Shown piece by piece: positions 1 to 64,000 of a stretch of 64,000 nt of DNA. Source of the DNA: Oscillospiraceae bacterium (GTDB lineage Bacteria; Bacillota; Clostridia; Oscillospirales; Acutalibacteraceae). The position numbers and the translations under genes are program-made. The stretch's first letter is position 1. Each line of letters starts with the position of its first letter. The notes beneath the pieces are model-generated. The model was not told where the DNA came from. It saw nothing but the letters and a program-made list of their open reading frames with translations, and did not search any database. The stretch is taken from the NCBI GenBank assembly GCA_902774035.1, contig CACYHA010000002.1, positions 47,119 through 111,118 of the forward strand. The letters are read 5' to 3'.

Positions 1-1
1 G

Positions 2-2107
2 ATGTTTGCGGAGGGCGGCAATGCCGACGCCAGATCTCTGCGAGGACGCGCCGAACGATTCTTTGACGATGAGATTTTTGAACTGTTTCGGTTTTTGGCG
101 TCCGAAGAGCATCCGGGGAATATTTCCGAACTGGAGACGATTCACTTTAACGTTGAATCTCCTTCAGACCCGGAGGTCTCTTCTCTGTTTGGAAACGGTG
201 AAGAGCACCATGTTTTGATGTTTGCGGAAGACGGGGTTATCAAAAAATATGAAGCATGCTGTTCCGGCATCCATATTTGCAGTGCGCAGGACCTTGCCTC
301 GGTAAAGCAGCAGCTCAGCAGCAATTCATTCGGCTTTGTGGTTATTGATTTGCTTTTTGGAACGCCGGGTGTGAAAAAGTTTTTGAACATTGAAGACGTC
401 AGCTCTACTGCGCGTGACGTGTTTCGATATATTCGTGAAAAGCATGCAGATCTTCCGGTCTTTATTCTTCAGCACAACGAAAGCCTTTTGAGCAAGGAGG
501 AGCAGAAGTCGCTGCTGAAGGAAGGTGCGCGGGGCTTTATCATGCCGGGAGAGGAGGAGTCTGTCTTTTCTGACGAGATTTGCCGCATCTGCACAAGGCT
601 CTATCAGCAGGCAAGCATGAAGAAACTTGCCAGTTCGAATCGACTGATCAGCTATGAAACCGGACAGAATGTCAGCGACGACGGGAAAAGCGCTGAAATC
701 ACTTTGTTTGATTTTGCGCTGTCTACGGCCGTCGAAGCGGAGGATACACGAAATGTGATGAGCAATGTTTCTAAGCCCAATGTGAAATTCGACGAAATCA
801 TCGGTGCTGAGAACGCAAAAGAAGAATTGCAATTCTTTATTGATTATTTGAAAGATCCGAAACAGTTTGTTGAAAGCGGTTTAAGAACACCGCGCGGAGT
901 ATTGCTTTATGGTCCGCCGGGTACCGGAAAAACGATGCTTGCGAAGGCGGTCGCAAGTGAGGCCGGTGTAACATTCATCTCTGCGGAAGGAAATCAGTTC
1001 ATCAAAAAATACATCGGTGAGGGAAAAGACGATCTGCACGACTTGTTTGCTGTTGCTCGCAAGTATGCACCTGCGATTATCTTTATTGATGAGTTTGAAG
1101 CAATTGCCAAGGAGCGCAGAGGTGGAGAACACTCCATGTCGAACGGTGAAGATGTATTGACTGCGCTGCTGACCGAAATGGACGGTTTTCATACCGATAT
1201 CGCCCATCCGGTATTTGTACTGGCGGCGACAAATTTTGAAATCACGCCCGGCACCGGGAAATCGCTCGACCAGGCTTTGCTTCGAAGGTTTGACAGCAAG
1301 ATCTGCGTCGACCTACCCAACAAGCAGGAACGCATTCGGTTTATTCGGAAAAAAAGCTCCGGCAGCAAGGCCTTTGAAATCAGCGACGCGGAAATTGAAA
1401 GCATCGCTCTGCGGTCAACCGGTATGAGTCTGGCCGATCTTGATTCTGTTATGGAGCTTTCCCTTCGAACGGCAATCCGAAACACCGACAAAAAAGTTAC
1501 GGATCAGGTTTTGGATGAAGCGTTTGAAACTTTCATCGGCGGCGAAGAGAAAGGTTGGGACAAGGAACAGTTGATGCGCACCGCGCGGCACGAAGCGGGT
1601 CACGCCTTCCTTTGCTGGCACAGCGGTGAAACGCCAACCTACGTTACTGTTGTAGCGAGGGGGGATCACGGGGGCTACATGCTTCATGATACGGACGAAG
1701 GCAAGAAGATCTTCACGAAAGAAGAACTACTTTCAAGAATTCGGGTCGCACTTGGAGGACGTGCCGCCGAACTCGTCTATTACGGCGAAAAAGACGGTGT
1801 TTCGACCGGCGCGAGCGGAGACCTCGCTTCCGCAACCGGATTGGCAAGACAAATCATCTGCACCTATGGTATGGACGAAAGTTTCGGCCTTGCTGTGATT
1901 GATTCGCAGGCGGCCAGAGAGGGAGAGCTCTCTCTTGAGGTGCGGAAAGCGGTCAACCAGATTCTGGAGAAAGAGATGAATCATGCCATAAAAATCATTG
2001 AAGAGAACAGGCTGTTGATTGATGCGCTTGTGAGTCGACTGATGTCCGATAACCATCTGAACGGCGATGAGATCCAACACATTTTCGAGTCGACTTCAAA
2101 GGGTTAA
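2..2107 (+). CDS. Soluble FtsH-like AAA+ ATPase with M41 metalloprotease domain, probably 5'-truncated by the window edge
   Basis: ATP-driven zinc protease, by domain content. Seen (numbering from base 2): Walker A GPPGTGKT at residues 304-311, Walker B IIFIDEF at 359-365, an AAA second-region stretch ending LDQALLRRFD, then the M41 zinc motif HEAGH at 530-534 and the third ligand Asp607 in GASGDLASAT. FtsH enzymes normally start with two membrane helices; none is visible here. Instead residues about 65-190 look like a response-regulator receiver fold (VVIDLLFG, LPVFILQ, LLKEGARGFI). Residues 1-50 (DARSLRGRAERFFDDEIFEL) faintly recall the small lid after a Clp-type AAA module, so the gene may begin upstream with a second ATPase domain. 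The frame is open to the window edge, so the ATG at base 2 need not be the start. Codon use is more AT-rich than in most neighbours, which hints at accessory origin. The protease call is firm; receiver and Clp-lid readings are inference. Confidence 0.88.
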   Translation: MFAEGGNADARSLRGRAERFFDDEIFELFRFLASEEHPGNISELETIHFNVESPSDPEVSSLFGNGEEHHVLMFAEDGVIKKYEACCSGIHICSAQDLASVKQQLSSNSFGFVVIDLLFGTPGVKKFLNIEDVSSTARDVFRYIREKHADLPVFILQHNESLLSKEEQKSLLKEGARGFIMPGEEESVFSDEICRICTRLYQQASMKKLASSNRLISYETGQNVSDDGKSAEITLFDFALSTAVEAEDTRNVMSNVSKPNVKFDEIIGAENAKEELQFFIDYLKDPKQFVESGLRTPRGVLLYGPPGTGKTMLAKAVASEAGVTFISAEGNQFIKKYIGEGKDDLHDLFAVARKYAPAIIFIDEFEAIAKERRGGEHSMSNGEDVLTALLTEMDGFHTDIAHPVFVLAATNFEITPGTGKSLDQALLRRFDSKICVDLPNKQERIRFIRKKSSGSKAFEISDAEIESIALRSTGMSLADLDSVMELSLRTAIRNTDKKVTDQVLDEAFETFIGGEEKGWDKEQLMRTARHEAGHAFLCWHSGETPTYVTVVARGDHGGYMLHDTDEGKKIFTKEELLSRIRVALGGRAAELVYYGEKDGVSTGASGDLASATGLARQIICTYGMDESFGLAVIDSQAAREGELSLEVRKAVNQILEKEMNHAIKIIEENRLLIDALVSRLMSDNHLNGDEIQHIFESTSKG

Positions 2108-2558
2108 GCGACAGTTTCAGAAGCTTTCTGACGGGCGGAGGAGTATTTTTAAAGAGAAACCTTTGCCTTTCCTGTTAGTTGATCAGCGATTACTTAGAAC
2201 GTTTCGGCTTAAAAAAAGATGATATTTGTTGTCTGTAGTTGCTTTTGCGGATGGAAACGGCAGACATTCAAATGACAAAGCAAATCCGGAAGTATGAAGC
2301 AGCCGCTCATTCATGCAAATGCGAAAAATTTGACGAGCAAGTTTTCTGTCGTTTTGCACGGAGATCTCTTGAAAGCCGGCAGGCTTCTGCGGGATGATCT
2401 CTGCTGCATCTGACAAAGATTTGCCCGTCAATTTTTTCAAACCGGGAAAACCAGCGGTTTCTTTGACGTTTTTCAGCTTTTGGAGCTCGGCGCGTGGCAC
2501 GCGCCCCTTGCATTCTCCGCCGAACTGTGCTATGATACCTCTGAAAGGAGATGTTTTC
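2108..2558. other. Gene-free stretch between the protease gene and the exported FnIII protein
   Basis: About 450 bp, relatively AT-rich in the first half. A small hairpin (TCAGAA GCT TTCTGA, about 2116-2130) lies just after the protease stop but has no T-tract, so I do not call it a terminator. The only candidate frame is antisense and has no recognisable features. The last 70 bp hold a palindrome and a promoter for the next gene. Confidence 0.6.
2489..2536 (+). promoter_or_regulatory. Promoter of the exported FnIII gene, with an abutting GC palindrome
   Basis: TTGCAT at 2508-2513 and TATGAT at 2531-2536 are separated by 17 bp, a good sigma-A match. Directly upstream, 2489-2505 is a perfect palindrome of two 8-bp arms around one base (GGCGCGTG G CACGCGCC), which could be an operator. 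The promoter is well placed, 22 bp before the start codon; the operator role is inference. Confidence 0.6.
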
Positions 2559-3470
2559 ATGAAACGCATTTTTACCCTTCTGCTCGCCCTGCTTGTGGTC
2601 TTCGGCGCGGCTCTGCCCGCCTTTGCCGGGGAGAAAAACAGCTATCTTGCGGGAGAAACCTCCCTCGCCGCGATCCCGTCGCTGAAAATTTCCACCGGCG
2701 GAAAGGCGAAGCAGCTCGTTCTGAAATGGAGTGCCGTGCCCCGCGCCGACGGCTACGAGGTTTTCCGCAGCACGAGCGGCAAAAGCGGCAGTTATCAGCC
2801 CATTGCCGACGAGGGCGGCACAACGTACACCGACACGGGACTGAAGAACTCCACCGCCTACTACTATGCCGTGCGCGCCTATGCCTGGACGGGGGAGCGG
2901 ACGGTTTACAGTCCCATGAAAAAGGCGAATCTTTCGACGCGGATCACGAAAACCTTTGCCGCCGACCGCTTCGTGAAGACCTGGAAGGCCATGGACAGGT
3001 TCACCAACGCCTTCCGCTCCGGCGAGGACGCGATCCAGAAGACCCGCAGCGGCTGGTACGGCTACTACTTTCCCTTCACGCTCAAGGGCTGCAGCACCAA
3101 GGCGGACGCCGTGAAGTTTTTGCGCGCCTATTTCACCAAGGCGGCGGCAAAGCGGATCGCGAACTTCTACCTCAAGGAGATCGGCGGCAAGCTCTACATC
3201 TGGTTGCCGGAAGATCCCGGCTCCATCGGCACGCTGGTGATCAACGACGTGACGACCCGCAAGATCAGCTACGCCGACAAGCGAGCGATCTGCAAGTTCG
3301 GCACATGGTTCGTTCCGCTCTTCGGCGCGGAGGAGACCGATCCGTTGGAGTATGTTGCCGTCAGGTTCGCGCTGGACTATGAAAGCGGAAGCTGGCGCTT
3401 CGACGACGACGGCTGGTACAACTTCGATTTCAGCTACACGTCCCTCATTACCCCGAACGACGGAAAATAA
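2559..3470 (+). CDS. Exported protein with one fibronectin type III domain and an IseA-like C-terminal domain
   Basis: The start is ATG 2559, preceded by AAAGGAG, and gives a typical signal peptide (MKRIFTLLLALLVVFGAALP followed by AFA-G). The upstream in-frame extension has no ribosome binding site. Residues about 35-120 form a fibronectin type III domain (LVLKWSAVPRADGYEVFRS, then YTDTGLKNSTAYYYAVRAYA). The remaining 170 residues (FPFTLKGCSTKADAVKFLRA, FTKAAAKRIANFYLKEIGG) resemble the DL-endopeptidase inhibitor (IseA-type) domain often fused to surface modules in Clostridia. That match is from pattern memory and is tentative. The protein is about 303 residues with no membrane anchor after the signal peptide, so it is probably secreted or wall-associated. 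Its FnIII domain is similar to the one ending P3 (51037-53619). It is transcribed alone, between its own promoter and a strong terminator. Confidence 0.8.
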   Translation: MKRIFTLLLALLVVFGAALPAFAGEKNSYLAGETSLAAIPSLKISTGGKAKQLVLKWSAVPRADGYEVFRSTSGKSGSYQPIADEGGTTYTDTGLKNSTAYYYAVRAYAWTGERTVYSPMKKANLSTRITKTFAADRFVKTWKAMDRFTNAFRSGEDAIQKTRSGWYGYYFPFTLKGCSTKADAVKFLRAYFTKAAAKRIANFYLKEIGGKLYIWLPEDPGSIGTLVINDVTTRKISYADKRAICKFGTWFVPLFGAEETDPLEYVAVRFALDYESGSWRFDDDGWYNFDFSYTSLITPNDGK

Positions 3471-3487
3471 CACAGAAAACAAGAAAT

Positions 3488-3533
3488 CCCCGCCGGAGAC
3501 GAAAGGTTCCCGGCGGGGGTTGTTTTGTTTTTC
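3488..3533. terminator. Rho-independent terminator between convergent genes
   Basis: A 9-bp GC stem (CCCCGCCGG 3488-3496 with CCGGCGGGG 3510-3518) and a 13-nt loop are followed by a T-rich run (TTGTTTTGTTTTTC). It ends the FnIII gene. The minus-strand alcohol dehydrogenase stops 12 bp beyond, so it may serve both directions, although the A-rich stretch on the other side is short. Confidence 0.8.
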
Positions 3534-3544
3534 TGACAGCTCGC

Positions 3545-4750
3545 TTACCGCATCAGGCGGCGGATCACGGCCTCGCAGTCGGCCTCGTTCATGATCTTCG
3601 GCACGGGGTAGAGCGGATTCGCTTCCTTCAGTGCGCGCTTGACAAGGATCGGCAGGTCCTCTTCCTTGATCTGCTCAAAGCCGTCGGGGATGTTCATCCG
3701 GCGGTTCATCTCGCGGATCTCCTCGATGAAGGCCTTGGCCTTCTCTTCGTCGGAGCCGACCTTGCAGGTGCCGGTCATTTCGGACAGGCGAGCCAGACGG
3801 AACCAGGCTTTTTCACCGTAATAATCCAGCACATAGGGCAGGATGACGGACATGGCAAGCCCGTGGGGGATGCCGTACATGCCGCCGAGATTGTGGCCGA
3901 TGGCGTGGACATAGCCCACATAGGCGCGGGTGAAGGCCATGCCGGCGTAGTAGGACGCTTTGAGCATCGTGTTGCGGGCGTCCATGTCCTTGCCGTTGGC
4001 ATAGGCTTTTTCCAGCGAGGTGAAGATCATCTTCACAGCCTTTTCGGCGTAGACCTCCGTGCTTCTGACGTTGCTCTTGCCGATATAGGCTTCGACAGCG
4101 TGGGTCAGCGCATCCATGCCGGTGGTGGAGGTGATGTGCGGGGGAAGACCGATGGTCAGCTCGGGATCGAGCACCGCAAACTTCGGGCGCAGCTTCGGGT
4201 CGTTGATCGCGTTCTTCTCGTGGGTTTCCGGATCGGAGACCACGGCGGCGACGGTCGTTTCGGAGCCGGTGCCGGCGGTGGTGGGAACCGCAAAGAGAAT
4301 GGCGGGCTTGTGGAAGACGCGCAGAGTGCCGCGCATCTGGCGCACGCTGGTGCGCGGATTGGTCACGCGGGCAGCCGCAGCCTTGGCGCAGTCCATCGGG
4401 GAGCCGCCGCCGAAGGCGATCACGGCCTGGCAGTTGTTGTCGATGTACATCTGCTTGGCGTCTTCGATGTTGCCGATCGTCGGGTTCGGCTGGGTGCCGT
4501 CATAGACCACGTATTCCACGCCGGCTTCGTCCAGCTTTTCATACAGACCGTCGAGCAGGTGCAGTCCGGTCAGACCCTTGTCGGTCACGACCAGCACTTT
4601 GTTGATGTTTTTGGACTTGATGAGGGCCGGCAGACGCTTCACGGCGCCCGGGCCTTCCAGCAGTTCGGGTTCCGACCAGTCGAAGATGAACATGGCATAC
4701 TTCATCACGAACTGGAAGGTTCTGTAATACGCTTTCTTCAATTGCCACAT
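3545..4750 (-). CDS. Iron-containing (group III) alcohol dehydrogenase
   Basis: NAD(P)H-dependent interconversion of an aldehyde and an alcohol, probably in fermentation; the substrate cannot be read from sequence. The 401-residue product shows the family landmarks: nucleotide-binding GGGSPMDCAKA, TTAGTGSE, the metal-binding GMDALTHAVEAYI (Asp and first His) and HAIGHNLGGMYGIPHG (the other two His ligands). Length is normal for the family. I chose ATG 4750 (MWQLKKAYYRTF) because AGGAGAAAGGA lies just upstream. The longer open frame to 4912 runs through the promoter and the terminator of the upstream operon and adds no family sequence. The gene is monocistronic, with its own promoter at 4785-4813. 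Confidence 0.95.
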   Translation of the reverse strand: MWQLKKAYYRTFQFVMKYAMFIFDWSEPELLEGPGAVKRLPALIKSKNINKVLVVTDKGLTGLHLLDGLYEKLDEAGVEYVVYDGTQPNPTIGNIEDAKQMYIDNNCQAVIAFGGGSPMDCAKAAAARVTNPRTSVRQMRGTLRVFHKPAILFAVPTTAGTGSETTVAAVVSDPETHEKNAINDPKLRPKFAVLDPELTIGLPPHITSTTGMDALTHAVEAYIGKSNVRSTEVYAEKAVKMIFTSLEKAYANGKDMDARNTMLKASYYAGMAFTRAYVGYVHAIGHNLGGMYGIPHGLAMSVILPYVLDYYGEKAWFRLARLSEMTGTCKVGSDEEKAKAFIEEIREMNRRMNIPDGFEQIKEEDLPILVKRALKEANPLYPVPKIMNEADCEAVIRRLMR

Positions 4751-4784
4751 GGGAAAAACTTCCTTTCTCCTGTTTAATAAAACC

Positions 4785-4813
4785 ATTTTACACTTTTTTG
4801 CGCCGTTTTGCAA
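4785..4813 (-). promoter_or_regulatory. Promoter of the iron alcohol dehydrogenase gene
   Basis: Read on the minus strand, TTGCAA (4813-4808) and TAAAAT (4790-4785) are separated by exactly 17 bp. The start codon is 35 bp downstream. The A-rich spacer fits a sigma-A promoter. Confidence 0.7.
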
Positions 4814-4865
4814 GAGCAAACGGAGATTTTTGAAAGAAAAACTCTGTGGGAATTGCGGCGGCCCG

Positions 4866-4891
4866 AAAAAAGAGCGCAGCCGTTTGGCTGC
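4866..4891 (-). terminator. Terminator of the zapA - U32 - dCMP deaminase operon
   Basis: On the minus strand GCAGCC (4891-4886), loop AAAC, and GGCTGC (4881-4876) are followed by CTCTTTTTT. It begins 4 bp after the deaminase stop codon and separates this operon from the alcohol dehydrogenase promoter. Confidence 0.8.
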
Positions 4892-4895
4892 CGCG

Positions 4896-5393
4896 TCAGA
4901 CCTTTTCTTCATCCAGCGCGATCACAATGGAAGAGCGCGTCGGGGTGAGCTTGCGCAGTTGCACGCCGGCCGCGCGGAACATCCGCTTGGAGGCGCGGGT
5001 CATGGGGGAATCGGCGTACTTGTCGGAGAGATAGACGACCTCCCGGATGCCGCACTGGATGATCGCCTTGGCGCACTCGTTGCAGGGAAAGAGTGCAACA
5101 TAGATCCGGCAGCCGCGCAGATCCGCGCCGGCGTTGTTGAGGATGGCGTTCAGCTCCGCGTGGCAGACATAGGGATACTTTGTGTCGATGGCTTCGCCCT
5201 CGCGCTCCCAGGGAAATTCGTCGTCGCTGCAGCCCACGGGAAAGCCGTTGTAGCCGACGGACATGATCTTGTTGTGCTCGTTGACAATGCAGGCGCCCAC
5301 CTGCGTGTTGGGATCCTTGCTGCGATAGGATGAAAGCAGGGCGACGCCCATGAAGTATTCATCCCAGGTCAGATAATCGCTGCGCTTTGCCAT
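4896..5393 (-). CDS. dCMP/cytidine-type deaminase
   Basis: Zinc hydrolase of the cytidine/deoxycytidylate deaminase superfamily. At 165 residues it fits dCMP deaminase (dCMP to dUMP, feeding dTMP synthesis) and the Firmicute ComEB group. Visible motifs: CHAELNAI with zinc ligand His78 and catalytic Glu80, PCNECAKAI with Cys104 and Cys107, and an N-terminal [13 protein letters not shown] typical of dCMP deaminases. The start ATG 5393 follows AAAAGAGGT. It is the last gene of a minus-strand operon, 19 bp after the U32 gene stop, and is followed by a clear terminator. A ComEB competence role is possible, but no competence genes are in the window. Confidence 0.93.
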
Positions 5394-5412
5394 AGCTGTA
5401 CCTCTTTTCGTT

Positions 5413-7557
5413 TTATTCCACTCCGCGGTAATACAGGCCGCGGGTAAACGGTTCCTTTGCCGGTGCGCCTTCGCGGTAGGCGCGCAGAACGGCGTCTGCC
5501 TCCTCGCGCGTCTCCGTGGTGAAGGAGAGCGCCAGAAAGTCCAACGCGGCGAATTCCCGCAGCCGGTCGCTCAGCACAAGCGGGCGGGAGTTGTAAACCT
5601 CGCTGCAGCCGAGCTTGCACCGCACCGGGAACCGCACGCCCAGCCGGTCGGTCAGTTCGCTTTCGCCTTTGCAGTCGCGGCAGGACTTCACATTGCGCAC
5701 CGGGCAGTTGCGCGTGAGCATCAGCGGCAGGCGGCCGTAGGCGAAAACGCCCCGGGGGACGCGCGTTCGGGTCTGCGCGATCTGCGCCAGTGAAAGCTCA
5801 GGTGACAAGGTAATTGACTTTACACCGAGATCTTCGAGCACGGCTGCGGAAATGCTGTTGAAAACATTCACGGAAAAGCCCGTATGAACGTCCATGCCGC
5901 AGTTTTTGGCGATTGCAACGGCGTCCAGCGTAAAGCAAAGGGCTGTTTGAATGCCGAATCGCCGCGCGCGGCGCAGCGCATTTTCCACAGCGGCAGTTTC
6001 GCCGAAAATTCCGCGCGGAATCGTCACACCGAGGCAATGTACGCGGTTTTTCACATTTTCCACCGAGTTTTCCTTGAAATTTAACGGCAAATACAAGTTT
6101 TCCACATGGGAAAGGTCGGTTGGAATCTGGTGATCATTTTCCACATAGACGTGAAACGCAGGGCATTCGGGTCTTTTTTTGTCAGGATTTTCCGGCATTC
6201 GACCCGGACTTTTTCCGTCCCGGACTTCTGCGGCGGACAAAGCGCGCAGCGCCGGAGCTATCTTCTCTTTTGGAATCATTTGAACATCTGTAAAGGTAAT
6301 GGACTTTACAGATGAGAGGCTTTTTTCCAGTTCTTCCAGCGCGTTTCGGCGCAGGGCGTTGAGGGTCGCCGCGGACAGGGAAAGTCCGGCGTCCAGCTCG
6401 ATTTCGACGTTGTCGGCATAGAACGGGGTACCGCCGCATTTTTCCAGCCGTTCGCGCAGCGCTTCTTCGGTCAGCGGCTTCGTGCGCGCCGGTTCCGGCA
6501 GCACGTCTTCGGAAACAAACACGGTTTTGCCCCCGGCTCTTGCGGTCAGCGAGGGCCGCTCGCCGTCGAGCACGCACAGATAAAACGTCACCGGTACGCG
6601 GGGCGTCTCCTTGTCATAGAGCCGCGCCAGCGCGGAGAGGACCTTCCCGGTGGCGGCGGTGACGTCCTCCTTTCGGCGGATGCCGAACATCTCTTTGCCG
6701 CGGCAGTCGTCGTAATAGCCGGAGGTGAAGCCGGAGCGGGAAAAGACCGCTTCCAGCGCGGCGGAAAGCGCCGGGTCGGGCGTACCGTTCAGCGCGTTGC
6801 GCGCGGCCTTCACGGCGGCGGCCACATACTCCGGCCGTTTCATGCGTCCCTCGATCTTGAAGGATTCCACGCCGAGACCGCACAGCTCCTGCAGCCGGTT
6901 CATCAGCGAAAGATCCTTCAGACTCAGATCGTGCCGCCCGGGCGCCCCGGCGGAAAACGCCAGACGGCAGGGCTGGGCGCAAAGGCCGCGGTTGCCGCTG
7001 CGTGCGCCGAGCATGGCGCTCATGTAGCACTGGCCGGAAACGCACATGCACTGCGCCCCGTGGATGAAGACCTCGAGCTCGAGATCGGTGCTCTTTCGCA
7101 GCTTTGCGATCTCCTCCTTCGTCAGCTCTCTCGGAAGCACCGCGCGGCTGTAGCCGAGCTCCTTCAGCAGTGCGACGCCGGCCGGGGTCTGGACCGACAT
7201 CTGGGTGGAGGCGTGGCGCGGCAGCTCCGGCGCACAGGCGCGGCAGAGGGCGGCGAGGCCGAGATCCTGCAAAATCAGCACGTCTGCGCCGAGCGCACAA
7301 ACGTGCCGAAGCGTATCCAGCGCCGCAGGAAGCTCTGCGTCGCTGACCAGCGTGTTCAGGGTGATATGAACGCGCACGCCGCGGGCGTGACAATATCCCA
7401 CGGCGCGTTTGAGCGTTTCTTCGTCAAAGTTTTCGGCGCCCCGCCGCGCGTTGAAGTTCTGCGTGCCGAGGTAGACCGCGTCGGCGCCTGTGCGCACGGC
7501 GGCGATCACCGCCTGCATGGAGCCGGCGGGCGCAAGGAGCTCTGCTTGCTGCGCCAT
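5413..7557 (-). CDS. U32 family 'peptidase' with DUF3656-type C-terminal half, probable RNA hydroxylation factor
   Basis: 714 residues. The N-terminal TIM-barrel-like region starts [20 protein letters not shown], as in all U32 proteins, and continues with GADAVYLG and the conserved cysteine block [20 protein letters not shown]...[11 protein letters not shown]. The long C-terminal half carries more cysteines ([19 protein letters not shown]). Family members with this layout (RlhA, TrhP) act in hydroxylation of 23S rRNA or tRNA wobble uridine rather than proteolysis; which RNA is targeted here cannot be decided. ATG 7557 lies one base after the zapA stop (7559-7561), so translation is probably coupled. 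The zapA-U32 pairing is common in Firmicutes. Confidence 0.92.
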
Positions 7558-7558
7558 G

Positions 7559-7951
7559 TTATTTTCTGCCGAGCTGTTCCAGCACGGAGGAGAGCTGCGC
7601 TTTCAGGCGGTCGATCTCCAGATTGGCGTTTTCCAGCTCGCGCTTGGCTTTTTCGGCCTCATGGCGGGCGAAATCGGCCTTACTCTTGGCGCTGGAGGCG
7701 TCGTCGAGGTAATCCTTGATCTGCTCGCGCAGGTGGTCGGCGGTGGTGCTGGCTTTTTTGAACTCGTCGGCGTAGTTCAGGGTGGTGAGCACGGCGGCCT
7801 GGGTCACGGAGATGCGCGGATTCTCCTTCATCGTTTTTGCGATGGCGCGATCCACGTCCTTGCCCAGCTCGGCAACGTACTGGGCGTCGTCTTCGGTGAG
7901 GATGGCGTACTCCGCCCCGGCGATGGAGAGCTTTACTTTATTGCGAACCAT
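7559..7951 (-). CDS. zapA: Cell division protein ZapA
   Basis: Small FtsZ-ring stabiliser. The 130-residue product begins VRNKVKLSIAGAEYAILTED, has the ZapA core TEDDAQYVAELGKDVDRAI followed by NPRISVTQAAVLTTLNYADE, then a long predicted coiled coil (HEAEKAKRELENANLEIDRL). I chose ATG 7951: GAAAGGA ends about 8 bases before it, whereas the ATG two codons earlier overlaps the ribosome binding site and the one at 7975 lies upstream of it. First gene of the zapA - U32 - deaminase operon, with a near-consensus promoter 46 bp upstream. Confidence 0.92.
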   Translation of the reverse strand: MVRNKVKLSIAGAEYAILTEDDAQYVAELGKDVDRAIAKTMKENPRISVTQAAVLTTLNYADEFKKASTTADHLREQIKDYLDDASSAKSKADFARHEAEKAKRELENANLEIDRLKAQLSSVLEQLGRK

Positions 7952-7996
7952 AACATTCATCCTTTCATGATGCATCGATGGGATATATTCTTAATT

Positions 7997-8025
7997 ATTA
8001 TACAATACTTTTCGGGGTTTATCAA
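7997..8025 (-). promoter_or_regulatory. Promoter of the zapA operon
   Basis: On the minus strand TTGATA (8025-8020) and a perfect TATAAT (8002-7997) are separated by 17 bp. The broken end of the IS3 remnant lies only about 35 bp upstream of the -35 box. Confidence 0.8.
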
Positions 8026-8059
8026 GGGTTTTGGAGAAAAAATGTTTGGGGAACAGGGA

Positions 8060-8509
8060 GCGGATGATTGACAGATACAGAAACCCTTGTCCTGTTTTGA
8101 TGTATGAAATATCTGTTACCCACTTCTGATTTGGCCGATCAGCATGAAAATCTCTGTTCAGCAGATTCGGATATCTGTGCAGGCAATCTCCGTAATGCTG
8201 ATACTTCTTTCTTCTGATCACAGAAAGCAGATTGTATTTCTGCATGATGCGCAGCACAGTCTTCGGATTTCGATGGATTCCTTGTCGCTCAAGCCAGATT
8301 TGAACTCTCCGATATCCATATGTTTGCTTCACCTCTTGCTGACAGATTCTGATCTGCTCCGCCAGCGGCAGATCTCGATCCGGTATCTCCATTCGTTTTA
8401 CATAACCGTAATAACCACTTCTGGATACTTCAAAGAATCTGCACATCTCGCTGATCGGGTATTTCTTTCTGTGCCGATGGATTACCAGGTATTTTACACT
8501 TGTTCTCAC
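8060..8509 (-). pseudogene. IS3-family transposase OrfB, 3' truncated
   Basis: Starts with GTG 8509 overlapping the orfA stop. It shows the N-terminal HTH_21 region (FFEVSRSGYYGY, QTYGYRRVQIWLERQGI) and the beginning of the rve integrase core (PNQKWVTDISYIKTGQGFLY) with the first catalytic Asp. Homology ends after LYLSII at about 8060. The remaining codons to 7991 are fusion to unrelated DNA containing the zapA promoter. The second Asp and the Glu of the DDE triad are missing, so it is inactive. Confidence 0.88.
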
Positions 8510-8883
8510 TTCCTTTCTGTGAGCGAGAGAAAATCCCGCATCAATTCATTCTCCATTTCCAGTCGCCGAATACAGCTTTCCTTTCGGGCAAGTTCATATT
8601 GCAACTGGGTAAGCTTGCTTAATTGCTGTATGGATGGTGGTACTTTTCCACTGTCTTTCCTCGGTCTGCCTTTGGGCTTAATCTCTATTCCTGCTGCGAT
8701 CTTTCGTTGCTTTCTGTTATATCTCTTAAAAAAGTCATGTGTTTGCTCTTTTGTTAGTCCATATCTTTCTCCAATTTCTCTCACTGTCATTCCCTGTGCT
8801 TTTAATTCCAACATCTCTTCTTCGTATTCCTGAATATGCCGATAACCTGCCGTAAAAATTCCTCCTATGATACTTTCTTCCAT
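8506..8883 (-). CDS. IS3-family transposase OrfA (helix-turn-helix and leucine zipper)
   Basis: 125 residues. The N-terminal half has an HTH (MTVREIGERYGLTKEQTHDF) and a basic GRPRKDSG segment. The C-terminal half is a leucine-zipper-like coiled coil (LSKLTQLQYELARKESCIRR) as in other OrfA proteins, which bind the IS ends. The stop codon overlaps the orfB start (GTGA), consistent with coupling or programmed -1 frameshifting to make OrfAB. It looks intact but serves a dead element. Confidence 0.85.
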   Translation of the reverse strand: MEESIIGGIFTAGYRHIQEYEEEMLELKAQGMTVREIGERYGLTKEQTHDFFKRYNRKQRKIAAGIEIKPKGRPRKDSGKVPPSIQQLSKLTQLQYELARKESCIRRLEMENELMRDFLSLTERK

Positions 8884-8982
8884 TGTATCATAGGAGGGGC
8901 CTTTTTTCTATTGTCCGTTTTTACTGGACTTGTTCAGATCCACAGCGGGGTTTTCTGTCCACTGTTCACTGTCCGCTGACGC

Positions 8983-10347
8983 TCAGATCTTCGGCAGTGT
9001 GGCGAAGCTTGCCTGCAGCTCCTCGTCGGTCGGGATATAGTCATCCATCTTGCCGTCGTGGAACTTCTCATAGGCGACCATGTCGAAATAGCCGGTGCCG
9101 GTCAGGCCGAAGACGATTGTCTTCTCCTCGCCGGTCTCCTTGCATTTCAGCGCCTCGTCGATGGCGGCTTTGATGGCGTGGGAGCTTTCCGGCGCGGGGA
9201 GGATGCCCTCCACCCGGGCGAACTGTTCCGCAGCGGCAAAGACGTCGGTCTGCTTGACGCTGACCGCTTCCATGTAGCCGTCGTCGTAAAGCTGGGAGAG
9301 AACGGGGCTCATGCCGTGGTAGCGCAGGCCGCCGGCGTGGTTCGGCGCGGGGATGAAGTTGCTGCCGAGGGTGTACATCTTCGCCAGCGGGCAGACCATG
9401 CCGGTGTCGCAGAAGTCATAGGCGTACACGCCGCGGGTGAAGCTCGGGCAGGACGCGGGCTCCACGGCGATGATGCGGTAATCCGCCTCGCCGCGCAGCT
9501 TTTCGCCCATGAAGGGGGCGATCAGGCCGCCGAGGTTGGAGCCGCCGCCGGCGCAGCCGATGATGATGTCGGGCTTGATGCCGTATTTGTCGAGCGCAGC
9601 CTTGGTCTCGAGACCGATCACGCTCTGGTGCAGCAGCACCTGGTTGAGCACGGAGCCGAGCACATAGCGGTAGCCGGGGGTGCTGGTGGCGACTTCGACC
9701 GCCTCGCTGATCGCGCAACCGAGGGAGCCGGTCGTGCCGGGATGGGCTTCGAGGATCTTTTTGCCGATCATCGTGGATTCCGAGGGCGACGGGGTCACGC
9801 TCGCGCCGTAGGTGCGCATGACTTCGCGGCGGAAGGGCTTCTGCTCGTAGCTGACCTTGACCATGAAGACCTTGCAGTCGAGATCGAAATAGGAACACGC
9901 CATGGAAAGCGCTGTGCCCCATTGACCGGCGCCGGTCTCGGTCGTCACACCCTTGAGGCCCTGCTTCTTGGCGTAGTATGCCTGGGCGATGGCGGAATTC
10001 AGCTTGTGGGAACCGGAGGTGTTGTTGCCTTCAAATTTGTAATAGATCTTTGCGGGGGTGCCGAGCTTTTCTTCCAGGCAGTAGGCGCGCACGAGGGGCG
10101 AGGGACGGTACATTTTGTAAAAATCGCGGATCTCCTGCGGGATCTCGATGTACCGGGTCGTGTTGTCGAGCTCCTGGGCGATGAGCTCTTCGCAGAACAC
10201 GGGCGCCAGTTCTTCCGGCTTCATCGGTTCGTGCGTTCCGGGATTCAGAAGGGGCGCGGGCTTGTTTTTCATGTCGGCACGGACGTTGTACCATGCCTGG
10301 GGCATCTCCTTTTCTTCGAGATAGATTTTGTACGGGATCTTACTCAT
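8983..10347 (-). CDS. trpB: Tryptophan synthase beta chain, TrpB2 type
   Basis: PLP enzyme condensing indole and L-serine to L-tryptophan. It has the PLP lysine in NNTSGSHKLNSA, the glycine-rich phosphate loop GCAGGGSNLGG, TETGAGQWGTA, and YRPSPLVRA near the N-terminus. Length (about 454 residues) and sequence fit the TrpB2 branch, which usually works without tight TrpA association; no trpA or other trp gene is adjacent. I chose ATG 10347 because AGAAAGG lies 9 bp upstream; the ATG at 10356 directly abuts that site. Expression is controlled by an upstream Trp-specific T-box. No clear terminator is visible downstream, where the IS3 remnant begins about 40 bp after the stop; that gap holds a short CTGTCCACTG/TTCACTGTCC repeat. 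Confidence 0.95.
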   Translation of the reverse strand: MSKIPYKIYLEEKEMPQAWYNVRADMKNKPAPLLNPGTHEPMKPEELAPVFCEELIAQELDNTTRYIEIPQEIRDFYKMYRPSPLVRAYCLEEKLGTPAKIYYKFEGNNTSGSHKLNSAIAQAYYAKKQGLKGVTTETGAGQWGTALSMACSYFDLDCKVFMVKVSYEQKPFRREVMRTYGASVTPSPSESTMIGKKILEAHPGTTGSLGCAISEAVEVATSTPGYRYVLGSVLNQVLLHQSVIGLETKAALDKYGIKPDIIIGCAGGGSNLGGLIAPFMGEKLRGEADYRIIAVEPASCPSFTRGVYAYDFCDTGMVCPLAKMYTLGSNFIPAPNHAGGLRYHGMSPVLSQLYDDGYMEAVSVKQTDVFAAAEQFARVEGILPAPESSHAIKAAIDEALKCKETGEEKTIVFGLTGTGYFDMVAYEKFHDGKMDDYIPTDEELQASFATLPKI

Positions 10348-10416
10348 GTCATTCATCCTTTCTGTAAATTATTTGATCCGAGGATCCCCGTTTGCAGCCG
10401 CTTCGGCTGCTGCTGA

Positions 10417-10692
10417 GAAAAGAAAAACTCCCGTCTCAGCTTTTTGCTGGGACAGGAGAGGAAACTCTCTTGCGGTGCCACCCGGCTTGACGCTTTCGCG
10501 CCCACTTTGCGCATACATCGTGATATGCTGACCTTTGATAACGGAGCGCCTATCTCCGACGCACATACTCGCCTTGCGCTTTCTGCTTGCCCTCGGAAGT
10601 CCATTCGACCGCATATCTTCTGCCGCGCTTTCACCGTCCGCAGCTCGCTTTGAGAACAGGGGTGCGATCTACTCACTCTTCCTCATCGGTTT
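10417..10692 (-). ncRNA. T-box leader RNA with Trp (UGG) specifier, controlling trpB
   Basis: On the minus strand the leader begins near GATGAGGAAGAGTGAGTAGA, shows the specifier-loop context GAA-TGG-AC with the TGG codon at 10603-10601, and carries the T-box signature GGGTGGCACCGC near 10486-10473, which pairs with the uncharged tRNA acceptor end. It ends in a 13-bp terminator stem (10458-10446 with 10440-10428, loop AAAAA) followed by TTTTTCTTTTC. Uncharged tRNA-Trp should stabilise the antiterminator and switch trpB on. An extra 7-bp hairpin (10394-10410) lies between terminator and start codon; its role is unknown. Confidence 0.93.
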
Positions 10693-10697
10693 AGCAC

Positions 10698-10726
10698 ACT
10701 ATATCACGAAAGCGGGCGCTTGTCAA
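10698..10726 (-). promoter_or_regulatory. Promoter of the T-box/trpB transcript
   Basis: On the minus strand a perfect TTGACA (10726-10721), a 17-bp spacer and TATAGT (10703-10698) lie immediately upstream of the T-box leader. Confidence 0.88.
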
Positions 10727-10904
10727 GCGTTTTTTGAAAAAAAGTTCCTTTATTTTTTTCGGCGGCGGCGATTGGAACGCGGCAAAAGCAACATTTGTCC
10801 ACCAACTGCGGCGGCCGCTTTGGCAAAATGCACAAGGCGCACCGCCGTTTTTTCATCGAAAAGTCAAAAATGCGGGCGGGAGACGGTTTTTTTGAATGCG
10901 GTTC

Positions 10905-10933
10905 TTGATTTCTTGACGGTTCGGTGTTATACT
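10905..10933 (+). promoter_or_regulatory. Promoter of the P1 gene
   Basis: TTGATT 10905-10910, 17 bp, TATACT 10928-10933. The sequence from the -10 box onward, TATACTnATTATGACTAA, recurs at the P4 promoter (54220-54237). The implied leader is about 142 nt. The rest of the gap back to the trpB promoter (10727-10904) shows nothing else I can name. Confidence 0.75.
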
Positions 10934-11081
10934 CATTATGACTAAGATTGACTTTTTCTATGCTGTTGCCGGCAGAACCGGGAAAACTTCGGTCAGGAGG
11001 TTGGCCCGTGTCGCGGCAGCGGCGGCGAAAAAAGCGTTCGAGTGCGGCTTGCCGCAAGTTTTTCCCAAGGAGGCAAATCTT

Positions 11082-14000
11082 ATGTTTAAACTCGTGAAAC
11101 GCAACCTCTCTGTGCTGCTGACGGTTCTGATGCTGCTGAGCTGCTGGGTCTTTGTTGCGCCCGAAAAGGCAAAGGCGGCAGTGGAACAGGAAATGTATGA
11201 AATTGAAGTTGCGGTCAGTCTCGTGAACGATAACGACCGCGACGACAACTATTATACTATTACTTATAAGCGGCCCAACGGCACCACCGGCACCGTGAAG
11301 AAGTACCGCGCGGCGGAATTGGGCCCCGGCGGAACGGGCAAAACGGAGTATCGCATCGACACTTTTTCTCTGGACGGTATTCCCATCAGACTGGACTATG
11401 CCTGCAACGGTAATGAGGTGAGCTGCTGGTATATCATGGGTGTGTCGCTGGTCAGCGGCGACCAGAAAACTTTGTTCCAGGGTCAGCTCGGCGGCGAGAC
11501 GCTGCTCATCTACAAAAGAATTTCCGCCTGGATCGACTTTACAAATAAGACCAGCGGGATCAGCGATAACGGTACGGACGACAAACGGCACAATGACTGG
11601 ACGAACAAAGACGCCTGCACAGCCACCAGCCAGCCGCACGTGGCGCAGCTCACGATGGAACGCCGACCGGATGAAGCCGGCGACATCCAGATCCCCAACG
11701 AGGCCGGCGACTACGGCACCACCGGTACCACCTTCTATGTGAAGGATCAGTTCGGCGTGCGTCTGGGCAGCAACTGCTATAATGTGACCGTCACGCCCAA
11801 GGACAGCGCACAGAGCGCTTATATCAGTGCGCATTCCGACGACTCCTACGCGTCGAACCTGCTGGAGGGCTATGCCATCGACGTGGCCGAGGGTGCCCGC
11901 CGACTGCAGACCGTCTATAACAAGAACACCGGCACCTGGGGCGGCGGCGGCGATACCCGCTTTGACGAGCCTTTGACATTGACCGTCACGGACAGAAAGC
12001 AAAACTATACGCTGACTGAAGACTTGATCCTTCCGCTGACGCAGCCCGAATATGAGGTCTTCTTCTCTGAATATACCGGCGGCGACGGCGAGGTCAGCCC
12101 CGAAAGCTACCCGAGAATGGTTTACAGTTTGCCGATCGGTTCTTTGCCGTCGGCGGACCGTCCGGGCTACACCTTCCTCGGCTTCTTCAAAGGCAGCGGC
12201 GGCGTGACAGAGAATTCGACCCCGCCCTCGAGCTGGGGCGAGCAGGTCACCGAAAACACGATCGTGAACGGCGAAAACACGGAGGCCTCAAACTCCCCGT
12301 ATCACTGCGGCTGGACCTATGCGCCCTGTACCGTTACGGTGAAAAACAACCGGGGCAAGACGGTGCGCACCGTGACCGGAAAATATGACCATACGCTCAA
12401 CGGCTCCACCCTGAGCAGCATTTTGAACGACCCGGCGGCCGCCTACGAAAAGGCGCCCGGCGAAACCGGCGAATACAACGACCTGCGGCCGTATAAGCTG
12501 GTCGTCGAATCCGGCATGGAGTATGTCAGCTCCAGCCAGCAGGAACGCTCCGAGGCGCAGATCGGCAAGGATCTGATCAACGACAACCTGCAGCTTGAGG
12601 GCGATATCACCGTCCGCATTCACTACCGCCAGACGAACGCTTCGAAATATACCATCCAGTTCTTCGACAAATCGACCACCCCGATCAGCTCCAACGCGAA
12701 CTATACCTACGGGCAGTACGCGGCTGTGCCGAGCGGCGAGTTCACCTGGCCGGAGGATAACACCTATACCTATACCTTCGCAGGCTGGGCGAAGCAGCGC
12801 CATGCGGGCGACAAGAACTACTTCCTCGACGCGCACTATGTGACAGTCAAGGATGACGAGGGTGTGGAACACACCGAGCTCGAAGTGAGCCAGGCCATTC
12901 CGCTGGTGGACGTTGCGAACACGCCGATCGTTGCGGACGTGAACTACGTTGCCGTCTATGCCCGTGTGTTCAAGACCTACGACGCGACCTTCCATTACAC
13001 CAAGGACGGCGACGAAAAACAGTCCTTCACCCAGGAAGACGCATACCATTATAATGGACACATCACGCCGCCGGCCTCCATTGAACGCGAGACCGAAAAC
13101 GGCAAGGTCACCGACAACCCGACCGCGTCCTTCGTTGCCCGCGGCTATGTCTGGGAGTTTGCCGGCTGGTACACCGAGGAAGAGGGCGGAACCCTGGTCG
13201 ACTTCGGCAACATGGCCGACCCGAACAGCAACCTGACCGATGTCGGCGGTATGGAATACTGGGCGCAATATGAACAGGGCGATCCGACGTCGAACCGCAT
13301 CCGCTTCTTCACCAAGGCGGGGGCGCTGCTGGAATCCGCGAACGTGGATTACAGCGAGACCGACGTCACCACTGTTCCCGCCATGGAGGCTTCGGCCTAC
13401 AACAAGCTGCGTGCCCGCAACCTTCTCAACTATGAGACCGACACCATGCGCTACACCTTCGACAAGTGGGTCAACGTCCAGAACGGAGAAGAGCTGCCCT
13501 ACAGCGAGAAGCCGCTGACGCCGGCGGATTACTATCCGTCCTATATCGAAGAGCCGCTGCTTACCCTGCGTCTGTATAATGAAAAGAATGAGCTCTACAA
13601 TTATACCGACGTTGCGGGCGCAACGCTCGATATCAGTCAGCTCTCCGACGCCATTCTGCATCCGACAAGAAATGCCGACGCCTATTCCGAGGAATATACC
13701 TTCAAGGGCTGGTCCGAGACGGAATCGGTGCTCTGGACCGAAGGCGAGACCCTGGTGGATCTTTCCAACTTCGTCTTCCCGGATCATGACGTCGACCTCT
13801 ACGCGCATTACGACGCCGTGCCGATCAACTACACGGTGCGCTTCCTGCGCGACGACCAGGAGACGGAGATCAGCACCCAGACCCTGCACTTCGGCGACCC
13901 GATCGTGGAACCCACGCTGAGCGAAGAAGACAAGGTCAAGAGCTCCGACTATCAATACAATTATACCTTTATGGGCTGGAACCTGCCGCCGGCAGACACC

Positions 14001-17000
14001 TGCACCGGCAACGTCGATTACTTCATGACCTTCCGTCAGGGCTACCAGTACTACACCGTGAACTGGCTGGATTACAGCGGCGGTCTCTTCAAGAGCGAGA
14101 AATATGTCTATAACGGCCATATACACATGCCCTATAACGAGCCCGAAACGCCCGCTTATACCGATCCTGAAACCGGCGACCCCGACACCTCCCGCGTCAA
14201 CGTGTTTGATTACTGGGAGTATGTGAACGCTGACGGCGCATTCGGCGAAACGGAGATCGGCCGCTTTGTGATCGGCCAGAAGCTGGGCGGCGCAACGCAG
14301 GAAGAGATCGACAACGGCAAGTACACCGGCCCGCTGACCCCGGCTTACTGGGCGGCGAACAACAATGTCATCACGCTGCGTGCCCGTTACACTGACACGG
14401 AAAACGTGGTCACCATCACACGCTATGACGGCATCGTCGAAGACGGCAAGCCCTTCGGCAACGAGATCGGCAAATCGAAGGTTCCCTACGGCACGACCTA
14501 CGGCGAGCTGCAGGTCGCAACCTCCGTCTATACCCCGCAGTACACCGCCGAAGGCCACTGGAGATTCTCCAAGTGGAACCGTATCACCGGCGAAACGACC
14601 TCATCGCCGATGGCGGACTCCTTCAGCTTCACTGCAGATACCTCCATTGTGGAGATTTACACGTCTGAGCCGCACGGCGGCACCAACGGCGCGCTCTGGA
14701 GCGCGGTCGTGACAAAAGCGCCCACCTTCAGCGAAGAGGGCGTGCGCAGCCGCACCTGCACCGCGGAAGGCTGCGGCTACACGGAGAACACGGTCGTGAT
14801 CCCCGTGCTGCAGGATACCACGGCACCCATCGGCAAGCTCTATGTGAAAGAGAACCAGTGGTCTGCCTATCCGCAGACATTGAGCGAGTCTCCGATCCAG
14901 ACGGCGCAGAACAACATGGTCATCGTGAACGCCGAGGATATGGCGAACAACGCCGGCGACACGGCAGCGAACGCCGAGTTCAACAGCAAGGGCTTCGGCA
15001 GCGGCGTTGCCTCGATCCAGATCGCCCTTGTGGACGGCGACGCATTGCCTGCCTCTCCGTCGGAGATCACCACCTGGTACACCGGCTATACCTATGATGA
15101 GGACGCGGCGCCCAACGCCAGTCTGACCATCGGCAACCTGCTGAACCTCGACGGCGAAGGCGCCGGCAAGCTCTTCCCGCAGATCGAAAACGAAGGCACC
15201 TTTGTCATCTATGTGAAGCTGACCGACAACGCGACTGCGGCCAACGGCGCAGCGCAGGCGAACGTGACCTATCTGCGCTCCGATCTTCTGGTGCTGGATA
15301 CCACCTCGCCGGTGATCGAGATCACCTCCACCGACAATATGACGAACAGCATCCGCCACTGCGAGGATGCGACGATCACCGTCACCGACAACGAGCTGGC
15401 AACGGTCACCCTCAACGGCGCCTCTGATTATCAGCTTCCGGACGAGGAAAGACTCGCAGCCGACATCGGCGGCCTGACCGAGATCACGGTTGGCGAAGAC
15501 ACCTTCCCGGCCACCGACAAGGGCGCCCAGCGCACCATGGAAGGCGGCAAGTTCGTTTACCTCTACAACTCCGCCGGCGAAGGCGAGGATCCCGTCTATG
15601 AGCGCTACACCGCGGACGAGGCCACCGCAACGACCTATACGCCCGAGGCCGGCGAAGGGGAAGACCCCGCCGACATTCCCACCTACACGCTGATCCCGCT
15701 GTATGATTACCGCTACAACACTGCGGAGGACGGCGAGGATCCGGTCTATGCGACGGTCGCGCTGCCTGCGGGCGAAACGACGGTCACCGTCGATGAGACC
15801 ACCTATGACGTGGAACCGCTCCACACCTATACCTATACGCTGCCCGGCGCAGTCCGTCCGCTGGTGGAACTGGTGCAGGAAGGCCTGACCATCACCAGGC
15901 GCGGCCAGTATCAGATCGTTGCGATCGACCGGGCCGGCAACAACAGCAAGGCGAACTTCGAGATCATCGGTTCCCACAGACTGGTCAACTACATTGTGGA
16001 AGCGACCTGCACCGACGACGGCATTAACGCGAAGCGCTGCACGGTCTGCGGCATGATGCCGGAGGAATACGTGGAAGTTCTTCCCGCCCTCGGCCACAAG
16101 ATCGCCCACAAGACGGTTGCCGCCACCTGCACCGTGAACGGCAGAGAATACGATTACTGCGAACGCTGCGGCGAGATCCAGGAAGAGACGATGGTGTCCA
16201 TCGAGGCGACCGGCCACGTATGGCAGAGCGCCGAGGAAGCCTATGTGCTGCGTGCGGCGACCTGCAATGTCGCGGGCGTCCTGCGCTTTAGCTGCACCAA
16301 GTGCGGCAAGACCAAGAACGAAGCCTATGCGGCCCTTGACCCGGACGGCTCGCGTTACACCGCCGCTTTGAGCAGCGGCACCGGCGAGAGCGCCTCTGTC
16401 TACGGCCACAGCCTGTATGCCAGCGAGACCCTGCCCGCCACCTGCACCAGAGCCGGCGACGTGAGCAGAGAATGCAAATACTGCGGCACCTACTTCGTGA
16501 TGGAAGTTCTGCCTCCGCTCGGACATTCCCCGAGCACCAAGAAGTTCTATACCATTGAGGAGGCGACCTGCACCGAGACCGGTCTGCGCGCGCCTTACTG
16601 CGCAAACAACTGCGGCACGGTGATGTATTCCGAAACCGTGGAAACAACAGTGACCGTGAACGATGTGGACGGCCTGAGCGAGATCACGGTCGGCGAGACC
16701 GGTTACCCGCTGACGAACACGGGCAAGGCCCGCGCCAAGGTGGAGGCCACCCCGAATCTTCAGACCTTCACGAGCGAGAACGCCGAAGAAACCGTCTATA
16801 ACGGCCGCACGCTCACCCCGCTTTACGCTTACCGCTACAACATCGCCGCTGAAGGCGAGACCCCGTCCTTCACCTATGTGAACGATGTGGCCGGCCTTTC
16901 GGAGATCACCGTGGAAGGCGAGACCTATGCGCTGGAAGAGATGCATACGTACGCCTACCGGATCGACGATGTGGACTTCACCATCATTGACGCACAGGGC

Positions 17001-18968
17001 AAGACCTCTCTGGATGTGGAAGGCGAAGCCGTTGCCCTGACCGACCTCGGCCAGGCGAGAGCCACCGTGGAAGAAGGCGAAGACATGCTGTATGTCTACC
17101 GCTACGATCTTAACGACGCCGAACAGTTCCTTTACAGCTACACCGACGGCGGTGAGACGAAGTTCTTCCAGAGCAACAGCGCCGACGAGACCGTTTATGA
17201 CGGCAACGCGCTGACGCCGCTCTATGTCTATCGCTGCGCTGACGAAACAGAAGTCAACCTGCCTGAGAACACGGTGGAATACGAAGGCAGCCCCGTGACC
17301 CCGCTGTACGCTTACACCTACACCGTGGCGGACAACGGTGAGTTCGGCAGCACCTATGTGGAGACCGTTCCCGCTCTCGGCCACGACTTCAAGTTCGTTG
17401 AGACTGTGGAACCCACCGCCGAAAGCGAAGGCTACGACCTGTGGAGATGCTCGCGCTGCGGCGCGGAGGAACAGCGCAACATCGTTCCGCCGACCGTCTT
17501 CTACGAGGTCAAGACCTACAACATCGCTTTGAACGGCGAGGGTGAGACGGTTGAGACCGAGCTTTCCAATGAGAGCATCCAGTCCGGCACGCAGCTTCTC
17601 AAAACGGATCTCGGCGACGCGCCGACCCTGGAAGCGAACGAGACCTTCCGTTACGTCTTCAAGGGCTGGAGCAAGACCAAGCAGGATCTGAAGGCCCTGC
17701 AGGATGCCGCGATCGCCGCGGACGACAAGATGCCCAGAGAGATCGCCGAAGGCGAGGAAGTGCCCGAGACAGACGAAGCTCAGGTCACGCTGCCCGAGCT
17801 TGTGACCTTCCCGTTGAAGGTGGAAGAGGACACCACGCTCTATGCCGTGTACCAGCCGCGCTTCGTCAACTATGTGATCAGACTTCTGAAAGAGGACGGC
17901 ACAAGTTACTTCCGCAAGATCGGATACCTGCACTACGGCAACGAGATCACGCCCGAAGCGCCTGCGAAGCCCGAGGATGCCTACGGCTCCTATGTCTTCA
18001 CCGGCTGGCAGCTTCTGAATCCGGAAGCGGGCGAGAGCACGACGCCGTTTGAAACGATCCTCATCACCAGAAACGCCGACTACAAAGCGACCTATGCGCT
18101 CAGCGGCGATGTGAAGCAATATGTGGTCTTCTGGATGTACGGCACGACGAAGCTCGGCGAAGCGACCGTCCACGCCGGCGAGAACGCGGTTTACACCGGT
18201 GCAACGCCCGATGCGGCAGCCCTTGGCCTGCGCCCGAACGACGATGAGCACTACATCTTCACCGGCTGGAGCGGCACAACGACCAACGTGACCGAAAATC
18301 TCCGGGTCTATGCCCAGTTTGAGCCGGAGATCCACCAGTTCGAACGGCAGAACACGGAACAGACCTGCACCACCGGCGCCGGTTACAAGCAGGAATGCAC
18401 GGTTTGCCACTTCGTCCAGGAATTCTACACCAACCAGCCGCTCGGCCACAAGTGGAGGCCCAACGGCGACGACGTGCTTCCGGTGGTTCACCAGGACGGC
18501 ACCTATGAGATCGGCAAGCATCCGGCGATCTGCGAACGCTGCGGCATCACGGAGCTTCAGGATCTGGAACCCGTGCCGATGGAAGTCACTGTGAAGGATA
18601 CCAACGGCACACCGCTGAACGGCGCAAAGGTCACGGTCTACCGCGACAGCACCGAGGCGAGCAAGATCATGTCTGCAAACTCCGGCGAGGACGGCGTGGC
18701 CCACCTGCTGGTGCCTGTGGCCGGTAAGTACCGCATTGTTGTGGAATACAACGGCAAGCGTTCCGAAACCGAAGTTACCGTGAACGAAAGCGGCACAGTG
18801 ACCGGCGGCGCATGGCCCGTCATCAACGCCGAAGGCGTTCAGGCCGGCTGCCCGAAGAACTGCACCTGCCACAAGAGCGGCCTGTGGCCGACGATCTACC
18901 GTGCGCTGCACACCTTCATTTACTGGCTGACGCGCACCAGATGCTGCCCGGATGCGGACTACATTTAA
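11082..18968 (+). CDS. P1: 2628-residue secreted multidomain protein (InlB-type, Ig-like, Cys/GH and Cna-B-like modules)
   Basis: Start ATG 11082 follows AAGGAGG and gives a signal peptide (KLVKRNLSVLLTVLMLLSCW, cleavage near AKA-A); the in-frame extension to 10938 covers the leader and is not used. Order seen: an N-terminal domain shared with P4 (DQFGVRLG) to about residue 330; about eight InlB/Listeria-Bacteroides-type repeats ending in F.GW motifs (YTFAGWAKQ, WEFAGWYTE, YTFKGWSE); Ig-like domain(s) to about 1620; Cys/GH repeats (ATCTDDG...CTVCG...ALGH) to about 2125; three more InlB-type repeats; one more Cys/GH repeat; a Cna-B/SpaA-like domain from 2500; and a tail CPKNCTCHKSG plus an aromatic helix (2590-2628). 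Two Tyr/Thr-rich modules interrupt host domains (listed separately). No LPXTG or membrane anchor is present. Likely a surface or extracellular protein; ligand and function unknown. Confidence 0.9.
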   Translation: MFKLVKRNLSVLLTVLMLLSCWVFVAPEKAKAAVEQEMYEIEVAVSLVNDNDRDDNYYTITYKRPNGTTGTVKKYRAAELGPGGTGKTEYRIDTFSLDGIPIRLDYACNGNEVSCWYIMGVSLVSGDQKTLFQGQLGGETLLIYKRISAWIDFTNKTSGISDNGTDDKRHNDWTNKDACTATSQPHVAQLTMERRPDEAGDIQIPNEAGDYGTTGTTFYVKDQFGVRLGSNCYNVTVTPKDSAQSAYISAHSDDSYASNLLEGYAIDVAEGARRLQTVYNKNTGTWGGGGDTRFDEPLTLTVTDRKQNYTLTEDLILPLTQPEYEVFFSEYTGGDGEVSPESYPRMVYSLPIGSLPSADRPGYTFLGFFKGSGGVTENSTPPSSWGEQVTENTIVNGENTEASNSPYHCGWTYAPCTVTVKNNRGKTVRTVTGKYDHTLNGSTLSSILNDPAAAYEKAPGETGEYNDLRPYKLVVESGMEYVSSSQQERSEAQIGKDLINDNLQLEGDITVRIHYRQTNASKYTIQFFDKSTTPISSNANYTYGQYAAVPSGEFTWPEDNTYTYTFAGWAKQRHAGDKNYFLDAHYVTVKDDEGVEHTELEVSQAIPLVDVANTPIVADVNYVAVYARVFKTYDATFHYTKDGDEKQSFTQEDAYHYNGHITPPASIERETENGKVTDNPTASFVARGYVWEFAGWYTEEEGGTLVDFGNMADPNSNLTDVGGMEYWAQYEQGDPTSNRIRFFTKAGALLESANVDYSETDVTTVPAMEASAYNKLRARNLLNYETDTMRYTFDKWVNVQNGEELPYSEKPLTPADYYPSYIEEPLLTLRLYNEKNELYNYTDVAGATLDISQLSDAILHPTRNADAYSEEYTFKGWSETESVLWTEGETLVDLSNFVFPDHDVDLYAHYDAVPINYTVRFLRDDQETEISTQTLHFGDPIVEPTLSEEDKVKSSDYQYNYTFMGWNLPPADTCTGNVDYFMTFRQGYQYYTVNWLDYSGGLFKSEKYVYNGHIHMPYNEPETPAYTDPETGDPDTSRVNVFDYWEYVNADGAFGETEIGRFVIGQKLGGATQEEIDNGKYTGPLTPAYWAANNNVITLRARYTDTENVVTITRYDGIVEDGKPFGNEIGKSKVPYGTTYGELQVATSVYTPQYTAEGHWRFSKWNRITGETTSSPMADSFSFTADTSIVEIYTSEPHGGTNGALWSAVVTKAPTFSEEGVRSRTCTAEGCGYTENTVVIPVLQDTTAPIGKLYVKENQWSAYPQTLSESPIQTAQNNMVIVNAEDMANNAGDTAANAEFNSKGFGSGVASIQIALVDGDALPASPSEITTWYTGYTYDEDAAPNASLTIGNLLNLDGEGAGKLFPQIENEGTFVIYVKLTDNATAANGAAQANVTYLRSDLLVLDTTSPVIEITSTDNMTNSIRHCEDATITVTDNELATVTLNGASDYQLPDEERLAADIGGLTEITVGEDTFPATDKGAQRTMEGGKFVYLYNSAGEGEDPVYERYTADEATATTYTPEAGEGEDPADIPTYTLIPLYDYRYNTAEDGEDPVYATVALPAGETTVTVDETTYDVEPLHTYTYTLPGAVRPLVELVQEGLTITRRGQYQIVAIDRAGNNSKANFEIIGSHRLVNYIVEATCTDDGINAKRCTVCGMMPEEYVEVLPALGHKIAHKTVAATCTVNGREYDYCERCGEIQEETMVSIEATGHVWQSAEEAYVLRAATCNVAGVLRFSCTKCGKTKNEAYAALDPDGSRYTAALSSGTGESASVYGHSLYASETLPATCTRAGDVSRECKYCGTYFVMEVLPPLGHSPSTKKFYTIEEATCTETGLRAPYCANNCGTVMYSETVETTVTVNDVDGLSEITVGETGYPLTNTGKARAKVEATPNLQTFTSENAEETVYNGRTLTPLYAYRYNIAAEGETPSFTYVNDVAGLSEITVEGETYALEEMHTYAYRIDDVDFTIIDAQGKTSLDVEGEAVALTDLGQARATVEEGEDMLYVYRYDLNDAEQFLYSYTDGGETKFFQSNSADETVYDGNALTPLYVYRCADETEVNLPENTVEYEGSPVTPLYAYTYTVADNGEFGSTYVETVPALGHDFKFVETVEPTAESEGYDLWRCSRCGAEEQRNIVPPTVFYEVKTYNIALNGEGETVETELSNESIQSGTQLLKTDLGDAPTLEANETFRYVFKGWSKTKQDLKALQDAAIAADDKMPREIAEGEEVPETDEAQVTLPELVTFPLKVEEDTTLYAVYQPRFVNYVIRLLKEDGTSYFRKIGYLHYGNEITPEAPAKPEDAYGSYVFTGWQLLNPEAGESTTPFETILITRNADYKATYALSGDVKQYVVFWMYGTTKLGEATVHAGENAVYTGATPDAAALGLRPNDDEHYIFTGWSGTTTNVTENLRVYAQFEPEIHQFERQNTEQTCTTGAGYKQECTVCHFVQEFYTNQPLGHKWRPNGDDVLPVVHQDGTYEIGKHPAICERCGITELQDLEPVPMEVTVKDTNGTPLNGAKVTVYRDSTEASKIMSANSGEDGVAHLLVPVAGKYRIVVEYNGKRSETEVTVNESGTVTGGAWPVINAEGVQAGCPKNCTCHKSGLWPTIYRALHTFIYWLTRTRCCPDADYI
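15471..15860 (+). repeat. Inserted Tyr/Thr-rich module 1 within P1
   Basis: Residues 1464-1593 of P1. The host is an Ig-like domain that starts DATITVTDNELATVTLNG before the module and finishes LTITRRGQYQIVAIDRAGN after it. In between lie GLTEITVGEDTFPATDKG, then paired hairpin-like stretches (PVYERYTADEATATTYTPEA, YTLIPLYDYRYNT, PAGETTVTVDETTYDVEPLH, TYTYT). The same elements occur in P2 (for example 42062-42600). Boundaries are accurate to a few codons. Confidence 0.7.
16647..17360 (+). repeat. Inserted Tyr/Thr-rich module 2 within P1
   Basis: Residues about 1856-2093. It interrupts one Cys/GH repeat: the host reads CGTVMYSETV before the module and ETVPALGHDF after it, so removing it restores a normal repeat. 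The two joints share an imperfect 9-bp direct repeat (GAAACCGTG and GAGACCGTT). The insert contains several copies of GLSEITVxxxxYxLTxxGxARA and TPLYxYxYN elements. Confidence 0.7.
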
Positions 18969-18999
18969 TCCGCGCCCGAAGGCTGACAACTGAATTTCC

Positions 19000-19033
19000 G
19001 CCGCGTACCCGAAAGGGTGCGCGGCGATTTTTT
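19000..19033 (+). terminator. Terminator of the P1 gene
   Basis: 11-bp stem (GCCGCGTACCC 19000-19010 with GGGTGCGCGGC 19015-19025, one G-T pair), GAAA tetraloop, then GATTTTTT. It lies 31 bp after the P1 stop. Confidence 0.88.
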
Positions 19034-19258
19034 GCGCCGCAGGCACATCTTAAGGCGTCCCTGCCGGCGGCAATGCCGTCAACTTAAGTAAAAGGACAAC
19101 AAGCTGGCCGGATTGCGTAGGGTCGCCCCGCGTGGTCGCCCGGACGGACACAGCATTTTACTTTCACGTTGCGGCAAAAGGAAAGCCCTCCCCGTCGTGA
19201 CGAAGGAATGACAGCATGGGGAGGTCGCGGAAGAAACGCTCCGGAGGAGAAGCCTCTC

Positions 19259-19321
19259 AGGTTCTCTTCCACGTTTCTATAAAAGCGAACGTGCAAAGCC
19301 TTCCCCATCGCATGGGGAAGG
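19259..19321. repeat. Dispersed repeat with perfect 10-bp hairpin
   Basis: 19259-19296 (GGTTCTCTTCCACGTTT... to AAAAGCGAACGTGCAA) matches the reverse complement of 54035-54071, with the last 16 bases identical. It is followed at once by a perfect hairpin CCTTCCCCAT CGC ATGGGGAAGG (19299-19321). The related motif CCGCAACGTG occurs at 19165-19174 (inverted), 53754-53763 and 54052-54061. Confidence 0.75.
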
Positions 19322-19447
19322 GGGACCGCTCGCCGAAGGCGAGTGGTGGATGAGGCCGGGAACCTGCAAATCAACCTGCATCTTTCTATAATATTTCATC
19401 CGCTTCGACTCATCACCTTCCGCAGTTTTCACTTTCACGTTTCGGAG

Positions 19448-19503
19448 CCTCCGGCGGGTTCATTCTTTGTCTTGTCAAAGAGAAAGAACGGGCCCGCCGG
19501 AAG
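19448..19503. repeat. Imperfect 22-24-bp inverted repeat forming a long hairpin
   Basis: Arms CCTCCGGCGGGTTCATTCTTT and, as reverse complement, CTTCCGGCGGGCCCGTTCTTT flank a short loop around GTCTTGTCAAAG. It is too short to be an insertion sequence. It resembles the palindromic intergenic repeats found in gut Clostridia; function unknown. Confidence 0.55.
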
Positions 19504-19806
19504 CATCTAAGCTGAAAAGCGAAACGGCGGCAGATGAAGACCGAAACAAAAGCGGAAACCCCCGCGCGAAGGGGGAAACCGCGTCTTGCAAACGGCACAT
19601 CATCGACAAATGTTGTGCAGAACGACGAAGGCTGGAATCGGTGATTTTCGGGCCGAAAAAACACATCAACCACAAGATGTTGAGAGCCGTTCAAATACCG
19701 GAAACAATTGCTCAAATCTTGTTGCAGACAGGGGGAACAACCTATACAAAAAAGAGAAAAGCCAGCTATGCAAAATGATGAAAGTGAGATTTCGCACAAA
19801 TTTTTC

Positions 19807-19835
19807 TTGAAAATCCCCAAAAAACATGTTATACT
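19807..19835 (+). promoter_or_regulatory. Promoter of the P2 gene
   Basis: TTGAAA 19807-19812, 17 bp, TATACT 19830-19835. It uses the same -10 box as P1 and P4 and implies a leader of about 149 nt, but the downstream ATTATGACTAA element of P1 and P4 is absent. Confidence 0.72.
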
Positions 19836-19990
19836 TCATATAGTTATAAGTATCTCTATAGGTGTAATCTGCCCATTTTTCATCATTTTGTTGAAAATGA
19901 ACGTCAATTTGCATAAGTCAGTAGAATCATCCTATTGATTTTATATAGAGACAACCATCCATTTTTCCGCATTCTTAAGGAGGAATCAAC

Positions 19991-22900
19991 ATGAAACTTG
20001 GAAAGAAAGCCCTCAGCGTTCTGCTTGCGATCACCATGATCGTGACGAGCGTGTCGGTTTGTTTCTCATCGTTGGCCGCGGGTGACGTGGATACCCGTCT
20101 GTCCAACCTTGTGGGACTGATCGATTCCAACTACAACGCGCTGTCTGCCGCCATCGATTCCGGCGACACGAAGCGTGTGCCGACGCGGCAGACCAATGCC
20201 GCCTCGGTCAAGCTGCAGTTGGATACGCAGTTCGGCGCGTGGTATCAGATCGCGCAGGCATATGCGGCATATGTCAACGCCTACGCCTCCAACGCGAACC
20301 CGAAGAGCTACTTCCAGCTCGCCGATAACGCGTTTGCCTATGTGGATGCGCAGAGCGATCTGATGATGCCGGCGGCGAACTACAAAAAGGTGATCAACTA
20401 CTTCCGGTTCGCCAGCCCGACCGTCACGTATGACGAGTATAATAATGAAGTGTACACTTCTTATGAAGGCAAGGTCACGCTGACGATCAACTCCGGCTAT
20501 AATATCCTCGGCTATGAAACGGTCGAGGAGCTTGCGGCTGCCAACAGCGGCGAAGGCGAGCTTTACACCACCGCGAAGGTGATCTTCAACTGGACCTCCG
20601 CCGTTACCGGAGCGACGTTCAACGGACAGGAGGCCGATTTCCAGGGCGAGATCGATGTCGTTGTTCAGATGCTGCAGGATCTGCTGCACGACAGCGACAA
20701 CGACGGCGACAGCGACTTTGAGGAATGGTTCCATCTTGAACTGGATAACCCGGCGCTTCTGACGCAGGCGCAGCTCGAAGATCTTGTGACGAACGAAAAC
20801 GGTCCGTCTAATTTGCTGCGCGCTTATTCCGATGTCGGCAACTTCATCACCTCGCTGATCTTCCCCGCAGGCACCAAGGCGGAAGAAAAAGCGAAGGCTC
20901 TTTGGAATCACTACGTTGCGCCCGAGGTCGGCAAGACCTACGACGAGGCCATTGCATGGCGCAACACGACGCTGATGTATGTGGATTACTATTACTATGC
21001 CAAGCTGCTGATTCCTCAGATCGACGATATCATGGGCGCAGCGGATCTTCCCGCGGAAGAGACCTATACGGAAGAAGCGCTCACGGCAGAGACGATTCCC
21101 ACGATGTTCAACTATTTTGAATCTCGGATCGCGGAGACCTATGTGACGCTGACGACCACGACCGGCGCCGACGGCAGCGTGATCACGAATCAGATCTGCG
21201 ACACGATGAACGTGATGAAGTCGGACAATCAGTATTCCTCCAGATTCCTGAAGGTTGCCAACGGCCTTCGCCTGAATGTTGCGAAAAAGTATGCATATCT
21301 CAACGCTGACCTGCTGGCCAGCTTTACCGATACGGAGCATCCGATCCCGACCTATGACCACGGCAGCGAAAAGCAGACCGCGGCATGGAACAACACCGGA
21401 ACAAACTTCTGGGACGGCGTTGACGAAGCGGCCTACACGGAAGGCTGCGTGCTTGACCGCAACAACAACCAGATCGCCGACCGGCAGGAAGCGATCGAAT
21501 TCCTGGAGCAGGCCCGTCCGCTGAAGAACGGCATCGAGACCTACATCCTGAAATACACGAGCTTCAACGCGGTGCGTCTGTCCAAGCCGGAATCCGGCGC
21601 GGCGATCACCGAGAAGCTCTATGAGCGTTTGCTCAGCCAGATCAACATCTCCATCATCGACATCTACGGCACGGAAGACGCCACATTGAAGCTGAAGATG
21701 GACACCATCAAATCCTCCATTCTGGCCGGCAAGACCACCCAGGCGTTGCTGAAGGTCTTCTATGAGTACAACGCGGCATACGGTCCCGCCTATATCCTTT
21801 CCAGAGCGACGGACGAACAGAGCGTTGCCATCTTCGAATCCCTTTACGGTTCCGCGACCCAGACGGCAGCGGAAGGCTTTGCCGAATACACCGCCTTCCT
21901 GATCGAGCTGGAAGGTCGGATGCTCATGCGCAACCGCGACCTGATGGATCGTGTGGATAAATACTACAACGAAGGCGCCTATTCCGGCTCCGGCAGCTCC
22001 AACGACAAGATCACATACTGGAACTATGAATCCGTGATCTCCACCTATGAAGCGGTGGAAGACGGCATCACTGCGCTTGAGAGCGGTTCGAACCTGGAAG
22101 CCCGGGTCCTGAACACCGTCGGTTCGGCCATCGACAATGTGAACAACCAGTATCAGGATGACAACGGCCAGCCCTACAGCTACGACGCGATGCGCGACGA
22201 GACCTGGCCGACGATAGGCGATCTGAACACCCAGGCGACCCGCGTGCTGGGCTACTATAACGCTGCGCTCGAATTCAAAAGACAGTGGCAAAACTTCCGT
22301 AACGGCCTTGTCAACCAGTATAACGACGTTTCCAACGGTGACGTCACCATCATGTCCACCTTCATCACCGGCGGTTCCAGCGCACCCTACGGCTGGGTCA
22401 GAGGCGTCGGCAAGCTGAACGTGACCGCGATCCAGAACATTGCCGAACAGATCGGCCTGCTGGAAGGCGAGGAGACCATCTATGACCTGATGGACAACGC
22501 GATCAATGATCTGGACGCCATGCTGCTTTCCACCGACGTCGCGAACCTGCTTGACCGCTTTTTGACCTCCACCGACCCGGAGACGGGCGAAAAGGTCTCC
22601 TTCCTGGGAACCTGGGAATATGACTTCACCGAGGTCGACGGCACGGTGCACCACGGCAGATATTACACCAACTCCAACGGCGTCTTTACCGATCGCGCCG
22701 ACAATCAGTCGACCGCAGCGCAGATCGACAAGATCGAGAACCTGCGCGAATATCTGATCAATCTGATCATCAAGCTGCTCTACGGCGGCAAGATCCAGAC
22801 CGCCGCGATCAAGCTGATTTACCCGATGATCTACGGTCTCATCGGCGATCCGACCTCCGGCCCGCTCTATACCGGCGACGATCCCTTTGCCCCGAACGGC

Positions 22901-25900
22901 ATTTATCACATTCCCGTACTCGGCGACGCAAAGATGTATGTCATTCTGCCCGACGCGCTGACCGATGTGCTTCCGGTGATGCCGCACCACTTCTTCTGGA
23001 ATTCCTCCTACGACTACACCGGCGTCAGCGACGCATCCAAGAATGCGTGCATCTGGTATAAATTCTTCAACGGCGATTTCTTCGGCAACACCACCGCCCA
23101 GAAGAATAAATACGGCTACCCGAAATTCCTGCAGATGATCTCGACCGACAAGACGTCGACCGGCAGCGCCGGTCATGCGACCGTTTCCACGGAGAGCTAT
23201 GGCGTCGGCGGCGCTGATGGTTATCTCAGAGACTGGCACGCTGTGGAATGGGATATGTTCACTCCGCAGGAGATGTGGCACATCACGGACGCCCAGGGTC
23301 TGTATCACTCCCTGGCTGCCGCGCTCTGCGGCCTCGGCGCACCGCTTTCCATGCTGCTGCAGGCGGATCTGGACACCCTGCGTGTTTACAAAGCCGACGT
23401 GCTTGCCGGCGGCGACCTGACTGCGGACGTATCCGTGAACGCGAAGGGTCGTGCTGCCCTTTATGAAACCCTCTTCGTGCCGCTGTATCAACTGCTCGGC
23501 CTGACAGAGGGCTGGAGCCCGCAGCGCGGCGGTTACCATAGCTGGAGCGATATGCTGCGCGTGCTTGGCACCACGATGGTGAACGACTCCAAGCTCATCG
23601 TCTCCTACGGTAGCGAGACCAACACCTCCTACGGCGTCGGTCTGTGGCAGTATATGCTCGAGCCCATCATTTGGTGGATGAACAATGTCCTTTTCGTCAA
23701 TCCCGTCAAGACGATCCTCGAGCTGCTCCCGAACCTGCTTGGCGCTCTGGAATATGACCAGATCCTTCCGAAACTCAACAATGTTGCCGTTGCCCTTGGC
23801 CTTTCTTCCATCAAGCTCGGCATCTTCGGACCGTTCAACATCGGCGCACATCTGTATGATCTTGAAGTCGGCTCCCTTCTGAGCGGCCTCGGCGGCACCG
23901 TCGGCAACATTCTGAACGCAGTGAAGGGCGGCCTTGGCAGCGTGCTGGAGGCTCTGCTGCAATTCCGGTTCACCACGGTTGCTCCGCGGGATGCGACGCA
24001 GGCCGCGCCGCAGGGCGACGATGATGCGGATAATCCTGCCAACTTCCTGCATCAGGCCGTAAAGATACCGGTAATCCAGGATGACCCAAGCACCCCGGAT
24101 GTTGACGAAAGCCTCGGAAGCGAGAGTACCGTCGTGGGCTATCTGGCGACTGACCCGTCCACGGCGACCGAGAAGACCTGGACCAGTAAGGCTTCGGCGG
24201 TGAAATATCAGACCTATAAGGCCAACGGCACCGTTGACAAGACCTACTATATCACCGACATGGGTCTGTTGACGCAGACGCTGTTCAACCTCTTCTCCAC
24301 CAAGGAGACCACGGAAAAAACAGGTACGCCGAAGCTGAAATATACGGTTCACCTCAATGTCGGTTCCGACGGCAAAGTATATAACACGACGACCAGTACG
24401 CAGGACAGAAATGAAGACAATGAGCTTCTTTACACCAAGGGCGGTTTGTTCCTTGAGTGGATGATGAGGGGTCAGTCGATCAACATCAACACCTCCGGCG
24501 ACTACGTGAACAAGTCTCAGCTCTTCACGGTACCGCTGAGCCTGCCCGTCAACCGTCTGATGGCCTTCGCCTATAAGAGCCAGTATATGTTCCAAGGCGT
24601 GAAACCGCGCAAGGGCTACCACCTGAATGTGGACCCGGGCGACACGCTTCTGGTTCTGCTGCGCTGGATCATGGACGACGGAACGATCTATGTGCTCATG
24701 CCGCTGCTCAACGGCATCATCACCCCGGGTGAAGACGGTACATCCATCTTAGACACCATTGTTCCGCTGCTGGACGGCCAGGCCGACAACATCATGGCCA
24801 TCCTCGTGGCGTTGCTCAACGCCTACCATGTGGATTACATCAACTACGAGGATGTGGTCCTCACCGGAAAATACGTCAACACCTCCGGCGAAGATCCTGA
24901 GCCGTGGCTCGAAGGCAGCGGCGGCCAGTACGCCACCAAATTCGTCCTCGGTAAGAATCTGACGGATTCCTTTGCGGATTATGCGGATTACGAGGATGAT
25001 GAAGGCAACGTGCTGTCCAAGCCGATCGAAAAGGCCGACCTCGCCATCGCGAACGCCGACAAGCTGATCGCCTCCATGGTCCCGACTGTGGTCAACATGC
25101 TGGGCGACACGATCAACAACCTGATCTCGAACCTTGCGCAGAACGACGCCGCATGGGTCAGCGACATTCTCGAGCACGTACAGTCGGGCGACGAGAACTA
25201 TGACGAACTTGGCGAGATCATTTCCCGTCTCATCCTGAACAATGATTTCGTTGACCTGATCATGGGCATCGTCTTCGGCAACGCAGACCGCGAGGGCCTG
25301 ATGTCCTCCCTGCTTGTGGGCGAAGACGGCAAGATGAACTCCACCTTCGAGCTTCTGCTGAACCTGCTGAAGGACTTCGACATCGACTTCTCCCCCTATG
25401 CCATCTATCAGCGCGCCATCACCTCCGGCGACATGGGCTACAACCCGACGATCGCCAAATGGCTCGAACGTCAGGCCTACTTCTTCGTGAGAGGCGAATA
25501 TCCGGCCGCGAACGCCAGCGCCGGCGCGATCTGGGCAGTTGCCCAAGTCGGCTTTGAAGGCGACGCCACCAGAGATCCCATGAGCTGGATCGATGTGGGC
25601 TATGAGCGCGACTTCGAGTGGCTGACCACCGAGATCCCCAACGACGACGGTTCCAGCCTGAACGACCGCTTCCGCGCCGCGTATTCGGAGATGCTCGACC
25701 TCTTCGAATCTCTCCTTGCGCCCATCGCGCCGATCCTGAACCTCATTCTCACCGGCGAGAGCCTGACCATTGCCGACCGCCTGACCATCCGCGGCAACGA
25801 CGGTTACGGCAAGGCCATTGTTCCCATTCTGGAAGCCTTCAACCTGGACGGCGAACGCTACCAGGGCGATGACATTTCCGTCATGACGCAGAAGGAATTC

Positions 25901-28900
25901 AACCAGTTGATCTACCGCACCGCCGCATCCGCAACCGACAGAAACGGCGGTTACCACGCCAGCAGCGGCACGATCGTCAAGGGCCAGCACCAGAACGCAA
26001 GGGGCAAGTGGGTCGAAAACCGCTTTGCACCGCTGGTGAAGAACCCGCTCGATCCGCTGCTTCAGGCGATCCTGACCCTGCTCATCGGTTCCGGCGACAT
26101 GCCCGGTCTGTTGGAGACCCCGCTGGAGATCGTCTTCTCCGTGCTGCCGAACATTGCGTACTTCCTGTATCGCTATCAGCGCGAAGACACCGGCGAAGAG
26201 ACGTCCAACTTCTCGCTGGCCGTGCAGAACCTGATCGAGCCGGTCATGACGATCCTCGACATCGTGGATCCCGTCCTTTCCCGCGTGGTCAAGCTCGACC
26301 TCGGCGCTCTGCTTGACTCCGTGCTGGATCTGGAATCCCTGCTGAACCAGGTGCTGACCCGCCTGGTGGACTCCGATTGGAAATCGCTTTCCGTCGAGCA
26401 GCAGACCAACGCATCCAAGGACTACATCTCCCTTGATATTCTCAACTTCGGTCGTCTGTCTGCGGAAGGCGCTGTGAAGATCGACACTAAGGCCAAGACC
26501 TGCCGCACCGAGATCGCGCTCGGTCAGAGCACCAACGGCGCTTCGCTGCCCAACCGGAACCAGTTCACGAAGTTCAACGGCGGCGGCGGCGGACAGATGC
26601 TTATCACGCTGATTCGTACCGTGATGACCAAAGAGTTCGTCAAGATGGTCGGTAAGCTGGTCGGCGATCTGTTGACAGAAAACGAAGGCCTGACCGAAGA
26701 CGAACAGACCCTGATTTCCAACGCCAACATTCTGGATATCGTTGATCAGGTCGTCAACCAGTTGAACAGAGACGTGACGGACGAGACCGGCGCCTACAAC
26801 GGCGAACCGGTGGATGCCATCACGGGCATTTTGGTCGACGTTCTGGTCGGCTACAAGATCCACGACAAGGACGAAGGCAACGTGGCAATCTCCTTCTTCT
26901 ATGAACTGATGAACAGATTCAGGGAAGAAGTGACGCCCGAACAGCAGCAGGAAGCTTGGAACACCTACGGCATCGAGCACGACGGCTACGATTGGGAGCA
27001 CGCCACCAAGAACGGCGAAGCGGTCTCCGAAACCAACCCTGCGCTCTATGACAGCGCCAAGGTGGAACAGGCCATTGAAAACCTTGACTATGTGATCCAG
27101 AAAGCCGTGCCCGACGTGCTGACCGCACTGCGCGACGCCGGCATGATGGATCTCGGCAACCAGATCGAGCTGGTCTACGACTACACGACCGGCAACGGCC
27201 TTTGGGAGTTGCTGAAGGCAGTCTTCTCCGGCACACTGTTTACGGATGACCTTGTGAACAGCGTCGCCAACCTGGTCTTCGGCCTGCTCGGTCAGGGCTC
27301 GACCGCCATCGACCTTGTGCTCAAGCTGCTCAAGGCCGCCGGCATCGACTTCACGGCCTCCCGCTTCCTGTCCTATGAAGACGACGAGACCGGCGAGATC
27401 AAGCATACTGCCCTCTTTGAATACCTCACATACGGCTTTGCACTGGATAACACCGGCGAGGTCATCTTCAAGGACAGCTCAAAGCTGACGGCTTACGACA
27501 AGAACCTGTATGACGCAAGCTTGAGCGAAGAGGAGCTCGAGGACGCTGAACTGCCCTTCACCTGGGGCCAGATCATCAAGAACCACAGCGAAGACGGCTA
27601 TGAGTTCACAGAGGACGGCCTGGTGGTGCTGGACGAAGAAACCGGCGAACCGAAGCGCTCCGTGACGGTTACGACCGACGAAGAAGGCATCGAAACTACC
27701 ACCTACAACACGGCTCTGATCCCCTCCGGAAAAGTTCACATGCAGGTGACCGAGGAGGGCGAGACCCAGGGCTACTATCGCTATACCTATGAATACGACG
27801 GCCAGGAGGTCGAATACGTCTCTCCGTACAAGTTCCTGAAGGCGCTCGCGATTGAAGAGATCAGAGACACCGAGGCAGGCACCACGGAGGTTCAGGTCAA
27901 CCTGACCCAGACCAAGGAAGAAGAGCTTCCGATGACCCAGACGATCATCAAGTCCGAGATCGTGAAGCTGAAGCCGGTCTACAACGAAGACCTGTCCACA
28001 TACATGTGGTCCTGGGGCATTGACGCACAGACCATCTATAAGGAAGACGCGCCCACAGAGGTTGACACCAACGCCACCTACGTCGCGAAGAAGAACTACT
28101 TCATCGACGCGGTGTGGTACATGATCGAACCGCTTGGCGAGCTGCTTGCCACGCTGTTTGCGGAACACGACTACAGCCTGTTCAACGGCGGTATCAACAT
28201 CGCCGGCTCCGACGGCTACGGCAACGTGCTGCTGCCGCTGTTCCATGCGCTTGCCGTTGACCAGACGCTGGAATACCTGAACACCACCCAGATCACCGAG
28301 GGCGAAGGCAGCGAGTATCCGAATATGCTCGCCTACATCAATTCCAACAAGACGGAAGACGAAGCCATTGAGCCCACGCTCTGGACCAGCGAACAGTACA
28401 AAGAGATCGTTTTCGACAACGAAGGCAACTATACCAGCGAGGGTATGCACCGCGCGATGAAGAAGATCGCCAACGTCGTGCTCGGCTTCATTGAGGTCGC
28501 TGCGACCTATCCGATCGCCACCGTTGCCAACGCCCTGCCGACTCTGGCCTACTTTATCCTCGGCGACGGTCTGACCACCATGATCGCCAACATTTTGCTT
28601 CCGATCACCACGCTGACCGAAAAGCTCAAGGAGATCATCTTTGTCGACGTCAACCAGATCGGCGCCGGTATCCTCGATTTGATCGAGTCCGGTTCCTGGA
28701 CGACCTTCCAGAAAGCCCTTGAACAATACTATTACACCGATGAGGACGGCAGAGTGGTGTCGAAGCTGGTGGAAGGCGCATCTTACTCCTTCACCGATTC
28801 GCTGCTGCGCCTGCTTTGCTCCAAGATCTCCCTGAGCCTTCCGAACCTGCTCGGCGGCGACGAGACGGCATACAGCATTGTGCTCTTCCTGGATAAGGAC

Positions 28901-31900
28901 GCGGAGCACGCCGCCCAGGAGAAGCTTGCGGAAGGCACCGCCGAAGGCAGACAGCAGGCGAGCGAGATCCGCACGAACGCGCTCAAGCACTTCCTGCGCA
29001 AGCTTGCCGCCATCGGCGATTCCTACACCATGCTCAACGAAAAGACCGGCCGCAACGAAGCGTGCCCGGTGGATTCCGTGACCCTGCAGACCTATGATGA
29101 GCACGGCCAGCCGATCTATGAGATGAACGGCGACACGTACATCCTTGACGAGAACCAGAACAAGATTCCGGTCACCAAGACGTACGTGAAGGAAAATCCG
29201 ACCGATGAACAGGGTCTGACCAGCGATCTTGTCCGCATCAATGTCAACGGTCAGGTCTCCGTCAGCAAGTCCGAAGTGCTGATGTTCCTGTTCGACTTCA
29301 TCTTCGAAAACACCACCATCAAGACGATGCTCGAGAGCATTCTGGAGCTCAACCTGCACGACGACAACGATCAGATCGAAAATCCGGAGCTGATCGACGT
29401 TCTGCTCACCAACGTCCTCAACAACGAGACGGCGCTGGTCAACGTCCTCGTCAGCCTGCTGACCGGCTATGAGACCCTGCCCGGCCAGCCAATCACCCTG
29501 AACAACATCGAAGCCGAATACCACTATCCGTTCTACGAGGACGCCGGCTTTGAAACGCTTGAAGAAGTGAAGGTAGCCAAGGAGAACGGCGCAGACGTTT
29601 CCGAGGTCTCCCGCGTGAAGACCGCCACGGCCATTGACAACCTCGATTCTCTGGTCGGAACGATTCTGAACCTCTTTAAGAGCAACATGTTTGCCGAAGA
29701 CGATCCGGAGACGCCGGCGGACGAGACCGGCTTCCTGGCCAAGATGGATCTCGGTTTGAACGCCAACGCCGACCTGACCGTGAAGAATCTGGTCAACGCG
29801 CTGATCGAGAAGTATCTCTATGACGACGAGTCCCTGAGCAACATTCTCAGCATGCTGATCAACCTGCTCGGCCACAGCAGCGCTTCCAAGGTCGTGAACA
29901 TTGTTCTGACCATCCTTGACGGTGCGGGCTACTCCTTCACACCGCAAACCGTGAAGCGGAACGTCACCGGCGTGATGGATGGGCTTGCCGACATCATCGG
30001 CAACAAGACCAAGTGGAGCCAGGTTGCCGACGAACACCTGCAGTACGTATACTATTATACTACGCCCGCAGCCGAAGAAGGCGGCGAGCCGACCGAGACC
30101 AACCTCTACAGCCCGCTGGATGTGTTCGAGATGCGCAAGGATCCGAACACCGGCGAACTCCTCCTGGAGGACACCAAGGGTGTGGATCATGTGGTCGAAG
30201 CCCGCTTTGTTCAGGCGACCGACAAGGACGGCAACGCCCTCTGGATCGATGTTGACGATCCGACCGCCGATCCTGTGAGCACAAAAGAAGACGGCAAGAC
30301 CTACGAGCCGCTCTACACCTCCGAACAGGAGCAGATGGTGCGTCTGTCGCTGAACTTCGGCTTCACCGACGAGATGACGACCTTCGAAAAACGCGACAAG
30401 TTCGTGGAGATCGTCTGGAGCCTGATCGCTCCGCTGCACGGCGTGTTTGAACTGCTGCTCACCAATCAGCCGCTGGTCATTTACGACCGCATCAAGATCA
30501 ACGGTCTGCCCGGCTACGCCAACGTGATCATCCATCTGTTCAACGCGCTTGCCATCAGCAAGCTGGAAGATCCCGACGGCAACCCGTATCTGAACACGGT
30601 GGTCTTTGACAACGTGAGAAGCCAGCCGGTCACCAGAACCTTCGACAACGAAGGCGGCGTGAATTACAGCGAAACCTACAACCTCAACGACAGAAACTTC
30701 TATGCAGACGAAGACAGCTTCCTGTATGCGGTTTACGGTGTTGACCGTGTGCCCGGCGGCGAAGGCAACGCCACCGACAACTACAAGATGCTGCTCAAGG
30801 TGCTCGTGGACGCGATCTTCGCGCTGGTGGATTCCCTGTGCGAACGTCCGGTGAACACGCTGCTGACCATGCTGCCGTATCTGTGCCGCTACATCTACAG
30901 CGATGCGATCGACCTCATGATCGAGAACCTGCTCAAGCCTGTGACCACGATCCTGGATATGATCGAAAAGATCTATTCCTTCGACGTGCTCTCCATCATC
31001 AAGAACGTGCTTGAGAACGTGATCACCAGCGCGATCCGGAACAGCGAAAACCAGAACGACGATGACGACGATGACGTGAACACCACGTCCGCGCCCACCG
31101 ACATGCCCACCGTCGGCGCTGCCCTTGCCCGCTATCTGCTCAACGGCATTGAAAAGGCCGAGGGCAAGCAGAGCGAAGAGGGCTTCGAGTCCATGGATGA
31201 GTTCCTGAGCGTTGCGCTTGAACCGCTGGTTGCTTCCGACGGCAACGAAAACGGCGACGAAGGCAACAACATCTTCAGCGAGAAAGACATCCTGGAAAAG
31301 AACGACCAGAAGCTCATGGAGATCGTCTGGAAGTTCGTCAACAACTTTACCATCAAGATGGATCGTGAACAGGACGGCGTGACGAAGCAGATCATTCTTC
31401 CGCTGAGCGCGATCATCCCGAACACCCTGATGGAAGACATTGCGTCCTGCGCATGGCTGTATAACAACGACGCACCGAACAGAACGCCGAAGACGGTCGT
31501 TGACGTCGCCTCCCGCACCATCGCCGCCCGCTACATGGTCTCCGAAGCCGAAGACTATGCGGCCGACCGCGAGAGCGTGCTGCTGCGCCTGCTCAACATC
31601 CTCGTCTTCAACGACGGCATCCGCTCCTTCGCAGTGGATCTGCTCGGCATCGACTATGAGCTGCTCGGCCTTGACAAGGAATACGGCGCCGAATTTGACG
31701 GCAGCAACACCGACTTCCTGCTGGCAGTGCTCATCGAATCCATCTTCAACGACGCCGAACCCGTGCTGCGTCTTCTGATCGACCTGCTGAGCTGGTATGA
31801 GATCGAATACGCGCCGAAGTCCGTGCGCACCGAATATGAACTGAACTATGTCGGCGACTTCGACTACGAAGGCAACGGCATCAACAAGACCCAGCTCGAG

Positions 31901-34900
31901 GCTCTGCCCGGCAACCTTGATGACCTGATCGGCGCCATTGTGCCGCTGCTCGGAACGGTCATGAACATGTCCTCCCTGTCGTCGCTGAACTTCTCCGGCG
32001 CCGACACCAGCGAGGTCGTCAAGAACCTGCTGGTCCAGCTCCTGCAGGATCAGACCAAGGACGGCAAGAAGACCAACGGCGTTCTCACGAGCCTCATCAT
32101 CGCGCTTGTGAACCTGCTCGGCGGCAACGACACCATGGGCACGATCCTGGATATGCTGCCCGGCATCATCCGCGGTCTGGATCTGAGACTCAGCTACTTC
32201 AAGTCCATCTCCCCGGCCTTCAACGAATTCTTCGAGGGCTGCAAGACCTGGGCTGACGCCTACAACCGCTTCAAGACGAAGGCAAGATGGTCCCTGATGA
32301 CTGAGGAACAGACCTCTGTCCGCCAGGGCAACGTGGTCGAGATCTTCAACAACGCTACCGACACAACGCCGGTCAAGCGCCTTGTGATCAACGGCACCAC
32401 CATCATGGTCTTCAATGTTACGACGAAGAAGGATCCGGCAGACGAGACCCAGACCATTGAAGAAGAGACCCTTGTCAATATCCTCGTTGCGGAAGACGAC
32501 GTGACCTATGTCTACGGCGTTGACAGTAACGGTCAGCAGAAGGAAAAACCGGACACCTGCTACCTGACCGAGCCCGGCTATCAGGGCTACCGCATCGAGC
32601 TGAGCGACGGCAGGGCAAAGAAGACCGAAAAACTTGACGAACACGGCAACAAGATCGAGATCGGCAGAGACGAAAACGACCAGCCTATCTATGAGATGGT
32701 CTACGTCTACGCTTATGAAGTTGTGGACTTCGGCGGTGCGGATGCGGATTCCTTCGGCATCAACACCTATGAGAAGCTCACCGGCTTCCTGGCCGACCTG
32801 CTGACCCCGCTGGTTCCGGTCTTCCGCGTGCTGCTCACCGAAGAAGACCTGGTCGCGCTCGACGGTGTCCACATCGTCGGCGGCGACGGCTACGACAGAG
32901 CCATCATCCCGCTGTTCGAAATGCTCGGTATTCCGAATATCCTTTCCAAGAAAGACTTCCTTGAGCTTGTCTCCGCGTCCAGCTACACGGCAACGCCGGA
33001 GCAGATCGCTCAGGCGAAAGAAGACTTCGGCTATGTTGACGACGCCGATGCGGCTGCCGCAGTGAAACGTCAGCTTGCCGACAAGGCCTTTGCGAACCAG
33101 ATCGTCACCTATCTTGACGCGGCGATCACCAAGCTTTCCAACGCGCCGATCACCACGATCGTTGACCTGCTGCCGCAGCTTGTGTTCTTCGTGTACTCCA
33201 ACGGTCTGGAGCAGGCGATCGAGCAGCTCCTTGCTCCGCTGGTCACCCTGATCGACCTGGTGAACGACATCACCGGCGCCGAAGTGCGCATCGACAAGGC
33301 GGGCGGCACGAACAAGGACGGCGAGAAGATCTTCTCCGCGCTGCCGATCTACAAGTTCCTTGTGAACCTGATCAAGGGCGACGATCCGGAGAACAGCACC
33401 ATCGTGAAGCTGTTCGGCGGTGTGGAAGCCCTCGACGCTGTGGATGATTTCTACGATCTGACCCACCTGATTCTGAGCTGCGAAGGCCTGCAGAACCTTA
33501 TCGCCGGCCTGATGGAAGACAACGACATCAACAGCCTCGGCACCTATGAGATCAAGAACGGTGACGAGACGATCACCAAGGAGATCCTGCCGGAGACCCT
33601 GTTTGAATCCGTCCTTGAGCTGACCAGCCGCATTGTTGACGTTGAAACGGTCCGTCTGTTCGGTTCCTCCGACGAAGAAGGCAGATTCCCGGATATGCCG
33701 CGCACCGTGAAGGGCGTGCTTGCCAACCGCGCTGACATCCTTGTCCGCGTCATCGGCGACGTTCTGCTTGGCGGCGATCTGCTGCCCTCCATCATCGGCC
33801 CGACGGAAGGCATCGTCGCGACCATCATCGGCAACATCACCGGTGAAAACCGCTACAATGTGCTGAAGGTCCTGCTTGCCTACTTCAACGATTACAATGT
33901 CAAGCCGATGGTGCTCGAGTACCTGTCCTTCGAAAAGATCGACTATCCGTACGAGACCTACACCGACAGCACGACGCTCTCCTCCCGTAAGCTGCGCCGC
34001 GCGATCCGCAAGCTCGACAAGACGCTGACCACCCTGGTGCCCGAACTGCTCCAGATCATCTCCACCAACCTCGACGACGACAGCACCTTCAAGGTTCTGA
34101 TTGACAGAATCTACAAGAAGGGCCAGACGATCGAAGACTTTGTGGATGAACTGCTCCAGCAGTACGCCATCAAGGACGACATCATCAACACGATCGTCGG
34201 CGCTCTGATCGGCCTGCTCGGCCTTGACGCCGCAGATACCTTCGAGACCATCATGCCGTATCTGGATCTGCTCGTCGGTATCGACCTGACGCCTGCCGGT
34301 TATGCGGAAGCTGCCGGAGACAACAACGTCTTCCGCGACTTCCTGGATAACGCCATGAATGAAGCCCTTGCACGCAAACCGATGAAGGATCAGGTTGACG
34401 ACGAAGGCAACTTTGTCTATGAAACGGACGACGACGGCAACTTCATCCTCGGCGAAGACGGCCAGAAGATCGTGGTTCAGGTGCCGCGCGATTATAAGGA
34501 CATCACCTGGTCCGAGATCGCGGCTCTGTATAAGCAGCATGTCTACGTCTACAAGACCTATAAGTTCGAGTATGTCACCGAAAAGGATGACGAAGGCCAT
34601 CCGATCCTTGACGAAGACGGCAACGTCACCTTCGTGAAGGACGAAAACGGCAACCGTATCGTTCAGCTTGACGAAAACGGCGACCCGGTCTTCGCGACCA
34701 CCACAACGGGCAACCGCATCCCGGTGACCGACGAGAAAGGCATGATCGTCTACCGTGAATACACCGCCATGAACGCCGAAACGCTGGCGACCATGCGCGC
34801 GGATGTGGAGATCGAAGGCGTGAACGTGACCGTGGATCTGCTCCCGGCCATCCGCCAGCAGTACGAAGTTCCCGCCACCGAAGCCGGCAAGGAACCGACG

Positions 34901-37900
34901 ATCAACACCATCTACGCACCGGCGGAACAGACGACCTACACCGTGATCCGTGATCAGGAGCCCATCCATTACGAGCTGCGTCAGGTGTCCCATTACACCT
35001 ACACCGTCGCCAGCGGCGACACGCAGACGATTGCGGATTACTACACCTCCGACCCGACGGAGAAGGAGACCCTCCAGGCCAAGATCGACGGCGTGACCCG
35101 TAATCTGACGCTGGTGGAAGAGACCGTTCAGCAGGAACGCGCCGCCATCTCCGACATCAACGAAGAGACCCACTTCGTCTACAGCACGTATCAGTACACC
35201 TTCGACGCCAACGGCGACATCGCGGTTGACGAAGACGGCAACCCGATCTACGCGCTCGACGGCGACAACAACAAGATCGTTGCCACCGACGGCGAAGGCA
35301 ATGTGATCCTTCGTGACTATTACACCCACAACGCAGACGAGATCGCGAACCGCGCCGCGAATGTCAAGATCGGCCGCTTCACGGTTCCCGTCACGCTGAT
35401 CCCCGTCATCGCCTACACCTGCACGACCTCCGAAGGCGAACAGACCGTCTATCTGCCGGAAGGCAGCACAACAGCCACCGTGGGCGGCGAAGAAGTTACT
35501 GTGACAGCAGTTTCCCCGACCGTGGCGGACGTTCAGACGATCTCCCGCGCCAAGGATTGGGGCATCGACAGCATCACCGGCGGCACCAACCATGAACGTG
35601 CCCGCGCGAAACTCGACCGCTTTGTCGAGATCCTTTGGGGTCTGGTTTCCCCGCTGGAATTCGTGCTGAACTTCCTGTTCAGAGGCGAAGAGGGCGACGA
35701 CATCGAGCTGCTGAAGGGCGAAGGCGAAAAGGGCGTTCTGACTGTCAAGGGCAACAACGGCTACAAGACCGCGATCTATGAGCTGCTGCGTGTCCTGTCG
35801 CTCGACGCGACGACGCTCACCACGCCGGAAGAATACAACTCCACCGCCCGCGGCAACAAGAAGACCCTGACCGCGATTACCGATCCGATCATCAATCTTG
35901 CCTACGACATCTGCAACAAGCCGCTCGAAACGCTTCTGACCGTTCTCGCGAAGCTCTCCTACTTCGTGGCCAACGACGGTCTGGAGGCCGTGGTCACCAG
36001 CCTGATCTCCCCGGCGCTCGCGCTGCTTGACATCGCTGATCCGATCGTGGGCGACGTGATCAACGATCTGCTTTCCGGCCTGATCAACGACTATCTGGCA
36101 GACTATATGCCGGAAGAGCTCGGAACCACCGATGAGGACGGCAAGAAGCACTACACGCTGAAAGACCTGCTCGGCATCGCCGGCGACGACGGCTCCAACA
36201 TCGTCAACATCCTCAACGAGCTGCTGAGCAAGCTCATCATCGGCCTCAACGAAGACGCTTCCGCAAAGAAATACGTCTATCGCTACGACACCGGCAGAAC
36301 CGATGAAGAGGGCAACCCGATCTACGGCGAATACTACAGCCGCAAGTCCACCGAGACCACCTTCACCGTGCCGAGCGAAGTGGAAGAATACGGCGGAGAG
36401 ACCTTCGATCTTGAACCGCTGTACGTCTACCGCTACGAGACGCTGGTGCTCGACCGCAACGGCAACCCGATCCCGACCTATGAGCTCGACGAACAGGGTC
36501 ACGAGATCCTCGACGAGAACAACGAGCCCGTGGTCGCCACGGATGAGCACGGCAACGTGATCTATGAGGCCGCGAAGGACGCCAACGGCAGACCCATCTA
36601 CGCGGAGCACTATGATGTGGAAGGCGTAACGACCTTCAAGCAGAAGCTCGGCGAGACCGAGGTCACCTTCGACCTGACGCCGATGTACGCCTATGTGTAC
36701 TACTATGACGTCTACGGCGACGGCGACGACATGAGCATCGAGATCTTCTACGATCCGGATCCCGATCTCCAGGAATACACCTTCGGCGGAAAGACCTACT
36801 CGATCGCCGACGGCACAATGGAGAATAGAGGCCTTGCCCGCTACAGAGCGGTTGAAAAACTGGTTGTCGGCAGAGTCTTTAAGATGCTGAAGCCCACGTT
36901 CTTCACCGATTACGCACAGCACGCTGTCCTCATCAACGAGCAGACGGCTGCCAGCACGGTGTACTACTGGTACCACAACATCGTCAGAGACGAAGACGAC
37001 AACATCATCAGCGACATCCTGACCAAGATCAACTCCAAGGATTACAGAGTCAGCGAGCACGGCGAGATCGAACCGAGCATGACGAAGTACGTTGTGACCA
37101 ACTTCACAGCCGACATCGCAGACTCCCTGACCTACCTGCTTGAGACCGTCGTTTCCGAGCGTATGCTGAAGGTCATTGACGAAGAGCTGCTCGGCAACCT
37201 GCTGGAGGAAGGCACGGCGAAAGAGATGGTCGGCGGCATCCTGACCTCGCTGATCGAAAACGAGTTCGGCGAACTGGCACTGGCGGATATCGTCAGCTCC
37301 CTGTTCGAAAACTACAACATCACCTATCTGGATCTCAGCGGCCGACTGATCGACACCGACCACACGGCTTATGAGAACCTTGAGCCCGAAGAGAACAAGG
37401 CGCAGGTCGCGACATTGTCGAGAAAGCTCGACAACGTGATCAAGGAAGCGCTGCCGGTGCTGCCGGGTCTGCTTTCCGAGTTCATGGATGTGGATACCTC
37501 GAGAACCAACGAGGACGGCTCCCTGAACATCATGGGCACGATCATGAGCATTCTGACATCCCACAAGGATGACGCCGACAAGAGCCATATCCTGCGCGAT
37601 ATCATCTTCGACCTGCTGGACGAACTGGTCTTCAACGATCAGATGATGTCCACCATCGTCTCCTACCTGCCGCAGGTGCTCGGCGGACTGGACGACATTC
37701 TGAAGTACGTCAAGCTGACCGGCTTCAACCTCGTCTATGAGGAGTACCTTGAAAACCTGAAGGAGAACGCCGGCGCTGATTCCGGTGCATATCAGGGTCT
37801 GAGAGAGCTCGCCTATGACCAGGTCGAGCACAAAGACGCGACGTCCTGGGCCGAGATCCTCGATCTGATGCGCGAGTACGTCTACAAGTACGTCACCGGC

Positions 37901-40900
37901 CAGGATGAGTTCGGCAACAACGTCTACGGCACCTATGTCAGCAACGAGGCGAACGAGACCGTCTACACCGACGAAGAAGGCCACGAGTATCCGCTGGTGA
38001 AGATGATCGCTTACCGCTACCGCGAAGTCAACACCGACGAAAACGGCAACGGTATCCCGGGCTCCTTCAAAGAAAACCGCAAGGGCGAACCGGTCTACGG
38101 CACCTACTATGACGTTCCGGGCGTGACGACCTACACCAAGCGGGTCGGCAACACCACGATCACCTATGATCTGGAAGCCCTGCACCGTTACACCTACACC
38201 ATCAACCGCGGCAGATCCAACGCCAAGAAGGTCGTTGTCTACCTGCCGGCGGGTGAGACCCACATCACCGTTGGTACGACCGAAGACAACATGAGAATCT
38301 ACCGTCTGACCGATCACGGTGAGGTGCGTTACGAAGAGATCCGCATCAAGCTCATCAACTGGGGCATTGACGATGCAGAGAACCATCGCGACGCCTTCAT
38401 CAAGGTGCTGTCCGACCTGCTCGCGCCGTTCACCGACGTGCTGCGCGCGGTGCTTCAGGGCAGATACCTGACGATCGTTGCCAGACCTGACAGAGACGCC
38501 AACGGCAAGATCCTGAAGGACGACTTCGGCAACCCGATCTACACCTACTCCCCGGTGGAGGACGATCCGGGTCAGAGCGGCGAAGAGCTCAAGAACGGCT
38601 ACATCGAGATCATGGGCTCCAACGGCTATTCCGAAGCGCTTGTCCCGCTGTTCGAAGCACTCGGCCTGCGCGCAGGCGAGGGTGAGGGCGAACTGATCAG
38701 CCACACGGCCTTCGGTCAGCTCGACACCATCGAAAAGATCCTCAACTATCTCATCGGTCTGCTGTATGCCATCATCGGCAACATTGCGGACGGCCCGTTC
38801 ACCTTCCTCGGTGAAAACCTGGCCTCCCTGCTGTACTTCGTCGCCAACGACGGCGTGTATAAGCTGGTTGAGTCCGCGATCGCATTCGTCAACGGTGCAC
38901 TTGATCTGGTCAGCCCGATCTTCGAATTCGAGCTGCCGCTGGATATGCTCAAGCTGGCCGACACCACCACGCAGGTGCTCGACGAAGAAGGCAACCCGAA
39001 GATCGGCACCGACGGTAAGGTGGAAACCACCACCACGGCCGGCCTGCTGAGCCTGATTAACGGCTTCATGCCGCTGAAGGCTGCGGAAGAAGAAGGCGCC
39101 GAGGACGAGCCGATCCTTGAGATCACACTCGACATGCTCTTCTCGCTGATCGGCAAGATCGGTGAATACGAAGTGCTCGAGACGGTCCGCACCACGGCCG
39201 ACACCCACCTGTTGACCGAGCTTGGCGAATCGACCCAGCGTCCGGGCGTCCCGTTCGAGGAGGGCAAGATCGACACCATCGTCGGTAAGCCCGAATACCT
39301 GCTGACCGGTCTGCTCGACTTCATCATCAGCACACCGGCGATCACAGATCTGATCGAGAGCGTCCTGCCCGATTCCATGAAGGAAACGGTCATGGATCTG
39401 CTCGATTCCACCAACAAGCAGGAGACCATCAACGGCATCGTGAACGTGCTGCTGACCCTGTTCAACAAGTATGTTGTGACCTATCTTGCGATCCAGGATC
39501 CGGAAGAGGATCTCAAGCTCAAGAAGGAAGCGATCAACTACTACGGCACCACGGGCGATCCGAGAAAAGACCGCGCCGTGACCAAGGGCGAGACCGAGAA
39601 CGCACTGAAGATCATCGACGAACTGATCACGCCGATCCTCTCCATCTTCGGTATGAAGTCCCTGAACGAGATGGTCAACGGTTTCCTGTTCGATAACGAC
39701 ACGCTCAGCGGCCTGATCGGCACCGCCATCGGCGCGCTGGCAACCATCGATCCGGGCACCCTGTCTTCGATCGACGCGATCCTGAACGTGCTCAAGAGCC
39801 TTGACATCATCGACCTGCAGCTGACCCCGAACGGCTACTGCGGCGCCCTGAAGGACGACTACGGCACCTTCAAGATCTTCCTGAAGGAAGCCATCGAATA
39901 CGGCATCCACAAGAAGGACGAAAACGGCAAGCTGATCAGAGACGGCGAAGACAATCTGATCCTTGACTACAAGCTCGACGAAGAGAACGAGAAGATCCCG
40001 GTCTACATCACCGACGATGAAGGCACCAAGGATTACAGCTACGTCCTCGACGAGAACGAGCAGAAGATCCCGACCTATCTGACCGACGAGACCGGCGACT
40101 ACATCCTGGACGGCGAGGGCAACCGCATCGAGGTCGGCGAGACCGACAAGACCAACGGTTATGTCCTTGACAGCACCGGCCGCCAGATCCCGATCTATGA
40201 GATCAACTACGAGCTCAAGAGCGAGAAAGACGCGACCTGGGCGGATGTGGAAGCTTATCTGAAGTCCTTCGACAAATACGTCTACACCTACACGCACTAC
40301 GTGCTGGAAGGCGACGAAATCATCGAAGCGACCGAAGAGTACTACGACGAACAGGCCGGTCTGCGGACCATCGTTGAAGGCGGACGGACCCTGAAGGTCT
40401 ACCCGGTCAACGAAGAGAAGGACGGCGAGACCGTTCAGAAGACCAAGAACTTCTATGATTGGGGCGTGAGCAACAACGACACCCTGATCTCCCTGGTCTG
40501 CGAACTGATCTCCCCGCTGAACGTACTGCTTGAGCTGGTGCTCGGCGGCGGCGTCCAGAACTTCGATCCCAACGAGGAAGACCCGATCTACGGCAAATCC
40601 ATCAGCGCCTTCAAGGAAATCAACATCATGGGCGGCAGCGGCTACGACTACGCGATCATCCCGCTGTTCGAGGCGCTCGGCCTGACCGTGAAGGACAACG
40701 AAGGCCACGGCGACTTCCTGAGCGCGGAAGCCTATGTCGACGAGATCGAATACGGCACCTCCCCGCTTGAACCCATCCTGGATACGCTGCTCAACAGCGT
40801 TCTGACACCCGAACACCTTGACAAACCGCTCGAATACATCCTGAGCATCGTTGCGAACCTGGCCTATACCATCAGTAAGGACGGCCTGACCACCATCGTC

Positions 40901-43900
40901 TCCAACCTGATCGCTCCGGTCAGCGCCCTGATCCGCGCTGTGAAGGATCTGATGCCGATCGCCATCGTGATCGACCTGTCCGCTCTGCTGAAGGATGACG
41001 AAGACAAGGACGAAGGCGAAGACGAAGAAGAACCCGCCGAGGGCGAAGAGGAGGAAGACAACTCCATCGTTCACTTCTGGCTGGGCGAAGATGTGGAACG
41101 CAACGGCGCCGAAGTCGGTCTGACGATCGACCTGAACGCCATCACGCTGCAGGATATCATCGAAGGCCTTGTCGCGAAGTTTGTGGACGGACTTTCCTTC
41201 CAGTTCCGCTTCTCCAAGCTGGCGGCACAGTCCGCGCTGCTGGAGAACGGCGAGATCGTCTACACCGATTCCGCAGTGGATGAATCCTGGGATATCCTCC
41301 TCGGCAGAGGCGGCGTCCAGTCCACACCGGTCAACCGTCTGTGGGGCAAGAACATCAAGGGCGACGTGGCGGATACCTTCCTCGCGATCACCGATATGCT
41401 CCTGACGAGCGACAATGTCCAGGCGATCCTCGACATGGTCGGCTTCGATGTGAACAGCATCGACAACGCAACACTGCGTGATATCCTCAACCGCCTGATC
41501 GAAAGCCCGAGCAAGGCTGTTGACGCGATCATCAAGCTGGTCAACCTGACCTACAGCGCGGATACGCTTCCGATGGTCTTCTACTACGTCGGTACGCTCG
41601 TCTATGACTACAGCAGAGGCGACACCACGAAGGAAGGCACCACGGCTGCGATCGACAAGCTCGACCGCGTGATCAACCACGCGATCCCGCGTGTGCTGCA
41701 CGTGCTTGCACAGCAGGAAGACGCGGCTGCGCTGATCGTTGAGCTCGACAGAAAGTTCAACACCGTGGACGAAGAGACCGGAAAGGTCACCTACGGCGCA
41801 ACGATCTCCAACCTGCTCAACTATGTCCTTGAAACCTATGCGTTCAACGACACCATGATCAACAACATCATGTCGATGCTCGTGAACGCCCTGGGCAACA
41901 TGGACGAAGACACCTTCAAGATGATCTCCAACATCGTGAAGGAAGCGCTCGGAATCGACCTCACGCCGGCCGGCGTTGCAGGCGCTTCCGACGGAACGAA
42001 CCTTGATAACTTCTTCGGCGATGCGACCACCTGGAGCGAGCTTGCCCAGATGTATCAGAGATATGTCTACAAGTACGCGACCTATAAGCTGGATGCTGAC
42101 GGCAAGGCCGTGCTCGACGAAGAACACAACCCGGTCATCGCAGAGGATGCTGACGGCAACGTCATCTATGAGACCTACTACGATACCGCGGCAGACAAGA
42201 CCAGCTACATCGACGACGCCGGCAACGAATACACGTTGATCCCGCAGGTCCTGTACAAGTACGCGACCTACAAGACCGACGACAGCGGCGCGCTCGTGAT
42301 CGAAGACGGCGCACCGGTGGTTGCCACCGACAAGGACGGCAAGATCATCTACGCGGATTACACCGGCGACGCGGGCGAGACCGAGCTTCCCGCGAAGATC
42401 GGCGAAGCCGAGGTCACCTACACGCTGATCCCGGTCCACACCTACACCTACACCATCCCGGCAGAGTACGAGGATGAAGAGGCGAAGACGGTTGAGATCA
42501 CCGATCTTGCCGGCATCACCGAGGTCACGATCGGCGCAGGCGACGCTGCAGTCACCTACACGCTGACCGACAAGGGCCAGACGCACGCCACCGCGGTCCA
42601 TGTGGACGCGAACTGGGGCGTTGACGCGAAGACCACCTTCGCAGAGAAGAAGGATCAGTTCCTTGCCATCATCTATGAAGTGACCGCGATCCTCGAACCG
42701 GTTCTGGTCTGGCTGTTCAAGGGTGAAAACCTGAGACTCCTCATCGACGACCTGCAGCTTCCGGGCGCGATGGGCTACGACCATGCGCTGCGTCCGTTGC
42801 TGCGCGCCTTCGGCGTGAAGCTGAGAACCGGCGATCAGCTCGGCGGCGACGCCACGGCCAACGATATGCTCAAGGAGGTCATCTCCGGCCTGCTGACCTT
42901 CGTTGACAACCTGGCGGAAACCCCGATCAAGACGCTGCTGAACACCATCGGCGAACTGTCGTTCTTCATCGCGAACAACGGCGTGAACCAGGTGCTCACG
43001 AACCTGCTCAAGCCCATCGAGAGCTTCGTCTACTCGCTTGGCATCATCACGCCGGAGGATGTGGACGCCCTGCTCGGCGAATACCTTGTGATCAACGACG
43101 TCCATTACGGACTGACCGACCTCAAGAACATTGCCGGCAAGGACGGCAGCGGCCTTGTGGACTTCCTGAATCAGATCCTTCAGGGTGTGAACGTCACAGA
43201 CGAGGAAGGCAACAAGATCCCGGTGACCGCAGAGCTTTCACCGAAACTCTTCGAAGACCTGGCACGTACCTGCATCCGCATCACGGATCCTGCGAACAAG
43301 TATGACCAGACGCACGACGATCCGCGCCCGGCGGAAGACACCGAGGACAACATCGTCAACGACTGGACCGTCGACACGACCGACGTGCTCATGTACCTGC
43401 TGCAGACCGTGTTCTCCAACGAGATCCTCGATCTCATCTGCACGATCGCGAAGATCGACAAGACCGGCGACGTTGGCGCCATCGTGATGGGTCTGGCCGG
43501 CAAGCAGGACGAAGTGGTCGACATCCTCGTCATGCTGCTGACCGAATACAGCGTCGAATACGAGAAGATCGACTCCGCGGTTCACACCAAGCTCGTTCCG
43601 CAGCTCAAGGAAGGCACCGAAGCCACCAAGGAGCAGATCGGAACCGCGCTTGCGGGTCTTGACACCCTGTTGACCACGCTGATCGGCTTCTTCACGGGCG
43701 GAAAGGATCTGGAAGGCCTCATCAACGGCCTGCTGGTCGAAAACGACCTCGGCAACCTGCTGATGAACGCTCTGATTCCGGTGCTGGCCGGTCTGGATCT
43801 CGACATGATCCTCGACTATGTCCGCACTCTGACGAACATCGACCTCGACATCACGCCGCAGGCCTTTGCGACCGATTTGTTCGGCAGCCGACTGCCCGAA

Positions 43901-46900
43901 TTCATCGGCGACGCCGAGACGTGGAAAGAGATCTCCGACAAGTACCAGAGCAACGTCTATGCCTACGCGACCTATGAACTGGACGGCGACGGCAAGATCG
44001 TTCTGGACGAACTGGGCAACAAGGTCTACGCAACGGATAAGGACGGCAACCTCGTCTACAAGTACTACTACGGCGAGGCAGGCGAGACCACCTACACCGA
44101 GACCAACGGCGATGTGGCTATCACCTACGACCTGATCCCGATGCTTGCCTTCAGCTATCAGACGACCAACGACGCGGGCGAAACGGTCACCAACACCGTG
44201 TACCTGCGCGAAGGCACCACAAGCTATGAGGACAGCAAGGGCAATGTCTACGACGACCTGACCGAAGTTTACCACTACACGTATCCGACCTACGCGACGG
44301 ATAAGAAGGGCAACTTCCTGAAGGACGAAGGCGGCAACTACCTGATCGCCACCGACGATCTGGGCAACACCATCTACGGCGACTACTACGGTCCGGACGG
44401 TGAAACGACCTACACTGTCGGCGAAGGCGACAAGGCTGTGACCTACACGCTCACCAACAAGGGCAGAGCGCAGCAGATCACGATGCACAGCACCTTCGAT
44501 TGGCAGATCGAGAATCTGAACGACATCATCAACCTTGTGTCCGACTTCCTCGCTCCGCTCGAAATCGTCTTCAAGATCATCCTCGCCGGCGATCAGATCA
44601 TCGTCATCGAAGACACGAGAGAAGACAATTCCCGCGGCGATGACATCCGCATCTATGGCGGCAACGGCTACAACTACGCGATCATTCCGCTGCTTGAGGC
44701 CTTCGGCATCACGGCAGAGGACGGCCTGAAGACTGCGGCGCAGTTCCAGACCGATGTGCTTGACAACCCGGCGGAAACCAGCGTCCACTACATCCTGAGC
44801 CTGATCTCCGGCCTGCTGGACGACGTTCTGGCCGCCCCGTTGACCACGCTGCTGAGCAAGCTCGCGAACCTGTGCTTCTTCATCGGTTCCAACGGTATCT
44901 CCACCGTCATGAAGAACCTGCTCGCCCCGGTCAACATCCTGATCAAGCAAGTGGACGACGCGGTACCGCTTGCCATCAACATCAACCTCAACAACCTCGG
45001 CGTTGACGGCGCTGAGATCGTGGAAATGTATCTCGGCAAGGAGCATCCGGGCGTTGCGGCCGGCATCTCGATCGACCTGACGGCGAACAAGCTGTCCGAC
45101 TTCATCAACGGCTTCATCTCCAACATCGAAATCGGCGACGCGACCCTTGAGCTCTCGCTCGACCTTGACTGGATCAAGCTCGGCAGATTCATGGCGAAGG
45201 TCGCGGACGGCTCGGAGATCTATGACGGCGCACCGCTGAAGCAGATCGAAACGCTGCAGGTCTACGACATCGGCATCGTGACGAACTCCACGATGCACGA
45301 CCTTGTCAACTACGTCGGCGACGTGACCGATACCTTCATCACGCTGCTTGACACGGCTCTGACGATCGACAACACCGAGAGCATCCGCAACCTGATCCTG
45401 AGCTTGCTGCCCGACGACCTTGGCGAAACCAGAAAGGTCATCGAAGATATCCTCGCGGATCCGGATGCCATCTACAACCTGATCATCGCTCTGCTGGTCC
45501 TGCTGACCACCGGCTACGAGACCGAGATCCTGCAGTACATCTACTACTTCCTCGGCTCCGTGGACTTCAACAAGGACGGCGTTGACAATGTCATCGAAAG
45601 CCTTGACACCGTGGTCTCCAGAGCGGCGCCCGCCATCATCGGCATCCTTGCTGACGGCGAACGCAAGAAGCCGGCAGACGAACAGAACGAACTGTTCATC
45701 GACATTGACGACCAGAACTTCACCACGCTGGCAGAGATCGTCGATTACCTGCTCGGCGAGATGCTGTTCACCGAGGACATGATGGGAACCATCACCTCCG
45801 CGGTGCTCAAGATCCTCGGCCAGTACATCACACCGGCCCTGGCCGCCCAGCTCAACACGCTGATCGGCATCGACCTGAGCGTGAAGTCGTTCCTTGACAA
45901 GGTCGACCATCCGGAATTCACCGCTTATATCCGCGATGGTCTGAGGGTCCCGACCGACGAGGACGGCGACGAAGTCTGGGACGAAGTTGCATGGGCAACG
46001 ATCCTTGAAAACCACAGCAGAACCGAAACGAAGGAAGACGGCACCTTGGAAACCATCGTGGATCCGATCTTCACGATTGCCCCGACCGGCGACAAGACGG
46101 CACAGGATGTCTTCCTGGATGACCTGTACAGCCTGTTGACGCCGTTCGACAGCCTGCTGGCGTTCCTGCTGACCGGCAAGGATCTGAAGCTGCGTGTGGA
46201 CGAAACGACCGATCTCGTTACGCTGAAAGCCGGTACCGGCTACAACGACGCGATCCTCGAACTGCTCTACAACGGTCTGGGCATCAAGGATATGAAGGTG
46301 CTCGACGGCGAAGGCCACCAGATCGGCATTGAACGCCGCACCGCAACGGCTTCGACCTCCGGTGTGGACGCGCTGCGCAACACCGTGAGCTACTACGTGA
46401 TCGACGTTCTGCTCCAGAACCTGAAGAACGCGCCGTTCACCACGCTGCTCACCATCCTCGGCAACCTGTCGTTCTTCATCGCGAACAACGAAGTCTCCGT
46501 CTTCCTGAAGAACCTGCTTGCGCCGGCGCTCGGCCTGCTCAACTCGATCAACAGCGTTCTGAGCATGGATCAGATCGACAGCATCCTCAAGAGCTTCATC
46601 AAGATCGGCGAAAAGAGCTACGGTCTGACCGACCTGCTCCACATTGCCGACGAGAGAGGCGCGAACCTTGTGGAACTGCTGAACAACCTGTTGTCGAAGG
46701 TCCAGATCTCCGACAACGACGGCAACGTCTATGACTTCGGCGTTCTGCCCAAGACGCTCTTCAAGGATATCGCCGCTGCGGCGATCAAGATCGACCGCAC
46801 CTACATCGCCGGCGACGCGCTCGTTCCCGAAACGACCCGCGTGTCCGCATGGCATGTGGAGATCGACGATACGTTGATGGCCATCCTCACCGCCTTCCTG

Positions 46901-49900
46901 AAGCAAGACTTCCTGGCGTCGCTGGCACAGTCCCTCGGCATTGAAGCCACCAACGAGGACGGCAGCGAGAACATGGTCTACAACATCCTGATGTCGCTCA
47001 ACGGCAAGGCCGACGCGGTCATCAACCTCCTGCTCAAGGTGTTCAATATGTACCTTGTGGAATTCAAGGTCTACAAGCAGGAAGACCTGGTCAAGTCCGA
47101 CGCTGCGAACACGACCAACCACTATGACGAAGGCAAGCAGGAGGCGCTGAACGACGCCATTGCGAAGATTGACGCCATGATCCCGGCCATCCTTGATCTG
47201 GCTGGCCAGGAGGGCGACCTCAAGCAACTGGTCTACGGCCTGATCGGCAAGGCCGACCTGGGCAACCTGATCATGGGCGCTCTGGTTCCGGTGCTCGCGA
47301 ACCTGCCGGCGGATACCATCGACACCATCCTCGGCTATGTCCGCACGCTGACCAACCTGACCGACCTTGACATCGCCCCGCAGACCTTCGCCCACAACAG
47401 CCACTTCGGCAGCAAGCTGGCCGACTTCATCGGCACGGCGGAGACCTGGAGCGACGTTCAGAAGAACAACACCCAGTACGTCTACACCTATCAGCTTGTT
47501 GAAAAGGACGAAGACGACAACATCACCCCGGTCGTGAAGGACGACGCGCCGGTCTATGAGACCTACTACAGCGCGAACGCCAACGAAACCACCTTCACCG
47601 ACGAAGAGCTCGGCTACACCTACACGCTGATCCCGATGTATCAGTACAGCTACACCGCGGACGGCGAAGAGCACATCGTTTACGCGAAGGCGGCAACCGA
47701 AACCTACACCGACGGCGACACCACCTACGACATCGTTCCGGTCTTCCATTACACCTATGAGACGACCGACGAAGAAGGCGTTGTCACCACGCACGACTAC
47801 TTCACCACCGAAATGGGTCTGACGACCACGACCATCGGTGAAGGCGAGGCCGCCGAAGAGGTCACATTGACCGATCTCGGCCAGGCACGTCAGACGGCGC
47901 TCCACTTCGATTGGGAGATCGAGACCCTCATGGATCTCGGCAACCTGATCTGCGACGTGGCACAGCCGCTGAACAAGATCCTTGCCCTTGTCCTGATGGG
48001 CGGCACCGAACGCAACCGCTTCGAACTGGTCGGCATCCATAACGGCAGCAAGATCACCGCCTTCGAGAAGCTCAACATCCTCGGCGGCAACGGATACAAC
48101 TATTCCATCATCCCGCTGCTTGAGCTGCTCGGCGTGAAGACGCTGAACGCCGAAACGAGAACCGACAAGGATACCGCCGTCCTGCTGAACCAGGTCCAGT
48201 ATGAGGCCGCGGTGGCAGAGAACTACGGCAACGTCCTCTACCCGATTTTGAACACGCTGTTCGAACGTGTGGACGACATCCTGTCCTCGCCGGTGGATCA
48301 AGTCCTTTCGATCTTCGCCCACCTGTGCTACATGATCGGCGAAAACAACCTGGAGAAGATCATTGCCAACCTGGTTGCTCCGATCAACAACCTCCTGGAG
48401 GCCGTGGATCAACTGATCCCGCTCGCCATCCGCATCGACCTTGCCGAACTGATCGGCGGCGGTGAGCACGGCGTGATGACCTTCATCGGTGTGGAACACA
48501 GCGGCGTTCCGGCCGGCGTCACGATCGCCCTGTCCAGCACGGATATCAACAACCTGATCTCCTCGCTCCTGGGCAACATCGAAATCAACGGCAACAAGCT
48601 GAACCTTGAAATCTCGCTCGACTGGAAGTGGATGGCCACCAAGGCTTCCCGCGACCTGAACGGCGACAACATCGCAGACACGCTCAAGAGCCAGCTCAAC
48701 AGCAAGTACGACATCTACAAGGATACCTCGAAGTATCAGGGCGTCCTGTACACGATCATCGGCGACAAGGCGAACGCCCTCATCACGCTGATCGAAGCGA
48801 TCCTGACCAAGGAGAATGTGGATGCCATCCTTGAAGCGCTTGACATTGACCTGAGCGATACCATCAAGGACATCATCGACAACATCATTGAAGATCCGAC
48901 CCAGATCCTCGACGTGATCACGACCCTGTTCGGCGACCTGACCCCGTTCGTACTTCCGGTACAGAACGTGAAGGTCACGCCGACGATGATGGGCGCCGAC
49001 TACCGTGCGTATCCGAGTGCTCTGACCAAGGCTAACGCCGCAGTGGTGGCCGACCGTCTGGACGGTGTGATCAACACCATCATGGGCATGGCGAACGCCG
49101 GCACATTGAAGGATCTCGTCGCGAAGAACGTCTTCAAGGATGAGCTGATCTCCAACCTGATGAACAAGATCGCCGGCGCGTTCGGCGGCTTCGAAGGCGC
49201 GATGGAGATCATCACCAAGCTCAGCGGCGGCCAGATCGACCTGTCCCTGGCGCACTTCACCGAGTACTACAAGTCCATCGGCTTCACGCCGGCGTATGCG
49301 GCGCTGATGGATAAGACCTCCTGGGCGGAAGTCGACTTCACCGGCACGGCTTGGGGCATCACCGATGCCTACACCTTCGCTGACACCTTTGCGCAGTTGT
49401 TCCTGCCGCTGGAGAACGTGCTGAAGCTCCTGCTGCTCGGTTCTGCCGAATCCAACGACGGCAAGGCTCTGGAGCTGACGCTGCTCGACGCGGTCACCCT
49501 GACCGGTACCGACGCCTACGATTCCGCGATCATCCCGCTGCTTGAGGCTCTCGGCCTGAGGGCGGCGCAGATCAAGTCGCTGGCTGAATACCGCAACGCT
49601 GTGAAGGCAGATCACACCCAGTTGCTGCGCTACATCTTCAACTGCATCGCGGTCCGTCTGGATGAGATCCTTGCGGCGCCGGGCGACCAGCTTCTGAACA
49701 TGCTTCCGACTCTGGCGTACTTCTTCGGCGGCGGCGGCCTGTACTGCATTGCACAGAACCTGCTTGCTCCGCTGTTCAAGGTGGGCATCGTGGTCGCGAA
49801 GGTCTTCGGTTACGACCTGACGAGCTTCCTTGACCTCGGCACGCTGCTCAACGAGCTTGTCCACATCAATCTGAACATCGGCGGCAGCCCGCTGTCGATC

Positions 49901-50704
49901 ACGATCCCGACGGCTGACTTCTACAAGCTGGCCATGTACGGTTCGACCGGCTCGACGGAGATCTCCACCTCCCGTTCGAAGGAAGTCAACTCCTTCGCGA
50001 CGCCGCTGTCGCACAAGAAGGTTAAGGATTACCTGACCAACTACCCGAAGGGCTATGAGGATCGCGAGAACAAGTCGACGCAGACCCACCTGACGGCGAA
50101 CAAGGGCGACACGCTGGTCGTTGCACTGACCTGGCTGCTGCACGCTCTGAGCTATCCGGAGAACCGTGTGGCGCTCGCCACCTGGATCGGCGGCCTGCTC
50201 GGCCTGAACGATTCCGCAGTGTCCATGTTGAAGACGTTGTTCAACAACCTGTTCAATGTGGCGACCACCGGCAACCTTGCCGAACTGATCGTCTCCGCTG
50301 TGATGAACATGCTCGGTATCGGCATCACGATCAACGCTCTGTACAAGGGCGACTATGACACCGTGGTCTCGATCCTGCAGCAGATCTTCGACACCATCGG
50401 CCAGGGCGTGGATCCCGAAAGCGCATACGCAGGCGTTGCCAAGGCGCTTGACGAAATGAGCGGCGGCACATGGTCCGGCACTGTTGGCGGCCCGACGAAT
50501 CCGTCCAACCCGACAGATCCGACGACACCGTCCACTCCGACCGATCCGACCACGCCGACGAACCCGACAAATCCGACCCAGCCGACCACAGCGCCGTCCG
50601 GCGGCAGCATGACGCAGACGACCGGTGAGAGCCTGAACTTCTTCCAGAGACTGATCAAGGCCATCCGCGAGTTCTTCCAGAAGCTGTTCAGCTTCGGCCG
50701 CTAA
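19991..50704 (+). CDS. P2: giant 10,237-residue secreted protein built from long leucine-rich helical repeats
   Basis: One uninterrupted 30.7-kb frame; start ATG 19991 after AAGGAGG, with a signal peptide (LSVLLAITMIVTSVSVCFSS, cleavage near SLAA). Residues 234-246 (DSDNDGDSDFEEW) and 489-500 (DRNNNQIADRQE) look like TSP3/EF-hand calcium loops. From about residue 1157 a helical unit recurs, with blocks in order: LDxxIxxxxPxLL; DNxLxxxIxxxLxxLLG; GIDLTPxxF...TWxE; WGIDxxxxFxxxxxxLLxPLxxVLxLLLxG; GxxGYxxAIIPLLEALG; PxxTLLxxLxNLxYFIxxNGL...NLLAP. Between TWxE and WGID many units carry Tyr/Thr and DxxGN hairpin insertions. The C-terminus is a Pro/Thr linker (10168-10203) and an aromatic amphipathic segment (10213-10237). 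Cysteine is rare. I recognise no named family for the unit. Size recalls giant adhesins such as Ebh, but sequence does not. Strong codon bias suggests high expression. No LPXTG; mode of retention unknown. Confidence 0.9.
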   Translation: MKLGKKALSVLLAITMIVTSVSVCFSSLAAGDVDTRLSNLVGLIDSNYNALSAAIDSGDTKRVPTRQTNAASVKLQLDTQFGAWYQIAQAYAAYVNAYASNANPKSYFQLADNAFAYVDAQSDLMMPAANYKKVINYFRFASPTVTYDEYNNEVYTSYEGKVTLTINSGYNILGYETVEELAAANSGEGELYTTAKVIFNWTSAVTGATFNGQEADFQGEIDVVVQMLQDLLHDSDNDGDSDFEEWFHLELDNPALLTQAQLEDLVTNENGPSNLLRAYSDVGNFITSLIFPAGTKAEEKAKALWNHYVAPEVGKTYDEAIAWRNTTLMYVDYYYYAKLLIPQIDDIMGAADLPAEETYTEEALTAETIPTMFNYFESRIAETYVTLTTTTGADGSVITNQICDTMNVMKSDNQYSSRFLKVANGLRLNVAKKYAYLNADLLASFTDTEHPIPTYDHGSEKQTAAWNNTGTNFWDGVDEAAYTEGCVLDRNNNQIADRQEAIEFLEQARPLKNGIETYILKYTSFNAVRLSKPESGAAITEKLYERLLSQINISIIDIYGTEDATLKLKMDTIKSSILAGKTTQALLKVFYEYNAAYGPAYILSRATDEQSVAIFESLYGSATQTAAEGFAEYTAFLIELEGRMLMRNRDLMDRVDKYYNEGAYSGSGSSNDKITYWNYESVISTYEAVEDGITALESGSNLEARVLNTVGSAIDNVNNQYQDDNGQPYSYDAMRDETWPTIGDLNTQATRVLGYYNAALEFKRQWQNFRNGLVNQYNDVSNGDVTIMSTFITGGSSAPYGWVRGVGKLNVTAIQNIAEQIGLLEGEETIYDLMDNAINDLDAMLLSTDVANLLDRFLTSTDPETGEKVSFLGTWEYDFTEVDGTVHHGRYYTNSNGVFTDRADNQSTAAQIDKIENLREYLINLIIKLLYGGKIQTAAIKLIYPMIYGLIGDPTSGPLYTGDDPFAPNGIYHIPVLGDAKMYVILPDALTDVLPVMPHHFFWNSSYDYTGVSDASKNACIWYKFFNGDFFGNTTAQKNKYGYPKFLQMISTDKTSTGSAGHATVSTESYGVGGADGYLRDWHAVEWDMFTPQEMWHITDAQGLYHSLAAALCGLGAPLSMLLQADLDTLRVYKADVLAGGDLTADVSVNAKGRAALYETLFVPLYQLLGLTEGWSPQRGGYHSWSDMLRVLGTTMVNDSKLIVSYGSETNTSYGVGLWQYMLEPIIWWMNNVLFVNPVKTILELLPNLLGALEYDQILPKLNNVAVALGLSSIKLGIFGPFNIGAHLYDLEVGSLLSGLGGTVGNILNAVKGGLGSVLEALLQFRFTTVAPRDATQAAPQGDDDADNPANFLHQAVKIPVIQDDPSTPDVDESLGSESTVVGYLATDPSTATEKTWTSKASAVKYQTYKANGTVDKTYYITDMGLLTQTLFNLFSTKETTEKTGTPKLKYTVHLNVGSDGKVYNTTTSTQDRNEDNELLYTKGGLFLEWMMRGQSININTSGDYVNKSQLFTVPLSLPVNRLMAFAYKSQYMFQGVKPRKGYHLNVDPGDTLLVLLRWIMDDGTIYVLMPLLNGIITPGEDGTSILDTIVPLLDGQADNIMAILVALLNAYHVDYINYEDVVLTGKYVNTSGEDPEPWLEGSGGQYATKFVLGKNLTDSFADYADYEDDEGNVLSKPIEKADLAIANADKLIASMVPTVVNMLGDTINNLISNLAQNDAAWVSDILEHVQSGDENYDELGEIISRLILNNDFVDLIMGIVFGNADREGLMSSLLVGEDGKMNSTFELLLNLLKDFDIDFSPYAIYQRAITSGDMGYNPTIAKWLERQAYFFVRGEYPAANASAGAIWAVAQVGFEGDATRDPMSWIDVGYERDFEWLTTEIPNDDGSSLNDRFRAAYSEMLDLFESLLAPIAPILNLILTGESLTIADRLTIRGNDGYGKAIVPILEAFNLDGERYQGDDISVMTQKEFNQLIYRTAASATDRNGGYHASSGTIVKGQHQNARGKWVENRFAPLVKNPLDPLLQAILTLLIGSGDMPGLLETPLEIVFSVLPNIAYFLYRYQREDTGEETSNFSLAVQNLIEPVMTILDIVDPVLSRVVKLDLGALLDSVLDLESLLNQVLTRLVDSDWKSLSVEQQTNASKDYISLDILNFGRLSAEGAVKIDTKAKTCRTEIALGQSTNGASLPNRNQFTKFNGGGGGQMLITLIRTVMTKEFVKMVGKLVGDLLTENEGLTEDEQTLISNANILDIVDQVVNQLNRDVTDETGAYNGEPVDAITGILVDVLVGYKIHDKDEGNVAISFFYELMNRFREEVTPEQQQEAWNTYGIEHDGYDWEHATKNGEAVSETNPALYDSAKVEQAIENLDYVIQKAVPDVLTALRDAGMMDLGNQIELVYDYTTGNGLWELLKAVFSGTLFTDDLVNSVANLVFGLLGQGSTAIDLVLKLLKAAGIDFTASRFLSYEDDETGEIKHTALFEYLTYGFALDNTGEVIFKDSSKLTAYDKNLYDASLSEEELEDAELPFTWGQIIKNHSEDGYEFTEDGLVVLDEETGEPKRSVTVTTDEEGIETTTYNTALIPSGKVHMQVTEEGETQGYYRYTYEYDGQEVEYVSPYKFLKALAIEEIRDTEAGTTEVQVNLTQTKEEELPMTQTIIKSEIVKLKPVYNEDLSTYMWSWGIDAQTIYKEDAPTEVDTNATYVAKKNYFIDAVWYMIEPLGELLATLFAEHDYSLFNGGINIAGSDGYGNVLLPLFHALAVDQTLEYLNTTQITEGEGSEYPNMLAYINSNKTEDEAIEPTLWTSEQYKEIVFDNEGNYTSEGMHRAMKKIANVVLGFIEVAATYPIATVANALPTLAYFILGDGLTTMIANILLPITTLTEKLKEIIFVDVNQIGAGILDLIESGSWTTFQKALEQYYYTDEDGRVVSKLVEGASYSFTDSLLRLLCSKISLSLPNLLGGDETAYSIVLFLDKDAEHAAQEKLAEGTAEGRQQASEIRTNALKHFLRKLAAIGDSYTMLNEKTGRNEACPVDSVTLQTYDEHGQPIYEMNGDTYILDENQNKIPVTKTYVKENPTDEQGLTSDLVRINVNGQVSVSKSEVLMFLFDFIFENTTIKTMLESILELNLHDDNDQIENPELIDVLLTNVLNNETALVNVLVSLLTGYETLPGQPITLNNIEAEYHYPFYEDAGFETLEEVKVAKENGADVSEVSRVKTATAIDNLDSLVGTILNLFKSNMFAEDDPETPADETGFLAKMDLGLNANADLTVKNLVNALIEKYLYDDESLSNILSMLINLLGHSSASKVVNIVLTILDGAGYSFTPQTVKRNVTGVMDGLADIIGNKTKWSQVADEHLQYVYYYTTPAAEEGGEPTETNLYSPLDVFEMRKDPNTGELLLEDTKGVDHVVEARFVQATDKDGNALWIDVDDPTADPVSTKEDGKTYEPLYTSEQEQMVRLSLNFGFTDEMTTFEKRDKFVEIVWSLIAPLHGVFELLLTNQPLVIYDRIKINGLPGYANVIIHLFNALAISKLEDPDGNPYLNTVVFDNVRSQPVTRTFDNEGGVNYSETYNLNDRNFYADEDSFLYAVYGVDRVPGGEGNATDNYKMLLKVLVDAIFALVDSLCERPVNTLLTMLPYLCRYIYSDAIDLMIENLLKPVTTILDMIEKIYSFDVLSIIKNVLENVITSAIRNSENQNDDDDDDVNTTSAPTDMPTVGAALARYLLNGIEKAEGKQSEEGFESMDEFLSVALEPLVASDGNENGDEGNNIFSEKDILEKNDQKLMEIVWKFVNNFTIKMDREQDGVTKQIILPLSAIIPNTLMEDIASCAWLYNNDAPNRTPKTVVDVASRTIAARYMVSEAEDYAADRESVLLRLLNILVFNDGIRSFAVDLLGIDYELLGLDKEYGAEFDGSNTDFLLAVLIESIFNDAEPVLRLLIDLLSWYEIEYAPKSVRTEYELNYVGDFDYEGNGINKTQLEALPGNLDDLIGAIVPLLGTVMNMSSLSSLNFSGADTSEVVKNLLVQLLQDQTKDGKKTNGVLTSLIIALVNLLGGNDTMGTILDMLPGIIRGLDLRLSYFKSISPAFNEFFEGCKTWADAYNRFKTKARWSLMTEEQTSVRQGNVVEIFNNATDTTPVKRLVINGTTIMVFNVTTKKDPADETQTIEEETLVNILVAEDDVTYVYGVDSNGQQKEKPDTCYLTEPGYQGYRIELSDGRAKKTEKLDEHGNKIEIGRDENDQPIYEMVYVYAYEVVDFGGADADSFGINTYEKLTGFLADLLTPLVPVFRVLLTEEDLVALDGVHIVGGDGYDRAIIPLFEMLGIPNILSKKDFLELVSASSYTATPEQIAQAKEDFGYVDDADAAAAVKRQLADKAFANQIVTYLDAAITKLSNAPITTIVDLLPQLVFFVYSNGLEQAIEQLLAPLVTLIDLVNDITGAEVRIDKAGGTNKDGEKIFSALPIYKFLVNLIKGDDPENSTIVKLFGGVEALDAVDDFYDLTHLILSCEGLQNLIAGLMEDNDINSLGTYEIKNGDETITKEILPETLFESVLELTSRIVDVETVRLFGSSDEEGRFPDMPRTVKGVLANRADILVRVIGDVLLGGDLLPSIIGPTEGIVATIIGNITGENRYNVLKVLLAYFNDYNVKPMVLEYLSFEKIDYPYETYTDSTTLSSRKLRRAIRKLDKTLTTLVPELLQIISTNLDDDSTFKVLIDRIYKKGQTIEDFVDELLQQYAIKDDIINTIVGALIGLLGLDAADTFETIMPYLDLLVGIDLTPAGYAEAAGDNNVFRDFLDNAMNEALARKPMKDQVDDEGNFVYETDDDGNFILGEDGQKIVVQVPRDYKDITWSEIAALYKQHVYVYKTYKFEYVTEKDDEGHPILDEDGNVTFVKDENGNRIVQLDENGDPVFATTTTGNRIPVTDEKGMIVYREYTAMNAETLATMRADVEIEGVNVTVDLLPAIRQQYEVPATEAGKEPTINTIYAPAEQTTYTVIRDQEPIHYELRQVSHYTYTVASGDTQTIADYYTSDPTEKETLQAKIDGVTRNLTLVEETVQQERAAISDINEETHFVYSTYQYTFDANGDIAVDEDGNPIYALDGDNNKIVATDGEGNVILRDYYTHNADEIANRAANVKIGRFTVPVTLIPVIAYTCTTSEGEQTVYLPEGSTTATVGGEEVTVTAVSPTVADVQTISRAKDWGIDSITGGTNHERARAKLDRFVEILWGLVSPLEFVLNFLFRGEEGDDIELLKGEGEKGVLTVKGNNGYKTAIYELLRVLSLDATTLTTPEEYNSTARGNKKTLTAITDPIINLAYDICNKPLETLLTVLAKLSYFVANDGLEAVVTSLISPALALLDIADPIVGDVINDLLSGLINDYLADYMPEELGTTDEDGKKHYTLKDLLGIAGDDGSNIVNILNELLSKLIIGLNEDASAKKYVYRYDTGRTDEEGNPIYGEYYSRKSTETTFTVPSEVEEYGGETFDLEPLYVYRYETLVLDRNGNPIPTYELDEQGHEILDENNEPVVATDEHGNVIYEAAKDANGRPIYAEHYDVEGVTTFKQKLGETEVTFDLTPMYAYVYYYDVYGDGDDMSIEIFYDPDPDLQEYTFGGKTYSIADGTMENRGLARYRAVEKLVVGRVFKMLKPTFFTDYAQHAVLINEQTAASTVYYWYHNIVRDEDDNIISDILTKINSKDYRVSEHGEIEPSMTKYVVTNFTADIADSLTYLLETVVSERMLKVIDEELLGNLLEEGTAKEMVGGILTSLIENEFGELALADIVSSLFENYNITYLDLSGRLIDTDHTAYENLEPEENKAQVATLSRKLDNVIKEALPVLPGLLSEFMDVDTSRTNEDGSLNIMGTIMSILTSHKDDADKSHILRDIIFDLLDELVFNDQMMSTIVSYLPQVLGGLDDILKYVKLTGFNLVYEEYLENLKENAGADSGAYQGLRELAYDQVEHKDATSWAEILDLMREYVYKYVTGQDEFGNNVYGTYVSNEANETVYTDEEGHEYPLVKMIAYRYREVNTDENGNGIPGSFKENRKGEPVYGTYYDVPGVTTYTKRVGNTTITYDLEALHRYTYTINRGRSNAKKVVVYLPAGETHITVGTTEDNMRIYRLTDHGEVRYEEIRIKLINWGIDDAENHRDAFIKVLSDLLAPFTDVLRAVLQGRYLTIVARPDRDANGKILKDDFGNPIYTYSPVEDDPGQSGEELKNGYIEIMGSNGYSEALVPLFEALGLRAGEGEGELISHTAFGQLDTIEKILNYLIGLLYAIIGNIADGPFTFLGENLASLLYFVANDGVYKLVESAIAFVNGALDLVSPIFEFELPLDMLKLADTTTQVLDEEGNPKIGTDGKVETTTTAGLLSLINGFMPLKAAEEEGAEDEPILEITLDMLFSLIGKIGEYEVLETVRTTADTHLLTELGESTQRPGVPFEEGKIDTIVGKPEYLLTGLLDFIISTPAITDLIESVLPDSMKETVMDLLDSTNKQETINGIVNVLLTLFNKYVVTYLAIQDPEEDLKLKKEAINYYGTTGDPRKDRAVTKGETENALKIIDELITPILSIFGMKSLNEMVNGFLFDNDTLSGLIGTAIGALATIDPGTLSSIDAILNVLKSLDIIDLQLTPNGYCGALKDDYGTFKIFLKEAIEYGIHKKDENGKLIRDGEDNLILDYKLDEENEKIPVYITDDEGTKDYSYVLDENEQKIPTYLTDETGDYILDGEGNRIEVGETDKTNGYVLDSTGRQIPIYEINYELKSEKDATWADVEAYLKSFDKYVYTYTHYVLEGDEIIEATEEYYDEQAGLRTIVEGGRTLKVYPVNEEKDGETVQKTKNFYDWGVSNNDTLISLVCELISPLNVLLELVLGGGVQNFDPNEEDPIYGKSISAFKEINIMGGSGYDYAIIPLFEALGLTVKDNEGHGDFLSAEAYVDEIEYGTSPLEPILDTLLNSVLTPEHLDKPLEYILSIVANLAYTISKDGLTTIVSNLIAPVSALIRAVKDLMPIAIVIDLSALLKDDEDKDEGEDEEEPAEGEEEEDNSIVHFWLGEDVERNGAEVGLTIDLNAITLQDIIEGLVAKFVDGLSFQFRFSKLAAQSALLENGEIVYTDSAVDESWDILLGRGGVQSTPVNRLWGKNIKGDVADTFLAITDMLLTSDNVQAILDMVGFDVNSIDNATLRDILNRLIESPSKAVDAIIKLVNLTYSADTLPMVFYYVGTLVYDYSRGDTTKEGTTAAIDKLDRVINHAIPRVLHVLAQQEDAAALIVELDRKFNTVDEETGKVTYGATISNLLNYVLETYAFNDTMINNIMSMLVNALGNMDEDTFKMISNIVKEALGIDLTPAGVAGASDGTNLDNFFGDATTWSELAQMYQRYVYKYATYKLDADGKAVLDEEHNPVIAEDADGNVIYETYYDTAADKTSYIDDAGNEYTLIPQVLYKYATYKTDDSGALVIEDGAPVVATDKDGKIIYADYTGDAGETELPAKIGEAEVTYTLIPVHTYTYTIPAEYEDEEAKTVEITDLAGITEVTIGAGDAAVTYTLTDKGQTHATAVHVDANWGVDAKTTFAEKKDQFLAIIYEVTAILEPVLVWLFKGENLRLLIDDLQLPGAMGYDHALRPLLRAFGVKLRTGDQLGGDATANDMLKEVISGLLTFVDNLAETPIKTLLNTIGELSFFIANNGVNQVLTNLLKPIESFVYSLGIITPEDVDALLGEYLVINDVHYGLTDLKNIAGKDGSGLVDFLNQILQGVNVTDEEGNKIPVTAELSPKLFEDLARTCIRITDPANKYDQTHDDPRPAEDTEDNIVNDWTVDTTDVLMYLLQTVFSNEILDLICTIAKIDKTGDVGAIVMGLAGKQDEVVDILVMLLTEYSVEYEKIDSAVHTKLVPQLKEGTEATKEQIGTALAGLDTLLTTLIGFFTGGKDLEGLINGLLVENDLGNLLMNALIPVLAGLDLDMILDYVRTLTNIDLDITPQAFATDLFGSRLPEFIGDAETWKEISDKYQSNVYAYATYELDGDGKIVLDELGNKVYATDKDGNLVYKYYYGEAGETTYTETNGDVAITYDLIPMLAFSYQTTNDAGETVTNTVYLREGTTSYEDSKGNVYDDLTEVYHYTYPTYATDKKGNFLKDEGGNYLIATDDLGNTIYGDYYGPDGETTYTVGEGDKAVTYTLTNKGRAQQITMHSTFDWQIENLNDIINLVSDFLAPLEIVFKIILAGDQIIVIEDTREDNSRGDDIRIYGGNGYNYAIIPLLEAFGITAEDGLKTAAQFQTDVLDNPAETSVHYILSLISGLLDDVLAAPLTTLLSKLANLCFFIGSNGISTVMKNLLAPVNILIKQVDDAVPLAININLNNLGVDGAEIVEMYLGKEHPGVAAGISIDLTANKLSDFINGFISNIEIGDATLELSLDLDWIKLGRFMAKVADGSEIYDGAPLKQIETLQVYDIGIVTNSTMHDLVNYVGDVTDTFITLLDTALTIDNTESIRNLILSLLPDDLGETRKVIEDILADPDAIYNLIIALLVLLTTGYETEILQYIYYFLGSVDFNKDGVDNVIESLDTVVSRAAPAIIGILADGERKKPADEQNELFIDIDDQNFTTLAEIVDYLLGEMLFTEDMMGTITSAVLKILGQYITPALAAQLNTLIGIDLSVKSFLDKVDHPEFTAYIRDGLRVPTDEDGDEVWDEVAWATILENHSRTETKEDGTLETIVDPIFTIAPTGDKTAQDVFLDDLYSLLTPFDSLLAFLLTGKDLKLRVDETTDLVTLKAGTGYNDAILELLYNGLGIKDMKVLDGEGHQIGIERRTATASTSGVDALRNTVSYYVIDVLLQNLKNAPFTTLLTILGNLSFFIANNEVSVFLKNLLAPALGLLNSINSVLSMDQIDSILKSFIKIGEKSYGLTDLLHIADERGANLVELLNNLLSKVQISDNDGNVYDFGVLPKTLFKDIAAAAIKIDRTYIAGDALVPETTRVSAWHVEIDDTLMAILTAFLKQDFLASLAQSLGIEATNEDGSENMVYNILMSLNGKADAVINLLLKVFNMYLVEFKVYKQEDLVKSDAANTTNHYDEGKQEALNDAIAKIDAMIPAILDLAGQEGDLKQLVYGLIGKADLGNLIMGALVPVLANLPADTIDTILGYVRTLTNLTDLDIAPQTFAHNSHFGSKLADFIGTAETWSDVQKNNTQYVYTYQLVEKDEDDNITPVVKDDAPVYETYYSANANETTFTDEELGYTYTLIPMYQYSYTADGEEHIVYAKAATETYTDGDTTYDIVPVFHYTYETTDEEGVVTTHDYFTTEMGLTTTTIGEGEAAEEVTLTDLGQARQTALHFDWEIETLMDLGNLICDVAQPLNKILALVLMGGTERNRFELVGIHNGSKITAFEKLNILGGNGYNYSIIPLLELLGVKTLNAETRTDKDTAVLLNQVQYEAAVAENYGNVLYPILNTLFERVDDILSSPVDQVLSIFAHLCYMIGENNLEKIIANLVAPINNLLEAVDQLIPLAIRIDLAELIGGGEHGVMTFIGVEHSGVPAGVTIALSSTDINNLISSLLGNIEINGNKLNLEISLDWKWMATKASRDLNGDNIADTLKSQLNSKYDIYKDTSKYQGVLYTIIGDKANALITLIEAILTKENVDAILEALDIDLSDTIKDIIDNIIEDPTQILDVITTLFGDLTPFVLPVQNVKVTPTMMGADYRAYPSALTKANAAVVADRLDGVINTIMGMANAGTLKDLVAKNVFKDELISNLMNKIAGAFGGFEGAMEIITKLSGGQIDLSLAHFTEYYKSIGFTPAYAALMDKTSWAEVDFTGTAWGITDAYTFADTFAQLFLPLENVLKLLLLGSAESNDGKALELTLLDAVTLTGTDAYDSAIIPLLEALGLRAAQIKSLAEYRNAVKADHTQLLRYIFNCIAVRLDEILAAPGDQLLNMLPTLAYFFGGGGLYCIAQNLLAPLFKVGIVVAKVFGYDLTSFLDLGTLLNELVHINLNIGGSPLSITIPTADFYKLAMYGSTGSTEISTSRSKEVNSFATPLSHKKVKDYLTNYPKGYEDRENKSTQTHLTANKGDTLVVALTWLLHALSYPENRVALATWIGGLLGLNDSAVSMLKTLFNNLFNVATTGNLAELIVSAVMNMLGIGITINALYKGDYDTVVSILQQIFDTIGQGVDPESAYAGVAKALDEMSGGTWSGTVGGPTNPSNPTDPTTPSTPTDPTTPTNPTNPTQPTTAPSGGSMTQTTGESLNFFQRLIKAIREFFQKLFSFGR
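23459..49800 (+). repeat. Array of 12 full (plus one degenerate) helical repeat units within P2
   Basis: The GYxxAIIPLLEALG block begins at 25802, 28214, 30512, 32888, 35759, 38624, 40640, 42773, 44666, 46238, 48092 and 49514 (residues 1938, 2742, 3508, 4300, 5257, 6212, 6884, 7595, 8226, 8750, 9368, 9842). A degenerate copy (LYETLFVPLYQLLGL) lies at 23459. Each block is followed 60-110 residues later by the YFI...NLLAP block. Intervals are 804, 766, 792, 957, 955, 672, 711, 631, 524, 618 and 474 residues, so units shorten toward the C-terminus. Confidence 0.85.
36272..36850 (+). repeat. Tyr/Thr-DxxGN module inserted at an alternative site in P2
   Basis: Residues 5428-5620. In sister units the host reads LLNNLLSKVQISDNDGNVYD followed by LPKTLFKDIA. 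Here it reads ILNELLSKLIIGLNED, then the module (YVYRYDTG, GNPIYGEYY, DLEPLYVYRYET, ATDEHGNVIYE, DLTPMYAYVYYY, ending NRGLARYRA), then VFKMLKPTFFTDYAQ. Most modules in P2 sit instead between TWxE and WGID (for example about 34540-35550, 37880-38340, 42062-42600, 43960-44480, 47476-47905). Confidence 0.65.
50492..50599 (+). repeat. Pro/Thr-rich linker near the P2 C-terminus
   Basis: Residues 10168-10203 are tandem PTxP/DPT triplets (PTDPTTPSTPTDPTTP), a typical extended, wall-spanning or glycosylated linker. It separates the helical repeats from the final amphipathic segment. Confidence 0.85.
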
Positions 50705-50740
50705 GGTTCAGGGAAAGGGACACACACAAACCAATCCAAA

Positions 50741-50774
50741 AAGATCCCGGTGCTTTGGCACCGGGATCTTTTCG
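50741..50774 (+). terminator. Terminator of the P2 gene
   Basis: 13-bp stem (AAGATCCCGGTGC 50741-50753 with GCACCGGGATCTT 50758-50770), TTTG loop, T-rich end. It begins 36 bp after the P2 stop. The rest of the 332-bp gap to P3 shows nothing notable until the P3 promoter. Confidence 0.88.
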
Positions 50775-50963
50775 CGAAATCTATTTTCTCCAGACTTTTT
50801 TCTGCGTGCTTGCCCAGGGCAGGGGAATGATGAAAATTCCGTATCTTGTGGCGCTGCTTGAAGCCGTACGCAACCGGTGGGGAAACGGCCGTTTTTCGCC
50901 GAAAAATGCCATAAAAGGCGGTTTTCCGCTTTGCACAATTCATAGAATTTTCAAGAAAAAGCG

Positions 50964-50992
50964 TTGATTTTATTGCAATTCCATGGTATGAT
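50964..50992 (+). promoter_or_regulatory. Promoter of the P3 gene
   Basis: TTGATT 50964-50969, 17 bp, TATGAT 50987-50992. The predicted leader is about 38 nt, much shorter than for P1, P2 and P4. Confidence 0.75.
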
Positions 50993-51018
50993 AAGTGTAC
51001 ACTTGTGATACTGTACAC
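50993..51018 (+). promoter_or_regulatory. Palindromic operator candidate at the P3 transcription start
   Basis: AAGTGTACACTT (50993-51004) is a perfect 12-bp palindrome touching the -10 box. In addition GTGTACA (50995-51001) and TGTACAC (51012-51018) form a 7-bp inverted repeat around 10 bp. The position over +1 suits a repressor; the regulator is unknown. Confidence 0.5.
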
Positions 51019-51036
51019 AGAAAGGATGATCATACA

Positions 51037-53619
51037 ATGAAAAACACGTTCAAAAGAAGTTTGGCCGTTTTGCTTGCGGTTCTGATGCTCCTTTGCGCGG
51101 TTCCGTTTGCCTCTTTTGCGGCCGAAAAATGCACGGTCTGCGGCAAAGGCACGCTGACCGGCGAAACGAAGAAGATCGAGGCGACCTGCACCGAGCCCGG
51201 CTACATCGTTCTGGTCTGTTCCGACGCGAACTGCCCCGGCCAGAAGCAGGTGGACAAGAACGCCCCGAAAAAGGGCCACACCTGGGAAGAAAAGGTGGAC
51301 GCCAAGTATCTGAAAGAGGCGGCTTACTGCAGCGGCAAGGCGACATATTATAAGTCCTGCAAGGTCTGCGGCGCCAGCGCCAAAGACGAAACGAACGCCG
51401 CAAGTCTGGTGTTTGAAGACAAAAACAGCCAGTTCGATTCCAACAAACACCTGAAGATCACCTACGACGGTCAGGTGATTGAATCCACCTGCGTCGATTA
51501 CGGCTACATTCCCAGCGGTACCTGCGACCAGTGCCACGCGAAGATCCCCGGCGGCCGCATGGAGAAAAAGGCGCACGTTGTCGGCACACCTGCAAACTGC
51601 GTTGACAAGGCGATCTGCAAGGAATGCAAGCAGCCCTTCGGCGAGAAAGACTCGAAGAACCACAAGGAGATCGTGACCGACGCGGCCAAGGCTCCCACCT
51701 GCAAAGAAAAGGGTCTGACCGAAGGCAAGCACTGCAAGGCCTGCGGAACGACCATCGAGGCGCAGACCGAGGTGCCCCTTGCCGACCACACTCCCGTCCA
51801 GAACACCGTGCAGCCCACCTGCGAGGCGCCCGGCGTGCTCAACCAGATGAAGTGCAAAGTCTGCGGCAAAGAGCTTGACCCCGGAACGGTTCTGCCCGCC
51901 ACCGGCCACAAGTGGGGCGATTGGATCACGCCCGCCGGTTACACCTGCGAAGCAGGCGGCAACATCAAGCGCGTCTGCAGCGTTTGCAAAAAGGAAGAAG
52001 CCAAAACGACCAAACCCGGCGACCACGCCCTTGTGACGGATGAAGCCGTGCCCGCCACCTGCACCAAGGAAGGTCTGGCCGAAGGCAGCCATTGCGGCAT
52101 CTGCAAGGCCACGATCCTGGCGCAGGCCGTTGTTCCGGCGCTGGGCCACGAATTCACCGGCGAAGTGGTGTCCAACAAGAACGGCACCCACTCCTACAAG
52201 TGCGTGCGCTGCGGCGAAGTCGGCGGAACGGTCGATTGCACCGACAAGAACCGCGACTGCGTGTGCGACCTTTGCAAGGAAGCGGTTCCCCACACCTTCA
52301 CCGACTATAAGCCCAACGGCGACGCCACCTGCGAAAAGGACGGCACCATGACCGCCACCTGCGACATCTGCGGCAAGGTCAAGGACACCAAGCCCGACGT
52401 CGGCTCCAAGGAAAAGGCTCCGCATGACTATAAATTCGTCAAGCAGGACGACGCCACCTGTCTGGGCAACGCCCACGAGATCGGCACCTGCACCCGCTGC
52501 GGTGCAACCATGACCCGCGAGATCGAAGGCACCGCCCTCGGCCACGACGTTTCCGACTGGAAAGTCCCCGAAGGCTTCGACTGCAGCATCGGCGGCTACC
52601 GGTTCAAGGACTGCAAACGCTGCGGCGTGGAGATCGAACGGCAGGAGCTGCCCGCCGGCGACCACACGACAGTCGTTGATCCCGCGGTCAAGGAGACCTG
52701 CACCACCGACGGCAAGACCGAAGGCTCCCATTGCTCCGTTTGCGGCGAGATCTTTGCCGCCCAGGCTGTGATCCCTGCTCCCGGCCACAAAGCCGACGCC
52801 AACGGCTTCAAAACCGTCACCGCCGCCACCTGCGACAAGGAAGGCGAAGAAAAGGCCACCTGCGCGGTCTGCAAACAGGAATTCACCCGCGCGATCCCCA
52901 AGACCGAGCACAAGTATGTGACCACCGTTGTTCCCGCAACCTGCTCCGCCAAGGGCTATTCCAACCACAAGTGCTCTGTCTGCGGCCACACCTACAAGGA
53001 CAACTACACGAAGTCCATCGGCCATAGCTGGAAGATCACCGTGAAGCCGGCAACGCTCAAAAAGGACGGCTCCAGGATCTACGTCTGCAAGGTCTGCAAA
53101 AAGAAAGTGACCAAGACGATCGACAGGATCGGCAGCGTCAAGCTCGCCGCCACGAACCTGCCCAAGACCGGCAAAAAGCTGGCCCCGGCGGTGATCGTCA
53201 GAAACAGCGCGGGCAAAAAGCTGAAGGAAGGCACGGCCTACACCGTGAAGTATGCCGGCGGCAGAAAGAACCTCGGCACCTATAAGGTGACGGTCACCTT
53301 CATCGGCAACTACAATGGCACCAAGGCGCTGACTTTCAACATCGTTCCCGCCGCGCCGGAGAATGTCAAAGCCGCGGTTTCCGGCAAGAACGTGACCCTG
53401 ACCTGGAGCAAGGTCAAGGGCGCCGACAGCTACCTTGTGTATCGCAGCACCTCCAAGGACGGCAAGTATAAGAAGATCGCAACGGTCGAAGCGCCCACGC
53501 TGACTGTGAAGAACCTCAAGAAGGGCAACTATTTCTTCAAGGTCAAGGCCGTGCATGACGGCGACAGCGCCAAGCTCAACGGCGTCGCGTCCGCCCCGGT
53601 CAAAGCAAAAGTGAAATAA
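51037..53619 (+). CDS. P3: 860-residue secreted Cys/GH-repeat protein with Ig-like and FnIII C-terminus
   Basis: Start ATG 51037 after AAAGGATGAT; signal peptide NTFKRSLAVLLAVLMLLCAV with cleavage near SFA-A. Residues about 28-695 hold 17 CxxC motifs plus one CSDANC variant, arranged in repeats of the pattern ATC-x-E-G...C-x2-C-G...x-GH (CKACG, CKVCG, CGICK, CVRCG, CDICG, CTRCG). Each repeat thus offers three Cys and one His. Residues about 699-773 form an Ig-like/YDG-type domain (LKEGTAYTVKYAGG, GNYNGTKALTFNIVPAAP), and 774-860 an FnIII domain (NVTLTWSKVKGADSYLVYRS) like that of the protein at 2559-3470. An LPKTG at 708-712 is internal and not a sorting signal. No anchor is visible. Function unknown; extracellular metal or wall binding is possible. 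Confidence 0.88.
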   Translation: MKNTFKRSLAVLLAVLMLLCAVPFASFAAEKCTVCGKGTLTGETKKIEATCTEPGYIVLVCSDANCPGQKQVDKNAPKKGHTWEEKVDAKYLKEAAYCSGKATYYKSCKVCGASAKDETNAASLVFEDKNSQFDSNKHLKITYDGQVIESTCVDYGYIPSGTCDQCHAKIPGGRMEKKAHVVGTPANCVDKAICKECKQPFGEKDSKNHKEIVTDAAKAPTCKEKGLTEGKHCKACGTTIEAQTEVPLADHTPVQNTVQPTCEAPGVLNQMKCKVCGKELDPGTVLPATGHKWGDWITPAGYTCEAGGNIKRVCSVCKKEEAKTTKPGDHALVTDEAVPATCTKEGLAEGSHCGICKATILAQAVVPALGHEFTGEVVSNKNGTHSYKCVRCGEVGGTVDCTDKNRDCVCDLCKEAVPHTFTDYKPNGDATCEKDGTMTATCDICGKVKDTKPDVGSKEKAPHDYKFVKQDDATCLGNAHEIGTCTRCGATMTREIEGTALGHDVSDWKVPEGFDCSIGGYRFKDCKRCGVEIERQELPAGDHTTVVDPAVKETCTTDGKTEGSHCSVCGEIFAAQAVIPAPGHKADANGFKTVTAATCDKEGEEKATCAVCKQEFTRAIPKTEHKYVTTVVPATCSAKGYSNHKCSVCGHTYKDNYTKSIGHSWKITVKPATLKKDGSRIYVCKVCKKKVTKTIDRIGSVKLAATNLPKTGKKLAPAVIVRNSAGKKLKEGTAYTVKYAGGRKNLGTYKVTVTFIGNYNGTKALTFNIVPAAPENVKAAVSGKNVTLTWSKVKGADSYLVYRSTSKDGKYKKIATVEAPTLTVKNLKKGNYFFKVKAVHDGDSAKLNGVASAPVKAKVK

Positions 53620-53635
53620 GCAAAAAACGATCATT

Positions 53636-53670
53636 GCCCCGGCGCCGAAAATGACGCCGGGGCATATGTT
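53636..53670 (+). terminator. Probable terminator of the P3 gene
   Basis: 9-bp GC stem (GCCCCGGCG 53636-53644 with CGCCGGGGC 53655-53663) starts 16 bp after the stop. The following ATATGTTTAT is only a weak T-tract. Confidence 0.6.
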
Positions 53671-53722
53671 TATCCATACATCGTGTGGGAGCACCCAAAC
53701 GGACACAGCGGAAAACGTCAGA

Positions 53723-53805
53723 GCCTTCCCCGCCTGCGGGGAGGGCTTTTTTACCGCAACGTGGAAGAAAAGCCGAGAGAGCCTTCCCCACTTCAGTGGG
53801 GAAGG
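53723..53805. repeat. Two adjacent CCTTCCCC hairpins
   Basis: First: GCCTTCCCCGC CT GCGGGGAGGGC (53723-53746), followed by TTTTTT, so it could act as a terminator. Second: a perfect 11-bp hairpin CCTTCCCCACT TC AGTGGGGAAGG (53782-53805). Both share the CCTTCCCC arm with 19299-19321, so this is a dispersed palindromic repeat family. Confidence 0.75.
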
Positions 53806-54034
53806 CGGCATCGCGCACGAAGTCTTGCGGGAAAAAGAAAACGTCTGTTGCGCGATGACGGAAGGGGTCGGGAACAAAAAATCAATTGCCTCTTCGAAAA
53901 ACCAATCGCAGGCGCGTGGATGGAGATGTCTTGCCGATAGAATCTCTTCCCTTTTATACCCCCACCCCTTCAGTCACGCGCTTTTTACGTGCTCTTTTTG
54001 CCGCCGGTCTTGCGGGCGCGTGACAGCTTCCCCG

Positions 54035-54071
54035 TTGCACGTTCGCTTTTCCCGCAACGTGGAAGGAACCA
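54035..54071. repeat. Inverted copy of the 19259-19296 dispersed repeat
   Basis: TTGCACGTTCGCTTTT (54035-54050) is the exact reverse complement of 19281-19296, and the similarity continues through CCGCAACGTGGAAGGAACC with few mismatches. Confidence 0.75.
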
Positions 54072-54196
54072 CCCGTTCCTCAACAAATGTAAACCATCCT
54101 CTGTCTGTTTCTCCGTCACATTTCACAATAGATACTGCGGGAATTTCACGAAAATGTAAAAAATACGCGCCGGGGCAAAAAACTTGGTTCGTTTTC

Positions 54197-54225
54197 TTGA
54201 TTTTCTTTTTTTTCTCTGCTATACT
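54197..54225 (+). promoter_or_regulatory. Promoter of the P4 gene
   Basis: TTGATT 54197-54202, 17 bp, TATACT 54220-54225: the same boxes and spacing as P1, followed by the shared ATTATGACTAA element. Leader about 146 nt. Confidence 0.78.
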
Positions 54226-54377
54226 AATTATGACTAAAAATGGCCTTATTGCCATTTCATCTATGGCGTTTTGCCGCCGGGCCCGCAGCGTTTTCGGCAA
54301 TGGAATCTGCCGCTGCAGCGCCCCTTCATCCGCACACCCGCCATCAGAACGACCCTTTATCTAAGGAGGAAATATTT

Positions 54378-57300
54378 ATGGAAAAAACGATGAAAGAACG
54401 CATCCTGCACCGCATCACCGGCGCGCTCACCGTGGCGCTGGCTGTGTTTGTGCTGCTTGTTTGCTGGGTGGTCTGTACCCGGCAGCAGGCGAGCGCGGCA
54501 GATCAGATTTCCGCAGGTACATATTATGTTTCGGTGAACGTAAAGTGTGATAGCACCTCAAATTATGGCGCGAAATTTCTTTATCGTACGCAAACCGGAG
54601 AGGAATATGAGCAGAGTGTTAATGTTCAAAACGATAAGAGCTGGCATTGGACATATTATGCGGTTAGTGGCTTTCCTGTGGCGATATACTTGGAAACGCA
54701 TGGGAATCCTACGCATTACGGTCATATTTATATGGATGTTCGCGTATCTCCCAACAGCGATTATACATCAAATAGTATTACCATCATCTCTGATGCTCAC
54801 GCTCAAAATGGACACGCCGGAGGCGGCACGATCAAATATTGGTACAGTATTGAGAACGACAGTGAGATTTCACATGAAGGAAGTGGTGATTGGAAGGGTT
54901 ACAGCAGCCGTAACTGGCCCGGTATTGGCATCAAACAGATTAATGTCAACTCTACCCAGAAGCGTACCTATAAGCTGGACGCCAACGGCAACCCGTCGAA
55001 CTACTCCTCCTGGACGAGCAGCGGGTTTACCAACGACGTGAATCTGAACGGCGAGACCTTCACCCAGTATAAGATCGAATGCCATGCCATCGACAAGTTC
55101 GGCGTGCGCATCGGCGGCGGGCCTTCCGAGGCGGAGATGTGGGGCGTTGCGACCTATGACAGCTTTACCAACCGCACCGGCTTTGAACAAGACGGCAGCT
55201 TTTCGGACGATGGAAAGTGGTTGATTTTTACCGGTACTTTGATGCCCGACGCCCATATGGCAAGTCAAAACCGCAACCGGCAGACGGTTCATTTAAAGGT
55301 GGGGTTTGATTATAACAGCGACCCCAAATCAAAAGAATATACGTTAACCGTCACCGATGAGTATTACACCACCAAGTTCTATGACCGCGAAGGCAACCTC
55401 ATCAAGGGCTCGTCGTCAGCGAACGGCCCGGCGCTGGTTCCTTCCGTCACCGGCAGCACCCCCCGCGCAAAATTCAACAGCATCACGAACAGCTCCAGCG
55501 GTATCCAGTACACCTATTACGGCGATACGGTCTATGCACCCTGGACATATAACAGCGAGTCTGCGGAAGGCTACTTTGTGCCGATGACCAAGGCGAGCGG
55601 CGAAACCATGCTTACCGCCGCCGGTACGCCGAAATACGGCAACACCGACGCACTGAAAGCCGCCGTGAGAAAGGACGCCGCCACCTACCACTACGCGTGG
55701 AAGGGCTGGACCCCGCTGCGCGACGACAACGGCAACAACAGTGAAGCTGAGGGCATCCGCTATGTCAACAGCGCCAGCCGCTATGACGGCGCAAAGACCG
55801 GCTCCGCCGCGAAATACGAGACCGCGAGGGAAAACTTGATTTTGCAGGAGTGCTTCACCAAGACCAAGCATACGCCTGATGCCTCCGATCACACCTATTG
55901 CCCGCTGTATGCGGCCGCGACCTGCACGACCGACGAGAAGTATTACAAGTGCTGCAGCGATTCGAGGTGCATGTATAAGTTTACCATTGACGGTGAGGGC
56001 GCCCTCGGCAAGAACGGAGACTCCACCTGGGACCGCCTGGGAAGCAAGACGCACCACGTCTGGCAAAACGCACCGAGCCCGGGTCCCTACCGTGCATACA
56101 GCATTGACGATAACAACATTGTTACGACGACGGATTATACGGTGCCGCAATCCGGCATCACGGCCTACCCCGAGACCTGTACCAGCGACGGCAGCAACGG
56201 CTATTTCTACTGCGAAAACTGCGGCAAGTGCTTTGATTACACAAAGCTCGACGACGACACGGACGCGAACTGGCTGAAGGTTTTGAATCCGGCGGGAACG
56301 GAATACATCTCCATGGATGAGGAGCAGGTGCGCGAAAGCGTGAAGATATCCGCGCCCGGCCACGATTATCAGTTTGTCGGCTGGACCTGGGGCACGGCGT
56401 CGAACGGCGACCCGGATTACACCACGATCAGCGGTGAGGTCGCCTGCACGCACACCGCGATCTGCACCGACACCAACCCGCACACCTTCACCCTTTCCAC
56501 GACCGCCGCGCCCACTGCTTCGACCGGCACGCAGGTCAACAATTCGAGCTCCAGAATCGGGCTGACTGTCAAAGACGCCACCTGCACGGCAAACGGCTCC
56601 GAGACGTATCTGGTTCCGGCAACGGAAAACTTTGTGAGGATCACGCCGCCGGAGGGCAACAGCTACAGAGTGAATGTTGCCGTCACGCAGGCGAAAGCCG
56701 TTGTGACGCTTGCGAAGCTCGGTCACGATTACCGCGGCGCCTATGTCGGAACGGGCTATGACAGAAGAACCGGCACCTACGGCGGCCACCAGCGTCAGTG
56801 CGTACGCTACGCCCAATGTAAATCCTCCGGTATCAACCTGACCTACGACGGAGATCAGGTTACCAGCACGAACCCCGGCGGCGCTGATCCGCACGATGCA
56901 AGCACCGTCACCACCTCCAACGCCACCTGCCAGAACTACGCGGTCTGCGCGGCCTGCGGCAATCCCTTCGGCGCCCTTGCGCCCCATGACTTCACGCCGG
57001 ATGCGAACCGTATCCAGAGCGCGGACACGAACTATCAGGAAGACTTTGCGCTGACGGATTATCAGGGCCACTACTATGCCTGCGCCTTCGGCTGCGGCAC
57101 CTACGGTACCCAGGACGGCGGCGAGCGCGGTACCCACGATCATACGTTTGAAGCGGAACTGATCCGCCCGGCGTCCTGCACCGTGAACGGCCTGCGCAAG
57201 TACACCTGCACGGCCTGCGGCTTTGAGCATTACACGACGCAGGATCCCGATCTGGCCGCTACCGGCCACGATTACACCGGCCAGCCCGTCACACTGACGG

Positions 57301-60300
57301 ACTTCATGACCGGCGACACCTACAACACCACCCTGACCGCCCGGGTCACCTGTAAGAACCCCAACTGCGGAAAATATGACGACGAGGGCAACCAGATTCC
57401 CAACCCGGTCGCGGACACTGTGACCGAGACCGTGGATATCGCTGTGAACCGCGTGGAACCGACCTGCACCGAAAACGGCGTTGTGACCCGCACCGCGGAC
57501 TTCACCGACCCGGCATTTGTCGGAACGCTGCTGAACGGCGAACCGTTTGACTGCCATCCCGCCGACAGCTCCGAGATCCTCAGAGCCACCGGCCACGACT
57601 GGATCAACGTGACCGTGGAATGGTCCGCGGACCACAGCACCTGCATCGGCTCCGCCGAATGCGCAAACAACCCGAACCACAACGTGACCCAGAGCGCCCG
57701 TGTGACCAGCTTGGTCGTGAACGAGCCGACCTGCACCGAGCCCGGTACGGCGAACTTCAAGGCGAACTTTGAAGACGAGTCCGGCCTCATGTATTACGAC
57801 ACCTTCTCCGTGCCGAAGCGTTCCTTCCAGGATATCTACAACCAGGAGCACATGGACGACATCGGCGAGATCCCCGCGAACGGCCACGAATGGGGCGAAC
57901 GCGAATATGAATGGTACGGCGACATGGATAACGGCTTTGAAGGCGTGGACGCCTACGTGGAATGTCTGAACTGCGGCGACAGCATCGAAGAGTCCGTTGT
58001 TGTTACCAGCGCCACCACACCGGCTACCTGCGAAGAGGACGGCGAGACTGTCTGGACGGCTTCCTTCACCAACCCCGTGTTTACGACCCAGACCAAGGAG
58101 CTGACGCTGAACAGAACCGGCCACGTCTACAACTATGACGGTGCAACCTATAAATGGACCCGTGTTTCCGGCGGTTACCGCTGCACGGCTACAGCGGTTT
58201 GCGACAACGACGCCACGCACGTGGACACCGAAGAAGTGACCGTTCCCGGTGTGACGACCGACCCGACCTGCACGACCAAGGGCAAGACGGTCTACACCGC
58301 AAACTTCACCAACGAAAACTTTGTCCAGCAGACCCGCCAGGATGAGATTCTTGCCCTCGGCCACAACTGGGGCGAGCCGGACGTCCAGTGGGTGCTGAAC
58401 GAGGAAGGCACCGATTACATCAGCGCAACGGGCACCATCCACTGCGCGAACGACCCCGAGGATCACCACGCGCTGAACGAGACTGTGACGCTGGCGGAAG
58501 GCAAGATCGAAAAGCGGATCCGCACCGCGCCGACCTGCGACAGCACCGGCCTTGCCGTCTACAAGGCGAAGTTCACCAGACAGTTCGGCACGCAGAACAA
58601 CTCCCTTGTCATTCCCAAGCTGAGCCATGATTTCGGTCCGGTCCACGAGGGCAAGAACAACACTTGCGCAGCGCCGGGCTTCCGGAGCTACTGCATCTGC
58701 AACAACTGCCAGAAGACCTTCATTGAAGATCCCGTCGGCAGCGACAACTGGGTCGAGGCCTCGAACCTGATCCTCTATCCCAGCAGCGAGCACAACGACG
58801 AAAACGGCGTTCCTTTCCCCGAAGTCACCGTGGAAGCGAAGGACGCCACCTGCACCGAGGCCGGCACAAAAGCAGTGGTCTACTGCTCCGGCTGCCAGCT
58901 CATCTTCTCCATCGACGGCCATGATACCTACACCGTCACCGAAAACGGCGTGGAGGTCGAGAAGCCGCTGACCGAAAAGAACTACCGCTACGGCACAGAC
59001 AAGTCCGTCTATGTCCTGCCGATCGACCCGACGAATCACAGCGACGGCACAAATAACACGCTGGTCGAGGTTCCCGGCGTTGAGGCAACCTGCGAACAGA
59101 CCGGTGTCTTGCATCACTGGCATTGCGAGAACTGCGACAAGTACTTTACTGATGCAGCAGGCACGGAAGAGATTCACAGAACAAGAACCATCCTGCCGCT
59201 CGTCGGCCATGATTGGGATTATGAAAGCAGTGATCCGAACCATCCCGTGACCTATGACTGGGCGCCCGATCACAGCACCTGCACCGCGACTGTGCACTGC
59301 AAGAACAATCCGGAGCACACCCTTTCTGAAACGAAGGCCGGCACAAAGAATGTTGTCACGGAAGTTACCTGCGAAACCGACGGCCGCTGCTCCTTCAGCG
59401 TGAGCTTTGACAACGAGAACTTTGCCGCGCAGACGACCGAGGAAATGATCGACCCGGCCATCGGCCATGATTGGGATTACACCGGCGCGAAGTATAAGAC
59501 GACCTACGCATGGGACGGCTATGACGCCTGCGTCGCAACGATCTACTGCAAGAACGACAAGAATCACACCATCACCCGCAACGGCGAGATCACCAGCGAG
59601 ACCGAGACCACGCAGGACTGCGATGTGGACGGCAAGATCGTCTACACCGCGACCTTCCCGGACGATGTGAAGCCCGACACGAAGACGCAGTTCCTGCCGC
59701 AGACCGGCCATGACTGGGATTACACCGGCGAGACGCATCACGTGACCTATGAGTGGTCGCCCGACCAGTCCCATTGCACCGCCATCGTGCGCTGCCTGCG
59801 GAATCCGGCGCACACCACGGAAGTGACCGTGGCTGCCGAGCTTGTGAAGATCAAGGTCAGCACCTGTACGGAAGCCGGCAAGGGCATGTATGAGGCCACC
59901 TTCGGCTACGGCATTCCCAAGGCGCAGAGCGAACCCTTCGAGCTGGCAATGACCGGCCACAAGGCGGAGCACACGGAAGCCACGCCCGCAACCTGCGTGG
60001 AAGAAGGCGTATATCCGTACTACTACTGCAGCCAGTGCGGCAAGTATTTCAAGGACGCGAGATGCGAGATCGAGATCGCGCCTGCCGATATCATTCAACC
60101 GAAGATCGACCACACCCTTGCGTTCCATCAGGCGATCGAGGCCTCCTGCGAGACCGTCGGCAACAAGCAATACTGGACCTGCAGCTATTGCGGCAAATAC
60201 TTCTCGGACGAAGACGGCATTGTTCAGATCGCGCCCGAATCCGTGACGATCCCGGCACGCGGCCACAACTGGATCGACAAGGAGGGCAAGGAGCCCACCT

Positions 60301-60911
60301 GCACCGAGGCCGGCTGGAAGCCCTATAAATACTGCCTGCGCTGCAAGACGGACGACAACTATGTGTCGATCCCGGCTACCGGCCACGGCGATTATATCTA
60401 CGATTATGCCCATTCCTCCACCAGCGGCGACGGCAGCCTGCACTGGGATGCCTACACCTGCGGCCACGGCTGCGGCCTGTTCTACACGAACCTGATCGTA
60501 ACCCTGCGCGACAAGAACGGCAAGGGCATTCAGGGCGCGTATGTGACCATCACCAGCAACAAGACCGGTGCGGTCTTTGCCAGCGGCTCCACCGATAATT
60601 ACGGTGAGTTTGCCCCGTCTGCGAAGTTCACCGAAGGCACCTACAAGATCTCCGTTTCCTACGAGGACGCCAAGAACACCTATTATTCCACCTCGACCAT
60701 GACCTTCTACACCGACGAGAACCATGAGCTTCATGTGATCGAGCCGAAGATCGGCAGAACCGACTTCGCTGTGGATACCAGCGGCGGAAGCTCCGATCCC
60801 GCGCCCTCCACACCGAGCAATGTCTGCAGATGGTGCGGCGAGGTGCACACCGGCTTCTTCGGAAAGATCATCCAGTTCTTCCACAACATCCTTGTAATGT
60901 TCAGCAGATAA
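54378..60911 (+). CDS. P4: 2177-residue secreted Cys/GH-repeat protein, paralogue of P1
   Basis: Start ATG 54378 after AAGGAGG; signal peptide with hydrophobic core ALTVALAVFVLLVCWVVC and cleavage near ASA-A. The N-terminal region to about residue 330 shares IDKFGVRIGGG and YTLTVTDEYY with P1. Residues about 510-2030 are Cys/GH repeats of two kinds: the short ATCTENG...CxxCG...GH form, and a longer one (W...CTAT.xCxNxxxH...xxTC...G...YTAxFxNxxFxxQT...GHxW). A Cna-B/SpaA-like domain follows (about 2039-2125, LIVTLRDKNGKGIQGAYVTI), then a Ser/Pro linker and the tail CRWCGEVHTG with an aromatic helix IIQFFHNILVMF (2150-2177). Codons of residues about 45-190 are AT-richer than the rest of the gene, then switch abruptly, suggesting a recombined N-terminal segment. 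No LPXTG. Surface or extracellular; function unknown. Confidence 0.9.
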   Translation: MEKTMKERILHRITGALTVALAVFVLLVCWVVCTRQQASAADQISAGTYYVSVNVKCDSTSNYGAKFLYRTQTGEEYEQSVNVQNDKSWHWTYYAVSGFPVAIYLETHGNPTHYGHIYMDVRVSPNSDYTSNSITIISDAHAQNGHAGGGTIKYWYSIENDSEISHEGSGDWKGYSSRNWPGIGIKQINVNSTQKRTYKLDANGNPSNYSSWTSSGFTNDVNLNGETFTQYKIECHAIDKFGVRIGGGPSEAEMWGVATYDSFTNRTGFEQDGSFSDDGKWLIFTGTLMPDAHMASQNRNRQTVHLKVGFDYNSDPKSKEYTLTVTDEYYTTKFYDREGNLIKGSSSANGPALVPSVTGSTPRAKFNSITNSSSGIQYTYYGDTVYAPWTYNSESAEGYFVPMTKASGETMLTAAGTPKYGNTDALKAAVRKDAATYHYAWKGWTPLRDDNGNNSEAEGIRYVNSASRYDGAKTGSAAKYETARENLILQECFTKTKHTPDASDHTYCPLYAAATCTTDEKYYKCCSDSRCMYKFTIDGEGALGKNGDSTWDRLGSKTHHVWQNAPSPGPYRAYSIDDNNIVTTTDYTVPQSGITAYPETCTSDGSNGYFYCENCGKCFDYTKLDDDTDANWLKVLNPAGTEYISMDEEQVRESVKISAPGHDYQFVGWTWGTASNGDPDYTTISGEVACTHTAICTDTNPHTFTLSTTAAPTASTGTQVNNSSSRIGLTVKDATCTANGSETYLVPATENFVRITPPEGNSYRVNVAVTQAKAVVTLAKLGHDYRGAYVGTGYDRRTGTYGGHQRQCVRYAQCKSSGINLTYDGDQVTSTNPGGADPHDASTVTTSNATCQNYAVCAACGNPFGALAPHDFTPDANRIQSADTNYQEDFALTDYQGHYYACAFGCGTYGTQDGGERGTHDHTFEAELIRPASCTVNGLRKYTCTACGFEHYTTQDPDLAATGHDYTGQPVTLTDFMTGDTYNTTLTARVTCKNPNCGKYDDEGNQIPNPVADTVTETVDIAVNRVEPTCTENGVVTRTADFTDPAFVGTLLNGEPFDCHPADSSEILRATGHDWINVTVEWSADHSTCIGSAECANNPNHNVTQSARVTSLVVNEPTCTEPGTANFKANFEDESGLMYYDTFSVPKRSFQDIYNQEHMDDIGEIPANGHEWGEREYEWYGDMDNGFEGVDAYVECLNCGDSIEESVVVTSATTPATCEEDGETVWTASFTNPVFTTQTKELTLNRTGHVYNYDGATYKWTRVSGGYRCTATAVCDNDATHVDTEEVTVPGVTTDPTCTTKGKTVYTANFTNENFVQQTRQDEILALGHNWGEPDVQWVLNEEGTDYISATGTIHCANDPEDHHALNETVTLAEGKIEKRIRTAPTCDSTGLAVYKAKFTRQFGTQNNSLVIPKLSHDFGPVHEGKNNTCAAPGFRSYCICNNCQKTFIEDPVGSDNWVEASNLILYPSSEHNDENGVPFPEVTVEAKDATCTEAGTKAVVYCSGCQLIFSIDGHDTYTVTENGVEVEKPLTEKNYRYGTDKSVYVLPIDPTNHSDGTNNTLVEVPGVEATCEQTGVLHHWHCENCDKYFTDAAGTEEIHRTRTILPLVGHDWDYESSDPNHPVTYDWAPDHSTCTATVHCKNNPEHTLSETKAGTKNVVTEVTCETDGRCSFSVSFDNENFAAQTTEEMIDPAIGHDWDYTGAKYKTTYAWDGYDACVATIYCKNDKNHTITRNGEITSETETTQDCDVDGKIVYTATFPDDVKPDTKTQFLPQTGHDWDYTGETHHVTYEWSPDQSHCTAIVRCLRNPAHTTEVTVAAELVKIKVSTCTEAGKGMYEATFGYGIPKAQSEPFELAMTGHKAEHTEATPATCVEEGVYPYYYCSQCGKYFKDARCEIEIAPADIIQPKIDHTLAFHQAIEASCETVGNKQYWTCSYCGKYFSDEDGIVQIAPESVTIPARGHNWIDKEGKEPTCTEAGWKPYKYCLRCKTDDNYVSIPATGHGDYIYDYAHSSTSGDGSLHWDAYTCGHGCGLFYTNLIVTLRDKNGKGIQGAYVTITSNKTGAVFASGSTDNYGEFAPSAKFTEGTYKISVSYEDAKNTYYSTSTMTFYTDENHELHVIEPKIGRTDFAVDTSGGSSDPAPSTPSNVCRWCGEVHTGFFGKIIQFFHNILVMFSR

Positions 60912-60966
60912 CCCACCGAACGACGGGACCTTGCGTTTAGTGAGAACCGTCAAAGCATAAGAAAAC

Positions 60967-61019
60967 GAAAGCGCTTTTCGCAGAGAGCATCTGTGATTTC
61001 AGCGCTTTCTTTTCTTTTG
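60967..61019 (+). terminator. Terminator of the P4 gene
   Basis: 9-bp stem GAAAGCGCT (60967-60975) and AGCGCTTTC (61001-61009) with a 25-nt loop, followed by TTTTCTTTTGT. It begins 55 bp after the stop. Confidence 0.7.
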
Positions 61020-61105
61020 TCTGTTCGTTTATCGTGGATTCTTTATGAAAAATGACGAAAAGAACCCGGCCTTTCCATAGAAATTCACAAAACTTTATTT
61101 ACTAC

Positions 61106-61134
61106 TTGAAATTTGTGTAATTTTAGTGTAAAAT
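61106..61134 (+). promoter_or_regulatory. Promoter of the glgP gene
   Basis: TTGAAA 61106-61111, 17 bp, TAAAAT 61129-61134, in an AT-rich stretch 55 bp before the start codon. Confidence 0.75.
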
Positions 61135-61189
61135 ACACAATAGAAAGTGCAAAGAAACTGCTTTTTTTCATTTATTTTGGAGGATATAT

Positions 61190-63598
61190 ATGAATTATTC
61201 CTTAACCAAGAAGAAAGCGAAGGATCTCATCTCGGCAAAGCTGTCGCATTTCTTCGGCGTCAATCCGGAAGAGGCGAGCAATGAGCAGTACTACAAGGCT
61301 GTGGCGCTCATTGTCAACGACCTCATGCACGAGGGCATCCGTGAACACCGCAAAAAGGCCGACGCGCAGGAAGTCAAGCGCGTCTATTACCTGAGCATGG
61401 AGTTCCTGATGGGCCGTTCGCTCAAAAACAACCTCTACAACCTGAACCTGACCAAGACTTTTACCGCGGCGCTGAAGGATTTCGGCGTGAGCCTCGACAA
61501 GCTCTATGACTGCGAGCCGGACGCCGGTCTCGGCAACGGCGGTCTGGGTCGTCTTGCGGCCTGCTATCTGGACGGTCTGGCCACGCAGGGCTATTCCTCC
61601 ATGGGCTACACCATCCTTTATGAGGCCGGCATCTTCAAGCAGAAGCTTGTGGACGGCTGGCAGACCGAGGTTCCCGATTTCTGGCTGCCCGGCGGCGAGG
61701 TCTGGCTGCGCGTGCGCGAACAGGAGATGGCCGAGGTCCGTTTCGGCGGCGAGGTCATCGACCATTGGGACGCCCAGTATCACTCTGTGGAATATCAGGG
61801 CGAAACGGTGGTTTACGCCGTGCCCTACGATATGTTCGTCAGCGGCAAGGACGGCCGGGGCTACAGCCGTCTGCGTCTCTGGAGATCGAAAGCTCCTGCG
61901 CTGGATATGCGCCAGTTCGATCAGGGACACTATATGAAAGCGATCGAGCAGGCGGCGATGGCTGAGGTCATCAGCAAGGTGCTCTATCCCTCCGACAACC
62001 ATCCCGAAGGCAAGAGTCTGCGCTTGAAGCAGCAGTATTTTCTCGTGTCCGCTTCGGTGCAGGATATCGTGAAGCGCCATTTGCGCCACTACTCCACGAT
62101 GGAGAACTTTGCCGAAAAGAACGCGGTGCACATCAACGATACCCATCCCACGCTGGCGATCCCCGAGCTCATGCGCATCCTGCTGGATGAATGCGGCTAC
62201 GGCTGGGACGACGCCTGGAACATCGTGACCAAGGCTGCGGCCTACACGAACCACACCGTGATGAAGGAAGCGCTCGAGTGCTGGTCGGAGGATCTGATCC
62301 GCACATTGATCCCGCGCATCTATCAGATCATCAAGGAGATCGACAACCGTTACCGCGCTCACATCTGGAACCTGACCCATGACGGCGAAACGGTGGAGCG
62401 CATGGCAGTGATCTCCCGCGACGGCGTGGTACGCATGGCAAACCTCTGCGTGGCGGCCTGTCACAGCGTCAACGGCGTTTCCGCTCTGCACAGCCAGATC
62501 CTCAAGGACACGGTGTTCAACGATTTTTACAAGCTCACGCCCGACAAGTTCACCAACGTGACCAACGGCATCGCGCATCGCCGCTGGCTCTGCCAGGCCA
62601 ACCCGGCGCTGACTGCTTTTCTGGAAGAGACGATCGGCAAGGACTTCATCCTCAAGGCCGGCACACTGGAAAAGCTGGCCGCGTTCAGGGATGACAAGCA
62701 GGTGCTGGACCGCATCGGCGAGATCAAGCTGCACAACAAGGAGCAGTTTGCCGCCTATGTGAAAAAGCAGACCGGCGTGGAGCTGGATCCGACCTCCATT
62801 TTCGACGTGCAGGTGAAGCGTTTGCATGAATACAAGCGCCAGCATCTGAACGCCTTCCAGATCATTGCGAAATATCTGGAGATCAAAGAGCATCCCGAGC
62901 GCGACTATGTGCCGCACACCTATATCTTCGGCGCAAAGGCGGCCTCCGGCTACTTCATCGCCAAGAAGATCATCGCCTTCATTTGCGCCCTTGCGGACGT
63001 GATCAACAACGACCCCGATGTGAACGGCAAGCTGAAGATTATTTATCTGGAGGATTACAACGTCACCCTGGCGGAGCGTCTGATGCCTGCCGCCGACGTC
63101 AGTGAACAGATTTCCCTTGCCGGAACGGAAGCCAGCGGCACGGGCAATATGAAGCTGATGATCAACGGCGCGATCACCCTCGGCACGCTCGACGGCGCAA
63201 ATGTGGAGATCCACGAGGCTGTCGGCGATGACAATATGGTGCTCTTCGGCATGACGACGCCGGAGGTGGACGATCTGAAACGGAACGGCTACCAGCCGAT
63301 GAACTACTTCAACAACAACACCGAGCTGCGCCGCGTGATCGAGTTCGTGCAGATGGGCGTCGGCGGAAAGCCCTTCCCGGAGATCGGCAACACGATCATC
63401 CACCACGACCCGTATATGGTGCTCGCGGACTTTGCGGATTACCGCAACGCCCAGAAGAAGCTCGACACGCTCTGGACGAACCGCGACAACTGGAACCGCA
63501 TGTCGCTGATGAACATCGCAGGCGCCGGCCGCTTTGCCGCCGACCGCGCGATCAACGACTACGCCCGCGATATCTGGAATATCAAGCCGGTGAAATAA
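61190..63598 (+). CDS. glgP: Glycogen/maltodextrin phosphorylase
   Basis: Cytoplasmic PLP enzyme of the GT35 family that releases glucose 1-phosphate from alpha-1,4-glucans. 802 residues, normal for bacterial GlgP/MalP. Motifs: VYYLSMEFLMGRSL, the glycine-rich PDAGLGNGGLGRLAACYLD, INDTHPTLAIPELMR, NVTNGIAHRRWL, VKRLHEYKRQHLN, and the PLP lysine Lys655 in EASGTGNMKLMINGA. Start ATG 61190 after TTTGGAGG. It is followed by a HAD phosphatase 3 bp downstream, so both are probably co-transcribed. Choice between glycogen and maltodextrin as substrate cannot be made from sequence. Confidence 0.97.
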   Translation: MNYSLTKKKAKDLISAKLSHFFGVNPEEASNEQYYKAVALIVNDLMHEGIREHRKKADAQEVKRVYYLSMEFLMGRSLKNNLYNLNLTKTFTAALKDFGVSLDKLYDCEPDAGLGNGGLGRLAACYLDGLATQGYSSMGYTILYEAGIFKQKLVDGWQTEVPDFWLPGGEVWLRVREQEMAEVRFGGEVIDHWDAQYHSVEYQGETVVYAVPYDMFVSGKDGRGYSRLRLWRSKAPALDMRQFDQGHYMKAIEQAAMAEVISKVLYPSDNHPEGKSLRLKQQYFLVSASVQDIVKRHLRHYSTMENFAEKNAVHINDTHPTLAIPELMRILLDECGYGWDDAWNIVTKAAAYTNHTVMKEALECWSEDLIRTLIPRIYQIIKEIDNRYRAHIWNLTHDGETVERMAVISRDGVVRMANLCVAACHSVNGVSALHSQILKDTVFNDFYKLTPDKFTNVTNGIAHRRWLCQANPALTAFLEETIGKDFILKAGTLEKLAAFRDDKQVLDRIGEIKLHNKEQFAAYVKKQTGVELDPTSIFDVQVKRLHEYKRQHLNAFQIIAKYLEIKEHPERDYVPHTYIFGAKAASGYFIAKKIIAFICALADVINNDPDVNGKLKIIYLEDYNVTLAERLMPAADVSEQISLAGTEASGTGNMKLMINGAITLGTLDGANVEIHEAVGDDNMVLFGMTTPEVDDLKRNGYQPMNYFNNNTELRRVIEFVQMGVGGKPFPEIGNTIIHHDPYMVLADFADYRNAQKKLDTLWTNRDNWNRMSLMNIAGAGRFAADRAINDYARDIWNIKPVK

Positions 63599-63601
63599 GC
63601 T

Positions 63602-64000
63602 ATGACAAAGGCTGTGATTTTTGATTTGGACGGCACGCTGCTCAACACCCTGGACGACCTGGCAGCGGCCGTCAATTTCGCTTTGGAAACCTGCGGCTAT
63701 CCCCGCCGCACCACGGACGAAGTGCGCCGCTTCGTCGGCAACGGCGTGGTAAAGCTCATTCAGCGCGCCGCGCCGCCGGACATCAGCGCCGAAGAACGGC
63801 AGCACTGTCTGGATGTTTTTCGCGCCTATTATCTCGCCCACCTGACCGACAGCACCGCTCCCTATGCGGGCATTCTGCCGATGCTGGACGCATTGCACGC
63901 CCGGGGCGTGAAGACCGCCGTGGTGTCCAACAAGCTCCATCAAGGTGTGGTCGGGCTTTGCGGTGAGTTTTTCGGCGAGCGGCTCGACGCCTGCTTCGGC
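63602..64000 (+). CDS. HAD-family phosphatase, phosphoglycolate phosphatase-like, cut by the window end
   Basis: First 133 codons only. Starts ATG 63602, three bases after the glgP stop, with no clear ribosome binding site of its own, so translation is probably coupled. HAD motif I is FDLDGTLLNTL and motif II is VVSNK. The helical cap region between them, including FVGNGVVKLIQRA, is typical of Gph/PGP-type (or beta-phosphoglucomutase-related) HAD enzymes. The place next to a phosphorylase makes a sugar-phosphate substrate thinkable, but this is inference; the C-terminal motifs lie outside the window. Confidence 0.9.
   Translation, partial: MTKAVIFDLDGTLLNTLDDLAAAVNFALETCGYPRRTTDEVRRFVGNGVVKLIQRAAPPDISAEERQHCLDVFRAYYLAHLTDSTAPYAGILPMLDALHARGVKTAVVSNKLHQGVVGLCGEFFGERLDACFG

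Follow-up and report, generated by a model that had tools for sequence, protein, structure and literature searches.

A 30.7 kb gene of an Oscillospiraceae bacterium encodes a single secreted protein of 10,237 residues, hereafter the giant, which carries 13 copies of a Leu-rich, probably helical repeat belonging to no named family. Our best explanation, to which we give an even chance, is that the giant forms an envelope-tethered surface array acting like the staphylococcal protein Ebh, and that short relatives built of the same repeat are partners of a Type VII ABC transporter. The preliminary description of this DNA was partly supported: it had correctly recognized a real, uninterrupted and secreted Leu-rich helical-repeat protein without a named family, but its count of the units, its definition of the unit, and its calcium loop had to be revised.

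The giant gene is a genuine coding sequence

The frame occupies positions 19991 to 50704 on the forward strand of the window, the 64,000-nucleotide stretch of DNA analyzed here (positions 47,119–111,118 of the second contig of its genome). It comprises 10,237 codons, its sole stop is the terminal one, and both its position and its lack of interruption are exactly as first described. The product has a computed mass of 1.13 MDa, in agreement with the earlier estimate of about 1.1 MDa, the size class of the largest adhesins, as well as a pI of 4.29 and 25 Cys residues.

The nearest relative among those compared, from genome G018, served as the reference for identity and dN/dS figures. Codon alignment of the two genes (10,165 aligned residues, 79.6% identity) yielded a dN of 0.138 and a dS of 0.607, a ratio of 0.228, and when the alignment was divided into 11 blocks of 1,000 codons, of which the last is shorter, this ratio ranged from 0.174 to 0.273. 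The giant frame is thus under purifying selection. In the same alignment, on the window strand, the other sense frames contain 434 and 295 stops, and two of the antisense frames contain 439 and 504. The third antisense frame has four stops and is almost open, which accounts for a 5,208-aa shadow ORF; its dN/dS is 1.34, compared with 0.23 for the sense frame, and we therefore regard the long antisense ORFs as shadows.

This nearly open antisense frame, together with the state of the source genome (a 2.30 Mb draft in 48 contigs, 85% complete), could suggest that the contig is chimeric or that the frame is open by chance. However, a protein search with aa 8161–10237 recovered stop-free frames of more than 8,000 aa from at least 16 of the 34 genomes of the same genus, its own included (G000, G001, G002, G003, G004, G006, G008, G011, G014, G016, G018, G019, G026, G030, G031, and G033). 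Internal DNA copies within the giant reach at best 60–79% over short stretches, which leaves no near-identical repeats able to mislead an assembly and also rules out a recent intragenic duplication; the sole tandem array in the gene is a short one in its Pro/Thr linker, described below. Given the long frames of the congeners and a dN/dS of 0.23 over 10,165 codons, an artefact can be ruled out at a level close to certainty, and the assembly error against which the preliminary description had cautioned was not borne out.

The protein is built on thirteen copies of an unnamed repeat

An iterated profile of the conserved core detected 13 repeats in the giant (E-values of 1e-24 to 1e-51), which confirms that the repeats are real and adjusts the earlier count of at least 12. 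Their cores, all on the forward strand, lie at aa 1090–1267 (23258..23791; profile E 1e-24), aa 1865–2111 (25583..26323; 7e-39), aa 2689–2888 (28055..28654; 2e-38), aa 3446–3673 (30326..31009; 2e-43), aa 4253–4435 (32747..33295; 2e-44), aa 5182–5367 (35534..36091; 9e-44), aa 6120–6324 (38348..38962; 7e-39), aa 6814–7002 (40430..40996; 1e-50), aa 7532–7696 (42584..43078; 5e-40), aa 8161–8336 (44471..44998; 2e-51), aa 8667–8860 (45989..46570; 5e-35), aa 9298–9488 (47882..48454; 6e-49), and aa 9775–9956 (49313..49858; 2e-42). The motifs originally quoted, GYxxAIIPLLEALG and PxxTLLxxLxxLxYFI...NLLAP, are conserved, but rather than units they are two parts of one core, and the full period is about 400 residues. 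We represented this period by a 404-column consensus built from 119 short periods; in 17 two-repeat relatives of the giant, the distance from repeat to repeat is 383–394 residues (385–394 in the 12 two-repeat proteins of the consensus set). Within the giant, 4,747 residues fall on the 404-column model, and insertions within the matches account for 1,570 more. The long spacings between its repeats are due mainly to fast-changing, Tyr/acid-rich linkers, which extend from a TWxE box to the next WG[IV] box; one of these, from a TWxEL box to the next WGV box, spans aa 7352–7545 (42044..42625, forward strand). The regular expression used for linkers also took in non-linker segments, and its 50 segments are thus not a linker count.

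The repeat is very Leu-rich and amphipathic, and 9 of 23 overlapping 18-column windows of the core show a helix-like hydrophobicity periodicity near 100 degrees (p ≤ 0.007). On the basis of this periodicity we infer that the repeats are helical, and the original description of a helical repeat stands on the same footing.

That the unit could not be assigned to a named family was likewise upheld, as we found no match at the curated cut-offs of Pfam, NCBIfam, PHROGs, and PDB sequences. The Pfam searches covered the entire chain in overlapping pieces, 25 single repeats, and the consensus, and the chain yielded no FIVAR, GA, dockerin, cohesin, or RTX-type calcium domains; parts of the chain were searched against the other three collections. 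Among PDB chains, the best E-values were 0.12 for phmmer with aa 8161–10237, 0.58 for the profile, and 1.1 for the 404-aa consensus. Several weak matches were taken as chance: Huntingtin HEAT in Pfam (E 0.043, score 14.6 against a cut-off of 31.2 bits), DUF5052 and other weak Pfam matches, phrog_18290 (E 0.009), V-type ATPase subunit E (E 0.011), Lipoprotein_Ltp (E 0.048), and Amy4 of R. bromii (E 0.12, on the Pro/Thr part only). The period of about 400 residues is also far from the 30–45 aa of HEAT/TPR-type solenoids. A literature search, which covered sources other than bioRxiv and most subscription journals, found no published work on this repeat.

Termini, linkers, and genomic context

The giant starts with a Sec-type signal-peptide region (aa 1–30, MKLGKKALSVLLAITMIVTSVSVCFSSLAA; 19991..20080, forward strand), and its highest hydropathy anywhere is at aa 7–25, as expected from the signal peptide that had been proposed. 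The following region is free of repeats (aa 31–1089; 20081..23257, forward strand) and is the least conserved part of the protein: its identity to the G018 protein is 66.7%, compared with 76.4% for the linkers (a class whose limits were drawn by hand for this figure), 84.6% for the cores, and 97.0% for the last 33 aligned residues. A Pfam search of aa 1–1861 at E ≤ 0.1 turned up no adhesive domain, whether carbohydrate-binding, Ig-like, or of another type. The calcium-loop-like sequence initially noted here (aa 234–246, DSDNDGDSDFEEW) is not conserved, with LDSDFETW at that place in G018, and we abandoned this claim.

Near the other end lies the Pro/Thr linker (aa 10168–10202; 50492..50596, forward strand), whose presence had been noted correctly and which contains a tandem repeat with a 27-nt unit (50492–50588). 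It is common to the giant and the G018 protein and absent from three other C-termini compared. The protein closes with an amphipathic tail (SLNFFQRLIKAIREFFQKLFSFGR, aa 10214–10237; 50630..50701, forward strand). The hydrophobic moment of the inner 18 residues of this tail (NFFQRLIKAIREFFQKLF) is 2.30, a value reached by none of 5,000 shuffles. Comparable Phe/Ile/Lys-rich C-terminal stretches, judged by eye, occur in 14 giants, in three giants of a second genus, and in four proteins with four to six repeats. Sortase-anchored proteins end in an LPXTG motif, a hydrophobic stretch, and a positive tail; the last 60 residues of the giant contain no LPXTG motif, and its terminus appears as an amphipathic helix.

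Upstream of the gene, a sequence resembling a ribosome-binding site, AAGGAGG, was seen on inspection 7 nt ahead of the ATG (19977..19983). It is preceded by a promoter-like TTGAAA-17-TATACT with a TG ahead of the second hexamer (19807..19835; 10 of 12 matches; two such sites found, 0.7 expected). A terminator-like hairpin with a 12-pair stem, 10 GC pairs, and a T tract lies between the upstream gene and the giant (18999..19026); taken alone it is weak, since four terminator-like sites were found in the region and 1.8 were expected. We treat these forward-strand signals as consensus matches only. A 17-pair hairpin is located 3′ of the gene, at 50737–50774.

The upstream gene (10938..18968, forward strand) encodes a secreted protein of 2,676 aa with a List_Bact_rpt match and Cys/His-rich repeats. 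In G018, a homologue of this gene directly precedes the giant gene, with 65.6% identity across 2,349 aligned residues, and genes with the same type of Cys/His tail precede the giants of G001, G016, and G014 and are absent in G033. Overall, this gene type adjoins the giant in five of six assessable loci, our window included; for the other eight giants, the upstream slices are absent or too short. Tyr-rich stretches resembling the linkers of the giant interrupt the upstream gene. BLASTP within a four-protein set gave a best E of 2e-6, a search of the own genome with one linker reached the upstream gene only at E-values of 0.09–2.9, and phmmer, at an E of 0.01, did not connect these stretches with the linkers of the giant in either direction. 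With no phmmer link, and with the same stretches present in the upstream gene of G018, we consider it unproven that the linkers are an in-frame mobile element common to both genes.

Repeat order is kept within groups of giants

We compared 14 giants with 13 to 18 repeats each, where the counts for G002, G004, G006, G019, G026, and G031 are minima, as their N-terminal ends lie outside the compared slices. Every one of the 207 repeats finds its best match in another genome at an identical index, counting from one end (14.9 expected); for this count the indices of G002 were shifted by one, its first repeat being outside the slice, and near relatives such as the giant and G018 raise the figure. 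In three of the 207, a repeat of the same protein was closer still. Pairwise, the giant kept 13/13 positions against each of G001, G030, G008, G016, and G004, but only 6/13 against G033 and 5/13 against G026. These last two are 18-repeat giants that kept 18/18 positions between themselves, and G033 kept 10/18 against G016. The order, as judged by pairwise identity, is therefore kept within groups of giants and not across all of them.

Frames of comparable size exist in a second genus, g233, where G583 (10,516 aa) and G648 (10,643 aa) each carry 18 repeats. Starting at repeat 6, most of their repeats find the next-best match in another repeat of these two proteins or of G746, from the same genus, at up to 70% identity, and not in the same-numbered repeat of the giant's genus. 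For the first two repeats of the second-genus giants, the next-best match lies in another giant of the same genus, at 27–33%. These best BLASTP matches look like a separate expansion, and we read them as such, although the earliest repeats may be shared.

Distribution of the repeat and its transporter-linked short form

Searching 118 related genomes with aa 8161–10237 yielded 44 matches, among them all 34 genomes of the same genus (own included) and two genomes from other families of the order, in a search that is weaker than the profile. At a profile E ≤ 1e-6, the repeat was detected in 63 of 398 genomes and 21 of 135 genera of the same bacterial family, in 5 of 394 genomes of an order sample (one of them outside the family), and in 1 of 391 genomes of a class sample, namely its own. 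The repeat family appears to be nearly confined to one bacterial family. A nine-residue pattern compared with 84,980 genomes identified 22 loci, all in uncultured genomes titled Clostridia, Oscillospiraceae, Ruminococcaceae, Ruminococcus, or Eubacteriales bacterium. The stated sources are the gut of sheep, goat, roe deer, dairy cattle, and water buffalo, as well as rabbit, taken from the sample name 'Lapin'; among these loci, the one nearest to the giant's last repeat (85%) belongs to a goat rumen genome (L049).

In its own genome, the profile detected the giant and two further genes, namely a two-repeat gene (C11) and a gene of 784 aa with one repeat (C13), whose neighbor we take, from its sequence, to be secA-like. 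Proteins with four to six repeats, of about 2,480–3,535 aa, were found at four other loci examined (L095 being cut by the slice end). The two-repeat protein, of about 880 residues, has a near full-length match in 29 of the 34 genomes of the genus, a partial one in three (G020, G021, and G029), and no clear match in G026 and G033. Since these last two carry giants yet match the two-repeat protein weakly, the giant does not need it.

The two-repeat genes share a conserved neighborhood. In all 17 loci examined, which come from three genera (11 from the giant's genus, 3 from g233, and 3 from g216), a MacB/FtsX-type ABC transporter gene starts 0–21 nt downstream on the same strand. Recognition of this ABC-FtsX gene relied on its ABC start motif together with a Walker motif; at three of the 17 loci the slice ends within the frame. 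Pfam identified ABC_tran and FtsX in the neighbor at L090. Nearby genes at loci L022–L026 and L090 include a further ABC exporter and regulators of the MarR type (Pfam on L090 only). Of the 17 two-repeat proteins, all except that of G704 have a hydrophobic segment within the last 80 residues. No Pfam family, and hence no HlyD/RND-type adaptor domain, was detected in three two-repeat proteins (E ≤ 0.1, bar one chance match), nor any NCBIfam family in two of them. On the simplest reading, the two-repeat protein would be an extracytoplasmic partner of a Type VII ABC transporter, a class described as transmitting force or cargo to such partners (PMC5985334). The 17 ABC-FtsX neighbors suggest that the repeat originated in the envelope or with a transporter, an aspect beyond the reach of the preliminary description. 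The giant itself has no adjoining ABC-FtsX gene within the window, and its link to the transporter is one of homology.

With the MacA/YknX-type adaptors of MacB-like Type VII transporters (PMC5985334), the two-repeat relative shares an extracytoplasmic, membrane-anchored character and a gene position beside ABC-FtsX. It differs from them in having no adaptor family match, in an anchor on the C-terminal side, and in being built of the unnamed repeat.

A model for the giant and its alternatives

We propose that the giant gene gives rise to one very long secreted protein that remains attached to the cell envelope. The amphipathic tail would keep the C-terminus at the membrane, where the short relatives have a true transmembrane helix, and the repeats would fold as helical modules. 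The resulting array may hold the variable N-terminal region away from the cell, in the role of a spacer, a shield, or an adhesive fiber, and would act as Ebh does, although outside the family of Ebh. The founder of the repeat family was most likely a membrane-tethered protein that partnered an ABC-FtsX transporter (Type VII, MacB-like) on the extracytoplasmic side, and the family would then have grown through the gain of further repeats in two genera or more. The similar tails of the 4- to 6-repeat relatives and of the second-genus giants favor tethering. Several observations weigh against the tethered array: no ligand or binding domain was found, the surface location is deduced from sequence, repeat position is kept only in part against G033 and G026, and the two-repeat protein of G704 has no hydrophobic segment near its end. 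In addition, the giant gene has no ABC-FtsX neighbor in the window, G026 and G033 combine giants with weak two-repeat matches, and the role of spacer or shield is drawn by analogy with Ebh. We are doubtful about a further-reaching version, which we put forward tentatively, in which an envelope megaprotein was amplified from the ABC-FtsX partner, its 13–18 place-specific repeats would serve genus-wide as an ordered scaffold or multi-site binder and not as a plain spacer, and a size above 10,000 residues arose separately in two genera.

The repeats could instead be the functional part. Each may be a helical bundle with an extracellular hydrophobic ligand, such as a lipid or a lipopeptide, with the two-repeat form exchanging cargo with its ABC-FtsX partner and the giant serving as an envelope-held version with many sites. 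The Leu-rich, amphipathic character of the repeat fits this idea, as do the transporter genes adjoining all 17 two-repeat genes, the second exporter and MarR-type regulators at some of these loci, and the kept identity of each individual repeat, as for distinct binding sites. Yet the giant lacks an adjoining transporter gene in the window and a profile search of PDB sequences reached no lipid-binding protein (best E 0.58), such that we regard ligand capture as possible but well short of probable. The kept identity of the repeats bears differently on a true adhesin, in which the fast-changing N-terminal region would bind plant fiber, a host glycan, or another microbe, and the repeats would be merely a stalk: conservation of individual repeats by position goes beyond the need of a plain spacer, and no adhesive domain was found in aa 1–1861. 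We therefore consider an adhesin unlikely, even though the N-terminal region is the least conserved part, the related metagenome-assembled genomes (MAGs) come from the guts of ruminants and other herbivores, and giant surface proteins elsewhere are described as functioning in adhesion (PMC12863079).

The regular modular build and long linkers might also suggest a polyprotein whose linkers would be cut to release about 13 individual secreted proteins, and cleavage has been suggested for extremely large proteins in general (PMC13104272). However, the linkers vary in length and sequence, with no common site visible by eye in the 50 segments, and the position-specific repeat order and single conserved tail make sense only with an intact chain. 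A polyprotein is thus very improbable.

Comparison with known giant proteins

Ebh of Staphylococcus aureus is made of helical-bundle repeats with FIVAR/GA modules and has a C-terminal membrane segment. The giant differs from it in matching no Pfam family, in its period of about 400 aa with long linkers, in its tail, and in its bacterial group; as no Pfam family was reached anywhere in the chain, FIVAR and GA were not found either. The two proteins are alike in being repetitive, secreted, and of about 1.1 MDa, with a cell-surface location described for Ebh (PMC6548404) and the giant known here from its sequence. Ebh is reported to shield other adhesins in a size-dependent manner (PMC6548404).

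The comparison with adhesins that had been drawn at the outset holds by size class only. RTX adhesins are very long tandem-repeat surface proteins, as the giant probably is, but their repeats are described as beta-sandwiches with calcium (PMC7493085), whereas the giant has Leu-rich helical repeats and its sole calcium-like loop is not conserved. Giant1–5 of Apilactobacillus kunkeei, a Gram-positive gut symbiont, are likewise very large extracellular proteins (3,000–8,000 aa) encoded in a cluster of large genes; going by their description, Giant1–4 have predicted N-terminal beta-solenoids (PMC12863079), unlike the repeat of the giant, which is helical by periodicity. Proteins of about 40,000 residues from Oscillospiraceae MAGs share with the giant an extreme length, an origin in uncultured gut bacteria, and a family name borne by several of its relatives, but as described they are four times longer and contain numerous InterPro domains (PMC13104272), against none found in the giant.

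Giant repetitive surface proteins are no novelty as a class, and the literature already mentions very large proteins of Oscillospiraceae (PMC13104272). The repeat family of the giant nevertheless has no counterpart in Pfam, NCBIfam, PHROGs, and PDB sequences within the searches made, and as far as these reach, the family, the preserved order of its repeats, and the short form linked to a transporter appear to be new. No bearing on disease was shown. The two-repeat form beside ABC-FtsX makes a mysterious 1.1 MDa protein approachable through a small, expressible protein of about 880 residues. Finally, the kept repeat order and the apparently separate second expansion make this family well suited to studying how bacterial proteins reach such sizes, and for what reason.

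Large secreted-protein genes flanking the giant gene

The gene for the giant helical-repeat protein is preceded by one encoding a secreted protein of 2,676 aa (10938-18968), which has a List_Bact_rpt match and carries Cys/His-rich repeats. This protein is broken up by two Tyr-rich stretches (residues about 1495-1640 and 1905-2140) that are similar to the linkers of the giant protein, a relationship for which sequence comparison gave no confirmation. Downstream, two further genes (50995-53619 and 54240-60911) code for secreted proteins that are likewise large and contain many CxxC repeats, the first with a sub-threshold fn3 match, and the locus thus comprises a row of four very large secreted-protein genes. 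Opposite the giant gene, the minus strand holds an open frame of 5,208 aa (27479-43105), which we rejected as a gene: codon bias accounts for its openness, and dN/dS in this frame is 1.34.

A short C-terminal motif, CxWCGExHTGFxGxxxxFFHxI followed by an amphipathic end, was found at 18870-18953 and 60825-60908. Across the organism's own genome, 25 places match this motif (E < 1e-3), 21 of them within frames above 200 aa; the 25 include two rows of the query alignment and are not necessarily all C-terminal. Three tails from the window had no match in NCBIfam, and the motif appears to be an unnamed tail for sorting or anchoring.

Shorter relatives and their surroundings

At the loci encoding two-repeat relatives (L022-L026 and L090), the repeat gene and the ABC-FtsX gene that accompanies it are often found close to paired ABC exporters and regulators of the MarR type, a setting that resembles a drug or toxin efflux locus. 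Another secreted protein of the organism's own genome, 784 aa long, has a single repeat and a similar C-terminus (contig C13, locus L098, 5374-7725, minus strand). Its gene adjoins a secA-like gene. This one-repeat protein is perhaps near the ancestral form.
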